Assembly (NCBI RefSeq): GCF_024713945.1 | Contig: NW_027461524.1 | Coordinates: 62,001 to 126,000 of the forward strand | Source of the DNA: Dermatophagoides farinae | Lineage: Eukaryota; Arthropoda; Arachnida; Sarcoptiformes; Pyroglyphidae | Reading direction: 5' to 3' | Length of the DNA stretch: 64,000 nt | In this document: positions 1-64,000 of the stretch, piece by piece | Position numbering within the stretch: position 1 is the stretch's first letter | Layout: every line of letters starts with the position of its first letter | The notes under the pieces: model-generated | Told to the model about the DNA's origin: nothing | Database searches by the model: none | The model's input: only the letters and a program-made list of their open reading frames with translations | Translations under genes and position numbers: made by a program

Positions 1-451
<451 letters not shown>

Positions 452-1090
452 CTAAATACATTCTTTCATTTTTCTATTTACGACTGATAAGTGGTTGTGA
501 ACTTTAGTTGGTTTGGACCCGAGAATGAGATTACAAATGGAATCTCGAGCAAGGGCAATGTTTTCATAGGAACCGAGCAGGTGAATCTCTTTTCCGCAAA
601 TGACAATTCGGGTTCTCGTGCTGTTTTCGATGATGGTCTTTGTTCGGCCTTTTTTACCTGTGATACGGCCGATAGCTCGACAAAGATTGTCGTTTTCGAG
701 TTTTTTAACATCAGTGACTCGGAAAGACTGGAGAAAAATGTCGTCCAGCCGCAAAATAGCTAAGCAGTCTTCGATTTTAAATCCGTGAAAATATGCCTTT
801 AAATATTCTAGCGCTTTCGTAATTCTAGCTTCACTCTGAGCGAGTTCGTTTTCGTCCTCAGGCTTAGACGCTTTAAGTGCCCAAGCGGGCAGCAACAGGA
901 TACAGTTGGTTTTGTAGTTGTATTTGACTGCGAGTTGCATCTGTTTGACAAGCGGCTTGATTAGTTCGGCCCATGAGTTTTTCAGACTTTTTTGTTTATT
1001 CAGCGGCACCGAATATTTGCGCAAGTACATCGAATTTTTGTTTTCGAGCTTACTCGAGGTTTTGGCCGACGTTTGGTTTTCCGCGTTCAT
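452..1090 (-). CDS. PNO1: PNO1/Dim2 KH-domain 40S ribosome assembly factor
   Basis: 212 residues, single exon, ATG at 1090. The C-terminal half carries the KH module typical of PNO1: AIGRITGKKGRTK, then IENSTRTRIV, HLLGSYENI and NLILGSKPTKV near the end. In yeast, Dim2 binds pre-40S rRNA near the 3' end of 18S rRNA, recruits the dimethyltransferase Dim1 and partners Nob1 during maturation. The protein is shorter than human PNO1 (252) because the acidic N-terminal tail is reduced. It is divergent from the PAP2 gene, with which it shares a 274-bp spacer. It shares the 40S assembly theme with BMS1 and RPS8 elsewhere in the window. Confidence 0.93.
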   Translation of the reverse strand: MNAENQTSAKTSSKLENKNSMYLRKYSVPLNKQKSLKNSWAELIKPLVKQMQLAVKYNYKTNCILLLPAWALKASKPEDENELAQSEARITKALEYLKAYFHGFKIEDCLAILRLDDIFLQSFRVTDVKKLENDNLCRAIGRITGKKGRTKTIIENSTRTRIVICGKEIHLLGSYENIALARDSICNLILGSKPTKVHNHLSVVNRKMKECI

Positions 1091-1364
1091 GTTTAATTAG
1101 TAAAAGTCAATAATTTATAAAGTAAGATTCATTGAACTTGAAATAGATGACAAGTTGATACAAAAAAACAAAAAAAATACGAAGAATTTAATAAAAATAA
1201 ATTTTGGCCCTTGAATTTTGGCAGTAAGAAATACAACGACTATAAAAGATAGATTCGAAAAAAACGTGCATGAGTTGTCAAAAAATTTTTACCCAAATTT
1301 AAATAAATTTTTTTATCTTATTAACTTTATCTTTAATTTCAAAAGAAAAGTTTCGTTCATTAAC

Positions 1365-2282
1365 ATGAGTAGAGAAATTTTATACGAAACTTGTGAAATT
1401 TCTGCATTAGAAGATGAAGACAGAATTTGTGTTGTTTCTACGTTTCGGAACTTCGCAAGAAAGTTCGCCGTTTCAAACATTGTAATGGCAGTGGTATATC
1501 TGCTCGGATCTTTTTTTGAAATGTTGCCTCCGAGACGGTTTTATCGTAGCCCTAGGGACTTTGTCAATCATCACGCATACCCGTATAAACCCAATTCTAC
1601 TATTCCATACTGGGCGCTGTTTCTTTCCGGAACAGTGACTTTAGTTCTGACCAGTTTTGTAGTTTCGTTTCACGTTACGAAAACAACAAAAAAACGGGCT
1701 TTTGAACTTTTCTATTCATCAATTTGCGAGTTTTTCATAGGTTTATCGATAACGTGCTTTATTGTTCAATTCTTAAAATACTTCGTCGGCATGTTTAGGC
1801 CGCACTATTTAAACGTCTGCCTTCCCTATATCAATTTGGCAACAGTCACACCGCACATATTGAGCAAGATACCATATGAAGAATTAATGCAATGTAATTC
1901 GACTTTCCCCAAATCAGTTTTAGACGAGGCCAGACGCAGTTTCCCATCCGGACATTCTGCTACTGCAGCGTCGTTCGGACTTTACGTCATGTGGTTAATA
2001 ATTCAAGGTATCCTGAGGTTTTACCGACAAAAGCGAAATGAATTGAATACCAAATATAACATTCTTACGGAGTCCGTTTCCAGCGAACCTTCAATAGTCT
2101 GTGACTATCTCTACTTGGTGGTAATTGGCCTTTTCATTGGCTTTGGCGTGCCTGTGATCGTTGCAGCTTCGAGAGTTGTTGACTTTAAACATTCTGTTTA
2201 CGATGTAACTTGTGGTCTGATGATTGGTTACGTAACAACCAGCATTTCAATTTTTCTAACGAACAAAATCTCCAAAATTTAA
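1365..2282 (+). CDS. PAP2-family lipid phosphate phosphatase
   Basis: 305 residues from the first in-frame ATG; the frame is open 147 bases further upstream but holds no ATG there. All three catalytic motifs of the type 2 phosphatidate phosphatase superfamily are present: KYFVGMFRP (K-x6-RP), RRSFPSGHSA (PSGH) and SRVVDFKH (SR-x5-H, followed by a conserved Asp). Several hydrophobic membrane segments surround them, as expected for an integral enzyme of the lipid phosphate phosphatase (LPP) or DPP1 group that dephosphorylates phosphatidate, lysophosphatidate or related lipids. Substrate preference cannot be read from the sequence. It is convergent with eIF5, with 159 bp between the stop codons. 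Confidence 0.9.
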   Translation: MSREILYETCEISALEDEDRICVVSTFRNFARKFAVSNIVMAVVYLLGSFFEMLPPRRFYRSPRDFVNHHAYPYKPNSTIPYWALFLSGTVTLVLTSFVVSFHVTKTTKKRAFELFYSSICEFFIGLSITCFIVQFLKYFVGMFRPHYLNVCLPYINLATVTPHILSKIPYEELMQCNSTFPKSVLDEARRSFPSGHSATAASFGLYVMWLIIQGILRFYRQKRNELNTKYNILTESVSSEPSIVCDYLYLVVIGLFIGFGVPVIVAASRVVDFKHSVYDVTCGLMIGYVTTSISIFLTNKISKI

Positions 2283-2441
2283 TAAATATCAATGCTCTAA
2301 ATGCACTTTGTAATCGCATTATATATAAATATTACATTGAAATACTCTATTACAATAACCACATTGATAAACAAATGCACTTAATAGAAACGGTAAATAT
2401 AAAACATACAAATTGAAATTAATATTTAGATAAAAAAGTTT

Positions 2442-3623
2442 CTAGTCGGAGTCTGATTCAGATTCTGCGGTTTCAAGCCAATCAATAAACTTTTCAGCCC
2501 CTAGTGCTCCAAGACGTTTGCCCAGTTTTTCTTTGTTGTTCGTCTTTTTGATTTCGCCGTTGGTGATTTCGATGTCGCTATATCTGCGGATAAAGCTCTC
2601 TTCGTCAACAATATCATTTTCGTACAGCCAAAAACAAATAGGACTGAATTCTTCAAACACCTCGGGGTGGTTTTCCATGCCTAAGTGCTCGAATGCTTTT
2701 AGTACTGAGCGGTGGTTGACAGAATCGTTGAAAATTTTCTTCACTGTTTCCTCTTGTTCAATCAGCGTTTGACGGCTAATAGAAGCGCTAGCGAACAAAA
2801 TAGAGAGGTATATGTATATCTTTTCGACTTCGCTGAAGCTTTCTTCTTTGACGAGACGGTTCAGTTCGTCTACTAAGAGGTCAAAGTTCTGTTTCCCATT
2901 GTGAAACTGAGTCATTCTTTCTAGTACCTGTGAATTGTTTGATTCGCTTTCGGTGTTTTTCTGTTTTTCCTGGCGTTTGGGCTTGCTGTGAGATTTTTTA
3001 TGACTATGTCGGCTTTTGATAGTTTCAAATTCCGCGTCATTGTCATCAAGACTAGTAGGGTCATTTACTTCAGTACTTATGTCGTCATCACTGTTGATGC
3101 CAGCAGTCTGTTTTCCGCTTTTTGGGTACTTAGATGAAGTTTTTAATTTATTACTAGAAAAATTCTTTACAGTGCTTTCAGATATATCTGGAGGATTCTT
3201 GCATATGTAAGTAGAAACTTTGTGGTAGTTATCCATTAAACCAATAAACCCACAAGCGTTGCAACTTCCCTGGACTTTCCGATCTAAAACAAGCAGATCA
3301 ACTTCTGGAAGTGAACATTTCGGACACAACACAAATCGCTCAATAAACTTGTCAATAATGGTTTGCACGTCATCCTCACTGTGAATGCCATTTATTATTG
3401 TGTATCCGCGTTTTAAATCATATCTGCTCATAGCACCCAATTCGCAACCACAAAATCTGGTTGAGTAGTCAGGGTTTCGTTTTAGCGCTTTCGCTATATC
3501 TCCCATGTTGAGTAAAACTGTTTTTACTCCGTTACCGCGGCTTATTCTTTGAACCTTCACACGGGGCATTTTGTAGCGATAATTAGGATCGTCCAGGTAG
3601 CTAGGAATGTTTACTGTTGACAT
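2442..3623 (-). CDS. EIF5: Translation initiation factor eIF5
   Basis: 393 residues, ATG at 3623. The N-terminal GAP domain has the hallmark YRYKMPR, with the arginine finger, and CGCELGA, followed by a C2-C2 zinc ribbon (CPKC ... CNAC). A charged linker of roughly 100 residues rich in Lys, Ser and Asp leads to the C-terminal W2/MIF4GC HEAT domain, which ends in an aromatic-acidic box (FIDWLETAESESDSD). eIF5 stimulates GTP hydrolysis by eIF2 in the 48S complex and bridges eIF3, eIF1 and eIF2-beta through the W2 domain. Length and domain order match yeast and human eIF5. No intron is apparent. Confidence 0.96.
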   Translation of the reverse strand: MSTVNIPSYLDDPNYRYKMPRVKVQRISRGNGVKTVLLNMGDIAKALKRNPDYSTRFCGCELGAMSRYDLKRGYTIINGIHSEDDVQTIIDKFIERFVLCPKCSLPEVDLLVLDRKVQGSCNACGFIGLMDNYHKVSTYICKNPPDISESTVKNFSSNKLKTSSKYPKSGKQTAGINSDDDISTEVNDPTSLDDNDAEFETIKSRHSHKKSHSKPKRQEKQKNTESESNNSQVLERMTQFHNGKQNFDLLVDELNRLVKEESFSEVEKIYIYLSILFASASISRQTLIEQEETVKKIFNDSVNHRSVLKAFEHLGMENHPEVFEEFSPICFWLYENDIVDEESFIRRYSDIEITNGEIKKTNNKEKLGKRLGALGAEKFIDWLETAESESDSD

Positions 3624-3914
3624 GGCGTTATAGGTTCCCGCATTAATGCGTCAATGATAAATAGAAACGTCACGTTTAAAGGCTGAAATAGAAATAGTTT
3701 TGGTAGCAATTTTAAACTTTGAAAACAAAATTTAATTTAAATTCAATAATAAGGTGCAAATATATTGAAATAGCGTGCTGTAAAAAAAAAAAAAACGATT
3801 TATTTTTTTAATTTTATGAATTAACCCAATGGTCTTAGATTGACGGTCTTTAGATCTGTTCATAACGTTTGTTGTCTATATAATTAAAAGAAATATTTTT
3901 CTGACGTGGAATTT
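3624..3914. other. Intergenic spacer upstream of eIF5
   Basis: 291 bp between the eIF5 start and the stop of the next minus-strand gene. It is AT-rich with a 14-base A run near 3782. I see no reading frame with a spliceable structure, no tRNA and no clear promoter element. It should contain the eIF5 promoter and the 3' end of the orphan gene. Confidence 0.5.
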
Positions 3915-4502
3915 TTAATTTGGAGCGGATAAACTTGCTGAGTTCAGTTTATTTATGGTCGATTTCAATTCAGTTTTTTTTGCTAATATTTGCTCAAGAT
4001 ATGTGCGAAATTTTTTTAATTTTGCCAACTCCCGGTTCGCAGTCTTAAGTTTCTCTGCGTTGTTTAGATCGGCTTTCTGAGTGGAAAGATTGTTTTGACG
4101 ATTTTGATCTGCTTTGGCACTTTGCAAAGCGACGTTTGAATATCTATCATTCTTTACCTTAGAACTTTTCAAATCGTCATTTAATATATTTATAGGCGGA
4201 TTGTTGAAACTATCTTCATAAAAATAATAAAAACTGTTCGGATCTGTACTTTGCGTACCTAGTTTCAACGATGAGTGATATAATTTCATTTGAATATCAA
4301 CAATCGACTGTTTTTTTGCGATACATTTTCGTCGCATTTGGTTTTGCTGCGAATGCAAGCTATACATAAAAGCATTGAAATATGTTTCATCTGTTACCGC
4401 GGTATTAACCTGATGGTCATATTTAAACCCGTGGTTTTTTTTTAAGTCGTCGCAAAAACGCTGCGGAACAGCTCTTTCGGCAATTGTACTACGAACATTC
4501 AT
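3915..4502 (-). CDS. Hypothetical protein with C-terminal coiled coil
   Basis: 195 residues, ATG at 4502, not recognised. The first half has a mixed composition with many Gln, Tyr and Phe. The last 60 or so residues are a Lys/Leu/Glu-rich helix beginning at AEKLKTANRELAKLKKF that should form a coiled coil. There is no signal peptide or membrane segment. It is divergent from actin across a 285-bp spacer. The ATG start, length and coding-like composition support a real gene, but nothing in the sequence indicates its job. Confidence 0.65.
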   Translation of the reverse strand: MNVRSTIAERAVPQRFCDDLKKNHGFKYDHQVNTAVTDETYFNAFMYSLHSQQNQMRRKCIAKKQSIVDIQMKLYHSSLKLGTQSTDPNSFYYFYEDSFNNPPINILNDDLKSSKVKNDRYSNVALQSAKADQNRQNNLSTQKADLNNAEKLKTANRELAKLKKFRTYLEQILAKKTELKSTINKLNSASLSAPN

Positions 4503-4787
4503 TCGTGTTATCTAATTTATTTTTTTATAATTCATAATAATAAAAATAATTTTTTTGATTTGATCAATTTGAAAAGGATTAAATGCACTTATTATCGTTT
4601 AGAAATAAAAAGGTGCTAAACAAAAAGATTATGTTTTTCATATCATTAAATAAGATAAAAAAAGCACATTTATAGTGTTTTGTCATAAAAAACGCTTTTT
4701 TACTCTTTTATAACTGCATGCAATGTGCATTATAAATATTTCAGCGTATTAAACTCAACGTGTTTTTTTAAAAAAAAGGAATCAAAA
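4503..4787. promoter_or_regulatory. Divergent promoter region for actin and an orphan, with a possible TATA box
   Basis: AT-rich spacer between two divergent start codons. TATAAATA at 4731-4738 lies about 50 bp before the actin ATG at 4788, a plausible distance for a TATA box with a very short 5' UTR. Just before the ATG the sequence is purine-rich (AAAAAAAGGAATCAAAAATGG), an A-rich context expected for a highly expressed gene. The element is inferred from position and sequence only; I saw no equally clear copy before most other genes. Confidence 0.35.
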
Positions 4788-5933
4788 ATGGCAGACGAAG
4801 AAACTCAAGTACCTCTTGTTGTTGATAACGGTTCCGGTCAAGTAAAGGCCGGTATTGCCGGAGATGACGCACCTTGCTGTGTGTTCCCCTCTATAGTAGG
4901 TATTCCCAGGCAGGCGGGTGTTATGGTCGGAGTCGAGAAAAAAGATTATTATATTGGTAAGGAAGCTCAAGAAAAGCGTGGTATTTTGACTCTTAGATAT
5001 CCAATTGAGCATGGTATTATTACTAACTGGGACGATATGGAAAAAATCTGGTACACCACTTTCTACGATGAACTTCGTCGAAACCCAGAAGAACATCCAG
5101 TACTTTTGACTGAAGCTCCCATGAACCCAAAGACTAACCGTGAATCGATGACCAGAGTTATGTTCGAAACATTCAATGTCCCTGCTATGACTATTTGCAT
5201 TCAAGCCGTACTTTCGTTATACGCTTCTGGTAGAACTACGGGTGCTGTCATGGATAGCGGTGATGGTGTTACTCACATAGTACCTATTTATGAAGGGTTT
5301 GCCATGCTTATGGCTATTAAACGTATTAATCTCGCCGGTCGTGATTTAACTGAAGTTCTTCAATCTTTGCTTATGTACGAAGGTTACAGCTTTAACACTA
5401 GTGCCGAACTCGAAATTGTCCGTGAAATTAAAGAAAAGTTATGTTATGTAGCTGAAGATTACGAGGCCGAACTCGCTAGACTAAAAACCCCCGAAGGTAT
5501 GGAAGACATTAACAAATCGCATACTCTGCCAGATGGTTCAGCTATCAATGTTGGACAAGCCAGATTTGGATGCCCAGAAGTTCTGTTCAACCCTGAACTC
5601 ATTAAGAAAGAACATGATGGTGTTCATCTTGAAACCTGGAAATCTATCAATAAATGTGATATCGATACAAGAACTGACTTATGCGGTAACATCGTGTTGT
5701 CTGGAGGTACTACTATGTTCCCCAAGATCAAAGACCGTCTCGAAAAGGAAATCAAAGAACTTGCACCGACTGTTCAAAAGATCAAAATTATTGCCCCGCC
5801 TGACAGAAAAGCTACTGTATGGGTCGGGGGTTCAATTCTTGCTTCACTCAGTGAATTCGCCACTAGTCTTTGTGTAACTGCAACTGATTACGCGGAAGAA
5901 GGTCCCAGTATTGTACATAGAAAATGTTTCTAA
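4788..5933 (+). CDS. ACT1: Actin (divergent)
   Basis: 381 residues, intronless, starting [18 protein letters not shown] and ending [10 protein letters not shown]. Nucleotide-binding loops are intact: [22 protein letters not shown] and [10 protein letters not shown]. It is clearly conventional actin, not an actin-related protein, but less conserved than most. The D-loop reads PRQAGVMVG. The usual Met-Trp-Ile of the C-terminal hydrophobic groove is replaced by a Ser-Leu-Cys-Val stretch. Subdomain 4 has an unusual segment around [10 protein letters not shown]. The protein is 6 residues longer than the canonical 375. An ADF/cofilin at 47.5 kb could be its partner. Such divergence is common in fast-evolving protist or parasite lineages. 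Confidence 0.97.
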
Positions 5934-6105
5934 GTTAGGTATTGATATTGTATTAAACCAAATTTCACTATAAAACTAGTTCATACATAAAATTATTAAT
6001 ATATATAGTTAAGCAAAATTAAGTCACGCCTCTCGTCAACTCTTAACTAGCTGTTTTGTAGTTGTATTTATTTTAATTAATTATTTTAATAGAAGAGTTT
6101 AGTTG

Positions 6106-6762
6106 ATGAAATATAGTCGTAAAAATAAAGAATCAGTTTATCAACCAAGTGACGACTCATTTTTATTGTTAGACGCTGTGTGTGATAATTTAGCTAAAAA
6201 TACATTTACTAAAAAACTTCAGATTTTGGAAGCCTGTTGTGGGACTGGAGTTATAATTCGCGCTGTTTACGATCTATTAGGTGCTGATCACCATTATATA
6301 GCATTAGATAAAAATTCTCTGGCAGCTGAAACGACGACTGACACGTTTAAATTAGACCCTGGATGTGAAAATTACACAGTTCTAGTTTCTGATAATTTAG
6401 ATGAAATTGAAAATAATTCAATTGACATAATTATTTGCAACCCAGTAAGTATCTTTAATTTAATTTATCTATAGCCTTATGTACCGTCGCATTCACTGAC
6501 GTTTGAAAATCCCATAGACTATTCTTGGGCAGGTGGGGTCGACGGCGTAGAAGTGATTAACATGTTAGTGCCGCAGTTTCGACGTATTGCAAAAAACAAC
6601 ACGGTATTGTATTTATTACTAGAAAAAAGAAACAAGATCGATAATTTCTTGAAAACAAATTTTATAAATGACGATTACGAGCTGTTAAGAGAGCAAAAAG
6701 TTTCAGGAGAGTTTTTAAAAGTATTCAAAATTTGTTACAGAAAATCTATTGAAGGTAATTGA
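6106..6762 (+). CDS. N6AMT1: N6AMT1/HEMK2 (Mtq2)-like eRF1 glutamine methyltransferase, spliced
   Basis: 208 residues from two exons, 6106-6444 and 6475-6762. The 30-nt intron (GTAAGT...ATAG, 6445-6474, phase 0) falls exactly inside the catalytic motif: exon 1 ends in Asn-Pro and exon 2 begins Pro-Tyr, restoring the NPPY signature of glutamine methyltransferases. Other family marks are VYQPSDDSFLLLDAV at the N-terminus, the SAM-binding LEACCGTGVI loop and SWAGGVDGVEVI. With Trm112, this enzyme methylates the GGQ glutamine of release factor eRF1. Without splicing the frame stops soon after the donor. The chosen ATG follows a TTG codon directly. Confidence 0.92.
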
Positions 6763-6902
6763 TATTAATTAGGCAAAATTAATTTTGACATTTAAAATCT
6801 CAATATTAACTGAAATATTGGCCTTATACTTTTTTATATGGATGAGAAAATATTATTCACCTAATAATCAGCTCGATATAATTCAAAATATCCATTAGTT
6901 GT

Positions 6903-8234
6903 ATGCAATCACTCAAACTAGATGACTTACCATTAAAAATTAAAGTTATATTGTCAAATAATCTTAAAAGGTTTCCGATTACAGACGAAGGAGTTAAACT
7001 TCATTTACTTCTAAGGAACGAACCGGCAACAATTGCTAATGAATCAAAAATAGAACGTATAAAACGATTAAAACGAGTTTTTCATAAACCATTTTCAGTT
7101 GACGTAAGTCAACTCGATGAAATGAATGTAAAACGTGTTTATATCGAAGGCAGTGAAGATTTAAAGTGTTTTAGAGAGAATTTGCACCGGCATCACTTAG
7201 AAAACAGCGCTAAACGTAGTAGCATAGTTGAAGTAGCTGAAACTTGTGAGATACAAGCTTTAGAGTCACAACTCTGTTCTAGTTCACTTGTGAGGACAAT
7301 GTCTTTGAATGGAGATTTTTTAATTTTAGGTAGTTTAAACGACTCTATTGAGTTGATACGATTGAACGAAAAATCGCTGAAATCGCACGTGAAACATTTC
7401 GAACGTAACGCTTTTCCTAATGCAATAATTAATCTGCCTAATAACAACCATTTTATAGTTGGTCAAAATAATGGGGAGATCACTGTTTTTAGCTTCGATG
7501 GTTCTAACGAGTCATCTTTATCTCAGCAATTTAGCTCGAAAATACATTCACAGCGTGTAAATTCGCTTGCGATCAATGCATCAAAACAATGTTTACTCAC
7601 GACATCGCATGATGAAACATTTAAATTGTTAGATGTAAGTTTGATGAAAGAAGTTCAAACTCAACACGGCCACGGATGTCCCGTATACTGTGGAGAGTTC
7701 AACAACATATCAAGTCATTTATTAGCAACGGGAGATTTGCGAGGAATTGTTAAATTGTGGGACAATAGAATCACGAGAAACATTGCAAATATCGCTGCTC
7801 ATGTGGATCAAACTTTAAATCTCAAATGGCATCCGCAAATAGACTGGCTTTTAGTTTCATCTGGAGCAGATGGATTAGTCAAATTTTGGGACTTGAGAAT
7901 GTTGAATCAGCACTTGTTCAAAGATGCTGGTGATGGTTATTACTACGAAGATAACTTTACCCGGTATATAAAGAGGTCACATTCTAGATCGATACGAAAT
8001 TTACAGTTTGAACCGGATTACGGTAGATATTTAGTTTCATTAGATTACGCTGGAAAATTAACAGTCACAAACCCTAATTTCGGCCACACGATTGCCACAG
8101 AAAAATTCACGACAAGTTTGCCGAACTGTTTTCAGTTAACTAATAACTCTGAATTATTTATCTCCACAGAAAATAATTGGTTAATAAAAAAAAAAATAAT
8201 AATTAATACTATATCTCGGCTTAACTATGACTGA
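6903..8234 (+). CDS. PRPF4: U4/U6 snRNP protein PRPF4 (Prp4)
   Basis: 443 residues. The N-terminus carries an SFM-like segment (RFPITDEGVKLHLLLRNEP, then IERIKRLKRV), the part of Prp4 that precedes its propeller. The C-terminal two thirds is a WD40 propeller with repeats ending in FKLLD, VKLWDNR and VKFWDLR. Prp4 binds Prp3 on U4/U6 di-snRNA; PRPF3 is encoded at 54.4 kb. As written, the stop codon overlaps the start of the next gene by 8 bases. However, an 11-base A run at 8186-8196 lies just after the last WD strand, and one A fewer would end the protein there at a TAA. The last dozen residues are therefore doubtful. Confidence 0.85.
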   Translation: MQSLKLDDLPLKIKVILSNNLKRFPITDEGVKLHLLLRNEPATIANESKIERIKRLKRVFHKPFSVDVSQLDEMNVKRVYIEGSEDLKCFRENLHRHHLENSAKRSSIVEVAETCEIQALESQLCSSSLVRTMSLNGDFLILGSLNDSIELIRLNEKSLKSHVKHFERNAFPNAIINLPNNNHFIVGQNNGEITVFSFDGSNESSLSQQFSSKIHSQRVNSLAINASKQCLLTTSHDETFKLLDVSLMKEVQTQHGHGCPVYCGEFNNISSHLLATGDLRGIVKLWDNRITRNIANIAAHVDQTLNLKWHPQIDWLLVSSGADGLVKFWDLRMLNQHLFKDAGDGYYYEDNFTRYIKRSHSRSIRNLQFEPDYGRYLVSLDYAGKLTVTNPNFGHTIATEKFTTSLPNCFQLTNNSELFISTENNWLIKKKIIINTISRLNYD

Positions 8235-8799
8235 CGCAAACGATGTTGTTTCGCAGGATTTCACGGAAACGCAGTTTACATTTGGGAAGTTCGCTTTACC
8301 TGGAAAGTCAGTATTCTATGTGACTAAATACTCCGTGGCATTTGTTAATCTTGTATGTACGATGCCTGGGCACGTCTTAGTTGCTCCGATCAAACCTTAC
8401 GTTAAGTTTATCGACATCCCAGATGAAGAAAGAGATGATTTGGCGAAAACGGTCCGCTTAGTTAACGAGATGCTTCGCAGATTTTACAAGATTGCAGAAA
8501 TTCATGTTTGTTTTCAAAACGGAGAAGCAGCAGGAATGAGTGTTCACCATCATCACGTACACGTACTGCCAGCTATCGCAAAACACTATCCACAATACAT
8601 TAGTTTTTGTGATGATCTAAGGCGAGTAGTCAACGACAATTCTGAAGTGCTCGAACACAACATTAGATCCAGGGAACATATGAACTATGAAGCACAGGTT
8701 TACAGAGACTTTATTAAAAATAATTACAAAATCACATACCAAATTCAGCCTTATTTAGTCAATCCAGAATTTCCAAACGCCACTCCAGCTGAGTATTAA
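8227..8799 (+). CDS. FHIT: FHIT-like HIT-family dinucleoside polyphosphate hydrolase
   Basis: 190 residues, ATG at 8227. The histidine triad reads HHHVHVLPA within MSVHHHHVHVLP. Upstream hallmarks of the Fhit branch are FGKFALPGKSVFYVT, PGHVLVAPIKPYVKF and FQNGEAAG. Fhit/Hnt2 enzymes cleave Ap3A and related dinucleotides to AMP plus NDP through a His-AMP intermediate. The length is close to yeast Hnt2. The gene begins inside the final codons of PRPF4 as annotated, so the two transcripts must lie head to tail with essentially no spacer. Confidence 0.9.
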   Translation: MTDANDVVSQDFTETQFTFGKFALPGKSVFYVTKYSVAFVNLVCTMPGHVLVAPIKPYVKFIDIPDEERDDLAKTVRLVNEMLRRFYKIAEIHVCFQNGEAAGMSVHHHHVHVLPAIAKHYPQYISFCDDLRRVVNDNSEVLEHNIRSREHMNYEAQVYRDFIKNNYKITYQIQPYLVNPEFPNATPAEY

Positions 8800-8977
8800 T
8801 ATATTTGTCTTATATTATTTAGAATTTTATATTTCATATTAATAATCGGAAATAATAGAAAATTCCTGTTAGATAATTAATCAAATAAAATTGTTATAAT
8901 AGAGATTCTTTTAACTGTTACGAAGCGAGAATATTAGATTCTGGCGTTTTATAATATGGGCGCATAATAATCTCTAA

Positions 8978-11293
8978 ATGAAATTATCTAATAACGTTGA
9001 ACAACTTAAGTTACTTATTACATCAAGAAAATGTTTCCTATTAGCCTTCAAGCCAGACAAGACCCAATCGTGCGATTGCGGATGTTTTATCGAATTCAAC
9101 GACAGAAATAGTACTAATGAGTCCATTGAGTATTTAGAGCGGCTCGAGCAATCGCTCAGCGCGTTTGATTGTCATTACCTGGTTTGCAGTTGCTTATGCA
9201 ATCTTTTATCCACGCAAAATCAATTTGACGATATTCGATTTTTATTCCTCATAATAGACTACTCACTAAATCTGAACTCCATTAAGAATCTGATTATGAG
9301 AAGTTTCAAGCACGAAAATACCGTTTTAATTAATAATTTTAAGGCTGAGTTGTTTAACTTGCTGATTGACTCAGGTCAGCTTACTTCGATCCCACCTTAC
9401 TTCTACATAGTGTCGCCACTGTGGTTTTTTTGTTGCCTGGAAAACAATTGTCTGTTTACGCCACTAAAAAATGAATTGTTCCAAGTAAACAACAGCACTT
9501 TCGGCCTCTATTATGCAATTAACAGATTTCAACATTTTACCTACTATTACATTCTACCGGAAGAAACAGAAAATAGCTGGACCAATGTGTTTTTCATGTT
9601 CATTTTCGACTATCTTCGCATCAAGCCCATTCTACTTACAGAGGATAGTGATGTATCTCAGTTTAAAGTCAGCAAGTACGACAAGATATTTCTCTTATTT
9701 CCCGGCTTGTCTTTTTACGAGAAACATTCTTTCACGATTAATCTGCGTCAAGACCGTTATAACAAGCAAAATTCGGATAGATCAAACATCCTCAAAGTTA
9801 TTGAGTCGATCTTTAGCATATATGCAGACGGAAAAGTCTCAGCAATAAACATGATGTGGCTGATACACTCATTGAAAATGGGCAAAATAGTGTCCCCTCA
9901 TACCTACATTTATTCGAAGAAAAACTTGTTTGGTGTCCTCAACGAAAGTTTAACGAGAGAAACCACGGATTCCACTATTTGTGGATATCGAAAAATTGAT
10001 CAGTTAAATGACTTTGCTGACTACTTGGACTGTAGCAGCATGAGTTCGAACGACAACTACTCTTTCAACAAAATCGATAAAATGAAAATAAACCGAGAAT
10101 ATAGCGAGGAAAAGTTGTTTGATGAGCTCACTCAAGCTTTGAACTTGAACGAACCAGCGTATTTAACTTCAAACACATCGACAGAGAGACGCAACAACTT
10201 CTCTCTTGGGTCTCCAGGCGAATCCAAACGTGTCAAGCACAGTCTTGCTACATTTCCGGATGAAAACAACGATTCTGATATTTCGGAAATTTTAAACCTG
10301 AGCAACCTATGCGAAACCAAGCTTAACGACAGCGTCACTGAGGGTCTCAGTGAAATACAAGCTAAAAACAACAAAATTATCTTCTCGTCTCTTGGTGCCG
10401 CTGTAGAAAATTTCGTCAGTTCAGACTTCGTACTCGAACCGATTGTTTCACTCGTCTACTACGGGTATTTGTTTCTGGAATATCTTATAGGTGACAATAA
10501 CCTCATCAGCTTCGTACCAGATCGTCTGATCAAAGCTCTACTGGTGTACAAAGTTGCCCACACTGTGGAAAAAATCCTGCTGTTAAACAACCGACGGTTG
10601 AAAGACCCCAACATAGTTCAAGCTGAGTACATCATAGACAAAACTGCACTTTCTCAAATGGACTTGGGAGCGAAAAACCTGTGTTTCTACCTACAAAACG
10701 ATTCCGGCAACAAATCGGCGCTAGCGTCCCCCGATAACGAAATGTTATCTACCAAAATTATTGCTACAGAATATCTAAATTTAATTCGCTGCTATGTCCA
10801 AAAAAATTGTGAACAGTTCACGGATAAAAATTATCTGCGTGAACTTCTTAAAAAAATAAGGGTTTCCCTGATCACTGAACAAATTCAGTTCATTGACTGG
10901 TGCAACGAGACTAATTTTCTCGACATCACCTTAGGAAATACCACCTACAATATTATCATTTCAGACAGAAAAATCGTCCTTTCTGACTTTTACCAGCCGA
11001 TTAAGCGGTTTTTTTCGATGCTATCCCTAGTCCTGGGTAATGAAATTCTAACAAGATGTCAAATTCGAGGCTGTGACGACTCACATGAATACCTTTTGTT
11101 CAAACGCGTGCTCAATCTCGGCATTTCCAAAATTGAGTACGAAGCTACACAGTTCACTCAAAACGACATCTCTGACATCACAATAGACGAAGAACTGAAA
11201 AACGTACAAGTAAACGCCGCTACTCAGCTGTTAGAACCTAACGAACTATATTCTACAAAAATTGAGAAACTAATTTACAAGTCGTCTAATTAG
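8978..11293 (+). CDS. Large hypothetical protein (orphan), 771 residues
   Basis: Single exon, ATG at 8978, not recognised. The N-terminus has a short Cys cluster (CDCGC, residues 32-36) and then a hydrophobic-aromatic half with segments such as PPYFYIVSPLWFFCCLENN. The middle, around residues 360-460, is polar and Ser/Asp/Asn-rich, probably disordered. A second folded region follows (FVLEPIVSLVYYGYLFLEYLIG to IEYEATQFTQNDISDI). I see no zinc-binding site with proper spacing, no P-loop and no clear transmembrane helices. It sits at the start of the G+C-richer block. Coding potential is strong, but the function is unknown. Confidence 0.75.
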   Translation: MKLSNNVEQLKLLITSRKCFLLAFKPDKTQSCDCGCFIEFNDRNSTNESIEYLERLEQSLSAFDCHYLVCSCLCNLLSTQNQFDDIRFLFLIIDYSLNLNSIKNLIMRSFKHENTVLINNFKAELFNLLIDSGQLTSIPPYFYIVSPLWFFCCLENNCLFTPLKNELFQVNNSTFGLYYAINRFQHFTYYYILPEETENSWTNVFFMFIFDYLRIKPILLTEDSDVSQFKVSKYDKIFLLFPGLSFYEKHSFTINLRQDRYNKQNSDRSNILKVIESIFSIYADGKVSAINMMWLIHSLKMGKIVSPHTYIYSKKNLFGVLNESLTRETTDSTICGYRKIDQLNDFADYLDCSSMSSNDNYSFNKIDKMKINREYSEEKLFDELTQALNLNEPAYLTSNTSTERRNNFSLGSPGESKRVKHSLATFPDENNDSDISEILNLSNLCETKLNDSVTEGLSEIQAKNNKIIFSSLGAAVENFVSSDFVLEPIVSLVYYGYLFLEYLIGDNNLISFVPDRLIKALLVYKVAHTVEKILLLNNRRLKDPNIVQAEYIIDKTALSQMDLGAKNLCFYLQNDSGNKSALASPDNEMLSTKIIATEYLNLIRCYVQKNCEQFTDKNYLRELLKKIRVSLITEQIQFIDWCNETNFLDITLGNTTYNIIISDRKIVLSDFYQPIKRFFSMLSLVLGNEILTRCQIRGCDDSHEYLLFKRVLNLGISKIEYEATQFTQNDISDITIDEELKNVQVNAATQLLEPNELYSTKIEKLIYKSSN

Positions 11294-11453
11294 TGGCTTC
11301 ACCATTTTTAGAATATACTGGGGCTGTAAATGTTAAAAAATTCATAAATTAAATTTATATAATTTAAAACTGTCTGTTGTATTATAGCCACTTGCTAGGC
11401 TTAGTTTGTGTGCGCAATAAAGTCGAAACTAGGTTTGTATAGTTTGTTTAGCA

Positions 11454-13538
11454 ATGAATCGACAGCTACGCAAGCTTCAAAAGCAAAAATATAACATACT
11501 TAATGACCAAACCAACGAGACGAGCGAACCAGAGTTGCATGAAAACGCTTTCTGGCTTCACAACGCTTTGAACAACATGAACCAAAACGACGACGACTCG
11601 GATGACAGATCTTCATCCACATCACAATTCAGTGACGAAGAAGTCGTTAATCGGGTTTACAATGCCGGAAAAATGAATGACAGTTCGGTAGAATTTAATT
11701 TCAAGGTGGTTGGTAGGTCGAAACCGACTAAAGTAGCCGTCGCAAAAATCGATTACGAAATTTTACGCTCGACTGACGCAGCACAGAAAGACACACACAG
11801 CGAGTGTAAAACTAGACGAGAAATTACCGATTCCATATGCGAGCATTTCAACATCGAACTAAGCAACTTCGAAAAACCGCACGGCGACAAGAAAAACACC
11901 GTGCAGAACTGCGCCCACCAAGCGTACTGCTTGAACAGTTGCGCGTGGTTCATGCTTGACAGTCCGTTCGTACAGGCATGGTGTATTACCGCGAGAAACC
12001 GCACTTTCAAGTCTAACGACCCGCGCCACCAGGTCCACCTCAAAGTCCAAGTGATAGACCGAAACAATGTGCAGTGCAAACTCACAGATCTAGGTTTGAA
12101 ATCTTTGCTTTCGTGTTTGCCTAGCATCAAGTCGATAGACATGTACACACTGATGCGAGAAGTTGAAACGCAAATATTCTCCATCGAAGCCAATTTGAGC
12201 ATGGCTCAATACCATATGTTACAGGGCAATTACCCGCAGGCGCACGAACACATAGCGAACGCGGTTAGCGGTGTTCAAGCAGGCTTGTCCCATCGGTTTC
12301 CCATCCCTCTGACTAGTAAGGACTTACTCAGCAACAAAACCAGCTGTTTTCACCCTGTACTCACCAAGACTGAAGTTGCGTCCGTGAAAAAAGAACTGCA
12401 GCAGCTGTCTATGAGCAACAATCCTTCCAAAATCCAAGACAACCCCTCAATAGGAAACGCGCTCTTTCTCCGAATTCTATGGTTCTACTGCTGGTCAGCC
12501 GGTGCGCGCGCCCAAAACATAGTGGCGTTCGAACTGTGTAAAATGATGCTGCTGTTGAATCCGTACGACGATTTATCGGCTTCTTTGCTTCTCTTACCGA
12601 TACACGCGAGTAAAGTGCGCAAACTCAAAACTATTTTAGTCTATGCCCAGTACTATGTCGAATACGCTGCCCTTACGCGCGACTACGCAATGATGTGCGA
12701 TTTCGCTAAATTGGTCAACATACTCAGCAACAACGCATACTACGCCATGGAACTCAACTTCGAAGATCTTAGCAGCCTAAATTCAAAAGAAGTACTCGAC
12801 GTCGTCGACCACATGTTGTGCGACAACAACATTAGCACGGACTACATCCTTGAAAACAAAGAACTTTCGATTGTCGACGAATCTGATTCCACGTACGGCA
12901 CGTGGGCGCCTAAATGGTACAACAATCTGCTGTTTTTCATTCCAAACTTCGCGTTTTCAGTCGCGGCTACTGCCATAACTTCGAAGAACGACAAACTGAA
13001 CAACCTGATCGAACACGCCACCAGCCTACCTTTCAACGTCAAGAAATGCTGGGAATTCATCAACAAATTAATGACCAATATGGTTAACGTGAAACTCGAC
13101 ACGTTGACGTCCATTGTTCACTACCTGTCTTTCATCATTTTGATGTTTCCCGACTTCCCGGAAGTCCTTGCTGAAGTGGCCAATGTCAACAAGGAAAAGC
13201 ACCTGGCACAGCTCAAAGCCAACGAGGTCTTCAGTTATGCCCATCAATACTTTAATGATGCAAAACTCCAAGAAACGAATGAAAAAATCATGAAGACATA
13301 CGTCACAATAACCATCAATTTCTGGAGACCTATGTTTAGACTCGTCTTGATGTGTTACAAAAACGCTCGAGAGCTCCAAAACACGATGAAACACGCTAAA
13401 AGCCCGCTCAAAAACCCTGTGATGTTGCTGCAGCTGGCACCTAAATTTATCAACGGCGAACTAATACTGAGATACAGCGACATTCAAGTGTTCCATTTTT
13501 CTCAGAATTTGCCTACATGCCCCATTGAAATACACTAA
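11454..13538 (+). CDS. TCF25: TCF25/Rqc1-like ribosome quality control factor
   Basis: 694 residues, ATG at 11454. It begins MNRQLRKLQKQKY, like the basic N-terminus of TCF25/Rqc1, followed by an acidic Asp/Ser stretch. The conserved TPR-like core matches the family: AQYHMLQGNYPQAHEHIANA, ELCKMMLLLNPYDD and FFIPNFAFSVA (human LPNFAFSVPLA). Rqc1/TCF25 acts with Ltn1/Listerin on stalled 60S subunits to ubiquitylate nascent chains. UFD1, which works with p97 downstream of that process, is also in the window. The gene is richer in G+C than most here. Assignment is by motif order; overall identity is low. Confidence 0.82.
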   Translation: MNRQLRKLQKQKYNILNDQTNETSEPELHENAFWLHNALNNMNQNDDDSDDRSSSTSQFSDEEVVNRVYNAGKMNDSSVEFNFKVVGRSKPTKVAVAKIDYEILRSTDAAQKDTHSECKTRREITDSICEHFNIELSNFEKPHGDKKNTVQNCAHQAYCLNSCAWFMLDSPFVQAWCITARNRTFKSNDPRHQVHLKVQVIDRNNVQCKLTDLGLKSLLSCLPSIKSIDMYTLMREVETQIFSIEANLSMAQYHMLQGNYPQAHEHIANAVSGVQAGLSHRFPIPLTSKDLLSNKTSCFHPVLTKTEVASVKKELQQLSMSNNPSKIQDNPSIGNALFLRILWFYCWSAGARAQNIVAFELCKMMLLLNPYDDLSASLLLLPIHASKVRKLKTILVYAQYYVEYAALTRDYAMMCDFAKLVNILSNNAYYAMELNFEDLSSLNSKEVLDVVDHMLCDNNISTDYILENKELSIVDESDSTYGTWAPKWYNNLLFFIPNFAFSVAATAITSKNDKLNNLIEHATSLPFNVKKCWEFINKLMTNMVNVKLDTLTSIVHYLSFIILMFPDFPEVLAEVANVNKEKHLAQLKANEVFSYAHQYFNDAKLQETNEKIMKTYVTITINFWRPMFRLVLMCYKNARELQNTMKHAKSPLKNPVMLLQLAPKFINGELILRYSDIQVFHFSQNLPTCPIEIH

Positions 13539-13657
13539 CAACGAAAAACTGTCAAAACAAATTAATAAATTTGATCACCAAAGTTTTGACTTTATTTATT
13601 CATCCGTAATTGACGAAAAATAATAATTACGTAAAAAATAATTACGATAAAAAATAA

Positions 13658-13720
13658 CTCGAGATTTAGATTAAAAATTTTTTTAATCAAACTGATTCTA
13701 AGTTTGATTAAATTCTCGAG
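13658..13720. repeat. Composite inverted repeat between TCF25 and the COPI-associated gene
   Basis: A perfect 11-bp inverted repeat, TTTAATCAAAC at 13682-13692 and GTTTGATTAAA at 13702-13712, is separated by a 9-base loop and flanked by two CTCGAG sites at 13658-13663 and 13715-13720. A hairpin could form in DNA or RNA. Immediately before it, 13614-13657 holds two imperfect copies of AAAAATAATTACG. It lies about 120 bp after the TCF25 stop and about 70 bp before the next start, so it could act in termination or as an operator, but neither is shown. Confidence 0.6.
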
Positions 13721-13791
13721 CGTTCCAAATCACCATACGTTATTTTTCAATACTCGTAGCACGAACCTTTTGATAATAAATTTAAATTGCA

Positions 13792-14629
13792 ATGAACTCC
13801 GATTATTGTAAGTAAAAACTCTTTGAAACAATGTTTTCAGACAACGAAGACATCTACACAGCTTCAAACCCGACGACCAACGTGGCTCACCAACTTATTA
13901 ATTCCGGAGAACGATTCGAACAAGCTTTGAACTCATTCCATTTGTCGATAACAAGTTTGTTTTTCCTAGTTGCGATCGTTGAACTTTCCATGGCGTTCTC
14001 GCAAACGCTACGAAGCCTGTTTAAATTTAACCTGCCTGTCTTTTTCACTTGTGGACTGATGATGGTAATGCTATTTGTCGTTTCTATTGTGGAAATCCCA
14101 GGCAAGCCTCTGTGGGCCAAGGGCTATCGCAACTGCATCAACTCGGAAATACATTGTTTGACCAAACTTTGCTGCAAAGGTTTGTTTTTTTGTCTACGGC
14201 TCGCTCTACCTGTTGCTTGTCGCCCAGTCAATCGGTCAACGAGGTTTTTTGAGTTTGATTTACTACTTTTCCAGCTTATTGGGTTGTTTTGTAGGTTTTG
14301 TCGGTATTTGTATCGGATTAAAGCGCTCCATCTATCTCGAACAAGCCCGCAAGGAAATCGAAGCCAACTACAACGGAAGTTTCATGTCTGAATACAATAA
14401 TTTCGCCCAAGAAGACCCGCAACACGGGCTGTCTCCAGAAGAATTTTCAAAACTTTGTTCAGAACTGTCTCAAAATCAAATTTATTTCAGCGAAGTCGAC
14501 CTAGTTTACATTTATAACGCTCTAGATAGAACACAGTAAGTTTCAAAAGCGCAAATATATTATAGAAAAGGAGCAATCAACCTTGCCGAGTTTTCGGAAT
14601 GGGTAAACGGAAAGATTATCTTTCTGTAA
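13792..14629 (+). CDS. COPI-associated (TVP15-like) four-TM protein with EF-hand, one-base frameshift
   Basis: Proposed exons are 13792-13807, 13841-14535 and 14566-14629, with introns of 33 and 30 nt. Exon 1 encodes MNSDY plus one base; an in-frame ATG at 13831 lies inside the first intron and is probably a decoy. Four hydrophobic segments (around NSFHLSITSLFFLVAIVEL, FFTCGLMMVMLFVVSIVEI, CKGLFFVYGSLYLLLVAQ and LIYYFSSLLGCFVGFVGIC) resemble the COPI-associated/TVP15 family of Golgi proteins. The frame breaks by one base at a T7 run (14185-14191); counting six T restores one continuous frame. Splicing of the last intron completes an EF-hand-like loop, DRTQKGAINLAE. The frameshift is more likely a homopolymer error than decay, because the frame is clean on both sides. 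Confidence 0.6.
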
Positions 14630-14831
14630 ACGTCGCGGCGCCCCAGCTTGGATTCCAAATAAAGTATTTGTAAAATAAATATAAAGTCAATTAACTTTTC
14701 AAATAATTAATAAATAATTTCTATTCAACATAATTGATATTAGAAGATTTTTATTAGCAAAAATTTTTGAGATCTCACCTCGACGTTGCGAACGATAAAG
14801 GAGTGGCCGATATCCCCAAAGATCTGAAACT

Positions 14832-16427
14832 ATGAAGTCAGCGACAACAGATATTTTACAGCAAGGAGGCCATGAAGACAAAGGCAACTTGGCTAGAATC
14901 CAATGCTATGTAGGAGCCATCGCCATAGGTGACATGATTAAGTCTACGTTGGGACCTCGCGGACGAGACAAAATTTTGCAAGTGCTGTCAAACGACGCTT
15001 CGCGCGGTGAATCCACTAGCATAACAAACGACGGAGCTACAATATTGAATAGAGTCTACATTGACAACCCAGCCGCGCGTATATTGGTGGACATAAGCAA
15101 AAGACAGGACCAAGAATGCGGAGACGGAACGACAGGAGTCGTAGTTTTGACGGCAGAGCTGCTGCGAAAAGCTGAAAAGCTTATTGAACACAAGATCCAT
15201 CCTCAACTCATTATTTCCGGGTTTCAAATGGCTCTTGAAATCGCGCTAGAAGTGCTGCACAAACATGCCATCAAAACTACTGAAGACGCTTCGGAATTCA
15301 AAAATTATTTGATAAAGCTCGGAATGACTACGCTTTCAAGCAAATTACTGCAGTCTAACAAACACCATTTTTCCACCATAGCGACAAATGCGGTGCTCAA
15401 GCTCAAACACCCCAATCACATTAATCTAATCCACATTATTAAAAAACTTGGATCCTCAGCCGACAAATCGTTTTTAGAAGACGGTCTTTTGCTCGAGAAA
15501 TCATTTTCAAAATCAAATGTTAAAGCGATAAACAATCCAAAGGTATTGGTCGTTAACACCAACTTGGATACGGACAAAGTAAAAATTTTCGGAGCCAAGG
15601 TCACTGCGAATGACTATGAACAGATCGCAGAAATCCAAGATGCAGAAAAACAAAAAATGAAAAACAAAATTGAAAAAATTGCTAAGTCTGGCTGTAATGT
15701 GTTGGTCAACAGACAATTGATCTACGACTACCCACTGGAACTTTTACACGAGCGCGGAATTGTTTGCATTCAAAATGCTGACTTCGACGGCATAGAGCGC
15801 GTTGCAGCAGCACTAAACGCGAAGATAATCAGCAACTTCGACGACTTTGACGAATCGTACATCGGACATTGCGAATGCATCGAAGAAATCGTCATGGCAG
15901 AAGACTCGCTCATCCGTTTCCGCGGTTGTCCGCAGTCTGGAGCATCCACCGTTGTGCTTCGCGGAGCTAGCAAACATCAACTAGACGAAGCCGAACGTTC
16001 ACTACACGATTGCATTTCCATTATCTCGCAAACAGTACAAGACCCTGCGCTTGTTTACGGAGGAGGCTACATCGAAGTAGCCATTGCGGAAGAAATTATG
16101 AAAATGTCATTCGAAGTAGCAGGTAAAAAACGTTTGGCGCTTGAAGCTTTTGCTGAAGCACTGCTAGAAATCCCAACGATCCTCGCATCCAACGGCGGGT
16201 ATGACGCTGCCGAAATAGTTACTCAAATGCGAGCTGCGTATTTCAAACACACCATAGAATTCCCCTGCCTAGACGTGAACAACGGTGCAGTGGGTTGCGC
16301 CAAGACACTCGAAATTTTAGAGTCGTTTAAAAGTAAAAAAAACCAGCTAATCCTTGCCACGGAGACAGCTCAGCAAATTATCAGAGTCGACGATGTAATA
16401 GTATGCGCACCAAAAGCTTCCGGCTAA
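14832..16427 (+). CDS. CCT2: CCT2, beta subunit of the TRiC/CCT chaperonin
   Basis: 531 residues, ATG at 14832. Group II chaperonin signatures are intact: MIKSTLGPRGRDKIL, NDGATIL, the ATPase motif GDGTT (near residue 97) and YGGGYIEV. The beta class is indicated by LIEHKIHPQLIISG, FEIPCLDV-type C-terminal segments (EFPCLDVNNGAVG), DTDKVKIFGAKV, NRQLIYDYP and the end of the protein at VIVCAPK. CCT folds actin and tubulin in the cytosol. The length equals the family norm and no intron is seen. One residue is unusual: the helix before GDGTT has QECGDG where most paralogues have a short acidic pair. Confidence 0.95.
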   Translation: MKSATTDILQQGGHEDKGNLARIQCYVGAIAIGDMIKSTLGPRGRDKILQVLSNDASRGESTSITNDGATILNRVYIDNPAARILVDISKRQDQECGDGTTGVVVLTAELLRKAEKLIEHKIHPQLIISGFQMALEIALEVLHKHAIKTTEDASEFKNYLIKLGMTTLSSKLLQSNKHHFSTIATNAVLKLKHPNHINLIHIIKKLGSSADKSFLEDGLLLEKSFSKSNVKAINNPKVLVVNTNLDTDKVKIFGAKVTANDYEQIAEIQDAEKQKMKNKIEKIAKSGCNVLVNRQLIYDYPLELLHERGIVCIQNADFDGIERVAAALNAKIISNFDDFDESYIGHCECIEEIVMAEDSLIRFRGCPQSGASTVVLRGASKHQLDEAERSLHDCISIISQTVQDPALVYGGGYIEVAIAEEIMKMSFEVAGKKRLALEAFAEALLEIPTILASNGGYDAAEIVTQMRAAYFKHTIEFPCLDVNNGAVGCAKTLEILESFKSKKNQLILATETAQQIIRVDDVIVCAPKASG

Positions 16428-16646
16428 AGTAATCGATCACGATTAGATTTTTATTAGTAGATTTAGTTAATTAAGTTTCTATATTTAATTATTTCAAATT
16501 GTTGACGTAATTTTAATTGACGCTCGTCGGTGAATACTTTATTTTAGATGTTGTATTTCTGATAGCTGATCCTAGTCGAACCAAACCGAACTGTGTCTTT
16601 TTTTAATAAAATAATATTGCGCTATAGAAAAATAATTTGAAATGCC

Positions 16647-19379
16647 ATGCTTTCGTTTGGGAAAAGCTTAAATAACTTTGTCAATAAATTAGGCCGATTT
16701 GCGCAGCTCGAAGCATGCGACTGGAACTGCGGCTACCACTCGATTACGCAACTCGAGCGGTTGACAACCAACTCATTGATTCAAGATCTAAACAGGTTTA
16801 CTCACCAGTCTCCGCTGAATTTGAAATTGCAGTTAATGATAGCTGTATTCTATTTTTTAACCAACAACCGAATCACATCTAAAGAAGACTTTGCGTCTAT
16901 CTTTTTTGGCATTTCTCGTATGTATGAAACTACTAGTCGCCGTCTTCGTCGGCTCACATCGCTTTTAATTTGCAGACTCGGCAAAAACTTTGACAATGCT
17001 TTTATGCTCCGAGCACTTGCTTCGCGGGACTTGTCCTCAGAGGACGACTGGATCCAAGCATGTGCTATGCGTATGCTGTTCTGTGTGACGAACGGCATCG
17101 ACCAAATAGATAACGAGACCAAAATAGCTCTGCAAAGCAACAAAAGCTATTTGGTTGAAGCTACGATAAATTACCTGCATGACAGAAGTTTTAGCGAGTC
17201 AATCCCACAGTTGGTCATCAAGAAATATTATGCTGTTATTCATAAACTGCTGAAAGACTCCGTCAATTCTAACGAACTTGTTGCACTGGCGATCGCCGAG
17301 CTATTGTTCCGATTAAACGCAAATGACCTCACTCAACTTCTACAACTTGTACAAGTACTTGAAAGCACATTTACCACTATCAAAATTATTCGCTTATCGA
17401 TTATTTCACACATTGTAACACAATTCAAACTGGAAATTAGTCACCTGACTTTTGTTTGTAACATTGTGCGCGAAAGTTTTTACATGTACGAAGCTTCCAT
17501 ACTTTTTGAAGCTGCTAAGGTGATCAGAAATTTGGTTAAACTTGATAGGAACCTGCTTGATGAGGCTGGGAACATATTGATCTTAGTGAAACAAGCGATT
17601 TCTAAGATTATTTACATTTTGCAAGGCGAAGACCACATCGGGAAGGTCGCCGCAATCAACATGCTGTACGATTTTTCGTTCACAAATCCCGAAGCCGTTG
17701 TGCTTACAATGCCCATACTGGAATCTTACATCAGCTTCTCCGATATCAACGTCAGCACTCGAGCATTATTGACGGCTTTCAACTGTAATCCTACCTGCAA
17801 CAAGAAACAAATTTTGTCTAATCTGAAAACAAAAATTAACTCAGTCCCAGAAGCTCTACAAATAAATCTTATTGATAATTTATGCAACGCCAACGTATTG
17901 GACTCAGATGTGCTAAATTTTTTTATCAAGATGATCAATACCTCCACATTTCCCAACGTCCGAGTTTCACTCGCCAGACAACTCAAAAAGCTTTGCAAGC
18001 ACAACTGGGAAACCAACAAAGAAATTGTGCTCGATTGTATTGATGCGCTTGTCGATATAATTGAAGACTGTAACAACACTGAAGTGTTGATCACCTTGAT
18101 TGTGCTTATATGTGATTATGTCAGTTACTCTCCCCAAATCAACAAAATAGTACTAACCATTATGAACCGTGTAATACTTCAAAACAAAAAAATCAGAGAT
18201 GTCAGCATTAACGCTTTACAGCACCTGGTCAAGCGGAGTCCACATTTAGCATCTAGCATTCACAACTTTATTGATTTGTACTTAGATGACGAGCCTGAAA
18301 CGTGCGTTTCATTCGTACTAACGGACGACGAAGAACTTGAGCCTAAATTAAAAAAAAAAGACATCAGCATAAAGAGTTTTGTGGTTCAAAAAGAAATAAA
18401 CTTGCACGCAAAGAATATTGATAACACTAACTATAATTTTAAAAATTTTGTTTCAGACATTCAAAAAGAATTAAACTCAAGTGTTGCTACAGATTTTAAT
18501 TGCACGCTGGAAGCGTACGCTTTTATTGAACATAACAATTTATCGTCTAATAACGAACTTTCTATAATAGATGTGCTCCAAAAGCAATTTATGACAAGTT
18601 TGAAATCGCGAGAGTTACATCAGTTCCAGATAGACGAAAGTACAAAAATAATTACCACGCAACCCTATTTACTGACAGAGTCGGAGGACGACGTAGTTGT
18701 ACAACCGGTGCTTCATCACATTTGGAACAACAAGTATTTCGTTTTATTGGAGTTGAACATCACAAATAACTTAGACTACATTACATTACAGAACGTACAA
18801 GTTAGAATAAATAAAGATGATCGCGACCGAATGCATCCAGAAAAAGTTACGAACATAAAGAATCTAGCTCCATACGAAAAAGCTTCGATTTACGTGGCAT
18901 ACAAAGCTACAAATCTCGACGATCTTTTACTTGATTCAGAGTCTAATACGAGCAACGTGCTACGTGCATTAATAACATACGATTGTTTAGAGTCTGGTAG
19001 CAGTGTCACTTACCCTCAACAAAGCGAGATTAAATCATATCCAATATTACAAACAGCACTTTTCACGTTTTATCGACTTATTGACGATTTAACTATGCCA
19101 TTTGATCCTTTGATGTTTAAAATCAGGGCACGAGCAAACATATCAAGCGTGACACAACTTGTAAAAGAGCTGAATACCTTACCTCTGTTTAATGGAAACA
19201 ATATATACGAAAGCAATATGAACTGTGAAATTTATAGTATCCCGTTTAAACAGACTCTTCAGCTAGTCTTTCAAACTGTGGTCTCGACAAAAGGGGTGTT
19301 GCTGAAGCTGCTTATAGCGAGTGAAAACAAAAAACTAGGAAATTACATAGGTAACGAAATTAAGGCTTTACTCGTTTAA
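16647..19379 (+). CDS. COPG: Coatomer gamma subunit (COPG)
   Basis: 910 residues, ATG at 16647; an ATG five bases upstream is in another frame. An N-terminal adaptin-like HEAT/ARM solenoid runs to about residue 560 with family landmarks SRMYETTSRRLRRLTSLL, KVAAINMLYDFSFTNPEAV and NKIVLTIMNRVILQNKKIRD. A linker leads to a C-terminal appendage (from about residue 620: ITTQPYLLTESEDDVVVQP, HIWNNKYFVLLELNITNN). Gamma-COP binds Arf1 and cargo in the COPI coat for Golgi-to-ER transport. It is more divergent than CCT2 or RPS8, but the domain order is right and length is close to human COPG (about 870). Confidence 0.9.
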   Translation: MLSFGKSLNNFVNKLGRFAQLEACDWNCGYHSITQLERLTTNSLIQDLNRFTHQSPLNLKLQLMIAVFYFLTNNRITSKEDFASIFFGISRMYETTSRRLRRLTSLLICRLGKNFDNAFMLRALASRDLSSEDDWIQACAMRMLFCVTNGIDQIDNETKIALQSNKSYLVEATINYLHDRSFSESIPQLVIKKYYAVIHKLLKDSVNSNELVALAIAELLFRLNANDLTQLLQLVQVLESTFTTIKIIRLSIISHIVTQFKLEISHLTFVCNIVRESFYMYEASILFEAAKVIRNLVKLDRNLLDEAGNILILVKQAISKIIYILQGEDHIGKVAAINMLYDFSFTNPEAVVLTMPILESYISFSDINVSTRALLTAFNCNPTCNKKQILSNLKTKINSVPEALQINLIDNLCNANVLDSDVLNFFIKMINTSTFPNVRVSLARQLKKLCKHNWETNKEIVLDCIDALVDIIEDCNNTEVLITLIVLICDYVSYSPQINKIVLTIMNRVILQNKKIRDVSINALQHLVKRSPHLASSIHNFIDLYLDDEPETCVSFVLTDDEELEPKLKKKDISIKSFVVQKEINLHAKNIDNTNYNFKNFVSDIQKELNSSVATDFNCTLEAYAFIEHNNLSSNNELSIIDVLQKQFMTSLKSRELHQFQIDESTKIITTQPYLLTESEDDVVVQPVLHHIWNNKYFVLLELNITNNLDYITLQNVQVRINKDDRDRMHPEKVTNIKNLAPYEKASIYVAYKATNLDDLLLDSESNTSNVLRALITYDCLESGSSVTYPQQSEIKSYPILQTALFTFYRLIDDLTMPFDPLMFKIRARANISSVTQLVKELNTLPLFNGNNIYESNMNCEIYSIPFKQTLQLVFQTVVSTKGVLLKLLIASENKKLGNYIGNEIKALLV

Positions 19380-19424
19380 GATTTGGTTATTCATTATTTT
19401 TGTTGTAAGGTACGGTTTATTGAA

Positions 19425-20237
19425 TTAGTTTAACGGCATTTTAGGCATTTGAAACGTCTTCATTAATATCTTGCAAACACTCATGTAGCGCAAAATGATT
19501 TTTTCATCGAGAGCAATGATGTTAAGCTCAACGAGTGGCATTTGCATTCTCAGTACATTTTGCGGTAAAATTCCGTACTCATATTCAGCAAGAATCAACG
19601 ATAAAAACTATAAAACATATAAAACACGTGACTTACCACATTGGCTACTTCAGACGGCAAACTCATCAGTCTGTTTGCAAACTTCACGAGTAAGTGCCGT
19701 TTCGACTCTGAAATATTTAAAGTTTGTTCATGTTTATCCATCGGCTGTCTGTTATACGGGCGGCTGCGCATTCCCATCATCATTTCGCGGTTGTTTGGGT
19801 TTTGTACTCCGCAATCTATCATTTCACCCGCGTTTAGATACATAACGTGGTACTCGATTATTTTTAAAGACTCAGCCTCCATTTTGTTGGCCATTTCGTA
19901 AATGTCCGTGTTGCAGCCGTTGAATGCGCGGCAGTTGTCCCATATTAGCTTTAAATCTGCCGTGAACTGGTCAATGGAATTCAATGGATAGTAGTTTTCA
20001 ATAACTCTGGCCTGTTAATATGTCAGCAAAATCAACTTACTCGAATTGTAGACAAGTCCATGGGATTTTTGATGATCTGGATATAATCTGTTAATCCCAG
20101 CTCTTTCCAGTCCACCGGCTGACGAAACGGGTGCGAGTAGGGTAATTTTTCGATTTCATCTACGTTAAAGTTTATTACTTTCCATACTTACTTAACACAT
20201 TGTGGTACCACTCAAGAGATAATTGAACTGTAGACAT
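19425..20237 (-). CDS. Bromodomain protein, four exons
   Basis: Exons on the minus strand are 20237-20192, 20159-20041, 20011-19637 and 19607-19425, separated by introns of 32, 29 and 29 nt, each starting GTAAGT. Together they give 240 residues. A bromodomain fills roughly residues 5-100: [30 protein letters not shown] and [18 protein letters not shown], with the acetyl-lysine-binding Asn in the AFN segment. The C-terminal 100 residues ([20 protein letters not shown] and onward) match nothing I recognise; no AT-hook, NET or acetyltransferase domain is visible. It is therefore a small stand-alone acetyl-lysine reader. It is the most intron-dense gene in the window. Confidence 0.85.
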
Positions 20238-20420
20238 GGCCTGCAAATCGTCACTTATGAGCTAAAACCATGTTTTGAAACTTTTACTTATTTAAAACAA
20301 ATTATTTAATTTGCAGAATCAAACAACTTATTCGAATATGATTTATTTATAATTTTTTTTCGTCATTATTTGTATTAAATTACAACAAAAAAATCATTAA
20401 TCAGAATTACAAGTAGAGAA

Positions 20421-21347
20421 ATGGCTAGCGAGGTTGAACTAGAGTACAAAAACTTCAACGAAGAAACAAATGAAGACTGGAAGAATTACAAGGCCAATAT
20501 TTTTCCTCTTCCGTCAGAAGAACAGCTTGAAAAAATCAAGCGCCGTTATTTTCATGATCGAATAAATAAAAACTTGCCTCTTCACAATTCCAGTGTTTCT
20601 GCTACAGAAGAAAAAAAAGATTCTTCTGCAAAACAATCTAACAGTTCTAAAAGACTCGAGTTTTTGGCAACCTTTTTAAAACACAGTGATAGAATAGCGA
20701 TAGTGTGCTACATTTTGAGTACAGTATTCATAGTCTTGGAAGAGTTCTACTTCAAAAATTTAGTTGTGTCACCTATGTCTTTCTTTTTAGTTCTTGGAGT
20801 CGTGTTACGTCTCAAATTGTTTATGATCTTCCGAACGTCGTTTCGCGAAATCGTTGCATCGCTCATGACGCGTGACGAGTTCCATTCGCTCGGAATATAT
20901 TTTTTTTTGGTAGACCGTCTGCCAGGCTTGGCTAAAATATACATAATGCTAATGATGCACTACCAAATCTTGCAGAGCTACCACTCAACTAAAGTAGTTG
21001 ACATAATTAGAAACAGATTTATCAAGATTTACTCAAACAAAGGTATGCTTGAGCTATTTATTTTCCTTTGCTTAGCTGCCACGTCTTTCAAATCGATACG
21101 GCACGCTTTGAGTACACTGCTATTTAGCAACTTCTTGACCATTTTATACACACACAATCCGTACACGAAAGAAGGAATAGATCGCGCAAGTCAGTATTTC
21201 AAGCGGTACGTAGTCGATCAAAAGTTTATGCCCAGCTTTGGCAAGAGAATGTACGCAACTGTAAGTTAAGCTGATAATAAAATTTTTTTTTAGATTTCTG
21301 AAATTTTTTCAAAAAGAATCCATCAAATGAACAATTGCAAAAGATAG
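20421..21347 (+). CDS. TMEM33: TMEM33/Pom33-family ER membrane protein, spliced
   Basis: Exons 20421-21260 and 21294-21347 with a 33-nt intron give 297 residues. After a polar N-terminus of about 85 residues come several hydrophobic segments in the TMEM33/Pom33/Tts1 layout: RIAIVCYILSTVFIVLEEF, DEFHSLGIYFFLVDRLPG, SNFLTILYTHNPYTKEGI and VVDQKFMPSFGKRM. Splicing replaces an early stop with ISEIFSKRIHQMNNCKR, matching the conserved tail after the GKRM-like box. Members shape ER tubules and help distribute nuclear pores. Identity is low, so I rely on segment order and the conserved Phe-Leu-Thr and Asn-Pro-Tyr positions. Confidence 0.72.
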
Positions 21348-21400
21348 ACAAAATCTTTATACTCTTAGCGAATTATCAAACTCGAGATTTGCTTGGTAAA

Positions 21401-21588
21401 TTATCTGGCTACATATTGAGCGACTACATAATTTTATTTTTTTGAAACTTACGTTTTTTGCTTCTTGTTTTATTCAAGATTCTTGATCCGCAGGTGCGGC
21501 ATCGAATCGAAGCGCTGGGCTCAAGGCTTATTATGTTCCCACAAGTTACACAAATGTAACTCATTACTTCTGCTGGCTTGTCACTCAT
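21401..21588 (-). CDS. POLR2K: RPB12/RPABC4, shared subunit of RNA polymerases I, II and III
   Basis: A 52-residue protein from two exons, 21588-21453 and 21423-21401, with a 29-nt intron (GTAAGT...GTAG, phase 1). The four-Cys zinc ribbon is complete: YICVTCGN followed by IRCRTCGSRIL. The spliced end RSKKLAQYVAR mirrors the conserved RTKRLVVFDAR tail of human RPB12. The gene is too short and too split to appear as a long reading frame. It sits between TMEM33 (convergent, 53-bp gap) and BMS1 (divergent, 149-bp spacer). Identification is firm because both the zinc ligands and the C-terminus agree. Confidence 0.93.
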
Positions 21589-21737
21589 GAATGTTTAACT
21601 GCTTTTGTTTTTTTGTTATTTAAAGTCGAAGAAAATATTTTCCCTCTATATATTATAAACAAAATTTTTTGCCAGCAAAAAATTCTGCATGAATTAGAAC
21701 TTAAATTTGCCTTTGGTTGCTTATAACATATATTTAC

Positions 21738-24700
21738 ATGACACTAGACTTAGCGCCCAAGGCGCACAACAAACAGTCAAAGGGTGGAAAAGCCAAAAAA
21801 AAGCAAACAGCAATTGAAAGACACAACCCAAAGGCCTTCACTTTTAGCGGTGGACCGCAATCAGTTCACAGACGAGTTCAGCAAACTGCCGAAATCGAGC
21901 AGAAACGAGCTTGTTATAGTCATGCCACTAACAAGACAGAAACTTCAGATGCTCCTCCTGTAATTGTTGTTGTTCAAGGGCCTCCCGGCTGTGGAAAAAC
22001 GACCTTGATAAAATCTCTAATTAAATACTACACAAAACGCTCTGTTAATCGACTCAACGGTCCCGTTACTTTAGTTGTTTCTAAAACAAGAAGAATAACA
22101 TTGATAGAATGCAGCACAGAAATCGAAGCAACCCTCGATCTAGCGAAAATTGCCGACATCGCGCTTTGCATGATAGACATTCGAAATGGCATTCAAAAAG
22201 ACACACTGGAATTTATAAACATCATGAAAGTGCACGGATTTCCAAAAATTCTTGGAGTTCTGTCTTTTGTAGACACTTTCAAGCAGGATAAAAAACTTAA
22301 ATTACTTAAAAAGAAGATTAAGCAACGATTCTGGGCGGATTTGTATGACGGTGCCGTTCTGTTATACTTGCGTGGGATGAAAGAAGCGCTATACCAGTAT
22401 AGAGACATTTTGAACTTATGCAGATTCATAAGTGTACAAAAGTGCGAACCTCTGGTGTGGCGCTCTAACCACAGCTATCTTTTAGCGCTTAACATGACCA
22501 TAGAAGAAGCCAACGAGGATTCTTGTGACGTAGATTTTTACGGATACTTAAAAGGTTGTCTACTACGCAACCATCAATACGTGACAATACCGGGTTTTGG
22601 TGAATTCAATGTCAGCGCGGTAACAAAAGTTCCAGATCCATGCGAAATTAGAATAATTAATCAGGACGAAACCGAAGATGCCAAACCCACTACAAAAGCT
22701 ATAATGAAGCAACGAAACATTTACGCTCCAAGTTGTTTAATCGGCCAAATTGAAGTACAGGATGATGCAATATACATCACTGACTATAAAAAGAAAGAGC
22801 CAGCCGTTAAAAAAACAGTTGTACACTCAGAGAATGTAGACCAAAAAAAGAGCGATGATGAATCTAACTTTTGGAACATTTCAGACGATGAAGAAGAGTT
22901 TAGCCAGGAAGAAGATTTAGAAAACGAACCGAAAGACTCGGCTTTTCAGAAGACGTACGAATCTTGGAACAATCGACCTGACATGTCTCTTGAACAATTT
23001 GATTATAATTTAACCGATGAAGATAACTCTCAAGCTGAAGTTTCAGATAAGGAAATGCCTGATGCCGAGACTGAACTCGATTCTGCGCTTTCTTACATCT
23101 CAAAAAAAATCAACTTCACGCAAACCACAAATTTAACTAAAATCATTTACTCCGACCAGGTTTTCGATTATTTCGATCAACTAGAAACCGTAAAAGAAAA
23201 CAAACCCAAATTGCTAAGTAAATACTTATCTAAAAACAGACATTTGTTCAATATTAACGAGTCATCGATCCGACCTGTCAGCGAAGTAGCAAATCGACTC
23301 CAAGAAATCGATTCTTTATACGAGACCGATGCTTGTGATGTTATAACCTCACTTGAAGACAAAATTGAAAGTGATTTAAAGACAAGTGATGAGGATGCGA
23401 AAGAGTCTTTTTCAGAAATCTTAAGTGAAGACGAGACTTCGGATGATGAAGGGGACGACGCCGGCTTTGTATGCGACCAAACGAATGATACTGACACTTT
23501 GAGCGAACATGAAAGTCAGAATGATGATGACAACGATGAAGTAGAAATTTCTTTAGATACAACTTATAAGGTGAATAGTTTGAGTTTTTCTATTAAAACA
23601 TTAAAAGTTGTCAAAAAAGCTTTTTTCGCTACAGGAGAGTTTGATTATAATATGCAAAGCGAAAGAATGAAAGACTTCGAAGCTGTGTGCAAACAGATAG
23701 ATGAAACACTCTTCAAAATGCGTACAGTGGATCCATTGTTTGCCGAATGTCTACCTATTCCTGTTGGATCTTACGTGAAAATAAGAATTAAAGGCATAAG
23801 CAAGAAATGTATTGAAGCATATCGTAATCATACGCATTCTGTCAAGCCCATAGTAATTGGAGGATTAAACGCCAATGAAACATCTTTAACTTTTTTGAAG
23901 TGTAAAATAATTCGGCACCGTTGGGCGCCAAAGGTGTTGAACTCGACGGAGCCACTCTTATTTTCAGTGGGATGGCACCGTTATCAGTCGCTCCCGTATT
24001 TCGCAATCGAAGACCGTAACTCAGTAAGAATTCGCTACCTCAAGTATACACCTTTGTACTTGCACTGTCTTATGTATATAAACGGTTTTGCGGTTCCGCC
24101 AAACACTGGTATCTTGGCAATGAAGTACTTTTCACGTTCTTATGTAGATTGGAGAATAAGTTTGACAGGCAGTGTCTTAGCTTGTGAACCTAACCCTAGC
24201 ATCAAGAAGAAACTAAAGCTCATTGGCGATGTTTCAAAAATTCACATAAATACCGCATTTATTATAAATATGTTTCAGTCTTCTTTTGAGGTAAATAGAT
24301 TTAGATTTGCAAAGATCCAAACAACTTCGGGTATCCGAGGCGTTATAAAAAAAGCCAAAGGCGAAGATGGCGAGTTTAGAGCTACTTTCGAAGCGAAAAT
24401 TCAACCCAATGACACTATAATTTGTAAAACTTGGGTTGATGTGCCTTTAACGGCTTTTTGCCACCCAATGATTGACACTCCGTCCTGGGATCGTCTACAC
24501 ACCTTCGTTGAAATTCGCAATGAGCTAAAGCTTGCTCGTAACAAATCATTAATCGACGCTCACGCATATAAATCACGCGACGCGGCACCAAAACTCAGAT
24601 TGCCCAAGCTGAAAATACCCGATTCTCTAGTCGAACAACTTCCATATAAATCAATGCCAAAGCCACTTCTTCCTGGTTCACTTGATGAAAGAAATAAAAG

Positions 24701-24965
24701 TACAGAACAGGCTACTTCTGAATATGATAAACTGATTTCAACTCTATTGAATAAGGCTAAACACGACAAAAAGGACAAGGAAAGGAAGAAAAAAGAAAAG
24801 TTAGAACAGAAACTCAAAAAAGCCGAACAACAAAACAAATATAACCTTTCGCTAAGTCAGAACAAAAATGGCATTAGTCAAAAAGATGCTAAAAGGCTCC
24901 ATCACGCCTACAAAGGATTCGAAAAGAAGCAAGCCTTAAAGCGAATGAAGCTAATCGATGAATAG
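21738..24965 (+). CDS. BMS1: BMS1 ribosome biogenesis GTPase
   Basis: 1075 residues, intronless. The first ATG at 21738 gives MTLDLAPKAHNKQSKGGK; the open frame extends 21 bases upstream without an ATG. The GTPase domain carries the P-loop GPPGCGKTTLIKS (near residue 81), GPVTLVVSKTRRIT and KVHGFPKILGVLSFVD. The centre, residues 360-620, is strongly acidic. The C-terminal half has the Bms1/Tsr1 module (WRISLTGSVLACEPN, TFEAKIQPNDTIICKTWVDV) and a lysine-rich end. Bms1 with Rcl1 acts in the U3 small-subunit processome. The P-loop GPPGCGKT differs from the usual GPPKVGKS but keeps the G-x4-GK core. Confidence 0.95.
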   Translation: MTLDLAPKAHNKQSKGGKAKKKQTAIERHNPKAFTFSGGPQSVHRRVQQTAEIEQKRACYSHATNKTETSDAPPVIVVVQGPPGCGKTTLIKSLIKYYTKRSVNRLNGPVTLVVSKTRRITLIECSTEIEATLDLAKIADIALCMIDIRNGIQKDTLEFINIMKVHGFPKILGVLSFVDTFKQDKKLKLLKKKIKQRFWADLYDGAVLLYLRGMKEALYQYRDILNLCRFISVQKCEPLVWRSNHSYLLALNMTIEEANEDSCDVDFYGYLKGCLLRNHQYVTIPGFGEFNVSAVTKVPDPCEIRIINQDETEDAKPTTKAIMKQRNIYAPSCLIGQIEVQDDAIYITDYKKKEPAVKKTVVHSENVDQKKSDDESNFWNISDDEEEFSQEEDLENEPKDSAFQKTYESWNNRPDMSLEQFDYNLTDEDNSQAEVSDKEMPDAETELDSALSYISKKINFTQTTNLTKIIYSDQVFDYFDQLETVKENKPKLLSKYLSKNRHLFNINESSIRPVSEVANRLQEIDSLYETDACDVITSLEDKIESDLKTSDEDAKESFSEILSEDETSDDEGDDAGFVCDQTNDTDTLSEHESQNDDDNDEVEISLDTTYKVNSLSFSIKTLKVVKKAFFATGEFDYNMQSERMKDFEAVCKQIDETLFKMRTVDPLFAECLPIPVGSYVKIRIKGISKKCIEAYRNHTHSVKPIVIGGLNANETSLTFLKCKIIRHRWAPKVLNSTEPLLFSVGWHRYQSLPYFAIEDRNSVRIRYLKYTPLYLHCLMYINGFAVPPNTGILAMKYFSRSYVDWRISLTGSVLACEPNPSIKKKLKLIGDVSKIHINTAFIINMFQSSFEVNRFRFAKIQTTSGIRGVIKKAKGEDGEFRATFEAKIQPNDTIICKTWVDVPLTAFCHPMIDTPSWDRLHTFVEIRNELKLARNKSLIDAHAYKSRDAAPKLRLPKLKIPDSLVEQLPYKSMPKPLLPGSLDERNKSTEQATSEYDKLISTLLNKAKHDKKDKERKKKEKLEQKLKKAEQQNKYNLSLSQNKNGISQKDAKRLHHAYKGFEKKQALKRMKLIDE

Positions 24966-24993
24966 TCTTTTCAAGGTTAATAGATTAAGTGGT

Positions 24994-27900
24994 TTAATTG
25001 ATTATTTCTGATTTATTCATATATATAATTGTGTTATTGTTGTCATTTTTAATTGGATCGATATCGTTTTCGAACTTATCAGCGTTTTTTTTAAACTCGC
25101 TAGGCTCAATTGAAAATATTGATCCAATACCGTTTAATTTTACAATTCCAAACAATTTGTCAGCAAGCTGAAATAACTCATGTCGTTGGGTTATAATTAG
25201 AAACTGACTTTTATGACTCTGAATGACGGAGATGAATTTTGCAAGCAGAAACACGTTTTTGGAATCCAAAGCTGCATCGATTTCGTCTAAGCAATAAAAC
25301 GGTGTAGGTAGATACTCTTGAAATGCGAAGATCAACGCCAAGGAGCCGATGGTTTTTTCACCTCCGCTGAGATTGCGTAGCGAACGCCAACTTTTCCCAG
25401 GAGGGCGGATGGAAAAGTTAATTCCACTCTCGAACGGGTCTACGTCTACATATTCGAGCTCAGCATCTCCAAGCTGAGTTAATAGCTGGTAATAATCACG
25501 AACATGATTAGAAATTTTGTTAAATCCTATCTCAAATTCAGATAGTCGCTTCGCCTTTGCTTGTTCTAGCATATTCATCGTATTCGTCATAGTGCTGTGC
25601 CGAAGTCTCAAAATTTCCTGTGCTTCGTCCAACTTATGCTTCAACAGATAATATTCATCTAATATTTTCAGATCTGCCATTTTTGCCGTTTCTGCCAACA
25701 CTTTTACTTTGGCTAATTCATTATTAAGATCGGTGTAGGAAACTTTAAGAAATAGTTTTTTGTCGTTAATATCGGGAAGCGTTAGACCAGCTTTAACAAG
25801 GTCAAATTTATATGGCTCTTCTTCTCCTATGACTAAACTATTATCACCATTATCATCGTAATCGAGTTGATAAATGTCAGTCTGTGCAGTTCGTGTAACA
25901 TTTATATCGTTTATCAGACATTGATCATCTTGCGATAAAATTGGAGGCAACTTATCAAATGACACGCACAACTGGTTAATTTTACTCTCAATGTGTGAGA
26001 CTTTTTCAGATTCAGTTTTGTGCTCGTTAAAAATGTCTTCTAAAACTTTTTCAACAGTTATTTTGTCACGCTGAAAATTTTTCTGTAAAATCAACAAGTT
26101 TTCTTTGGTTTCACTCAGTTGTTTCAACCTGTCTTTTTCTGTTTGCCCAGTTTTAATTGATAATTTAGTATTAGAAATCGTTTTAAGATTTCTTTGCGTT
26201 TCGGCTAATTCTTCTTCCAGCTCCTGAATTGATTTCTCGATGCGATCCAAATCGCTTTTCAATTTTCCAATCTTTTCATCCTTAAGACGAACCGATCTTT
26301 GTTTCTTTATTTCGCTGTCGACATGGTAATTAGTTTTAATAGTCGTATATTTAGAGATGAGTTCCATATTTTTATTTAATTTTTTAAGCAAAACGTTCTT
26401 TTCTGAACTCGATTCTTTATCAATTTTCGATTCTAATTCCTGAATACGACTAGTCAGCATGTTCTTTTTAGTAGAAATAAAAATTTCTTCTTTCTTTAAG
26501 TCATCGAGCTTACTCAGTTGTTCTTTGAACTCGACATTTTCTAGTCTAACACAAACTTCTCCGTATTGTTTTGATTTTACCTTGTAGAGTTCTTTTTGTT
26601 TTTCCAAATTGTTTTGCAGTTTTACGCCTTCATCGATTTTATATTTCATTTCGACTTTCGACGTTTCCACACAGTTCACAGTAAGATAATTTATATCTCT
26701 TTTCAACTCGATAACTTTGTTTTGCTGTTCGTCTATTTTTTGGTTTATTAGATTTATTTTGTCGTGAAGTTTAGAAAAATCGTCGACGTCTTTATTAAGG
26801 TGTAAATGCCTGGCTGAAAGATAGTTTATGGCATTCCCTCCCGTAATAGAACCGGACTTTTCAATGACTTCTCCGTTCAACGTCACAATTTTCAATCTTT
26901 CTGTAAAGCTTTTGGAAAGATTTTTTGCATCTTCAATTGAGGTTAAACATAGAATCGTCATTCCAAGTCTGTTGTATAAAATATTTTTAATTGACTCGTT
27001 GTTTAACGTAAGCACACTGGCTAAAAAAACAAATTTATCTCCAATAAAAGGAAATCTGTTTGTTTTTAGTATCCGATCGATGTCTGCTTTTATTCGTTTG
27101 CCTTTTTCAGCGAAAATGCTTTTAATAACGCACGTGACGCGGCCCAAGCAGTTTTTTTTGACATGATTTATAATAAGTTCAGACGAAGTTTGATCTTCAG
27201 TGATAACCAGTTCATCTGCTAAGCCGGCAGCACTCAATGGCACACCATATTTATCTACGTCAGTTTCTATATTGTCCAATAAAAATACACCAAGACCAGA
27301 TAACGTGGAACTTGGAGAATTGAATTCCGCGGCTAAACCTCTATAAAGCTTTTTATTACGTAAAATAAGTTGGTTAATATTTTTATTTTTAGAAGAAGTA
27401 ATCAAATGAGAAACTTCTTTTTTGTTTTCAACTAAGTTTTGACCAATCTCGTCCAACGTTTTTTGCTTTTGAGTTATTTGCAACTCGTATACTTTCTTTT
27501 GCTCGTGTAAATCGTTAATTTCGCGTGCTCGAGATACAATCTGCAGTCGAATGTTTTTTATTTCTTGTTTTTTGTTTTCCAGCTCGGAGAGTAAACAGGA
27601 TTTTTCGTTTTCTTCCAATTGCATTCGAGTATTAATTTCAGCCATTTGTTTGGATAACAAAATATATGACTCTTCATAACTATTCAACTCTACATATAAA
27701 TTTTTTAACTCATTTTGAAGATCCAAATTAGAGTTATTTTCAGACTCCATTAGCTCCGCTATTTTTGAGTTAATTTGAAAGTTTTCTTTTTCAAGTTCGG
27801 CCAGCATAAGGTCAGATTCTGCATACATTTTGTTGTAGTCTACAAATTCCTGTTCAAGCTTGACAAGTAATTTATTTTCAACTTCAAGATCAAATCTTAT

Positions 27901-28899
27901 TTTAGCTTCGTTCTTAAGAAAGTTTTCCTTTTTTGTCTCTAAGGATTGTAAATTATTATTAAAAGATTGGATCAGTTTGTACAACTCAGCATGTCGAGCA
28001 TTAACGCTTTCAAGTTCAGTTTTCACGACTAAATATTCGTCCTCAATAGTTTTATAGTCCGAAATACAATCAGACAAAGATTTTTCTATCTCAGCTAGGT
28101 GCGCTTGACTTTGTTCGTATTTATCGTTCAACTGATCTAACACAACAAGTTGTTCGTTCCGCTCTTTTATGACTAACGAAAGCTTGGCTATAATGTACTG
28201 TTTTTTCAAATAAATATATTCAATAGCCTTTTGCACATCGCCACTTACGGCTTTCAAGTTTACTTTACATCGCGTTAACATACTCATTGTATCTTTGACG
28301 CATTCTTTGATATCAACCAAATCGAGCTCAAGCCGTTTTATTTCTTCGATGAACTTATTAGTTCCAATCAACTCTTCACACATTTCTAGCAAACCTTCAG
28401 AACAGTTTTCGGACGCTTTTGGTTGCAGAAGCGAAAATTTTTCAATTTCACCCTGAAAAATCAAGAATCTATTTCTGTTCAAATTTATATTATACTGCAA
28501 CAACTCTCCCCGTATTTCCGAGTAAGAAACACCGTTGTCGTTCATAAAATATTTACTTTGGTTATCTAGTGTGATTGATTTTCCAATTGAAAAGTCTCTA
28601 AGAGGCACTGTGTCGTTTCGATGCAGAAAAACTGAAAAAAATATTGTTACTTTAGAAAATGTTGGCTTATGGTTTTCAGACTGATGAATCAAACCTGTCT
28701 GCTTAGTGTGTCTGAGCTTTTTAGCTCGAGTTCCAAAAACAAAACATAATGCATCTATTATATTGCTTTTACCACTTCCATTCTCTCCGATGATTGCGTT
28801 AAAACCGCGATTGAATGGACCAATGACGACTTTTCCTGCGTAAGTTTTGAAGTTTTCAACCTCAATACATCGGATAACTAAAATACCATTATCCAGCAT
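24994..28899 (-). CDS. SMC4: SMC4 condensin subunit
   Basis: 1301 residues, single exon, ATG at 28899. Walker A GENGSGKSN sits at residues 38-46, so the usual N-terminal extension is almost absent. SMC4-specific marks include NFKTYAGKVVIGPF, LNRNRFLIFQGEIEKFSLL and EGLLEMCEELIGT. Two long coiled coils flank a hinge near residues 500-680 (containing RGLAAEFNSPSS and GEVIEKSGSITGG). The ATPase C-lobe has the signature LSGGEKTIGSLAL and the Walker B region FYCLDEIDAALD. SMC4 pairs with SMC2 in condensin to compact mitotic chromosomes. It converges on BMS1 with 28 bp between the stops. Confidence 0.95.
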   Translation of the reverse strand: MLDNGILVIRCIEVENFKTYAGKVVIGPFNRGFNAIIGENGSGKSNIIDALCFVFGTRAKKLRHTKQTGLIHQSENHKPTFSKVTIFFSVFLHRNDTVPLRDFSIGKSITLDNQSKYFMNDNGVSYSEIRGELLQYNINLNRNRFLIFQGEIEKFSLLQPKASENCSEGLLEMCEELIGTNKFIEEIKRLELDLVDIKECVKDTMSMLTRCKVNLKAVSGDVQKAIEYIYLKKQYIIAKLSLVIKERNEQLVVLDQLNDKYEQSQAHLAEIEKSLSDCISDYKTIEDEYLVVKTELESVNARHAELYKLIQSFNNNLQSLETKKENFLKNEAKIRFDLEVENKLLVKLEQEFVDYNKMYAESDLMLAELEKENFQINSKIAELMESENNSNLDLQNELKNLYVELNSYEESYILLSKQMAEINTRMQLEENEKSCLLSELENKKQEIKNIRLQIVSRAREINDLHEQKKVYELQITQKQKTLDEIGQNLVENKKEVSHLITSSKNKNINQLILRNKKLYRGLAAEFNSPSSTLSGLGVFLLDNIETDVDKYGVPLSAAGLADELVITEDQTSSELIINHVKKNCLGRVTCVIKSIFAEKGKRIKADIDRILKTNRFPFIGDKFVFLASVLTLNNESIKNILYNRLGMTILCLTSIEDAKNLSKSFTERLKIVTLNGEVIEKSGSITGGNAINYLSARHLHLNKDVDDFSKLHDKINLINQKIDEQQNKVIELKRDINYLTVNCVETSKVEMKYKIDEGVKLQNNLEKQKELYKVKSKQYGEVCVRLENVEFKEQLSKLDDLKKEEIFISTKKNMLTSRIQELESKIDKESSSEKNVLLKKLNKNMELISKYTTIKTNYHVDSEIKKQRSVRLKDEKIGKLKSDLDRIEKSIQELEEELAETQRNLKTISNTKLSIKTGQTEKDRLKQLSETKENLLILQKNFQRDKITVEKVLEDIFNEHKTESEKVSHIESKINQLCVSFDKLPPILSQDDQCLINDINVTRTAQTDIYQLDYDDNGDNSLVIGEEEPYKFDLVKAGLTLPDINDKKLFLKVSYTDLNNELAKVKVLAETAKMADLKILDEYYLLKHKLDEAQEILRLRHSTMTNTMNMLEQAKAKRLSEFEIGFNKISNHVRDYYQLLTQLGDAELEYVDVDPFESGINFSIRPPGKSWRSLRNLSGGEKTIGSLALIFAFQEYLPTPFYCLDEIDAALDSKNVFLLAKFISVIQSHKSQFLIITQRHELFQLADKLFGIVKLNGIGSIFSIEPSEFKKNADKFENDIDPIKNDNNNTIIYMNKSEIIN

Positions 28900-29189
28900 A
28901 GCTCATGTCGAAAAAACTACTCTACATTTCGGTGATATTATTAATTTTTGGCTATATATAAATTCATTTTTTATTTACACGTCCACTGATAATAAAAATT
29001 TTTCCTTGATTTGTGAAGCTGAAAAGAAAAAAGTTTGACACAAATTATTCTGCCTGAGTTTTATACTGGGTTTTAATATACTTAGACATTATTAAAAAGT
29101 CTTTAATATAAAAACTAACGGTTTATTACATTAGAAACTTAACATATAGTACATAACAACGTTGCTCTCAAATATTGAAGATAAAATTT

Positions 29190-30137
29190 ATGAAAACGGA
29201 AGAAAGTGAACATTTAGTCTCCAAGACAAGTTCGCCAGATTCTGACAAACCAGAGTGCAAATTTAACCATGCAATTCTCACTTTGATAGTCGTTTTTATA
29301 GTTGTCTTAATTGAATTTCACACTGTTTTGTACTTTGATAAACGTGCAGGGACAGCCAAATATTACATACCCGTGTGGATATTAATTTTTATTGCGGGTT
29401 ATTCTTATATTTTGACTTTCATCACTTCGCCAGGAACTATAACCAACGACGAACGATTTTCGTTGAGTAATATCAACGAAGTAACAAACATTGCCACTTT
29501 TTACACGCGAAAAAACGAGGCTCAAGCAGTTTACGACAAGTCTTACAAAATTATCACGGATATGCGGTTTTGCTATTGGTGTAGAAAGTTAAAGCCTGAC
29601 CGCACGCATCATTGCAGAAAATGTAACAAGTGCATTTTGCGAATGAACCATCATTGCCTTTGGTTTTCTAACTGCATTGGATACTTCAACAGCAAGTATT
29701 TTGTTTTGACTGTTTTCTACATGTCAATAGCGCTGTCAATATCGAATTTTTATTTGCTGAAATATTACTATTCGTTGATGACTTCCAACATTGACTTAAA
29801 CAACTTCAGCATAATTTCAATGGCATGCATTATTTTGCTGTCAATTGTAAAGTTTATTTTTCTTTTTCTGATTACAACACTAGTCAGGTTTAATTTTTTC
29901 AAGTTGTACCACAATCTCACCACGCTCGAGTACTGTGAAGGTAGCAATTCAGCATCAATATCTAGACGTCCAAACTGGAAAAAGGACTTTTTTTCCAACG
30001 TTTCAGAGGTACTCGGCACAAATTATTTGTTTTGGCTAATCCCTACCAAACCCAAACTTGGAACTGGATACGAATTTCAACTAAATGAAAAAGAATCTTA
30101 TCACACTTCTCCAGCATTAAATATAAAATTCATTTAA
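29190..30137 (+). CDS. DHHC-family palmitoyltransferase with an NHHC catalytic motif
   Basis: 315 residues from the first in-frame ATG. Two N-terminal membrane segments (about residues 27-50 and 60-80), a Cys-rich domain and two more membrane segments follow the standard zDHHC layout. The Cys-rich domain reads CYWCRKLKPDRTHHCRKCNK and then CILRMNHHCLWFSNCIGYFN. The zinc ligands and the acyl-accepting Cys156 are kept, but the first residue of the catalytic tetrad is Asn153 (codon AAC) instead of Asp, and the following Pro is Leu. Family members S-acylate proteins at Golgi or ER membranes. Activity may be altered. The stop codon overlaps that of the converging gene by four bases. Confidence 0.9.
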   Translation: MKTEESEHLVSKTSSPDSDKPECKFNHAILTLIVVFIVVLIEFHTVLYFDKRAGTAKYYIPVWILIFIAGYSYILTFITSPGTITNDERFSLSNINEVTNIATFYTRKNEAQAVYDKSYKIITDMRFCYWCRKLKPDRTHHCRKCNKCILRMNHHCLWFSNCIGYFNSKYFVLTVFYMSIALSISNFYLLKYYYSLMTSNIDLNNFSIISMACIILLSIVKFIFLFLITTLVRFNFFKLYHNLTTLEYCEGSNSASISRRPNWKKDFFSNVSEVLGTNYLFWLIPTKPKLGTGYEFQLNEKESYHTSPALNIKFI

Positions 30138-31387
30138 AAATTGTCAAAAACGTTTTCTCTTAACAATAATGTTGGAGTTTTATTTATCAAATCGAAAACA
30201 CCTTTAATAGGATCTTCGTCTTTTGATGCGCTAGGTACTTGAGTAATTACCAAGTGCAGCCAATCTAAAAAAGGAGAAATAAAAATAAGTGGTGATCGAC
30301 TCTCTGAGCTGTCTGTTGTTATCGACAGCAAAATCAGATTTCTGAAAACATAGGTGAAACGACATATGTTCAGTGGAATTTCAATAGCGTCGGCTGTCTC
30401 ATATTTTTTTAGCCATTTGAAATTCGAGTCTTTTCTGACAACATCATTGGACATTTTTGAGAGAACAACCCAACCAGAATACACTGACAAAGTGCATTCG
30501 AAATACTTGTTTTGTTTTAAAATATCTATATTATATGATTCCTTATCAGTTTCAAATTGTATTTGAAGCTTTTTTAATTGCTGTATGTTAACAAATGTAA
30601 TATTTAAAAGTTTAAAGACTTTTTTTTCTATTACAGGCCGAAGTAAATAAGACGGATGAACGGACACAGGACCAATTACATAATGGCTTGTTACCGGTAT
30701 GTCTTTTATTATTTTATGATTCAAATTAAACACGTTTATAATTTTTCCAGAGTACTCAGCTTCCTTAGAGACTTCTACCTGCACGATGCGTGTTGCAGAA
30801 CACCGTATGTAGTACCCAAAATAGTTTTCAGTTATTAATAACTTTACGCTATTATAAACAACCGCGTTTGAGAACGCATATTGATCTAAATGATAATCAC
30901 CTATACACCACTTGATTGTGGTAATCGGAAAAAGATTCGTGTACCTTGAGTGATCCTTAACTTCCACCGTTTCACCGATCAAGCATTGGCCTTTGATGAA
31001 AATTGGATGAGATTCTGCTTGCGCAAGTTTTGCTTCTTCTTCAGACTTCAAGTCTTTTATAACCTGTTCTTTATGTAGTTTGAATCGAGTTTCGTTTCCT
31101 TGCTCATAGTCTGCGTCGTCGTCATCATCACTCAAAATCTCATCATCTTCGAATTTGGTGTTATTTTGCAAAGCTTTGTCAACGAGATCATCGTTGATTT
31201 GCTTTTCACGTTCTGCTTTTTTTTCTCGTAACAACTGTAAAGTGCTGGTGAATGTTTCGCCATTAGTGATCTTGAGATTTTTGGTGAAATCAGTTTCTCT
31301 ATATTCTTTTAAATGATCTCGCACATTGACTTTAGAAAATAATTCATCAACACTTAGTGCCTCAGTTGATGACACGGTTTGGCCCAT
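30134..31387 (-). CDS. Predicted N-myristoylated protein with Ig-like domains (orphan)
   Basis: 417 residues, starting MGQTVSS, which fits an N-myristoylation signal (Gly2, Ser6). A charged helical stretch (LREKKAEREKQIN) and an acidic run of Asp at residues 86-92 follow. From about residue 125 the sequence is beta-rich. Segments such as HPIFIKGQCLIGETVEV, IKWCIGDYHLDQYAF and ITENYFGYYIRCSATRI recall the Ig-like A9 repeats of AIR9-type proteins, but the match is weak. No catalytic motif is visible. It may be a membrane-attached scaffold. The stop TAA (30136-30134) shares a TTAA with the stop of the palmitoyltransferase gene. Confidence 0.65.
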   Translation of the reverse strand: MGQTVSSTEALSVDELFSKVNVRDHLKEYRETDFTKNLKITNGETFTSTLQLLREKKAEREKQINDDLVDKALQNNTKFEDDEILSDDDDDADYEQGNETRFKLHKEQVIKDLKSEEEAKLAQAESHPIFIKGQCLIGETVEVKDHSRYTNLFPITTIKWCIGDYHLDQYAFSNAVVYNSVKLLITENYFGYYIRCSATRIVQVEVSKEAEYSGKIINVFNLNHKIIKDIPVTSHYVIGPVSVHPSYLLRPVIEKKVFKLLNITFVNIQQLKKLQIQFETDKESYNIDILKQNKYFECTLSVYSGWVVLSKMSNDVVRKDSNFKWLKKYETADAIEIPLNICRFTYVFRNLILLSITTDSSESRSPLIFISPFLDWLHLVITQVPSASKDEDPIKGVFDLINKTPTLLLRENVFDNF

Positions 31388-31744
31388 AAAACATTCTACT
31401 TAGAAAATATCACAAAATAAAATTTGCATGCGACTATATCTATTACCGTGTACATTTATTTTAATAATAAAATAGATTATATATAAGTAGAATCAATTGT
31501 AGTTAAGTACTACTACTCGTCATTTATCACTTTCATGATTTTTGCGCTAAATTAAAAAACAACACTTCTTAATACTGACAAGCTCTTGTTCAACATAAAA
31601 ATTAAAATAAATAAACTGCATATCAAGGAACAACCCAGATATCCGCTGATTTATAACGATAAATATTTTTTATGACTAAAAAATTATTTATTCATAACAA
31701 TTAGCTAAATTCTAGTAAAGTACTTAAAACTCTAACAACTTGTC
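31388..31744. other. Divergent intergenic spacer
   Basis: 357 bp between the start codons of the myristoylation-signal gene (minus) and RPB10 (plus). It is AT-rich with scattered A/T runs. I see no reading frame that splices into a protein, no tRNA and no strong motif; it presumably holds two promoters. Confidence 0.5.
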
Positions 31745-32059
31745 ATGATTATTCCAATTCGCTGTTTTTCATGTAACAAAGTTATAGGGAACAAGTGGGA
31801 AATTTATCAAGAAAAACTAGCTGAGTGTATGCCAATAGAGTAAGTGTGAGAGTTTAAGACCGAAAGTTTGCGAATATGATATTTTTTAGCGAAATTTTGG
31901 ACAACTTAGGATTGAAACGTTACTGCTGCCGCAGAATGTTATTGGGTCACGTCAATTTGATTGACGACTTGTTGAAGTACAACCGTAAGTTTACTCTTTT
32001 CGCATAATTTTTTAGCATATGAAAAACGCCAATATTCTCAAAACAGAGGAAACATATAA
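31745..32059 (+). CDS. POLR2L: RPB10/RPABC5, shared subunit of RNA polymerases I, II and III
   Basis: 77 residues from three exons, 31745-31839, 31890-31984 and 32016-32059. The first intron is 50 nt, the only one here outside 27-33 nt; the second is 31 nt. Conserved family blocks are [18 protein letters not shown], the CX2C part of the zinc site, and [20 protein letters not shown] with the CC pair. The end, PYEKRQ plus nine residues, is a little longer than human RPABC5. Both introns interrupt codons and must be removed for the frame to stay open. It converges on RPS8. Confidence 0.95.
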
Positions 32060-32220
32060 AATTTCTGGCCCAATAAATTTTTATTGCTCATGTTTACACA
32101 GACAAGACTTATTCATACAGATATTATTAAAATTAAAATTTATAAACAATAAATAACTATGTATATAACTCGCTATCACAAATAAAAAGATATGGACAGA
32201 CGATTAAAATATAAAATAAT

Positions 32221-32820
32221 TTAACGTCTCCTCTTCTTATCTAACTTCTTTTTGTAAAATTCGAGTTCTTCACCTTCAAGGATGTAACCGTTACAAACAC
32301 CGGATTGACCTGGACGAGTAGTAATAATAGCGAACAAACGACCTGATTTAAATTGTTCCAACAAAGATGGGCAAACATTTTCGTTTTCTAAGCGCTTGGC
32401 GTGCTTAGCTTGAACGCTGCGCGACTTTGATTCTTCATCAGGGATTTCGTTTTTACCAAGATTAACTCCGTATCTAGTGTAGTACCAAGTGATAAACGGG
32501 TTTGCATCAATAGCAACAATAGAGCTCTTCGTAATCGTGTTGGTTCGGACTAACTCGTTGGAGGTCGGGTTGTATACGACGTTGTTTATTTTAGTTTTGA
32601 AAGAGATTTGTTGGCTTCCCCATGAAAAAGAACCGGAATCGAGTCTCAAAGCTCTGTATTTGTGGTTTCCACCACGAGTACGTACGACGTGAACACGCTC
32701 GTTGCCGAGTTTAGTTAAAGCGGCGGGACGACCGAGCTCATACTTCTTTTTTTTTTGGTGGATGGCTCTTTTACCTCCAGTTGCTCGTCTTTTGTGTCTT
32801 GAGTCTCTTGAAATACCCAT
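32221..32820 (-). CDS. RPS8: 40S ribosomal protein S8 (eS8)
   Basis: 199 residues, single exon, ATG at 32820. The eS8 start [18 protein letters not shown], the segment [29 protein letters not shown] and the C-terminal [16 protein letters not shown] are nearly canonical. The protein is part of the small-subunit body near expansion segments of 18S rRNA. It is among the best conserved proteins in the window, as expected. The 216-bp divergent spacer upstream separates it from the small basic-protein gene. No 5' coding intron is needed. Confidence 0.98.
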
Positions 32821-33036
32821 TTTTTACTGAAGAATAATGAAATTAGTATATTAAAAAATTATATGCATTTAGACAAAACACCAATTTCTCAAAATGATTA
32901 AACTATAGTTAAATCTCTTAGTTTCCCCAAACTTGTTCGTGTCATACATTACAATCATTAATTAATACTATTTAACGTTATGCAGCCTTTCAGCAATATA
33001 ATATTTCTATTTTTACGATAAAAAAAAAATTTTCTA

Positions 33037-33345
33037 ATGGATGTAATTCGCCTGTGCAATAATCGGGCGAAAATTTATTACGATGTTAAAGCTCTAGAAA
33101 AGTAAGTTGGCAACGCCACAGGTATTAATAGACAACTCGCGCTTTACTTCCTCAATTATGGAAAAAAGTCTTTAGAGCCTGAAAATCCAGAAAATTCTCA
33201 TAACGTCTCTAACAAATCTATCACGACGCCAGACGACTTTAAATTTATGAACTCTAAAAAAAACCTCAAGAGAAAACTTAAAGTTCGTGTCAACGAGCAA
33301 GGTATGAGAGTTCGGCGAGGTATGGGTAAAAAAAAAAGAGACTAA
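33037..33345 (+). CDS. Small basic protein, spliced, unidentified
   Basis: Two exons, 33037-33101 and 33132-33345, separated by a 30-nt intron (GTAAGT...ATAG, phase 2) give 92 residues. It begins MDVIRLCNNRAKIYYDVKAL and ends in a very basic tail (KKNLKRKLKVRVNEQ, then RRGMGKKKRD) like a nucleolar or RNA-binding protein. I do not recognise the family. Splicing removes an in-frame stop just after the donor, supporting the model. The stop TAA at 33343-33345 overlaps the DUS1L stop on the other strand, so the two 3' ends interlock. Confidence 0.65.
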
Positions 33346-34493
33346 GTTTTCTTGGCCAAATTATGTCTAAAATAAGCGTGATAACAATTCGTGTCACGAC
33401 TTGAATCTAGGCAATCAATGTTTGCAACCCATTTATAAATAGCATCAAAATCGTTCAACTGTTGTAACACTTTTCTTTCAGCTGGATTCAATTCAAAATA
33501 GTTGAACATTAATCTGAACATATGATTGCGCAACGTACCCAAAGAGTATTTTTTTGTATGCTTATACATTTCTAGTAGTTCGAGTATTAAATCTTTCTTA
33601 CTTGGTCTAGTATTTTCGTAAAACAACGTTGGATCGTAGAGCAGGCTTTCAGCAGACATAACAGCTGCTGCTTTGGTGAACTCCAAACATTCATCGGCTG
33701 TAGTTTTACTGCAAACCGAACCGTTAGCAACTACAGGAATACTAAGGATGTTGACTAGATAAGCTATTAAGTCCCAATCTGCAGCGTATATTGCGTTACT
33801 TTTGTTCTTACTCGATCTTGCGTGTATTGTCAAAAAGCAAATACCTAAAGTTTCCAAACTTCGACAAAATGCGATGGTTTTTTCGTACACTTTCGATAAT
33901 TCGTCAAATCTAAGTCTGTTTACATACGCAATATCATTTCCACTTATTTTAGATATCAAAGTTTGATTAGTGTGTTCCGAATCATTTAACAATTTTTTTG
34001 GTAAGTTGTTTAATAAAGCTTCGTCTTCTACGATCCTCAACTTAATGGAAATAGGTTTTTTCACAAGTTTAACGAGTTGCTCAATGACCGTAAGCGATTT
34101 TTTTGTGTCTTTCAGCATAGCACTGCCATACTTGCCTCTAAATGCGATAGCTTGTGGGCAACCACAATTTAAGTCGAAAACATCGACGTAATTTTGCAAG
34201 ACTTCACAGGTGAAAAGAAGATTGTGCAAGTCGGAACCAGCTAGTTGAGCAATGACAAATTTCTCTCGGTTATCATAAACTCCCAAGTCGTGTAAAACTT
34301 CTTCGCGGTAATAAGCGTTTTTTTGGAACGTTTTGCAATTTATCATTGGCGTGAATGCAACATCAGTTCCGTACCTCAGACTCAGCCGTCTGAAGCAATG
34401 GTCAGAACCATTGAACATTGGAGCCATAATATATTTCGGACTTCCTAACGCTTTCCATAACTCCCATGATTCTGCATTTGTCAAACATACCAT
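33342..34493 (-). CDS. DUS1L: tRNA-dihydrouridine synthase, DUS1-like
   Basis: 383 residues from the ATG at 34493; the frame is open 36 bases further upstream without an ATG. The FMN TIM-barrel marks of the Dus1 branch are clear: SPKYIMAPMFNGSD, FDLNCGCPQAIAFRGKYG, PISIKLRIV, LTIHARS and PVVANGSV. Dus1 reduces uridines 16 and 17 in the tRNA D-loop using NADPH. The C-terminal helical domain is shorter than in human DUS1L and lacks the Lys-rich extension. The biotin-ligase-like gene lies just 62 bp upstream on the same strand. Confidence 0.93.
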   Translation of the reverse strand: MVCLTNAESWELWKALGSPKYIMAPMFNGSDHCFRRLSLRYGTDVAFTPMINCKTFQKNAYYREEVLHDLGVYDNREKFVIAQLAGSDLHNLLFTCEVLQNYVDVFDLNCGCPQAIAFRGKYGSAMLKDTKKSLTVIEQLVKLVKKPISIKLRIVEDEALLNNLPKKLLNDSEHTNQTLISKISGNDIAYVNRLRFDELSKVYEKTIAFCRSLETLGICFLTIHARSSKNKSNAIYAADWDLIAYLVNILSIPVVANGSVCSKTTADECLEFTKAAAVMSAESLLYDPTLFYENTRPSKKDLILELLEMYKHTKKYSLGTLRNHMFRLMFNYFELNPAERKVLQQLNDFDAIYKWVANIDCLDSSRDTNCYHAYFRHNLAKKT

Positions 34494-34555
34494 TGAAAAT
34501 GATATTGATAGACATATCACACTCCACAAAAAAGTAAAAAAATAAAGTTAAAAAA

Positions 34556-35383
34556 TTATACATCTAATTTTTGGATTGTTTCACATCGAATAGTTTCATC
34601 TGAGTCTAAAATAAGGCAACCTGTCGGCAAGTCTACCGCTTTTAAGAAACCAACTTGGTAACCAAGGGGATTTCCTCTGTCATATATAAATTTGAGCTTT
34701 TTGTTTCGGAAAGCGAGGACTTTGTCGAGGATTTTCGCAATTCTTTCGCTATCAGGATAACCGTTAGAAAATATATTGAATAGTTTCTGATATATCATAT
34801 CAGATATATGTTTTTGATCATGTTGCGCGTCAATATACTTCATTAAATATGAAGCATTCGATAAATTACTGCCTTTCGCAACATTAAGCCCAATAGAAAT
34901 TAGATACAAGTCGTCATGCTCTCCACTTACTTTCTCACACAAAACGCCACCAATCTTAAATTCGTCAATTATCAGGTCATTCACCCATTTAACCATGACG
35001 TTCGTGCTACTTTTGCATATCGAAAAAATTTTATTCAACTCGCTTGCTACTAAAGCTCCAGTTGCTATACTTAGAGATTCAACAGGAAGTCCTGAGATAT
35101 GCGTCAGAGCTGAAAACTTTATGTTTACGTCAGGATTCATATCGTCCCAGACTCTTCGAGTGTTGTGAACCTTAGTTCCTACTCCTTTTGTTTGTTCATT
35201 GGCAGTCAAAACTACACTTCGAACATCGTCCTTTATTTTTTCAGCATAATGTTTGAAGTAATCTAAAAGATGAGTATGGGTACTTCTTATTGTTTTAAAA
35301 TGATAATTTAAAACGTTCCCAACGCGACGAACATCAGGAGTTGAGGGTTCAGATTTTAAAATTTCATCAAACGAACCTCTCAT
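34556..35383 (-). CDS. Biotin/lipoate-ligase-fold protein, BirA-like, altered biotin loop
   Basis: 275 residues from the ATG at 35383 (the frame upstream has no ATG). The order of motifs follows biotin-protein ligase: FKTIRSTHTHLLDYF, TANEQTKG, VKWVNDLIIDEFKIGGVLCE (the conserved Lys-Trp and Asn-Asp pair, residues 132-136) and YLISIGLNVAKGSNL. The nucleotide and biotin loop that normally reads Gly-Arg-Gly-Arg-x-Gly is GVGTKVHNTR here (residues 67-76), so the key arginines are missing or shifted. It could be an active but divergent holocarboxylase synthetase or a repurposed relative. A short C-terminal cap domain is present. Confidence 0.8.
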   Translation of the reverse strand: MRGSFDEILKSEPSTPDVRRVGNVLNYHFKTIRSTHTHLLDYFKHYAEKIKDDVRSVVLTANEQTKGVGTKVHNTRRVWDDMNPDVNIKFSALTHISGLPVESLSIATGALVASELNKIFSICKSSTNVMVKWVNDLIIDEFKIGGVLCEKVSGEHDDLYLISIGLNVAKGSNLSNASYLMKYIDAQHDQKHISDMIYQKLFNIFSNGYPDSERIAKILDKVLAFRNKKLKFIYDRGNPLGYQVGFLKAVDLPTGCLILDSDETIRCETIQKLDV

Positions 35384-35642
35384 TTCTTTTTTATCCAAAA
35401 AATTTTTATCCAATCATATATTCGTCCAAGATATTTTTTTTTATTTTATTTTTCGCCAGAAATTATTTCTATTTATTTTATTTAACAAAAGAAATTTTCA
35501 GGTTTAGCATTAATTCGTGTGAAGACAATTTATTTTACTTAATTCAATAAACTGCGCGATAAATATTTTAGAATTATTGTTAAAGTAAATAATAGCCGAA
35601 AATTTTATTTGATGATGTTATACACCCAATATAGTTAGAGTG

Positions 35643-36332
35643 ATGCAGTTAATTTTAGAAAAATCCAGTAAAAGATTATGTCGTGAAAATTTATTCAGAG
35701 ATCCTCCAAATATACTTTTAAAAGACAACCAGCTAACTAGCGACGCTCTTGCTTTGCAAGAAGCCCAAATTTTTGCTTTTAGTAAAGAATTTAATCAGTT
35801 AAGTTATAGCATAATTTCAGCGATATACGAAGTTTGTTCCTATGACGTTAATTCAACGCGTGTTGAGCTACAGAAAATTTGTGAGTCGGGATACGTCATC
35901 AATGACGAAAACAATTCTACTAATAAAAGTGCAAAAAAAAGACTTTATTCAGACGCCTCGGAACCTTTATTTTCTTTGCTTTCCAATTCTGACAGTCCTG
36001 TTCAAAAATCAAACAAAATAAATAATCTCGTTTCTTCCATTACGAACGAAACGAAATACGGCACAGAAGTGGTTTCGTTTTTGCGTAAAACTGTAATTAA
36101 CCAGGCTAAACGCATCGTCGTCTACAAAGACGAAATTTCGAACTTGCGAAAACAGAAAGAAGAACAAGAACATATGCTAAATTCTTATGACTTGCGTGTG
36201 AAAGAGCTTGAATTCTGTCTTAATCACATTATTTGCACTCAGTATGAATCTGAATACAATCAAAACTCAAACAAGTTCAACAATTCGCAAAAAAAATTTA
36301 CTGATAGTTATGACAGGTCTGAAGCCTTTTAG
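35643..36332 (+). CDS. Hypothetical protein, possible CUE-like helical region and C-terminal coiled coil
   Basis: 229 residues from the first ATG. A region at about residues 45-85 (SKEFNQLSYSIISAIYEVCSY and following) has the spacing of a CUE or UBA three-helix bundle, but the signature Met-Phe-Pro is absent. A Ser/Asn-rich linker and a coiled coil (YKDEISNLRKQKEEQEHML, residues 160-190) follow. If the CUE reading is right it would bind ubiquitin, but this is only a suggestion. It converges on a small membrane-protein gene with a 52-bp gap. Confidence 0.6.
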   Translation: MQLILEKSSKRLCRENLFRDPPNILLKDNQLTSDALALQEAQIFAFSKEFNQLSYSIISAIYEVCSYDVNSTRVELQKICESGYVINDENNSTNKSAKKRLYSDASEPLFSLLSNSDSPVQKSNKINNLVSSITNETKYGTEVVSFLRKTVINQAKRIVVYKDEISNLRKQKEEQEHMLNSYDLRVKELEFCLNHIICTQYESEYNQNSNKFNNSQKKFTDSYDRSEAF

Positions 36333-36384
36333 CTGACTCAATTTAAAATTAATTCGGTGAAATAAAATTAATATATATTGATTT

Positions 36385-36751
36385 CTATTTTTTGTTCTTC
36401 ACCAATATCATTACCAATAGTAACATAGAGCTGTTAATAAGCGCATATTTGAGGTAATCACTTTTAAACATTCTGTGTGTCAAGCTTTCTGAAAATCTAC
36501 TTTTTTGGTAACTTACCAAACATGACGATATGATGCCTGGCTTTGAATAGCAATTCGTAGTATGACAAAAAAAGTTTCTTCGCCCAAGGTAAGATTATAT
36601 GATTAATTCTAATAGCAAAATTGTCAAAATTTCCCTCTAACGATTTTAAATAATCGAAAAAAACGAAAAATATATCAATCAACAGGAAAACTTTAATAAG
36701 CTCAACTAATTTAGAATAACTAGATCTTTTTGTAATATTTTTTTTTGTCAT
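36385..36751 (-). CDS. Small membrane protein, spliced, unidentified
   Basis: Exons 36751-36517 and 36488-36385 with a 28-nt intron (GTAAGT...TCAG, phase 1) give 112 residues. There is one strong hydrophobic segment near the N-terminus (LIKVFLLIDIFFVFFDYL) and another at the C-terminus (ALINSSMLLLVMILVKNKK), with a basic and aromatic middle. The C-terminal segment exists only after splicing. The layout fits a small two-pass or hairpin organelle-membrane protein. I do not recognise a family. The divergent neighbour starts 137 bp away. Confidence 0.6.
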
Positions 36752-36888
36752 ATCAGGCTTCAGAATATTTCTTTTTATTATTGAACTTTACCAAAAAATT
36801 AGACTGAATTATAATATTCAAAATAATTTTACGCAGTTCTTTATTATAAGACACTAAAATATTTTATTATATCTTATAAATTATTTTT

Positions 36889-37833
36889 ATGATCAGTGAA
36901 CAATGCATCCAGAATACACCCATTAAAACAAAAATCCAAACTTTTAAGTGGCCTGTAAGTCAAATTAGTAAATTATTTTAGGGAGCATCACCCCTAACGA
37001 TAATCTCGCCAAACGATAAATTAACTTTAAGAAATATTTTTAAAATCTGCAGGCATGATGAATTTCTCAAAAGCTTAGAAAACTCTGAACTTACTAATAT
37101 AGATTTCTTTAATGAAAAATATCGAAATTTAGCAAAGAGTTTTGCGTCAGGATCTCAAATTAGTAGTAACAGTAACTTCGTTACTTCGAAATTTAATTTG
37201 GCTCTGGACAATTATTTAATGACTAGACTTAAGTTAAGTTTACTACTGGTTGAACCCGGAACAGACCTTGTTTCTTTACTAAAGCTCATTGTTCCACATA
37301 GACACGAACATGAGACTTTATTCATATTACATGCCTACTGGAAATACATACAAGAACTTTGCCGTATGCAAAACCCCGAAGTACCTAGTAGCCTGAGAGA
37401 AGTCCTGAAAATAAAATATTGTCCCAAAGAGTACAAAAATAAAGTTCAATTAGACTCAAAGTATTTGATCAAGTTTCAAAACGATGAGGCGTTAACTTGG
37501 ATCGACAAACTACTAGCTGAATCCGAATCTTGGTATCGCAAATGCTGGAAAAATCAAAACATAATTCCTACTGAAATCATATCTGAGCTCGCAAAAGAAT
37601 TGTATTCTAGACGAAAAAATTTGACTATTTTAAAGAATCAGTCAAATGCTAGTCAATGTGCCGTATACAGCACTTTATCTTCGGAATTGAAAAAGCAATT
37701 GAACTTAATTAGTTCAAGAAAACGTATTTTCAAATTGTTACGACCGTTTTCCTGTGCAAATTACAATGTAGTGCTCGGAGGACCTTTGCCCTGGGAGACA
37801 AATATACTTAGAGAAATTTTTAAAAAATTTTAA
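36889..37833 (+). CDS. Hypothetical protein, spliced (orphan), 305 residues
   Basis: Exons 36889-36954 and 36982-37833 with a 27-nt intron, joint shortest in the window. Exon 1 encodes MISEQCIQNTPIKTKIQTFK and two more residues; exon 2 has no earlier in-frame ATG, so the first exon is needed. The protein is helix-rich with Trp-containing stretches (LHAYWKYIQELCR, ESESWYRKCWKNQN) and no membrane segment. No family recognised. It converges on the 497-residue orphan with 24 bp between stops. Confidence 0.65.
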
Positions 37834-37857
37834 ATAAATCTGCACTGCACACTTTGT

Positions 37858-39351
37858 TTATAATCTGCTTGTTGGTAAACAAAAGTTGTGACAAATCATC
37901 CACATTGAAATAAAGAGGTATTTATATGTGTCAAACTGGGATTTTAAATTGTTGATATAACATAAAAGCGAGTTTGCAAAGATTTTAGTGTCAATTTCGT
38001 TAGCCATATCTTCGTAGTTAATTTTGTTTTTGATATCATCGACAGTAAGAGTTTTAGTTATATTCATAATCGTATTTGACGTGAGAAAAAATTCTTTGAC
38101 GCGAAATGACGGCTCGAGAAATTCAATGCCAAACATGTAAAACAAAAGTTTAGCCAAAATGTTGTTATTCCATCTTGGTATTTCGAACGATTCAAATGAA
38201 CAGTTTTCACTACGAGCTACGATTTTATATTTGGTGTCATAATATTTGGCTGGACGCCACAAAGGCGAATTTTCGATTTCAGTTAATTTGTAATACACTT
38301 CTAACCATGCGTCTTGCCGTTCGTTTTCATACATCAAGTCCTTTTTTTGCCGGCTAGTATTCATGAGTTGTTTAATGGCGCTTTGCAGCGGCAGATTAGT
38401 TAAATCATTACAAATAATATATTTAAACATTTTTTCTCCTACAGATGAGTACAAAAATCTACACAGTTCTGGATTATCGTGAAGATCGAGCAAAAAAGCA
38501 TCTTGGTTAACCGTTGGAGCAAAAATGCGAATTTCAGTTTTATTAGATATAAGATAAATGCCTTTGTGGTCGATTTCTCCAAAGCAGTTGTTTTCGAACA
38601 GTTTATTGAGCTTTAAGTAGTCGGGAATTTTAGAAAGTTCAGTTAGCAAAATTACGTTTCGTTGATAGAGTTCACTAAGTCTTTTAGAAACAACACTTTC
38701 GTTAACAGCATCGCCGTTTGATTTAGAGTGGAGAATCACATCTCGGATGTAAAATAATTCTATTAATTCCGAACACACGTCGGAGTATGTCTTAGTGTAA
38801 AGGGTATTAATTGTTTTTATCCTTATAACATACTCGCAAAAACAATCTGTAATGTTCATTACACGCAGACTCTCGGGAGTGATTGTATTTTCTATTTGTT
38901 TTATATACTTTATCACATACGCTTTCTCAATATGCAAATATGCCAAAAGTTTTAATATAATATGCTTCACGCAAAATTTACTGTGAATTAGTTTCAACGT
39001 TTGATCCAGATCATCCAAACTTTCCTGCTCACATTCAGCCGTGTCGTGCTTTTTTTCGATATTTTCATCCACTAACCCAGCAACATTTTGATAAAACTCA
39101 TTTTCAAACTTAGTAACTTCATCAATCGTGTACTTGGCTAATCTAGGTTTGAGCCAATTTTTACAATGTTTTTTCTTCAGACACTCAAGTTTTGATTCTA
39201 TATCTTTTACCCGAAAAAGAATACTCTTTAATAAGATTGTTCGGTAGTTATCTAAAGTCGAATTTGGAAAGATATGACAAATTATTTTATTTGTGTCGAT
39301 TTTCAGACCCCCTAAATAACTTTTAATCGTGTTATGAGTTTCTACTAGCAT
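37858..39351 (-). CDS. Hypothetical protein (orphan), 497 residues
   Basis: Single exon, ATG at 39351. Mostly alpha-helical, rich in Ile, Leu, Lys and Asn, with some Cys (for example ITDCFCEY and RLECLKKKHCKNW-like stretches). I find no nucleotide-binding, zinc-finger or membrane motif. It is divergent from the 372-residue orphan across 250 bp and could share its promoter region. The long uninterrupted frame and absence of compositional bias support a real gene; no function can be given. Confidence 0.7.
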   Translation of the reverse strand: MLVETHNTIKSYLGGLKIDTNKIICHIFPNSTLDNYRTILLKSILFRVKDIESKLECLKKKHCKNWLKPRLAKYTIDEVTKFENEFYQNVAGLVDENIEKKHDTAECEQESLDDLDQTLKLIHSKFCVKHIILKLLAYLHIEKAYVIKYIKQIENTITPESLRVMNITDCFCEYVIRIKTINTLYTKTYSDVCSELIELFYIRDVILHSKSNGDAVNESVVSKRLSELYQRNVILLTELSKIPDYLKLNKLFENNCFGEIDHKGIYLISNKTEIRIFAPTVNQDAFLLDLHDNPELCRFLYSSVGEKMFKYIICNDLTNLPLQSAIKQLMNTSRQKKDLMYENERQDAWLEVYYKLTEIENSPLWRPAKYYDTKYKIVARSENCSFESFEIPRWNNNILAKLLFYMFGIEFLEPSFRVKEFFLTSNTIMNITKTLTVDDIKNKINYEDMANEIDTKIFANSLLCYINNLKSQFDTYKYLFISMWMICHNFCLPTSRL

Positions 39352-39601
39352 AGACTCGTATCAGGTGCAATGTGTGCATCTAACCGATATTTATATAACG
39401 TTAGCTTAGTGTATAAATTTCATTCACAAAGCAATCTAGAAAAATTTTTTCAGTATCAATACTAGTGCACTTTTGTAGTCCTAACTTGATTATCTAATAT
39501 TTATATTTTTATTATTTTAAAATAACATTTTATATAATTGTATAAATCTAGTCCATCAAAATGAAATTAGAAGAATAATACTAGTTAAAACGCAAAGTGG
39601 G

Positions 39602-40720
39602 ATGGGTTTATTGTCTTTTTTTGCAAATATTTACAAACTAAACTTTGGTTTAAACTCAGATTGTACTGATAATGAACACAAAAGTAATAAAAAAAATATA
39701 CGAAAGCGAAATTTTTCTGAAAGATCAAATTCAAACGTGAATACGTGTAATAATTCGACTGAAACGCTGTATTATGATTATGACGTAGTGTTTCAAACTG
39801 ATTTTTATGGGCATTTGTGCTTATTTCAAGACTGTAAAAACTCAGATGGTATACATGATTTTGAATTTCCAAACAGTCATTTCATCGAAAAACTGAAGTT
39901 TGAACCGTCAGGTATACGCACCGTTACTAACACACTATTATCATACGAACATATCACAACAATTGAAATTCTTTCTGAAAACAAACTTCAATTTTTGTAC
40001 AAACGCGTATGGTTTATTTTCATTTCGATACATAACAATGTCGTTTTTTTGCGTGAACGCTTAGTTCTAGAAAAGTTTAAGTTAATGATACCAATTTTTA
40101 TCGAATATGTTAGTGTTTTTGTCAGCAACGGAGATGATTCCAAAAAGTTTTGGTCTGATCATTGCGCTTTAATTTTGTACCTAAATAAAAAAACGCACGA
40201 AGCGATTTTTTTTGTAAATAATGTTTCACTAGATTTGATACTTATAGAAAAAGATAATGCTAAGCTTCGAAAATTACAAATAGACAATCAAAAGCTCAAA
40301 CCTCAGTTTCATGTTGTTTCAGATCAGCGATATCTTTGGTGTCAACTCAACGCAAACAATTTTAGTTTTAAATTAGAAGAAAAGACGTTTATTTTCAAAA
40401 CAAATTCGTATAATTATACATCGATCACGCCTGTGTGCAACACAGTGGAAATATCGTTTAAAAATGAATTTATTGATATTATTGAAGTTAAAAACCTTAT
40501 TGATGTAATATTATTTGACCAGACTGACTTCGCAATCACTAAAATTTATTCAGATAGTAATGAAGAAACTTCCAACAAAGAAAATCAACTGAGTGTCAAC
40601 AACTCTAACGCTACGACAGCCATTTCAAATACAAACGAAAAATACCTACAATCAGATAATCATATTTCACAGACGAACGTAGAAGCTTATGGGATTATTC
40701 CTTATGAATTCGAATATTAG
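39602..40720 (+). CDS. Hypothetical protein (orphan), 372 residues
   Basis: Single exon, ATG at 39602, starting MGLLSFFANIYK. Residues 1-50 are polar and basic. About residues 58-310 look like an alternating beta/alpha domain (YDYDVVFQTDFYGHLCLFQD, YKRVWFIFISIHNNVVFL, CALILYLNKKTHEAIFFV). The last 60 residues are Asn/Ser/Thr-rich and probably disordered. Gly2 could be myristoylated, but the context (Phe at position 6) is poor. I cannot match it to a family. SNRNP27 follows after 74 bp on the same strand. Confidence 0.65.
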   Translation: MGLLSFFANIYKLNFGLNSDCTDNEHKSNKKNIRKRNFSERSNSNVNTCNNSTETLYYDYDVVFQTDFYGHLCLFQDCKNSDGIHDFEFPNSHFIEKLKFEPSGIRTVTNTLLSYEHITTIEILSENKLQFLYKRVWFIFISIHNNVVFLRERLVLEKFKLMIPIFIEYVSVFVSNGDDSKKFWSDHCALILYLNKKTHEAIFFVNNVSLDLILIEKDNAKLRKLQIDNQKLKPQFHVVSDQRYLWCQLNANNFSFKLEEKTFIFKTNSYNYTSITPVCNTVEISFKNEFIDIIEVKNLIDVILFDQTDFAITKIYSDSNEETSNKENQLSVNNSNATTAISNTNEKYLQSDNHISQTNVEAYGIIPYEFEY

Positions 40721-40794
40721 AATAAATAAATTAAAAAAACTAAATTTAATAAAGGTAGGTATGAATTTCAAACACCAAGTATAAATCTAGCAGT

Positions 40795-41139
40795 ATGGAA
40801 GATTTGAATTATTCCAGAGCTAAACGAATCAAATACATAAGCAAACTTAGTGGCGAAAACGATATTAATGAACTTTGGGCTGAAACAATAAAAGAACGGG
40901 AGTTGAGAAACAATATTAATGAAAAAAATGACGCTAACTTTGACAAATATTTTGAAAACGAAAACCACCTTATGGAATTAGTTATGAAAACCAGTAAGTT
41001 TGGTTCAACTAAAAATCAGGCGTATAAATTAAACTACGCCGGCGCTGATGGTTGGGTTCGTGCCACATCTGATCGGAAGTATCGCCAATATATCAACCGT
41101 CTTGGTGGATATAATCGACCGCTAGACTCAGCCAACTAG
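40795..41139 (+). CDS. SNRNP27: SNRNP27, U4/U6.U5 tri-snRNP 27K protein
   Basis: 114 residues, ATG at 40795. The defining C-terminal block KYRQYINRLGGYNRPLDSAN closely matches the conserved [20 protein letters not shown] tail of human SNRNP27, preceded by MKTSKFGSTKN in place of MGFSSFDTTKG. The RS-rich N-terminus of the human protein is missing, leaving the conserved core. In the tri-snRNP this region contacts the U6 ACAGAGA region and Prp8 and affects 5' splice-site choice. A GTAAGT inside the gene (40994) is coding, not a donor. The gene ends one base before a converging gene. Confidence 0.85.
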   Translation: MEDLNYSRAKRIKYISKLSGENDINELWAETIKERELRNNINEKNDANFDKYFENENHLMELVMKTSKFGSTKNQAYKLNYAGADGWVRATSDRKYRQYINRLGGYNRPLDSAN

Positions 41140-41140
41140 G

Positions 41141-42943
41141 TTAGAGTAACACCATTTTATTTTTTTTCGAATCCCATATTTGTTTGGTTTGTTTTAAACT
41201 GAATTTCTTATAATTTATCATAATAGGTTCTTCAATACTATTTGAACTATATTCCCAGTTTTGTTCTATAGGATTTTCTTTAATAATATCAATTTGTTTA
41301 TTTTCTTTACTAGATGGAGTTAAAAAGTTCAAACTTTTCCAGCTAGAAACTATATTATTATATGTTTCTCTTTCAGTTGAAAAGTTATTTTTATTATTGT
41401 TTTTTGAAATTGTATTTCGGTCACTTATTTTATTATTAATCAATTTTTCATATTCTTTATGAAGTTTTACAAACTCTTCTGTTACGATAGTAAATTTATT
41501 TTTATATTCATCTCTTTGTAATTGAGTTTTCTTCAATTTAAAGTCCAAATCATATAATTTTTTTTGATTTATTAAACTCTCCGAATTTAAAAGGTGCAAA
41601 CTATCTGACAAAGAAATAGACAAATCACAAGAATTAGTCAGTTCACACTTTTGTTTGTTTAGCAGATTCAGGTAATCAGCTTCTAACTTCAAATTATGTT
41701 TTATTAACTGTTCATTTTGCTCTTCTAACGATTTTTCAATCGCTATGGATTTTTCATTAGCGGCTGTTAAATTGCTATTCAGTTCGATAACAGACATTTC
41801 TAACTGTTCGTTTCTTTCTAGTAATTCAGCTATTTGCTGGCTTAATTCCAGGTTGTTTTTCAAAAGTTCTTTGTCTTGAATGTTAAACTTAACGTATTCT
41901 TTATTAGCTTTTTTAGATTTTTTGTTTGTATACGATTTTCCGGTTTTATTTGCTTTTAGTATCTTACTTTTTTTGTCGGGACTTACTATGTAAGCTTCCG
42001 TGTTAAGTTTTGACAGTTGGTTGGAAATGTCAGAAGAAACAAATACTTCATTTTGAGAATTTTTTATTAAATCACTATCCAATTTCGACTTGAACTCACT
42101 GTTTGTTAGTTTCTCAAAAGAATCAGACACCACACTAACAGTTGAATCAACCGCTACCTCTTCGGAATACTCTTTCTTGTCTTCATTTATATTGGAGGTT
42201 AAATCAACATTATTTTCTGATTCAGTAAAGATGTCATTATTACTAGCAGATTGCGAATTATAGGAGTTTTGAAGTTTGTTTCCTTTTTTAGTCGAACTAT
42301 AAGCTTTGAACGTCAATGCGCTTTTTATGTTTCTCATTGCTGTAGACTTAAATTTTTTCTTCGGTTTACTAACGCTAAGTAAACTTTTATCGCTACTATA
42401 TCCAGAGTAATAATCTGCTGATTTACACGAAAGGTTGCTGTCAAGTCCTGAGTATGCCGGTGAACTTGTCATTAGCTGAGGAGAATCGAGCCTTTTGCGG
42501 TTTTGCTTGAAAATTGGTAATAATTTATAACGGTGCTTTTTTTTACTTTTGCTTAAAACTGGCTGATATGAGGAATCCGACTGTAAAAATTCATTAAGTT
42601 CTTTTTTTGTGCACATAGACGGATTGAAATCAATTGCAACGAGATTTTTCACACTCTCTTTATTTTTCTGATTTACGTTATTGTGTTGGATGGGACTGTT
42701 GATGATTAGTTTGTGTGTTTGATAGTCCACAGCTTTCCCTAGCTGTTGTTTAAGTTGAAGATTTCGAGCGTCATTATCATTGGTATTATTTTCAGGGTCG
42801 GCAGCGAGTTTGGGTTTTATTGATCCTAGGATTTCGTCAGTTTTAATTTCAAAAACAGGTTTTATCGAAGTGTAATTATCGTCTTCGCTCGTGGAAAAAG
42901 AATCTATGGATTGTTCATCAGCTAAAAAAATATTTTCCGACAT
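41141..42943 (-). CDS. Hypothetical coiled-coil protein, 600 residues
   Basis: Single exon, ATG at 42943. The N-terminal 360 residues are Ser/Asn/Lys-rich and look disordered, with basic clusters such as SKSKKKHRYK and KPKKKFK. A coiled coil runs from about residue 355 to 510 (DKELLKNNLELSQQIAELLE, LIKHNLKLEADYLNLL). The end includes NYKKFSLKQTKQIWDSKKNK, a conserved-looking basic tail. The layout suggests a cytoskeletal, centrosomal or kinetochore scaffold, but that is only a class guess. Its stop lies one base from the SNRNP27 stop. Confidence 0.65.
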   Translation of the reverse strand: MSENIFLADEQSIDSFSTSEDDNYTSIKPVFEIKTDEILGSIKPKLAADPENNTNDNDARNLQLKQQLGKAVDYQTHKLIINSPIQHNNVNQKNKESVKNLVAIDFNPSMCTKKELNEFLQSDSSYQPVLSKSKKKHRYKLLPIFKQNRKRLDSPQLMTSSPAYSGLDSNLSCKSADYYSGYSSDKSLLSVSKPKKKFKSTAMRNIKSALTFKAYSSTKKGNKLQNSYNSQSASNNDIFTESENNVDLTSNINEDKKEYSEEVAVDSTVSVVSDSFEKLTNSEFKSKLDSDLIKNSQNEVFVSSDISNQLSKLNTEAYIVSPDKKSKILKANKTGKSYTNKKSKKANKEYVKFNIQDKELLKNNLELSQQIAELLERNEQLEMSVIELNSNLTAANEKSIAIEKSLEEQNEQLIKHNLKLEADYLNLLNKQKCELTNSCDLSISLSDSLHLLNSESLINQKKLYDLDFKLKKTQLQRDEYKNKFTIVTEEFVKLHKEYEKLINNKISDRNTISKNNNKNNFSTERETYNNIVSSWKSLNFLTPSSKENKQIDIIKENPIEQNWEYSSNSIEEPIMINYKKFSLKQTKQIWDSKKNKMVLL

Positions 42944-43005
42944 CGAAATCTAATGCCCAAACAAATTCTGATTATTAATACTGGCACCCTTAATTACATG
43001 CACAA

Positions 43006-44309
43006 TTATTTGTCCTCTTTTCTCAATTCTTGACTTTTCTGAATCATTAGATCTCGTATCGTGTCTAAAATCGATTCGTCAAACCAGCCATTTTCTGGAG
43101 AAAAATGTGCTGTTGGATTTGTTATTGAAATTAGTCTTTTCACTAATGGGATTTCCAACTCACATAACTGATACAATATAGAATGTTTAGATGGCGGAGT
43201 TAAGAATTGGAAATCAATTTTTTTATTTTTATCCAATGTTTCGTTGTTTTTAATTTTAAGTTTGTAATTAATTGATCTGAAATATGGATCTCTGAAATCG
43301 ATGATTTGATATATCCGTGCTTCAGGGCGCTTGCGAGGATCATAGCCAAACTTACACAACGCTGTTCTCCATGGCCCATTTGTCCAGGTGAAAGCCAGCT
43401 TTGCCAAAATTTTTTTAAGTAGAGTTTTTTTAATAGTTTGAAGATTTGTCTATAATAAATTTTGCGTTGCTAACTTACATATTCTAGCAGACTGTTACGT
43501 AGCCATATAGGTTTATCATCGAAAGCTTGTTTTATCTTGTCATGACTCTCCTGCTCATGTTTTAAAAGCTTGATGTTTTTAACTGCTTCACTACATTCAG
43601 TATACACGTTTTGGCACGTGTTGCTACAAGTTAAATTCATTGTGACAGACTCATTATTTGGGTCGTTGAGCAACAAGTCGTGAAAAGTGTTTATATTGAT
43701 ATTATCGCGGTTTTCAGGAACAAAGAGATGCTCGAGATCCGCAATAAGATCCGCTTCGTCTATATCACTTTTGTTTTTTTTCATTGCAAAGTAATTAGAA
43801 ACAGTTTGTTTCTTGTACGGTTTGAGTTGTCGTGAATAATTAGATGGAGGAATCATATCGAGTGTTTTCAAATTGCACATGGCTTGCTTAGATGCTTTCC
43901 TGCATATTTCGCCAAATATGTCTACGGGATATCTATATATATAATTTATACTGTTGTGATAGTCTGCCATATGTAAAAAAGTGTGGATTTGAGTGCAAAT
44001 AGTAACACAGGAATAAATAGTTTCTCCATTTATCACGGACCTATGAATTACTAAGCCAAAACAAGGTTTTTTCTTTGAAAAAACACATGACGATAATGGA
44101 TCGTCAGGATCGAATGTTAACGCGATGGACTCTGGTGTATTTCTGGACATAGCATCTCTAACTTTTTCAACCCCTCCTAAACACTCAATAATATAATCAA
44201 CCTGTGGTATTTGTCCTGGGATTTCGATCATTGTAGTGTTTACAAGGTCTTGTATATTGTCAGACGTTAATATCACGTTATTGTCATTGACGGGGGTGTT
44301 ATCAGACAT
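43006..44309 (-). CDS. GTF3C5: TFIIIC subunit 5 (GTF3C5/Tfc1), spliced
   Basis: Exons 44309-43479 and 43449-43006 with a 29-nt phase-0 intron give 424 residues. The junction joins DDKPIWLRNSLLEY to a short helix leading into TWTNGPWRTALCKFGYDPR, then PEARIYQIIDFRD, the strongest signature of this family (human GPWRxxWVRFGYDPRK, AKIYQ). The N-terminal part (IPQVDYIIECLGGVEKV, YSCVTICTQIHTFLHMADY) matches the dimerisation barrel. GTF3C5/tau95 binds the A box of tRNA genes within TFIIIC. Reading without splicing would break the protein in the middle. Confidence 0.92.
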
Positions 44310-44896
44310 AGATAATTACTAATGAATCATGTAAGTCGATTTTTTAATGGATATAAATCGTAACCAATGAATTATATATAATATTATAATATGGAAAAAA
44401 ATTAAACTATAAGTCTATATAGTCATTATACCGTTAAATATTAATAATATTACTAAGATATTTTAGTTGGAGTTTTTTTTCATATGGTCTAGTATATTAT
44501 GTCTTACTGCAGTATTTTAATTAATATTCACCTATTTAAAAATCAGGTTCGATTTTGTTTGCGCAGGGCTGGCCTTAAAAATGTTTTTATTTTTCTAAAC
44601 ATATATTCTATTATTAAAACTAAAAGTGTATTTGATATGGGCGTCTTTGTAATATGAGTTATTATAGTTATTTTGTATACTAGGAAGTAATTAGTAGTAA
44701 TTATACCAGAACTAATATTCTATTTTGGAATTATTAATTTCATAATTTATAAACTATCTAATAATTAGATTGATATGATATAATATGGTCATGATTATTT
44801 TTTAAGCGTTATATGAACTAAATATAATCTTATCTGTAATATTTTGAGCATTGTGATAAGCTTAAGTTTTTTTGTTAATTGAAGCATTGAACCCTG
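44310..44896. other. Longest intergenic stretch, AT-rich
   Basis: 587 bp between the GTF3C5 start and the CCCH gene stop, both minus-strand. It is very AT-rich with short TA-rich runs. A single G+C-richer patch at about 44546-44576 contains GGTTCGATTTTG and GCGCAGGGCTGGCC. It resembles a polymerase III B box, but no tRNA cloverleaf can be folded around it. No spliceable reading frame is seen. It should contain the GTF3C5 promoter and could host a small non-coding RNA. Confidence 0.5.
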
Positions 44897-46183
44897 TTAA
44901 CAGAAAGAGTCTATTCCTTCGAGCATCCCTAGGAAATCAATGTTATTTCCGCTTTCCAGATTGTCCAAAATATCATCAAGTTTACAACTGTAATTGTGAT
45001 TTATTGGTGATGATGATTCTGAAATTGCATTTGGAGTTACAGAATCATATTGGTCGTCAAATGGAAATTTGGAGTAAATGAATTTTTCAGTGTACAGCTC
45101 TATTAATTTACCGCATTCAATTTCTTTAAAACTAAGTAAATTAAAATAATTTTGCAGTAGAGCACATTGAAATGATAATATTGTAGGTGTATGATATTCT
45201 TCTACATTATATAAACGTAAAGAAAGTATGGCTGCTTGAGCCATGGTGTATAATACTTTGTCAGTGGATATTGCACGGTGACCAGGAAGTGGAATCATTT
45301 TAAACAACTTGTTATTTGGCAACACGCGTAATACAGGATGAAATGCATTTCTTATGACAGTCACACCTATCTGTGATTTATATTTTCGTTTAAATTCATC
45401 TATGATGTTTAATTCGAATTCATCAAATCCTTGTGTGTGAACAACGTAACAATCGTTTAATAACTGAGGAGGTAATGTCCATGGGTATGCCGATTCAATT
45501 TGGTTCGACAGTTTTCGAAGTTCCGAATACCCATGAGCAAAAGCGCAAAAGTACCATGGACAAGCACTTTCCTGCATGTTGTCTCCTGAAGTTGTGTAAC
45601 TTAAGCATAGTCGAGTTTTGTATATGTTAGGGTGATACAACATTTCGTCAACTGCGTGAACGAATGGACAATTCTCTCCTCGAGGACAATAATGAGTTTC
45701 GTCCGCTTTACGAACGTTGTTGTTCAAGATTTGGTCATTGTAATTATTGATCTGGGAATTCTGTTTGTCAACAAACATTACTTTTCCGTACTGATCACAG
45801 ATCGCTGTCCAGTTTGGGGCTTTAATTCTTGGACACCAAACTGGTATGTAGCGAAGTGTTAATGAATTAGATCTTGGTAAAAATGGAGTTCTGCGAAGCA
45901 ATTTTGGCTCGTGGCTAAACATGCATCGTGCGATCATCTTACATTCATTAGACATACTTAATCGTTCGCAAAATTTTGTGCGAAAAATATTAAGTCTAGA
46001 CCAGTTGAAGTTAGTATCAGTAAATACCAAAGGTCTTTCAAAATGAGACACAACTGCAGGTATCGATTGTGAAATATTTACGTAACCATTTGATTGTGCC
46101 TTTTGATCTCTTGCTTTGAAGTTCCCTTTCATTATATTACGTCTTTCTACGGAATGTGAAGTAACTCGAGCCTGGACGATCAT
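44897..46183 (-). CDS. CCCH-type zinc-finger RNA-binding protein
   Basis: 428 residues, ATG at 46183. Three CCCH fingers are visible: FCERLSMSNECKMIARCMFSH (C-x8-C-x5-C-x3-H, about residues 72-91), HYCPRGENCPFVHA, and KTRLCLSY ... CPWYFCAFAHGYSELR. The order and the linker VDEMLYHPNIYKTRLC recall the Unkempt and plant arginine-rich tandem CCCH families, which regulate mRNA stability or translation. The rest is low in motifs. It has no RING or KH domain. A more exact assignment is not possible from the sequence. Confidence 0.8.
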   Translation of the reverse strand: MIVQARVTSHSVERRNIMKGNFKARDQKAQSNGYVNISQSIPAVVSHFERPLVFTDTNFNWSRLNIFRTKFCERLSMSNECKMIARCMFSHEPKLLRRTPFLPRSNSLTLRYIPVWCPRIKAPNWTAICDQYGKVMFVDKQNSQINNYNDQILNNNVRKADETHYCPRGENCPFVHAVDEMLYHPNIYKTRLCLSYTTSGDNMQESACPWYFCAFAHGYSELRKLSNQIESAYPWTLPPQLLNDCYVVHTQGFDEFELNIIDEFKRKYKSQIGVTVIRNAFHPVLRVLPNNKLFKMIPLPGHRAISTDKVLYTMAQAAILSLRLYNVEEYHTPTILSFQCALLQNYFNLLSFKEIECGKLIELYTEKFIYSKFPFDDQYDSVTPNAISESSSPINHNYSCKLDDILDNLESGNNIDFLGMLEGIDSFC

Positions 46184-46435
46184 ATTAATTAGTGAATTAT
46201 AAATTAAGCGTGATCTTTTTTAATTCTTGTTCGCACACATGATGTTACAAATAATTTAGAATAATTTTGATCTGTTTTGTGTTGATTTAATATTATTTTC
46301 GGATTTTTATTTATAACATGACAAAAATTAATTTATTTGATTAAGTTGTAAAACAGTCTATTAATATAAAATTTGTATAACTTGTCGTTGAAGATTAGTA
46401 TAAACTTATGAACACTGCAATGTAAATTGCATTGG

Positions 46436-47068
46436 TCATATATTAACGGTTGGATTTTGTAGTTTTTCTAATTTACATAAACACATGTTACCCTCGTAGC
46501 TAAGCCCATATTGTTTTGCTAAATCATACAGATCTGCAACTTCTTGAGCGACCCAGGCATTTCTTAATTTGCTACGAATTGCATAAGCTATTTCTTCTAT
46601 GACGACATTCCCGTTTTCTTCACTTTCATTTTTAGAGTTGTCATTAGTGTGACTAACAGAGAAGTCATCAATCTCAACTTTAGAGATTGTCGGTTTTGTT
46701 GCTGAATATTTAACAAATTTTTCCTTCATTGGTATATATGATAATTTTTCATAAACGCGATTTTCAGGCTGTTTCCATGGTTTGTTCGCTACATTTGCAT
46801 TAGAAACAATGATGCTTTTTGTATTTCTATGGGCGTTTGGTTTAGATTTGGATTTTTTTTTAAATGAATCTACTTTTTTTCCATTATCCGTTACTATTTT
46901 TACGTTCTGGTTAAGTTCTTCAATGAGCTTGATTAAAGGAAGCGGGACTGAACTAGCTTCCGAGTTGATAAATTTGTTTATCTTATTAATCGTACTCTTT
47001 AAATTACCACAATGTAACAAAATATTTAGTTGAATATCTGCTTCAGTTGAATTTTCTTGTTGAGTCAT
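46436..47068 (-). CDS. Hypothetical protein (orphan), 210 residues
   Basis: Single exon, ATG at 47068. An N-terminal helical part (LNILLHCGNLKSTINKINKF), a Lys/Ser/Asn-rich middle with DSFKKKSKSKPNAHRN, and a C-terminal segment (EEIAYAIRSKLRNAWVAQEV, ADLYDLAKQYGLSYEGNMC) that looks folded. No family recognised. It may be nuclear given the basic centre. A 252-bp spacer separates it from the CCCH gene start. Confidence 0.6.
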   Translation of the reverse strand: MTQQENSTEADIQLNILLHCGNLKSTINKINKFINSEASSVPLPLIKLIEELNQNVKIVTDNGKKVDSFKKKSKSKPNAHRNTKSIIVSNANVANKPWKQPENRVYEKLSYIPMKEKFVKYSATKPTISKVEIDDFSVSHTNDNSKNESEENGNVVIEEIAYAIRSKLRNAWVAQEVADLYDLAKQYGLSYEGNMCLCKLEKLQNPTVNI

Positions 47069-47462
47069 ACTAAATTCACAAAATATCTACAAAACAGATT
47101 AAAAAAATATATTTATTTTATAATTGAAGGCATACGTTAATTAGTGTCTTTCCATTCTTATAAAACTACTATTATGCAAATAACACAATATAGTGAGTTT
47201 GGAAATTTTTTTTAGCCTGAATATTTTTCTATTATACCTAATCTAATTAACTATAAAAAATATAAATATGAAAGATTTAACTAATGAACTGGAGATGAGA
47301 ATAAGTCTAATTTAAAAACCATTGCATCGTATAAATTAACATTATTCTTTTAAATAAAAATTGTTTCATTTTTTATTATGAAATTTTATACATGCGCATT
47401 GAGTTATAATCGCACAATCAGTTTTATACACCTTTAAATTTTTGTAAAGATAATAAGTAATA
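47069..47462. other. Divergent intergenic spacer
   Basis: 394 bp between two divergent start codons (orphan on minus, ADF/cofilin on plus). AT-rich, with one 15-codon ATG frame at about 47268 that I do not consider a gene. No tRNA, repeat or convincing motif is seen. It presumably contains two promoters. Confidence 0.5.
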
Positions 47463-47879
47463 ATGGGACCAAGAATAAAGTTTAAGGTTGAGCCTAAAGC
47501 CATTGAAATGCTTGAAAAGCAACTAATAACCAATGATTTAGGAGGAAGAAAACGTATTAAGTGGATGATATTCAAGCTTGGTTCAGAATCATGGGATCTT
47601 TTGGCCTATGGTGAGCCAACTCCTGATTTTTTTGATAAAATCGTCGCATATTGTCCTAAAGATGAAGGCCGACAAATAATGTTTAGAAGCGCTGACGATA
47701 AAACAGACGTTTGGATTAAATATATTCCAGACGAAGCGTCAACTAAAGAAAAAACTCATTTTGCTACTGGTAGTGATAGTTTGTTTGAAAATTGTCGCAC
47801 ATGTAAAGTCAAGCTTGAGATCAGAGATCATGTCGAGTTGTCGAAAAACAACCCTGATCTAGCCAAATATGTAACGTAG
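47463..47879 (+). CDS. ADF/cofilin-like actin-binding protein
   Basis: 138 residues, ATG at 47463, the length of a single ADF-H domain. Characteristic segments are DVWIKYIPDEASTKEKTHFA, equivalent to the FIxWxPDxAPxxxKMxYA strand-helix of cofilins, and the following SDSLFENCRTCKVKLEIRDH. The N-terminal helix KVEPKAIEMLEKQL and a central beta sheet agree with the fold. ADF/cofilin severs and recycles actin filaments. The sequence is quite divergent, like the actin at 4.8 kb, and could be another ADF-H type such as coactosin. A regulatory Ser at position 3 is not obvious. Confidence 0.7.
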   Translation: MGPRIKFKVEPKAIEMLEKQLITNDLGGRKRIKWMIFKLGSESWDLLAYGEPTPDFFDKIVAYCPKDEGRQIMFRSADDKTDVWIKYIPDEASTKEKTHFATGSDSLFENCRTCKVKLEIRDHVELSKNNPDLAKYVT

Positions 47880-48021
47880 ATGTGCTTTTTATAAAAATTG
47901 CCTTTGCTTCAATTCAAATAAAGTTTTATTATTATTTTTAGAAGATGATTTAAATATTGTTACAAGAATAAACGTATATATATTGATTACACGCATACAG
48001 TGTCAAATTAAATTAATAAAT

Positions 48022-48882
48022 TTATACAGTAAAATAATCCAACGTTTCTATCTTGTCTGGGATATTAGGACCTTTAGTTTCATTTTTTTTTTTGAAGCTA
48101 GAACAATATGTTATGACACCGTTTGGAATTCTATTTCGCCATTCATCTTCGGAGAGTTTTTCGTAACTTTGTGCAATTTCTGTTTTTTTCGTTGAAGTCG
48201 AACTGACAGACTCGTCAACGTAATCTTTTGGTGCTTCAAAATCTACTTCTATGTCTGCATTAATTACCAAAATTGCATCTTCAGGTTCACATTCCAGCGC
48301 TTCTATTTCATACTTCTCACCATACGCATGAAGATCAAAAATGTCTCCTTTTGTTAAACAACTGAAGTTTTTCAAGCATTGCTCTAAAGCTTCTTTAGGA
48401 TCATAAATATTTGTAATGAAAGTAGTTGTTGATGGCTGTAGTTTGATTTTTGTACCTTTTTGTAAAACAACGTTTTTTATCAATAAGGTTTGACCATCAC
48501 GCAACAATAAATTCTTCATAACCCATGACGGCATGTAACACCTATTTTCATCTGCGCTAAATTCCAAAACTCCACAATGTGTGAATTGGCTTGTTTCTGG
48601 ATTAACAACTTTAAACACCATTGGCATGGTTACTTCAAGCATGGTGAGTCTAGTCAAAGCTGAAATAGGTAATATTATTCGATTAGTCAATTCTAAATCG
48701 TCTCTAAAAATAAAAGCACTACTGTAACATTCGTAATATTGTTCAAAAATGATCACCCGCTGTTCTATTGAAGGGCGATCCCTGTAATTGTTGTTGTCAT
48801 TTGATCGTCTCGATCTTCTTGAACTAAAATAGTTTTCTACGAAACTATACTAAAAAATATCGAGTATAGGCAGACATACCAT
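48022..48882 (-). CDS. UFD1: UFD1, p97/Cdc48 cofactor, with an ATG-only first coding exon
   Basis: 276 residues. The conserved body (IILPISALTRLTMLEVTMPM, THCGVLEFSADENRCYMPSW, LKNFSCLTKGDIF, INADIEVDFEAP) is the two-lobe ubiquitin-binding UT3 domain of UFD1. The frame lacks an ATG before IIFEQYYECYSS. A 30-nt intron (48879-48850, GTATGT...TTTTAG) preceded directly by ATG at 48882-48880 joins in frame to YSFVENYFSSRRSRR, giving the family start MYSF (human MFSF). The first coding exon is thus just the start codon. UFD1 with NPL4 recruits ubiquitylated clients to p97. The donor is one of two that are not GTAAGT. Confidence 0.88.
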
Positions 48883-49128
48883 ATTATTTGGGAGGAATTC
48901 TGAGTTGAAATTTTATTAACCTTGAAAAACAATGGTTAAGGACTATTCAGAAAACCCAACGCTATATTTATTGTGCTGGTGGATAATTAAATTACGGCGT
49001 TCAAACAACTATACATTTAATAATATTATTAATGCCGGATAAAATTATTTTTTGCGTTGAGTGAATTATTCTTCTGATTTGCCTTAATTATTTCTTTCTA
49101 GTTATATTTTCTGAAAATTAAACATAAA

Positions 49129-49411
49129 ATGCAGACTATAGTAAAAACTTGTGAAAAAACGTACGCCATAGAATTAAAAATTCCAAGTGATGACGAAATT
49201 GAATCTCCGTCTGATCGAGAAGCCAATTTAGAAACAGAACTATCTGAGACACAAACTGTTGCTAATAAGTACGTGATCTTTAAAGACGACGTAATAGATA
49301 ATGAGCATTTAAATAAGAAAAAATCTAAAAGTAAGTTAACAACTTTTAACATCAGTGTTAGTTTGCTGTCAATTTCATAAAGAAGGAGTGTCCAGTGATG
49401 AAGAAAGTTAA
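49129..49411 (+). CDS. PPP1R11: PPP1R11/Ypi1, inhibitor-3 of protein phosphatase 1, spliced
   Basis: Exons 49129-49330 and 49362-49411 with a 31-nt intron give 83 residues. The diagnostic block spans the junction: VIFKDDVIDNEHLNKKKSK joined to ICCQFHKEGVSSDEES, matching DNEHM...KCCCI in human PPP1R11 and the DNEN...KICCIFH box of yeast Ypi1. The flanking PP1-binding region is acidic and disordered. The family binds PP1 catalytic subunits as an inhibitor and assembly factor. A shorter 25-nt splice (to the earlier CAG) is possible but fits the family alignment less well. The stop abuts the stop of the opposing AP sigma gene with no spacer. Confidence 0.88.
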
Positions 49412-49909
49412 TCATGTCTTTGTGGCTATTTGTTTTATCACAGACGCGATGTCTACTTTGCTCATGTTAACTATCTGACGATTAGATATATACTGCTTTA
49501 TGATCGCGTATACAACATCAATATTTTTCATTATTTCGATTTCGCTCTGCAAATAGTAGTTTACGTATAAACTTACGACACCTTGAAAATATAAATTCAA
49601 ACATTCAATAATTGATTGAATCAACTCCAAAATTAATAAATAATTCTATAGTTATTTTTCGAAATAACTTACAGACTCGTTTTGATCGATTCCTACTATT
49701 ATGAACAACGAAGCAAAACGCTTAAATACTATTTTTTGATTGTGAATAACCAAAAAATTACTATCGTTGTTTTTTCTCTTTAAACAACTTCTGGAACAAT
49801 TCAGCTCAAGAGAATTTTTTTCCGCTGTCGACAAATTCTGCAGTTCTCCGTAATAAATGCTTAAACGGGTCAGTCCTAATTTGTTTATCAAAAAAATAAA
49901 ATCGATCAT
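49412..49909 (-). CDS. AP4S1: AP complex sigma subunit, probably AP-4, three exons
   Basis: Exons 49909-49673, 49645-49577 and 49546-49412 (introns of 27 and 30 nt) give 146 residues. The adaptor small-subunit longin fold is clear: FLINKLGLTRLSIYY, SCLKRKNNDSNFLV, FKRFASLFIIVGID, LLILELIQSIIECLNLYFQG and VSEIEIMKNIDVVYAI. SCLKR and SLFIIVGI resemble AP-4 sigma more than AP-1, AP-2 or AP-3. The second intron is a multiple of three and stop-free, so it stays open in the genomic frame; its removal restores YFQGVSEIEI in line with YFxxVSELDI of all sigma chains. It serves in coat assembly at the trans-Golgi network. Confidence 0.85.
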
Positions 49910-49979
49910 TGCATTTGTTTAATCCAATAACATTTAATTGATATTAAATTTATATAATAACGATTAATTATTCTTTTAA

Positions 49980-50238
49980 TTAACCTCCACGTAACATTAT
50001 GACAAAATGTAAATTACTATTCTCTGTAACGTTTTGTTGTGCGAATGTTTGATCATCGTCTAACTGTTTTCCAGAAAACATCAGCTTAAACTGCGAATTT
50101 TCAACGTTTTCAAGTTTCTACAGACTTTATATGAGTAGCGCTTACCGATAATGTTTCTCTGAAATCTTTAACCTTTGTATCTGGCGAAACAGTAAATGGA
50201 ATTATATTCTTAGTCACTGATCGTATGTAAATATTCAT
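49980..50238 (-). CDS. Ubiquitin-like modifier, NEDD8-like, encoded as a mature monomer
   Basis: Exons 50238-50146 and 50117-49980 with a 28-nt intron (GTAAGC...GTAG) give exactly 76 residues ending in LRGG and then the stop. The beta-grasp fold is apparent (MNIYIRSVTKNIIPFTVSPD; FKLMFSGKQLDDDQTF; LHFVIMLRGG). Lys48 and Val70 are kept, but residue 72 is Met rather than Arg of ubiquitin, and positions 6, 11, 27, 29, 33 and 63 are not Lys. SGKQ and a non-Arg residue 72 favour a NEDD8-type modifier over ubiquitin. There is no C-terminal propeptide and no ribosomal fusion. Identity with any known class is low. Confidence 0.85.
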
Positions 50239-50338
50239 TTTTAGTCAATGAAATTATTATCTGCAACAAAATAAAATTCTGAGTGTATTTATTATTAATT
50301 TATTATGGTTGAAACATAAACGTCATAACTAAACATTT

Positions 50339-53300
50339 TTACCTTTGTAGAAAAAAAATAGGATCGTTAATATCATTGTTAAATAATTCTTTCAGGTCTA
50401 ATATTATTGAATCATCATACCAGGAAGTCATTATATGAGATATTTCATCTTTGCTCTGGCATAAGCTGATCGAATTGATCAACACATCAAGATCTCTTAC
50501 TTGATTTTTATAAACAAGAGTAACAAAAGACAAATAAACTATGTACATCTTTATTTTATATTTCGATTTATTATTCGCTTCCCAGTTTACAACGAAGTCA
50601 ATATCAGCTTCGCTTTCAGAGCTGCTGATAAACGTGCCAGTTAAAAGAAAAGCTAGTTTTTTAACGTAATCAACGCATTTATGACTAGGCAGTGAAACTA
50701 TATTACACGAATTGTTATTGTCATATGATGGAGTAATGCAAACGTCAAATGATCCAGTCTGTATTATTTGCTCGTGAATCTGGTTCAAAAAACTTGAATC
50801 TTCAGTATTGTTTTTGCCTTCATGCCTGAATTCGATGGACAAATCGTATATGCCTTTGGTATATTTTAGTAAACACTCAAAAATACTGAAAAGAAAGTTG
50901 TAATTTGACGCTTCTTCTTCTTGTAAAATAGTTTTAATAAGTTCTAGAAGTGAAACTAAAGTTGAAATCTCGATTGAATATGTGACGTCAATTCGCTTGA
51001 AAGACCGTTCGATTAAACCCAGCAACTCGTCATTAGAACAATTACAAGCATATTGAATTATTCTAGCTCTAAAGTATAGTAAACCTAACGGGGCTTTGGT
51101 GTGAATTACCGCTGAAATTTGATCTTTTTCATCTTCATTCACTAATTCACAGAAGCAAATATAAGAGATAAAATGAAATTCATTAACGCGATACAGTTCA
51201 GACAAATTAGTTAATGTTGCGTTCACGTTTTCATTTGAAATGTTGTCAATTCTTTTATTTACAATTTCTTGCAGTTGAAGAGCAAAATCTACTAGTAGGG
51301 TTTTAATATCTGGTGGTAAATTCTGAATCAATAGACTTAGAAATGTGTCGTTGATCGACTGCTCCATATCAGACTCTAGCCGTGCGATCAAATTCACCAA
51401 CTCTGGTGAAAGAGAAATGATGTTTAACTTTTTGTTATGTTCGAATTTTCCGGTCGAACACCAATTAACAAAATCTGAAACAATTGTAGCATTTATGCTT
51501 GTTACCAATCCTAATTTAGTAGGATCGATAATATATTTCTTAAGTAATACAGATTTACTAATTTCAGACAAAGCTACCAACAATTTATTTTCCTCTTTGC
51601 CTTTATTTTGATGAAACAATTCAGAAAGTAGCTTATATTCCGAGTTTCTGCTGTTATAATCTGAAAAAAGAACTGAAATTATTGCAAAACTGTTTTCCTT
51701 GATAGCTTGATAAAAACTTTTAATTGAAGCTACTAAGAGACTTTTGATGGGATTTATTGCAACTGAGTTAGACTCTATTATTGCTTTGATAACTGGTAGG
51801 TTTTTGATGCTCACAAAATATTCATATTGGGTGGCAGTATCAAGAAGTAAAAAAAGTTGGATTATCTCATTGTTGACATATTTTTTTGTTACCACACTAA
51901 TATTATGATTGTTGATCATAGAAGAAGAGCTTTCCGTGTTGACGTATCTGATGATTTTTAGAAATTCTATCAAAAGCTTTTCGTAAAACTGAGTTGACAA
52001 TTGGATTTTATTAATAGATGCTAAAATTATGAGGTAATCAAACAATTCTGACTCATTATTTGAGTTTATAAATTTTTTGGCTATTTTTCTAACAACGCAT
52101 AAAAAACTTCGATGACAAAGATCGTATGCTAATCTTCGCGATAATTGAAGCAACACAGAATTATTAGACAATTTAAGCATGTTAACCCATTTAGATACCA
52201 ATAACTTGTTTCTTATGTATGCTCGAATAAACGTACGATAAACAGCTTTGCTTGATTTACGCATCTCAAGATTAATAAAAGTTGTTAAAACCGAATTCAA
52301 CTTAGAACCTAAACATGTTCTAGACCAGTAACAAAGCTTAATAATTATTTGACCATTCACTTCACTTAATGTCTTGCTTTCATGCTGAAGCTGAGTTATT
52401 ACTAATCCAAAAGCAACAAGAAAATAATTTTGTATATCAATCAATCTAACTAAAAACGTAAGGTTAGAAATTAGAACATTTTCTGTTTGTTGAGTTAAAC
52501 ACGTTGCAATTATTTTTTCGTAATAACCTTTTTCAAATAGATAAACTAAAGATTTTAAGAAATTGATATCAGGAAGATTTCCTAGAGAATCAATTTTTAA
52601 AATATTATTTGCATCTTCATTACATACATAGTATATTATATCATTAGCTAAATACAGATTCGTTGCTGCGATTTTCTCGAAAATATTTAGTTTTGGAACA
52701 TTTATCGAAGCTTTTCTATATCTTTTAGTTTCTCCTGTTTGGGGTGCTAGAAGACCTAGGTGTTTTTCGTTGGGATTGAAATTGATCTTCAACTGAAGAC
52801 CCAAACAAGATCTATTTAAAATATTTGATAGTTGCGACGATCCATTGTGAGATTGTTTAAAGTCCATTATTGAATATTGACTTTCTTGTAAAAAATTAGT
52901 GTCTGCTATACCATCAACCTGACGTAATACATCTTTCAATACATAAGCAAAACTTTTTGTAGTAATAGTATTCAAACAAGAATGTAAAATATTCAAATAT
53001 TGCTGGCATAAACTATTAATGCTACCAACTTTTATGTTGTATTGGTTTTTTAAAAGCTCGTTTCTATTAAAACCAAGCGTATGATTAACTTCCAATAAGT
53101 GGTATAAGTCTTTATCTATTATTTTGTTTACTCCATTCGAAAAAAACAGTTTACAAAAAGTTTTATCGTTACTCGAACCAACTAAAAACAAGTTTTCAAT
53201 GGTTCTGCGCAAAGCCAAACTAACATCGTCAATTAAGACCTTATTGCTTTTTTTCTTGTTCTTACAAATAGTCAAATATTCAGAGACTAATGTGTTTAAG

Positions 53301-54136
53301 ATAGACGGGTCAGATTCAACAAGTTTTAAATCAATATCGAGATTTAAAATTTTCAAAAGTTCTTTTGAACTAACACCATTGTTAAACAGATTTGAACCTT
53401 CGTTAGACAGTTTTTGAGCTACGGCAGCGACATAATTATACTCTTCAATTTCAGATTTCGACATACAATCGTTATCGGACACTTCTATTAAAAAGTTGTA
53501 ACATACCATTAAAAATGTCATGAAGCTCGAATAAAGTAATGTCGATTTTAAATTTGAAATCTCGTTCTGTATTAATTCTTTGTTCGAATTTAGATAAGCT
53601 TCTACGTCTAAAGGTATGACTAGTTTGTCTATCAATAATAGCGTTTCAAATATTAAAATGTAAGATTTTATATTCAATGCTGTGTTACAGATAGAAGCTA
53701 AAAAAGTATTTACAAAATTCAATTTTGGATCAAGTAAAAATTCTTGAGCTAATCTTTGATTTTCAACTGGGACGTATTCTGTTATACCGTTTTCATATAT
53801 ATTATTCATATTGTTTAGCGAAGTTTCAATAATTTGCGTGTTGAGAGAAATACTAGATGTATTCGCATAGGAAATCAACATGCTTGCGTAAGAAAGCAAC
53901 TTGTCAATATACTGCTTTTGCTGAGGAGATAACTTGGACATATTATCTTTTACATCTTTGACGGAATTCTTTTCATTTTCAACACTTTCTGATTTTTCGG
54001 CTTCGCTAATGTAGTCGTCGATATCATAACCAATCTCATTTTCTTCATCAGATTCGTTTACCACAAAATTTTTTGCAGGTGAATCGAAGGAAAATAAAGT
54101 ATCGTCAAGTGAGTTGTCAAAAAGAAATTCAGACAT
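50339..54136 (-). CDS. Large helical-repeat-like hypothetical protein, 1265 residues
   Basis: Single exon, ATG at 54136. After an acidic, Asp/Glu/Ser-rich N-terminus of about 65 residues, the protein is almost entirely alpha-helical with Leu/Ile-rich segments spaced like HEAT or ARM repeats (for example IKSYILIFETLLLIDKLVI, YYEKIIATCLTQQ, LFDYLIILASINKIQL). A short polar insert is centred near residue 470. I could not name it: nucleoporin, kinetochore, TORC or condensin-like scaffolds have this look. No catalytic motif is seen. Its size and clean frame make it a real, probably essential, scaffold protein. Confidence 0.75.
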   Translation of the reverse strand: MSEFLFDNSLDDTLFSFDSPAKNFVVNESDEENEIGYDIDDYISEAEKSESVENEKNSVKDVKDNMSKLSPQQKQYIDKLLSYASMLISYANTSSISLNTQIIETSLNNMNNIYENGITEYVPVENQRLAQEFLLDPKLNFVNTFLASICNTALNIKSYILIFETLLLIDKLVIPLDVEAYLNSNKELIQNEISNLKSTLLYSSFMTFLMVCYNFLIEVSDNDCMSKSEIEEYNYVAAVAQKLSNEGSNLFNNGVSSKELLKILNLDIDLKLVESDPSILNTLVSEYLTICKNKKKSNKVLIDDVSLALRRTIENLFLVGSSNDKTFCKLFFSNGVNKIIDKDLYHLLEVNHTLGFNRNELLKNQYNIKVGSINSLCQQYLNILHSCLNTITTKSFAYVLKDVLRQVDGIADTNFLQESQYSIMDFKQSHNGSSQLSNILNRSCLGLQLKINFNPNEKHLGLLAPQTGETKRYRKASINVPKLNIFEKIAATNLYLANDIIYYVCNEDANNILKIDSLGNLPDINFLKSLVYLFEKGYYEKIIATCLTQQTENVLISNLTFLVRLIDIQNYFLVAFGLVITQLQHESKTLSEVNGQIIIKLCYWSRTCLGSKLNSVLTTFINLEMRKSSKAVYRTFIRAYIRNKLLVSKWVNMLKLSNNSVLLQLSRRLAYDLCHRSFLCVVRKIAKKFINSNNESELFDYLIILASINKIQLSTQFYEKLLIEFLKIIRYVNTESSSSMINNHNISVVTKKYVNNEIIQLFLLLDTATQYEYFVSIKNLPVIKAIIESNSVAINPIKSLLVASIKSFYQAIKENSFAIISVLFSDYNSRNSEYKLLSELFHQNKGKEENKLLVALSEISKSVLLKKYIIDPTKLGLVTSINATIVSDFVNWCSTGKFEHNKKLNIISLSPELVNLIARLESDMEQSINDTFLSLLIQNLPPDIKTLLVDFALQLQEIVNKRIDNISNENVNATLTNLSELYRVNEFHFISYICFCELVNEDEKDQISAVIHTKAPLGLLYFRARIIQYACNCSNDELLGLIERSFKRIDVTYSIEISTLVSLLELIKTILQEEEASNYNFLFSIFECLLKYTKGIYDLSIEFRHEGKNNTEDSSFLNQIHEQIIQTGSFDVCITPSYDNNNSCNIVSLPSHKCVDYVKKLAFLLTGTFISSSESEADIDFVVNWEANNKSKYKIKMYIVYLSFVTLVYKNQVRDLDVLINSISLCQSKDEISHIMTSWYDDSIILDLKELFNNDINDPIFFLQR

Positions 54137-54361
54137 AAAAGAGCTTAAAAAATTTTGTAACTAAGAACTATAAGCCTACTCTTCGTACATAAACTAATGT
54201 AAATTATTTTCTGTCACTAGTGACTATTCTAAAATTAGAAATAATATTTGACTTTTTAAGAGGAAGTCTCGAACTCTGCTAATAATTAATATAAAAACAC
54301 AAAATAAGTGTCAACGATTTCTGTAGTGCAGTGTGCTTTATAAATCACTTGAACTTTCATC
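54137..54361. promoter_or_regulatory. Divergent spacer between the 1265-residue orphan and PRPF3
   Basis: 225-bp AT-rich spacer that must carry both promoters. I see no conserved box shared with the actin promoter. Confidence 0.3.
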
Positions 54362-55459
54362 ATGACTCCGTTAAACTCAAATGAACTAGACAGCATGAAG
54401 TCTATGATGCAAAAACTAAAGTCAAAACTTGAAAAAACTAAGAAATCCGAATATGTGTATTTATATAACTCAAAAAGTTCCGCTAATACAAACAGTGATG
54501 AGAGCAAAAAATATTTCGACAGCAAACTTCATAGCGCCAAAAAGATCTCCACTAAATTTAAGTTTATAACACCAGGATATTTTTCAAGTAAGAATAAGCT
54601 TCGAGATGTCAAGCTCCCCATGACTGTTAAATTACCAAAGTATACTGTTTTTAATGTAAACTCGAGCAGGAAAAAAAAAAAATTCGCAGATAACACTGAT
54701 ACCCCACCTTGGTGGACAGCATCCGATAAATATTCAACAGTCGGATTGATTGAATACCCTATCAAATGTGATTTAAAAAACCATACAATCAGAGATGTGA
54801 AGTTTTTATCAAATAAACAAGCAAGGTCACATCGTATAAATAGTAAAAAGCTTGGTTTGCAACAGCAAAAAGACAAAATTATTATTGGCGCTTTGGCGCC
54901 AAAACCAGAACGAATAAGGAAGAAAAATTTATCAAATATTATAAACGCCATGCAGCTTGCTACAAGCACGTTGACAGAAAAAGAATTACGTCAAAAAATC
55001 CAAGAAAGATTACGCATTCATAATGAAGCTAATAAAAAGCGCCAATTAACCGTTGAAAATGCTCGCGAAAAGAAAATCAATTTTTGGAAAAATATCGATG
55101 ATCACTATTGTGGCATTATGTTTAAAATAATGAGTCCGTTAGACCGAAAATTTATAAACACGTTAAATAAAGCAATAAATAATTACCATTCAACTGGAAG
55201 ATTTATCACGACTGCAGACGGTAGCTACCATCTTATTTTTGCTGAAGGAAGCCCACGATCCATTAGAAAATTAAAAACAATTGTATTAGTCAGATCAAAG
55301 TTAAATAGTGAGCAAAATAAAAATTCTGTCTTTGTTGTTTCAGAATGGAAACAAAAATTACGAACTTTTGAGTCATGGAAAGTTATTGCTTGCAAAAATA
55401 CACGAGAACTACCTTTTCAAGAGCGAGAATTATATTGTTCAATTTCTAATGAAACTTAA
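54362..55459 (+). CDS. PRPF3: U4/U6 snRNP protein PRPF3 (Prp3)
   Basis: 365 residues, ATG at 54362. Prp3-specific elements are TPPWWTASDKYSTVGLIEYP, the KPERIRKKNLSNIINAMQLA box (human PKVRISNLMRVLG), IQERLRIHNEANKKRQLT and the C-terminal ferredoxin-like DUF1115 domain (RFITTADGSYHLIFAEGSPR, KLKTIVLVRSK). Prp3 binds U4/U6 stem II and the U6 3' overhang and pairs with Prp4, which is encoded at 6.9 kb. It is half the length of human PRPF3 because the PWI domain and the N-terminal extension are lost. Confidence 0.92.
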   Translation: MTPLNSNELDSMKSMMQKLKSKLEKTKKSEYVYLYNSKSSANTNSDESKKYFDSKLHSAKKISTKFKFITPGYFSSKNKLRDVKLPMTVKLPKYTVFNVNSSRKKKKFADNTDTPPWWTASDKYSTVGLIEYPIKCDLKNHTIRDVKFLSNKQARSHRINSKKLGLQQQKDKIIIGALAPKPERIRKKNLSNIINAMQLATSTLTEKELRQKIQERLRIHNEANKKRQLTVENAREKKINFWKNIDDHYCGIMFKIMSPLDRKFINTLNKAINNYHSTGRFITTADGSYHLIFAEGSPRSIRKLKTIVLVRSKLNSEQNKNSVFVVSEWKQKLRTFESWKVIACKNTRELPFQERELYCSISNET

Positions 55460-55565
55460 CTAATATAATTTCAAAATTTTAAAATGTGTTTAACACATTA
55501 CGAGAACTCGACCTTATATTATGTACCCAAACAAATTTTGATGTTAGAAATATAACATATACTGA

Positions 55566-56000
55566 ATGAAATCGGGGCAATTATTATCGTTACAACGAAA
55601 AATTGAGCTCGACAACATAAAAAGTATTTATGGTTACACTGAACCACAATGTGTAGTGGCAAACTTACATAAATATGTTTCACCAAAAATTAATGAACCT
55701 ACATTTGTGATTCGCTTGTGGAGAAAGATTCAACAGCTATACTTTATGTATTCATGCTTGATTGATAAGGAAACACGAAAACTTTTACTTGAAAATTCAA
55801 AATGCGGTGAAATTTCTCAAAAAAACATCACATATTGCTATGAATATAGAACAAGTCAATTACTCAAATTGTCACAGAAAAAATTCCAAAATTATGTCAA
55901 TAGCTACAAAAAAAATAAAGCAACACTTTCTAACTCTGATTCGTGCATAACAGAAGCTAAAGCCAGAGTAATTTCGAAAACCCAAATAGATGGATATTAA
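55566..56000 (+). CDS. Hypothetical protein (orphan), 144 residues
   Basis: Single exon, ATG at 55566, 106 bp after PRPF3. Helix-rich with LWRKIQQLYFMYSCLIDKET and CYEYRTSQLLKLSQKKF; no membrane segment or known motif. A basic C-terminal half (SYKKNKATLSNSDS) may be flexible. No family recognised. Confidence 0.55.
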   Translation: MKSGQLLSLQRKIELDNIKSIYGYTEPQCVVANLHKYVSPKINEPTFVIRLWRKIQQLYFMYSCLIDKETRKLLLENSKCGEISQKNITYCYEYRTSQLLKLSQKKFQNYVNSYKKNKATLSNSDSCITEAKARVISKTQIDGY

Positions 56001-56053
56001 TAGATAAATTTTTTTTACGGTTCAAATATAAATTTAGCGCTGATATCTGTTTG

Positions 56054-56593
56054 ATGATCACGATAAACCGAGAATTTTATATTCCTTGCGATATAAAATG
56101 GTATCACGAAGATGAGTTATATAAAAATACTGTTGAAAATTTTGAATTTCCAAGAACAGTTTTATATAAATACAATTACATAAATCATACAGCAGATGTT
56201 ATAATTTGTGCCGAATCCTCTTCGACGAAACAAAGCTTAGCTAGCTTGGGTGTGGCACTGGCACGTGTGGAATGCAACGAAAAAAATCTTGTGAACAATA
56301 TTGGGTTTACCAAATCTGTGTCTAGCAATACAAACGGTCAAGACTTTATATTTAAATTTTTAGACTCATTGTTAAACCTGTATTTTGATCATAATTTTAT
56401 CTTAAAGGACTTAATAATATTATCTGCAGCAATAAATTTTAAGAAAAAAAAATATGAAGTTTGTTACGTAGCTTTAGGTGATATCTTTTCATCAGAAAAG
56501 CATGGTGTAGAGTGTGAAGTTAAAGCAATCACCAGACACCAAATCATTTGTAACTTTAATTTGACTAAACTGAGTGTTTTATTAGATATATAA
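56054..56593 (+). CDS. ZBTB8OS: Archease, activator of the RtcB RNA ligase
   Basis: 179 residues from the ATG at 56054. The archease signature YINHTADVIICAESSS matches the YLDHTADVxxxAxG motif; FLDSLLNLYFDHNFILKD, EKHGVECEVKAITRHQII and the Asp-Ile end agree with the family. The metal-site Asp of HTAD is present. Archease accelerates guanylation of RtcB, which joins tRNA exons (and HAC1/XBP1 mRNA) in archaea and animals. An N-terminal extension of about 40 residues is unusual. Its presence implies an RtcB-type ligase, not a fungal or plant Trl1 pathway. Confidence 0.9.
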   Translation: MITINREFYIPCDIKWYHEDELYKNTVENFEFPRTVLYKYNYINHTADVIICAESSSTKQSLASLGVALARVECNEKNLVNNIGFTKSVSSNTNGQDFIFKFLDSLLNLYFDHNFILKDLIILSAAINFKKKKYEVCYVALGDIFSSEKHGVECEVKAITRHQIICNFNLTKLSVLLDI

Positions 56594-56692
56594 ATATAAA
56601 TTCATTTATGTAGTGTAAACACTGAAATAATTATTTTGCCGGCTGCGGATAAAATTATTTCCAAGAAATTTTTTCTTATAATACTATTAAAC

Positions 56693-56722
56693 TTCAGTTT
56701 AAACTGGTCAATTCAGTTTAAA
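56693..56722. repeat. Short direct repeat and palindrome upstream of POLE
   Basis: TTCAGTTTAAA occurs at 56693-56703 and again at 56712-56722, and the first copy is part of the perfect 12-bp palindrome CAGTTTAAACTG (56695-56706). It lies about 80-110 bp before the POLE start. The position suits a regulatory site, but chance is not excluded in such AT-rich DNA. Confidence 0.4.
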
Positions 56723-56803
56723 TGCGAGTTATAATGAAAACATTTATTAATATATCATTAAAGGTTTAAAAGAACTTTTGTTATATACTAATAGCGTGAA
56801 GAA

Positions 56804-59800
56804 ATGGATTTACTTTCACCCTTAGACAAATTATGGGGTATAAGAGAATGGACAAATTCTCATTCTGGAATGAATGGATTTCTATTAGCACTTGTAGAGG
56901 ATAAATACAATTTAGGAAATGACACGATTGATGGGTTTAGTTGTTATTTTTGGAACGAACAAGTTAAAAAAATCATCAAGGTACCTTGTTTATATAATTA
57001 TTCTTTTCTAGTCAACTATACAAGTGAATTTTGTTCGATAAAAGTAAACGACGAATTCCAAAGTTTATTTTACAATGCACTTGAAATGCACTTGCAAAAA
57101 TCAATAACTTCGTTCAACTTATCGTATGTAAACCGTCAAATGCTAGGAAAATATGAAATTTTCCAGAAAAATGAGCAAACACCTTATAAATCACGAATTT
57201 TCATCGAAGTTTCAACGACTAACGTTGAAAGTTACAATATAATTAAGTCTATTTTGTTAAAGCTTCACAGAAATGTTATTATTGAGAAAAATAGATTGTC
57301 TAGATTACAACTTCAAGCAGGAAACCTACTGGAGAGAGATATTATAGCTGAATTAAATAACAACCCTTTACTACTTTTTTCAGATATCTCCGAACATGAT
57401 ATAGAGCATTCTACAAAACATATGATTACCAATAATATGTTAACAGCCAGATGGTATAAAATAGAATCGAAGCAATTAATTAATAATTTTATTGCGTTAG
57501 ATGCGCCTGAATATTTAAACTTGATAAACAGTTTCTTTCCATCTATCAAACATAATGCTGATTTAGACACAACCGTTCCTAACCTTGAGTTTTTGTCTTG
57601 GGATATTGAAACATTTAAAAAACCTTTGTTGTTTCCAGATGCGAGTAAGGATCCTATCATGTCAATCGCGTATAAATGTTACAAAGGATTATTTCTTCTA
57701 GTCAACAGAGAATTTTATTCTGAAAACATTGACAATTTTTATTTTGAAAAGAATGAATACTGTAGGGTGTATAACTTTAATGACGAAAAGAGCATGCTTG
57801 CATTTTTTCTTGAACATGTTAGAATTTACTGTAAGCCTCATATCATAATATCCTACAATGGTGATGTATTCGATTTCCCGTATTTGGATCAACGGTGTTC
57901 CGTTAATGGCTTAAGTCTTTGCGCCCAATGGGGATTTACTGAGCATAAACCGTATTCTGAGAAACCACTTGTTGAAAAAAGTTTAATTCATTATTTGAGT
58001 CCTTTTGTCATTCATATAGACTGTTTAAAATGGGTTAAAAGAGACAGTTATCTACCTCAAGGTAGCAGAGGTTTAAAAGCTGTATCCAGAATAAAATTGA
58101 ATTATGAATGTTGCGAAGTCGCTCCAGAACTTATGGTTGAATACTGCAGAACTAAACCTCAGACAATGGCTGAATATAACGCGTCAGATGCTGTCGTAAC
58201 GTTTGCTTTGTACGAGAAATATATACATAATTTTATATTGGCACTTGCCAGTATCATTCCATTGAATATTGATAATATTCTTCGAAAAGGAGCTGGAAGT
58301 TTATGTGAAACGTTACTAATGAAAATGGCGGTCAATAGTAATGTTGTTATTCCATGCAAAACTAATGACGCAGATGATAGTTGGTATGATGACGAATATT
58401 ACTTAATTAATGAAACTTATGTAGGAGGTTCTGTAGAGCAGATGCGGACTGGTGTTTTCAAACATGATATTAAAGAAACTTTTACGATTGATCCTAAAGT
58501 GATTGATAAACTCATTGATGAATTGGATTTGACTTTTATGACGTTTCTGCAAGAAGAAATTAACCCTTCAAACAATATTGTTTCAACAAACTGGGATAGT
58601 ATCAAAGTAGAAATAACGGAAAAACTAAATTTGTTAAAGTCGCTACGACAATTCGACATGGAACCTTTGATTTATCACTTTGACGTAGGAGCTATGTATC
58701 CAAATATAATTCTCACCAATAGACTTCAACCTTATGCTATAATAGATGATCAAAAATGTTCTAAATGCGTCTACAGTGACGAACAGCAGTACTGTAAAAA
58801 AAAAATGAACTGGATTCGAAAAAGTAGTATGATTAATTTAGAACGACATATTGTTGAACAGGTGGAGCAATCTTTAAAGTCTCAGTTATTTGAAGATGAA
58901 ACAAAACTTACAAAGAATGACACTAATACAGTTCCGTATTACAGTTTACCCGTACGAAAACGAAAAGAAATCAAGGTTCAAAAGTTAAAATTTTTAAGCG
59001 CTCAGTTAAACAAAAACAAAAGTCAGAAAAAATATGAAGAATTACTAGAAGCCAATGTATGTCAGCGATCTAACGATTTTTATATAGAAACGGTTCGAGC
59101 ATTTAGAGACCGTAGAATGATATACAAAAAACTTAAAAAAGAGAGTGAAAAAAAATTAAAGACATGTGATCTTGAAAAGCAGAAAAAATACGAAAATTTA
59201 GTAATACTTTATGAAAGCCTACAGCTTGCTCATAAATGTGTGTTAAATTCTTTCTACGGTTATGTTATGAAACGATCAGCTCGCTGGCATAGCATTGAAA
59301 TGGCAGCTTTAGTTACTTATGTTGGAGGAAACATCATTAAAACAGCCAAGAATATTTGTATGGGTGTAGGTTTACCTTTAGAACTCGACACAGATGGAAT
59401 CTGGACATTACTGCCTAAAATATTTCCAACTGATTACAGTATTACCGTTAAGTATTACAGTAAAAAAAATTATGACGGCGATATTGAAGACATTTCAGAT
59501 GTGGAACTGAAAGAAGAAAAATTAAAATTCAGTTATGTTTGTTCGATGTTTAATAGTGAAACAGCCAAGTATTTCACTAACCACAACTACCACTATTTTG
59601 ACAAGACTAAGTTTGTTCGAACAAAAGTCAATTCCATTTTTTTTGAAATTGATGGTCCTTATCAGGCGATGTTTTTACCAGCTAGCGAAAAAGCAGATAA
59701 GCAATTAAAGAAGCGTTACGTTGTCTATGACTTTAAGAATAAAATCGTCGAGTTGAAGGGATTTGAGCTTAAACGCAGAGGGGAGCTTGAGATGTTGAAA

Positions 59801-62800
59801 ATTTTTCAAAAATCTATTTTTCCATTGTATATATCTGGTTCTTGCAAAGAAGAAATATTTTCCAATTTAGCTAAAGTTGCAGAAAACTGGATTCGGTTTA
59901 TAGTGTCCAAAGGCAGAAACAGTACTTATAAAAAAATTGTTTTAGACTTACTAACTGAAAGCGTAACGGTAAGCAAACCTGTTTCCGAATCTACAAGACT
60001 AAAGACTTTTGCAGTCTCTACTATCACCAAGCTTTCAGAATTAAGAGACGATCCTTCTTACCTTAATGAAAAAGGAATTAAGGCGAGTTTTGTTTTGGTC
60101 AGTTTCCCTATTCACGCTCCACGAGTAAGCAGAGCGATACCTGTAGAGCTCTTTTTAACTGACGACGATAAAATCGCTCGTACCTTAAACAAATGGACTG
60201 GTGGAGTCTATACAAACATATTAGGTTCCGCATCAAATAAACCCTGTGTTACAAACCATAGCGAACTGCTTTCTTTTTATTTAGACTGGGACTACTATCT
60301 TGAAAGACTTAGTACGCAGATCTTCAAGCTTATTATTATTCCATGTGTGTTACTGGGATATGAGAACCCTTGTTCTATCAGCCCACCAGCTTGGGTCACT
60401 AATTATAAAAAAAATCTCAAGTCCACAAATAAACTTACTGATTATTTCACAATCAACCCTAGACGCCCTGAATTGTTTCAGCCAAATGATAATTCAACGA
60501 TTTCGTCAGATGAGACCTATTTACAGAAATTTATAAAAATATACAAAGAACACAAATACTCCGCGAATAAGGAAAACAGTTTGAGACGTACTAGTTTTTT
60601 TACTTTGTTAAAACAGGTAGAGTCATCTGACTTCTTAGTCAATAAATTCAAATTCAGCCTTTTTCCAAAAAAAATCTACTCACCATTAAATTTGACTGAA
60701 TGGATTGAGAACAATCATTTCCATTTGGCAGGTGTTGACGAATTATCTAATTGTTTTTTGTTGCATCCTAACTTCTCTCATTTCTTTGTTATTCCATACA
60801 CAAAGCTGCATACAATGATTTTTACGAGAAAAATGAACGAAAATAAATTTAACGCGTTTCTTGAAGCCGTAAAAGACCAGGTAATACAACGTACGTCCAC
60901 TGACTTGTATTTAAATAATGAATTTGTTAGTACCCAGAAATTAATATTTCTGCACAAAAGTTTGAACCATTTCTACTCTACAGCTTTACACGTCTTTGAA
61001 GGGGAAGACCCAGATAATTACATGTTTTTCTGCGACTACATTGATCCTGTCCATGTCAATGTTTCGAAAAATGAAAAAAACTTTTTGTTAGGGTCAAGTA
61101 TGACTCATCCGTGTTTTTTCAAAGCACAAAATGTTCTTTCTATTTGCTCAAACATTGATTTTTTCATATCAGGAAAAAACTATTCTCTATTTTTGAATTT
61201 ACGCTGCAACGACATTTTCGATCCAAAAGTTTTGATATGCAACTATTTTGTTTTTGGAAACTCACTTGTTTCTATCAACGAAATATGTCAAAAAATTTGT
61301 GAAGACACTATAGAAAAACTTCAAGCAACTTTTGACGACGTAAACTACTTTTCAAACAAAATAATTTCTAAGATTTCTCAGTTAAAGTACATCATACTTC
61401 CGATTTCTAAAAACCTAATCAAATCTGACAGCTTCAGCAAGTTTTTCTCTCAGGAATACATGGAAACCTTATCTAGTTATATTACTTATAATAGGTCGAA
61501 ACTGAAATTTCTCAATATAAAATCTAACAACAAAACTCTGTTGGCGATTTTAAAAAAAAACTTCTCAAAATCATTCAAAGGAGTTTCAATTACATATCCG
61601 TTTGTGACTTTTGATTTTCTACAATTTACTCTTAACACAAACATCAATTTTAGCGCTGAAAATTTTGATATCATATCAACAGGACTGTCACAAACGCTGA
61701 AATTGAAAGAAGCGTGTGAACTAACCGCTGATATAGATTGTTTAAATAACTCTAAACTGGTTGATTATTTAACAGGTACGTATATTAAACAACGAATCAA
61801 ATATTACAAACAAACTCACGGCTACTACAGGGAAATGACTATGTCAAAGGATTTCATTTCAGACTACTCGTTACTCGGAGGTTTGGACATAATGCCCGAC
61901 TTAGTTCATGATTACTACGTGCCAGGAATTTATTGTTGCCAAATTTTAAAATTGGATTTTTTTTTACACTCGATACTTATAGTAATTAAACTAATTGATC
62001 ACTTAACGAAATACTATTCTACGAACATCAAAAAACTTGCCACACAAACTTACTTACAAAAGGACACGCAATCGACCACGGAAAATTCTTTTTTCAACAA
62101 TAACATTCAGTATGCGTCGTCGCTAATCCACTTCATTTCAACACTTGTCAACAAACGCAACGGACACTTACTTATAAGAGAACTTTTAGAAAATCCACAG
62201 AACGCTGAAATTCTTGATCAGGTCAAATCGGTTTTACTGAGACTGTTTCAAAATAAGCTCAAGCAATGCATAGTCGACATTTCAAAAGAAATTAACGCAG
62301 ATCTACAATTAATATATATGTCTAACACTTGCATTTTGATTTCCATTCCAACAGAATCTTACAGCTTAGCGAAAAAATCTGCATCTTCCATATATTCGCT
62401 ACTGTCATCGAAAATGAAGTTTAAAGAATTATTCAATCCGTTAGTTTACCACATCAAATGCGGAGTGATTTTCAATCAATTCAATCGTATTTTTCTTGAC
62501 AACAGCAACCAAGTTGTCGATATCGCTTTACCATGTCTTAATCTTATGCACGAAGCCGCTACTTTTGAGAAACTCATCATTTCCTGCTTACTGACTAGGT
62601 ATTCCATTGACCATGAAAAAGACGAGGTGTCATCTAAAAACGCAGTTGATATGACCCAGAAACATAAAGAAATATTCATCGAAAATATGCGCAAGATACT
62701 TCACTATCTTTCTCAAATGATTTCTCTCGATTCAGAAATTCCTGTTTATGAAAACATAAATAGAATTGAAGTTCCGTTTAAAGTCTTGAAACTTTTGCTT

Positions 62801-63256
62801 AAATTCGCTAAAATCGACACGTTCGAACAACAACAACTTGGCATGTACTTTCCTGTTTCTTTCGACGATTTGTCACTCACAAGTGTTCCCATCATTATTC
62901 TAAAATCTGTTGTTTGTGTTCACTGCACAAAAATATTTGACATTTACATCATTGACGACATCGTTGATTGTCCATACTGCTCCAAAGAAATAATGACTGA
63001 ATATTTACAAGAAAAAATCATTGACATGGTTAAAAGTCATATTTTCACCTATCATGTAATAACACAGCCAACTTGTGATTTATGTAACCAGCGCAAAAAC
63101 TATATTACACAAAAATATTGTAAATGCGGAGGTTTATTTTCAAAAAAAACTCAGTCTGCCATTTCGATCAATCAATTTTTACGAATAATCAGTAAATATG
63201 CTCACGAATATAAATGGTTTTTAACAAAAGATTATCTGAATTTATTTATTAGTTAA
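56804..63256 (+). CDS. POLE: DNA polymerase epsilon catalytic subunit
   Basis: 2150 residues, single exon, ATG at 56804. The active N-terminal half has the exonuclease motifs FLSWDIETFK (about residue 266), SYNGDVFDFPYLD and YNASDAVVTF, and the polymerase motifs HFDVGAMYPNIILTNRLQP (about 626), LNSFYGYVMKRSARWHS and LELDTDGIW (about 862). The inactive C-terminal half ends in two Cys modules, CVHC...CPYC (about 2038) and CDLC...CKCGG (about 2090), that bind the B subunit. Pol epsilon is the leading-strand replicase. It is slightly shorter than human POLE (2286). It ends 14 bp from a converging gene. Confidence 0.97.
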   Translation: MDLLSPLDKLWGIREWTNSHSGMNGFLLALVEDKYNLGNDTIDGFSCYFWNEQVKKIIKVPCLYNYSFLVNYTSEFCSIKVNDEFQSLFYNALEMHLQKSITSFNLSYVNRQMLGKYEIFQKNEQTPYKSRIFIEVSTTNVESYNIIKSILLKLHRNVIIEKNRLSRLQLQAGNLLERDIIAELNNNPLLLFSDISEHDIEHSTKHMITNNMLTARWYKIESKQLINNFIALDAPEYLNLINSFFPSIKHNADLDTTVPNLEFLSWDIETFKKPLLFPDASKDPIMSIAYKCYKGLFLLVNREFYSENIDNFYFEKNEYCRVYNFNDEKSMLAFFLEHVRIYCKPHIIISYNGDVFDFPYLDQRCSVNGLSLCAQWGFTEHKPYSEKPLVEKSLIHYLSPFVIHIDCLKWVKRDSYLPQGSRGLKAVSRIKLNYECCEVAPELMVEYCRTKPQTMAEYNASDAVVTFALYEKYIHNFILALASIIPLNIDNILRKGAGSLCETLLMKMAVNSNVVIPCKTNDADDSWYDDEYYLINETYVGGSVEQMRTGVFKHDIKETFTIDPKVIDKLIDELDLTFMTFLQEEINPSNNIVSTNWDSIKVEITEKLNLLKSLRQFDMEPLIYHFDVGAMYPNIILTNRLQPYAIIDDQKCSKCVYSDEQQYCKKKMNWIRKSSMINLERHIVEQVEQSLKSQLFEDETKLTKNDTNTVPYYSLPVRKRKEIKVQKLKFLSAQLNKNKSQKKYEELLEANVCQRSNDFYIETVRAFRDRRMIYKKLKKESEKKLKTCDLEKQKKYENLVILYESLQLAHKCVLNSFYGYVMKRSARWHSIEMAALVTYVGGNIIKTAKNICMGVGLPLELDTDGIWTLLPKIFPTDYSITVKYYSKKNYDGDIEDISDVELKEEKLKFSYVCSMFNSETAKYFTNHNYHYFDKTKFVRTKVNSIFFEIDGPYQAMFLPASEKADKQLKKRYVVYDFKNKIVELKGFELKRRGELEMLKIFQKSIFPLYISGSCKEEIFSNLAKVAENWIRFIVSKGRNSTYKKIVLDLLTESVTVSKPVSESTRLKTFAVSTITKLSELRDDPSYLNEKGIKASFVLVSFPIHAPRVSRAIPVELFLTDDDKIARTLNKWTGGVYTNILGSASNKPCVTNHSELLSFYLDWDYYLERLSTQIFKLIIIPCVLLGYENPCSISPPAWVTNYKKNLKSTNKLTDYFTINPRRPELFQPNDNSTISSDETYLQKFIKIYKEHKYSANKENSLRRTSFFTLLKQVESSDFLVNKFKFSLFPKKIYSPLNLTEWIENNHFHLAGVDELSNCFLLHPNFSHFFVIPYTKLHTMIFTRKMNENKFNAFLEAVKDQVIQRTSTDLYLNNEFVSTQKLIFLHKSLNHFYSTALHVFEGEDPDNYMFFCDYIDPVHVNVSKNEKNFLLGSSMTHPCFFKAQNVLSICSNIDFFISGKNYSLFLNLRCNDIFDPKVLICNYFVFGNSLVSINEICQKICEDTIEKLQATFDDVNYFSNKIISKISQLKYIILPISKNLIKSDSFSKFFSQEYMETLSSYITYNRSKLKFLNIKSNNKTLLAILKKNFSKSFKGVSITYPFVTFDFLQFTLNTNINFSAENFDIISTGLSQTLKLKEACELTADIDCLNNSKLVDYLTGTYIKQRIKYYKQTHGYYREMTMSKDFISDYSLLGGLDIMPDLVHDYYVPGIYCCQILKLDFFLHSILIVIKLIDHLTKYYSTNIKKLATQTYLQKDTQSTTENSFFNNNIQYASSLIHFISTLVNKRNGHLLIRELLENPQNAEILDQVKSVLLRLFQNKLKQCIVDISKEINADLQLIYMSNTCILISIPTESYSLAKKSASSIYSLLSSKMKFKELFNPLVYHIKCGVIFNQFNRIFLDNSNQVVDIALPCLNLMHEAATFEKLIISCLLTRYSIDHEKDEVSSKNAVDMTQKHKEIFIENMRKILHYLSQMISLDSEIPVYENINRIEVPFKVLKLLLKFAKIDTFEQQQLGMYFPVSFDDLSLTSVPIIILKSVVCVHCTKIFDIYIIDDIVDCPYCSKEIMTEYLQEKIIDMVKSHIFTYHVITQPTCDLCNQRKNYITQKYCKCGGLFSKKTQSAISINQFLRIISKYAHEYKWFLTKDYLNLFIS

Positions 63257-63270
63257 TGATTAAGTAAAAG

Positions 63271-64000
63271 TTAAAGTACATTATTTTCGATAGTTTGATT
63301 TTTTTCATACAAAAACATAGATATTACGTCCACATCGCATGAGCAGCAATCTTCGAAAGCTGATATCAAATTTTGTTTCAAAAAAGATATTTTATTTGTC
63401 ATAGTTGTATAACGCATTAATGAATTATTCAAAATGTAAATCGGCGATTCAACTTCTTTTATCTGGACATTTCGGGCGATAGTGATGATTAATTCTATCC
63501 ATTTATGCAACAAGTAATTATTGATTTCATCATCAATTCCATGTAAATACAATTTGCTTTCAAATAGTTCAATCATGACTAGTCGAAACAAAAAATCGTG
63601 GCAGACTTTTAAAAGTTTTATCATATCATTATAATTGCTGGTTTTTTCTAAAATATTACAAATACGCTGATCTGAGATCTCACGTTTAACGATCACATCT
63701 ATAGTTTGAAATATTAGATTCTTATGAATTTTTTTGGTATCAGTTACAAGGTCCCAAGCAATATCGGATTCATTTATCATTTCTCCGTGCAACGAACAAT
63801 ATAGTACCAAAATCATAACGTAATCTATGTTAATTAAACAATACATTAAAACATTTCGTAATTGACACAAAAGTCTAACAATATCGGTTTCCTGCAAGTC
63901 TTTGCATTTAAGCAATTGTAAACGAGTATAAATAGAAGTAATATTTTTCTTGCACGCTTTTGACTTGTTACTATTTACTGTGGTTTCGGTAATTTCTTGA
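63271..64000 (-). CDS. Hypothetical protein (orphan), N-terminus beyond right edge
   Basis: The frame is open from the right edge to a TAA at 63271, giving the last 242 residues of a longer protein; no start is visible in the first 85 bases, where the frame continues. Helix-rich with Leu/Ile/Cys segments (IVRLLCQLRNVLMYCLINID, MIKLLKVCHDFLFRLVMIEL, HKWIELIITIARNVQI). It has no recognised motif; it may be a helical-repeat protein. It converges on POLE. Confidence 0.55.
   Translation of the reverse strand, partial: QEITETTVNSNKSKACKKNITSIYTRLQLLKCKDLQETDIVRLLCQLRNVLMYCLINIDYVMILVLYCSLHGEMINESDIAWDLVTDTKKIHKNLIFQTIDVIVKREISDQRICNILEKTSNYNDMIKLLKVCHDFLFRLVMIELFESKLYLHGIDDEINNYLLHKWIELIITIARNVQIKEVESPIYILNNSLMRYTTMTNKISFLKQNLISAFEDCCSCDVDVISMFLYEKNQTIENNVL

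Follow-up and report, generated by a model that had tools for sequence, protein, structure and literature searches.

The 64,000-nt stretch of DNA analysed here (the window; contig NW_027461524.1 of the Dermatophagoides farinae assembly GCF_024713945.1) contains predicted spliceosomal introns that fall into a single narrow class of tiny size, a prediction that is well supported by restored reading frames and protein domains. Very probably they are ordinary GT–AG spliceosomal introns that have shrunk to about 27–33 nt and belong to an apicomplexan, most likely a gregarine, with a compact nuclear genome; this organism would have inhabited the house dust mites used for sequencing, and its DNA would have been assembled together with theirs.

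Tiny introns in the window

A sequence-only reading of the window had counted 19 introns in 14 genes without listing them; one set of coordinates satisfies these totals, as well as the tally of donors (17 GTAAGT, one GTATGT in UFD1, and one GTAAGC in a ubiquitin-like gene) and of acceptors (15 TAG and four CAG). The size class it described, 27–33 nt with a single intron of 50 nt in RPB10, was confirmed by restoration of frames and Pfam domains and by gene finding with free intron length. Eight of the 19 junctions are supported by a gain in Pfam score, two by a presumed C-terminal motif, six by the reading frame by itself, and three weakly. A gene finder run on the window with an intron length of 18–60 nt and 13 permitted donors found 14 of them, 13 with identical ends and the one at 21261 with a different acceptor.

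Upon retention of the 28-nt intron of the ubiquitin-like gene ending in LRGG (50118–50145, minus strand) no Pfam family is matched, and upon its removal ubiquitin is matched with 62.0 bits. Splicing raises the score for Tau95 from 23.3 to 97.6 bits in the TFIIIC Tau95 gene (43006–44309; 29-nt intron at 43450–43478, minus strand), for RNA_pol_N from 43.2 to 97.5 bits in RPB10 (50 nt, 31840–31889, plus strand), and for PPI_Ypi1 from 31.0 to 53.2 bits in the gene for PP1 inhibitor-3/Ypi1 (31 nt, 49331–49361, plus strand). The bromodomain encoded at 19425–20237 scores 32.3 bits with exon 3 alone and 74.2 bits with the exons joined across the CAG-ended 29-nt intron 20012–20040 (minus strand). AP sigma contains two introns on the minus strand; removal of the first (49646–49672, 27 nt, also found by the gene finder) takes Clat_adaptor_s from 43.6 to 60.0 bits, and removal of the second (49547–49576, 30 nt, CAG), which is a multiple of three and free of stop codons, takes it to 66.8 bits. 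In the HemK/N6AMT1-like methyltransferase gene (6106–6762), splicing of the 30-nt intron 6445–6474 (plus strand), on which the gene finder agrees, raises the MTS score from 31.6 to 37.0 bits and rebuilds what we take to be the NPPY motif.

The two C-terminal motifs belong to RNA polymerase subunits. Removal of 21424–21452 (29 nt, minus strand) gives RPB12 a C-terminus reading RSKKLAQYVAR-stop, which presumably corresponds to the usual RPB12 end; the Pfam score is constant (42.0 bits retained or spliced) because the junction falls outside the model. Similarly, the second RPB10 intron (31985–32015, 31 nt, plus strand) restores the frame beyond the Pfam match (residues 2–59) and yields what we assume to be the RPB10 C-terminal motif. 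Restored frames define the introns 19608–19636 (29 nt) and 20160–20191 (32 nt) of the bromodomain gene, both on the minus strand, the latter barely tested by Pfam because its junction lies at the edge of the bromodomain match. The same holds for 14536–14565 (30 nt, plus strand) in an EF-hand-like 3′ part (EF-hand_8 17.0 bits, under the cut-off), for 33102–33131 (30 nt, plus strand) in a small gene (33037–33345) where retention creates an in-frame stop at the donor, for 36489–36516 (28 nt, CAG, minus strand) in another small gene (36385–36751), and for 36955–36981 (27 nt, plus strand) in the gene at 36889–37833; the products of 33037–33345 and 36889–37833 match no Pfam family. Near 14184, an apparent one-base frame break occurs without an intron.

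The weakly supported junctions number three. The intron 13808–13840 (33 nt, plus strand), at the 5′ end of a gene for a membrane protein, was missed by the gene finder and has an alternative ATG within it. For 21261–21293 (33 nt, plus strand), close to the 3′ end of a gene that starts at 20421 and also encodes a membrane protein, the gene finder favours an acceptor at 21316, and the protein tail offers no homology test. The intron 48850–48879 (30 nt, GTATGT, minus strand), directly 3′ of the ATG of UFD1 (48022–48882), provides a start codon when removed and lies upstream of the beginning of the UFD1_N1 match (107.6 bits).

Splice sites and branch point

A set of 41 introns was selected for listed donors and a length of 27–33 nt, so that the shares given here are not free of selection: all begin with GT, end with AG and have G at +5 (41/41 each), most have GTAAGT, T occupies −6 and −5 in 30/41 and A occupies −6 in 5/41. 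Left out of this set were the 50-nt RPB10 intron and seven introns outside the window (36, 39, 46, 53, 56, and 56 nt, and one of 30 nt ending in AAG). GTAAGT starts and TTAG or TATAG ends recur as two motifs in register, and the near-invariant donor together with the short U-rich stretch before TAG would define both intron ends.

The absence of a strict branch-site motif, stated earlier from the window, was borne out on the larger set: CTRAY occurs in three of the 41 introns against 2.7 in shuffles, and neither YTRAY, TRAY nor TAAC is enriched among them. Strings like CAACG, and GCTGA, are enriched (3–4/41 introns), as is, weakly, AAAT (19 versus 13.8), possibly by chance. Adenine is present at −14 to −10 in 20–24 of the 41 introns, with a peak of 24 at −12, and this A-rich patch 10–14 nt upstream of the 3′ end probably serves as a loosely defined branch point. 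Loose branch sites are common to many lineages; the missing CTRAY-like motif is therefore compatible with U2-type spliceosomal introns.

Distribution of introns and the spliceosome

Introns are present in 37 of 164 gene models on the whole 249,898-bp contig (C21), and they cluster near the 5′ end of their gene (median of the relative positions 0.11, n = 35; KS p 1.4e-6). As had been noted, large genes are mostly intronless, only two of the 17 models of at least 900 aa carrying an intron; actin (4788–5933, plus strand; Pfam Actin 402.6 bits) is also without one. Loss of introns via reverse-transcribed copies would leave such a pattern of 5′-crowded introns and largely intronless large genes.

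A gene for the U4/U6 snRNP protein PRP3 lies inside the window (54362–55459, plus strand; 48.5 bits), and a sister contig that likewise is not of mite origin (C14) encodes PRP8 (261.6 bits) and SF3B1 (36.1 bits); together these genes show that a spliceosome has been retained. The SF1-HH and RED_N profiles matched on mite contigs only. A search of the window and the remainder of C21 with Rfam gave one tRNA and no snRNA, and a tRNA scan of the window gave none.

Chance, length distribution and ownership

Most of the segments could in principle be chance GTAAGT…TAG strings or assembly indels that shift the frame. The raw pattern does little to oppose this: GTAAGTN{8,30}TAG occurs 16 times in the window, a count reached in 4 of 100 shuffles, whose mean is 9, and GTAAGTN{12,28}TAG occurs 51 times on C21 against 48 in a reversed control. 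Because the enrichment is mild in the window and absent on the contig, bare-motif counts were dropped as evidence, and the intronless frame break mentioned above would also fit an indel. An unconstrained GT..AG gene finder, tried and abandoned, returned 52 introns of scattered lengths (commonest donor GTAAGT, 10/52) and was too noisy, so that fixed donors with decoys were adopted. With lengths of 12–200 nt allowed and GTAAGT…YAG required, 25 introns were then found on the contig, 19 of them at 27–32 nt, whereas 60 decoy hexamer donors gave a mean of 1.48 introns (maximum 5) and almost never one of 25–34 nt (mean 0.03, maximum 1); an earlier run with any AG acceptor had placed 13 of 19 GTAAGT introns at 27–32 nt (decoy mean 0.93 introns). 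Since this peak arises without a length prior, and since the Pfam gains coincide exactly with the junctions and the end motifs recur in register, an origin by chance or indels is very improbable; the intron signal comes from frame restoration, not from raw motif frequency. Among alternative donors, GTATGT gave seven introns (five at 28–36 nt), GTAAAT seven, GTAATT six (none below 68 nt), GTAGGT three, GTGAGT two, and three GTAAG variants one; GTACGT, GTTAGT and GCAAGT gave none on the contig. The term “uniform” used in the sequence-only reading is right for 35 of the 44 model introns on the contig, which measure 27–32 nt (mode 29–30), and slightly overstated for the other nine: one each of 33, 36, 39, 46, 50 and 53 nt, and three of 56 nt, which include the intron at 21261 with the later acceptor. 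Introns of 25, 27, 29, and 29 nt were found in Rab and syntaxin-like genes on contigs C17 and C19 (nine non-mite loci scanned, junctions translated for L018 and L041, four of six candidates accepted), and V-ATPase B aligns unbroken across its 29-nt intron to a bovine/rat-type chain.

It is also conceivable that the contig is the mite's own, as a gene-dense region or by horizontal transfer, and that these are mite introns, as its place in a mite assembly might imply. However, the eleven contigs C11–C21 (3,593,788 bp, with eight CCT-family and 11 proteasome loci) form a surplus over the same mite's assembly of 58.78 Mb, and a full set of 14 further proteasome loci lies on the mite contigs; on these two grounds mite ownership was dropped. 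The actin of C21 is unlike the animal-type actin of C6, GTAAGTN{12,28}TAG occurs 20.4 times per 100 kb on C21 versus 4.1 in the whole assembly, and we regard this explanation as hardly credible. Dicyemids and Blastocystis have comparably tiny introns. These groups had been proposed from the intron size, and another such protist, for instance a microsporidian or a mikrocytid (16–17 nt according to the available text of PMC10245619), could be the owner instead. Tiny introns do point to a lineage, as that proposal held; the lineages it named were wrong, the sequence being apicomplexan. Against the PDB, the eight best matches of pyruvate kinase score 473–520 bits and the next 366, a gap of 107 bits; the eight are presumably apicomplexan chains, and this predicted affinity we consider decisive. 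AP2 domains exceed the cut-off on C19, C16 and C14 (one on C11 falls below it) and are absent from the ten mite chromosomes C1–C10, and C14 and C16 start with TTTAGGG-type repeats. Other proteins are less telling: for actin and the ribosomal protein eS8, apicomplexan chains lead in the PDB by a few bits only, the best actin matches presumably being green-algal and apicomplexan and the lowest eS8 matches being what we take to be microsporidian chains; the listed matches of V-ATPase B came from mammals, yeast and plants, and none among them was recognised as an apicomplexan chain; phosphoglycerate mutase favours neither an apicomplexan nor another affinity; and a proteasome query returned nothing at the strict cut-off. 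Microsporidian, dicyemid and Blastocystis ownership was dropped on pyruvate kinase and the AP2 domains, and an owner outside the Apicomplexa is very improbable. By eye, C21 also encodes oocyst-wall-like Cys-repeat proteins; the two that were searched matched no Pfam family.

To judge from these affinities, the contig is an apicomplexan contaminant within the dust-mite assembly, its owner most likely a gregarine. Tentatively, and at somewhat less than even chances, C11–C21 may represent the greater part of a nuclear genome of only about 3.6–4.6 Mb from a mite gregarine as yet undescribed, with 27–33-nt introns that would be spliced without a fixed position or motif of the branch point; a genome of this size would be far under the 8–9 Mb of small gregarine genomes in the print sources available. 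Already 3.59 Mb is remarkably small for an apicomplexan.

Relation to known tiny-intron systems

A long-read genome of an unusually small apicomplexan, in few contigs, is probably already public, with no mention found in the literature searched. For mite gene sets it matters that the reference assembly for this major source of allergens includes about 3.6 Mb of parasite sequence, and the introns raise the question how a spliceosome locates a branch point within 27 nt.

The closest known system, as far as the accessible text of PMC9250747 goes, is the marine eugregarine Porospora cf. gigantea, with a median intron of 28 [27–30] nt, a mode of 28, and 71–72% of introns in a 25–30 bp class. Both genomes are compact and gene-dense (coding 84% in Porospora, 84% in the C21 models), and the length class is shared, the introns here being slightly longer (mode 29–30, mostly 27–32). 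By the figures given for it in PMC9250747, Porospora differs in GC content (54% versus 29–42% in the window), in sequence total (8.8–9.0 Mb versus 3.59 Mb of contigs), in intron-bearing genes (2957/5270 versus 37/164 models), and in an A strongly conserved 6 bp before the acceptor, where the introns described here have T in 30/41 and A in 5/41. They would thus be a second apicomplexan example of a uniform tiny-intron class, with an unlike 3′ end; because of this difference it can be asked whether the class is ancestral to gregarines or arose twice. Babesia microti, as cited in PMC9250747, is likewise an apicomplexan with tiny introns and a small genome; its introns, likened there to those of Porospora with the conserved A, are shorter (about 20 bp). 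Mikrocytids share the narrow size class and the reduced parasite genome, but, in the part of PMC10245619 available, belong to Rhizaria and have introns of 16–17 nt whose sequence is highly conserved throughout. The uniform tiny spliceosomal introns of the chlorarachniophyte nucleomorph (18–21 bp) and of a heterotrich ciliate (15–16 bp), cited in the same source (PMC10245619), are also shorter than those described here and belong to unrelated lineages.

Evidence for the introns

Genes were rebuilt for the window and for all of the contig of which it forms bases 62001–126000 (C21, NW_027461524.1; 249,898 bp, 75% under ORFs of at least 150 aa), where our gene finder, permitting introns of 18–60 nt and several donors, returned 164 models with 44 introns, 84% coding sequence and intergenic gaps with a median of 150 bp. 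The totals of the sequence-only reading, 19 tiny introns in 14 window genes, match a single set. Intron removal raised the Pfam scores of the window genes for RPB10 (43.2 to 97.5 bits), Tau95 (23.3 to 97.6), Ypi1 (31.0 to 53.2), MTS (31.6 to 37.0) and, stepwise, AP sigma (43.6 to 60.0 to 66.8); the bromodomain reached 74.2 bits spliced, against 32.3 for exon 3 alone, and a diverged ubiquitin-like protein (49950–50240, minus strand; 76 aa with an LRGG end, interrupted by a 28-nt GTAAGC intron) had no Pfam match with its intron retained and 62.0 bits without it. RPB12 scores 42.0 bits either way; spliced, it regains what we take to be its known C-terminal end. Eight of the 19 junctions are based on a Pfam gain, two on a known motif and six on frame only; three (13808, 21261, 48850) are weak. 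At 13816–14536, one membrane protein lies in two overlapping frames joined near a T7 run at about 14184, as if a single base had been gained or lost in assembly; no fitting intron was found for this break.

When length was left free (donor GTAAGT, acceptor TAG or CAG, 12–200 nt, no length prior), 25 introns were obtained, 19 of them of 27–32 nt, whereas 60 abundance-matched decoy hexamers gave a mean of 1.48 introns (maximum 5), and of 0.03 (maximum 1) within 25–34 nt. The same class appears on other contigs: introns of 25 and 27 nt interrupt a Rab gene on C17, and two of 29 nt each a syntaxin-like gene on C19. Against the introns counts that the bare motif is barely enriched by simple counting; domain restoration, the length peak and the recurrence on other contigs together argue, at the level of sequence, that they are probably real.

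Intron anatomy and the spliceosome

Of 41 curated introns measuring 27–33 nt, 18 lie in the window and 23 elsewhere; eight others, longer or ending in AAG, were excluded. These 41 have a median length of 30, G at +5 throughout and the acceptors TAG (37) or CAG (4). Positions −4 to −9 are dominated by T and positions −10 to −14 by A, which peaks at −12 (24/41); a CTRAY-like branch motif is not enriched (3 versus 2.7 expected), in agreement with the earlier impression that no strict branch-site motif is visible. It had also been remarked that most large genes are intronless, and indeed only 2 of 17 C21 models of at least 900 aa carry an intron. Positions lean strongly 5′ on C21: among 35 introns in genes longer than 450 nt the median relative position is 0.11 (KS p 1.4e-6), and 15 fall in the first 10% of the coding sequence.

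PRP3 in the window, together with PRP8 (261.6 bits) and SF3B1 (36.1 bits) on C14, indicates that the spliceosome is retained. Each intron is probably defined by both of its ends across 27–33 nt, with the branch A loosely placed within. SF1-HH and RED_N domains were detected in the assembly on mite contigs only (C1:6156482; C6:306690–307491) and not on C11–C21, the contigs read as non-mite; there they may be too diverged, or the genome incomplete. Short introns in human cells require RED and Smu1, according to PMC6692369, and the apparent absence of these domains from C11–C21 would be of interest in that light.

Origin of the non-mite contigs

The assembly comprises 62,435,336 bases in 22 contigs; the description of GCA_024713945.1 gives 62,428,314 bp, 21 scaffolds and 10 pseudochromosomes, states that microbial DNA was stripped via BLAST against microbial RefSeq, and credits an earlier mitochondrial genome of D. 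farinae with the same length as C22, 14,266 bp (PMC11074847). A little-known protist would escape such removal. C11–C21 total 3,593,788 bp (summed by hand), and the remainder, C1–C10, 58.83 Mb, is near the 58,776,842 bp given for the other long-read D. farinae assembly. C14 and C16 begin with CCCTAAA repeats; the start of C11 (C11:1–200), unlike these, is a noisier AACCT-like repeat, more reminiscent of an arthropod telomere, and C11 may be a chimera or derive from a different end, though three of the 11 additional proteasome loci also lie on it. C18:1–200 is N throughout. The last 10 kb of C21 (C21:240001–249898; GC 0.22, ORF cover 0.15) is almost without genes and perhaps subtelomeric; a telomere repeat was looked for in it and not found.

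C21 pyruvate kinase points to Apicomplexa: its best eight PDB matches (473–520 bits), presumably Toxoplasma, Plasmodium and Cryptosporidium entries, stand apart from the next at 366, which we take to be human PKM. Ribosomal protein eS8 (best 5xxu, presumably Toxoplasma, at 246 bits, fungi close at 243) and actin, whose top chains, by our assignment Chlamydomonas, Toxoplasma and Plasmodium, lead by few bits only, appear to lean the same way; PGAM and V-ATPase B do not discriminate, and a proteasome query at a strict cut-off returned no match. AP2 domains occur on C19, C16 and C14 above cut-off and on C11 below it, with none on C1–C10. C21 proteins with Cys repeats (C21:1–620, C21:201440–202564, C21:236591–237397), recognised by eye, resemble oocyst wall proteins of the COWP type; the two tried had no Pfam match. 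We infer that the parasite is a gregarine, judging by its invertebrate host, its class of introns and the account of a second astigmatid mite, Caparinia, an 18S of which turned out to be that of a gregarine (PMC6321676).

Proteasome loci number 14 on C1–C10 and, with neighbouring pieces merged, 11 on C11–C21; CCT-family loci number 8 on C11–C21, the mite having 9 besides a long frame that probably encodes a different protein. If these counts reflect completeness, the parasite genome measures about 3.6–4.6 Mb, the 3.6 Mb being a lower bound as parasite contigs were possibly filtered out; C11–C21 (about 3.59 Mb) are possibly a nearly whole, very small apicomplexan genome. Small gregarine genomes are put at 8.8–9.0 Mb in the printed accounts sampled, and the smaller apicomplexan genome of Babesia microti, at about 6.4 Mb, still exceeds this estimate.

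Comparison with Porospora

Searches of a mainly open-access literature turned up no published description of the contaminant and none of short introns in gregarines other than Porospora. For Porospora, itself a gregarine, PMC9250747 describes a class of 25–30-bp introns whose modal length is 28 and in which the A lying 6 bp upstream of the acceptor is strongly conserved. The C21 introns are similar in length, but carry A at −6 in only 5 of 41; they are therefore tiny uniform apicomplexan introns of a kind already known, though not exactly of the Porospora type.
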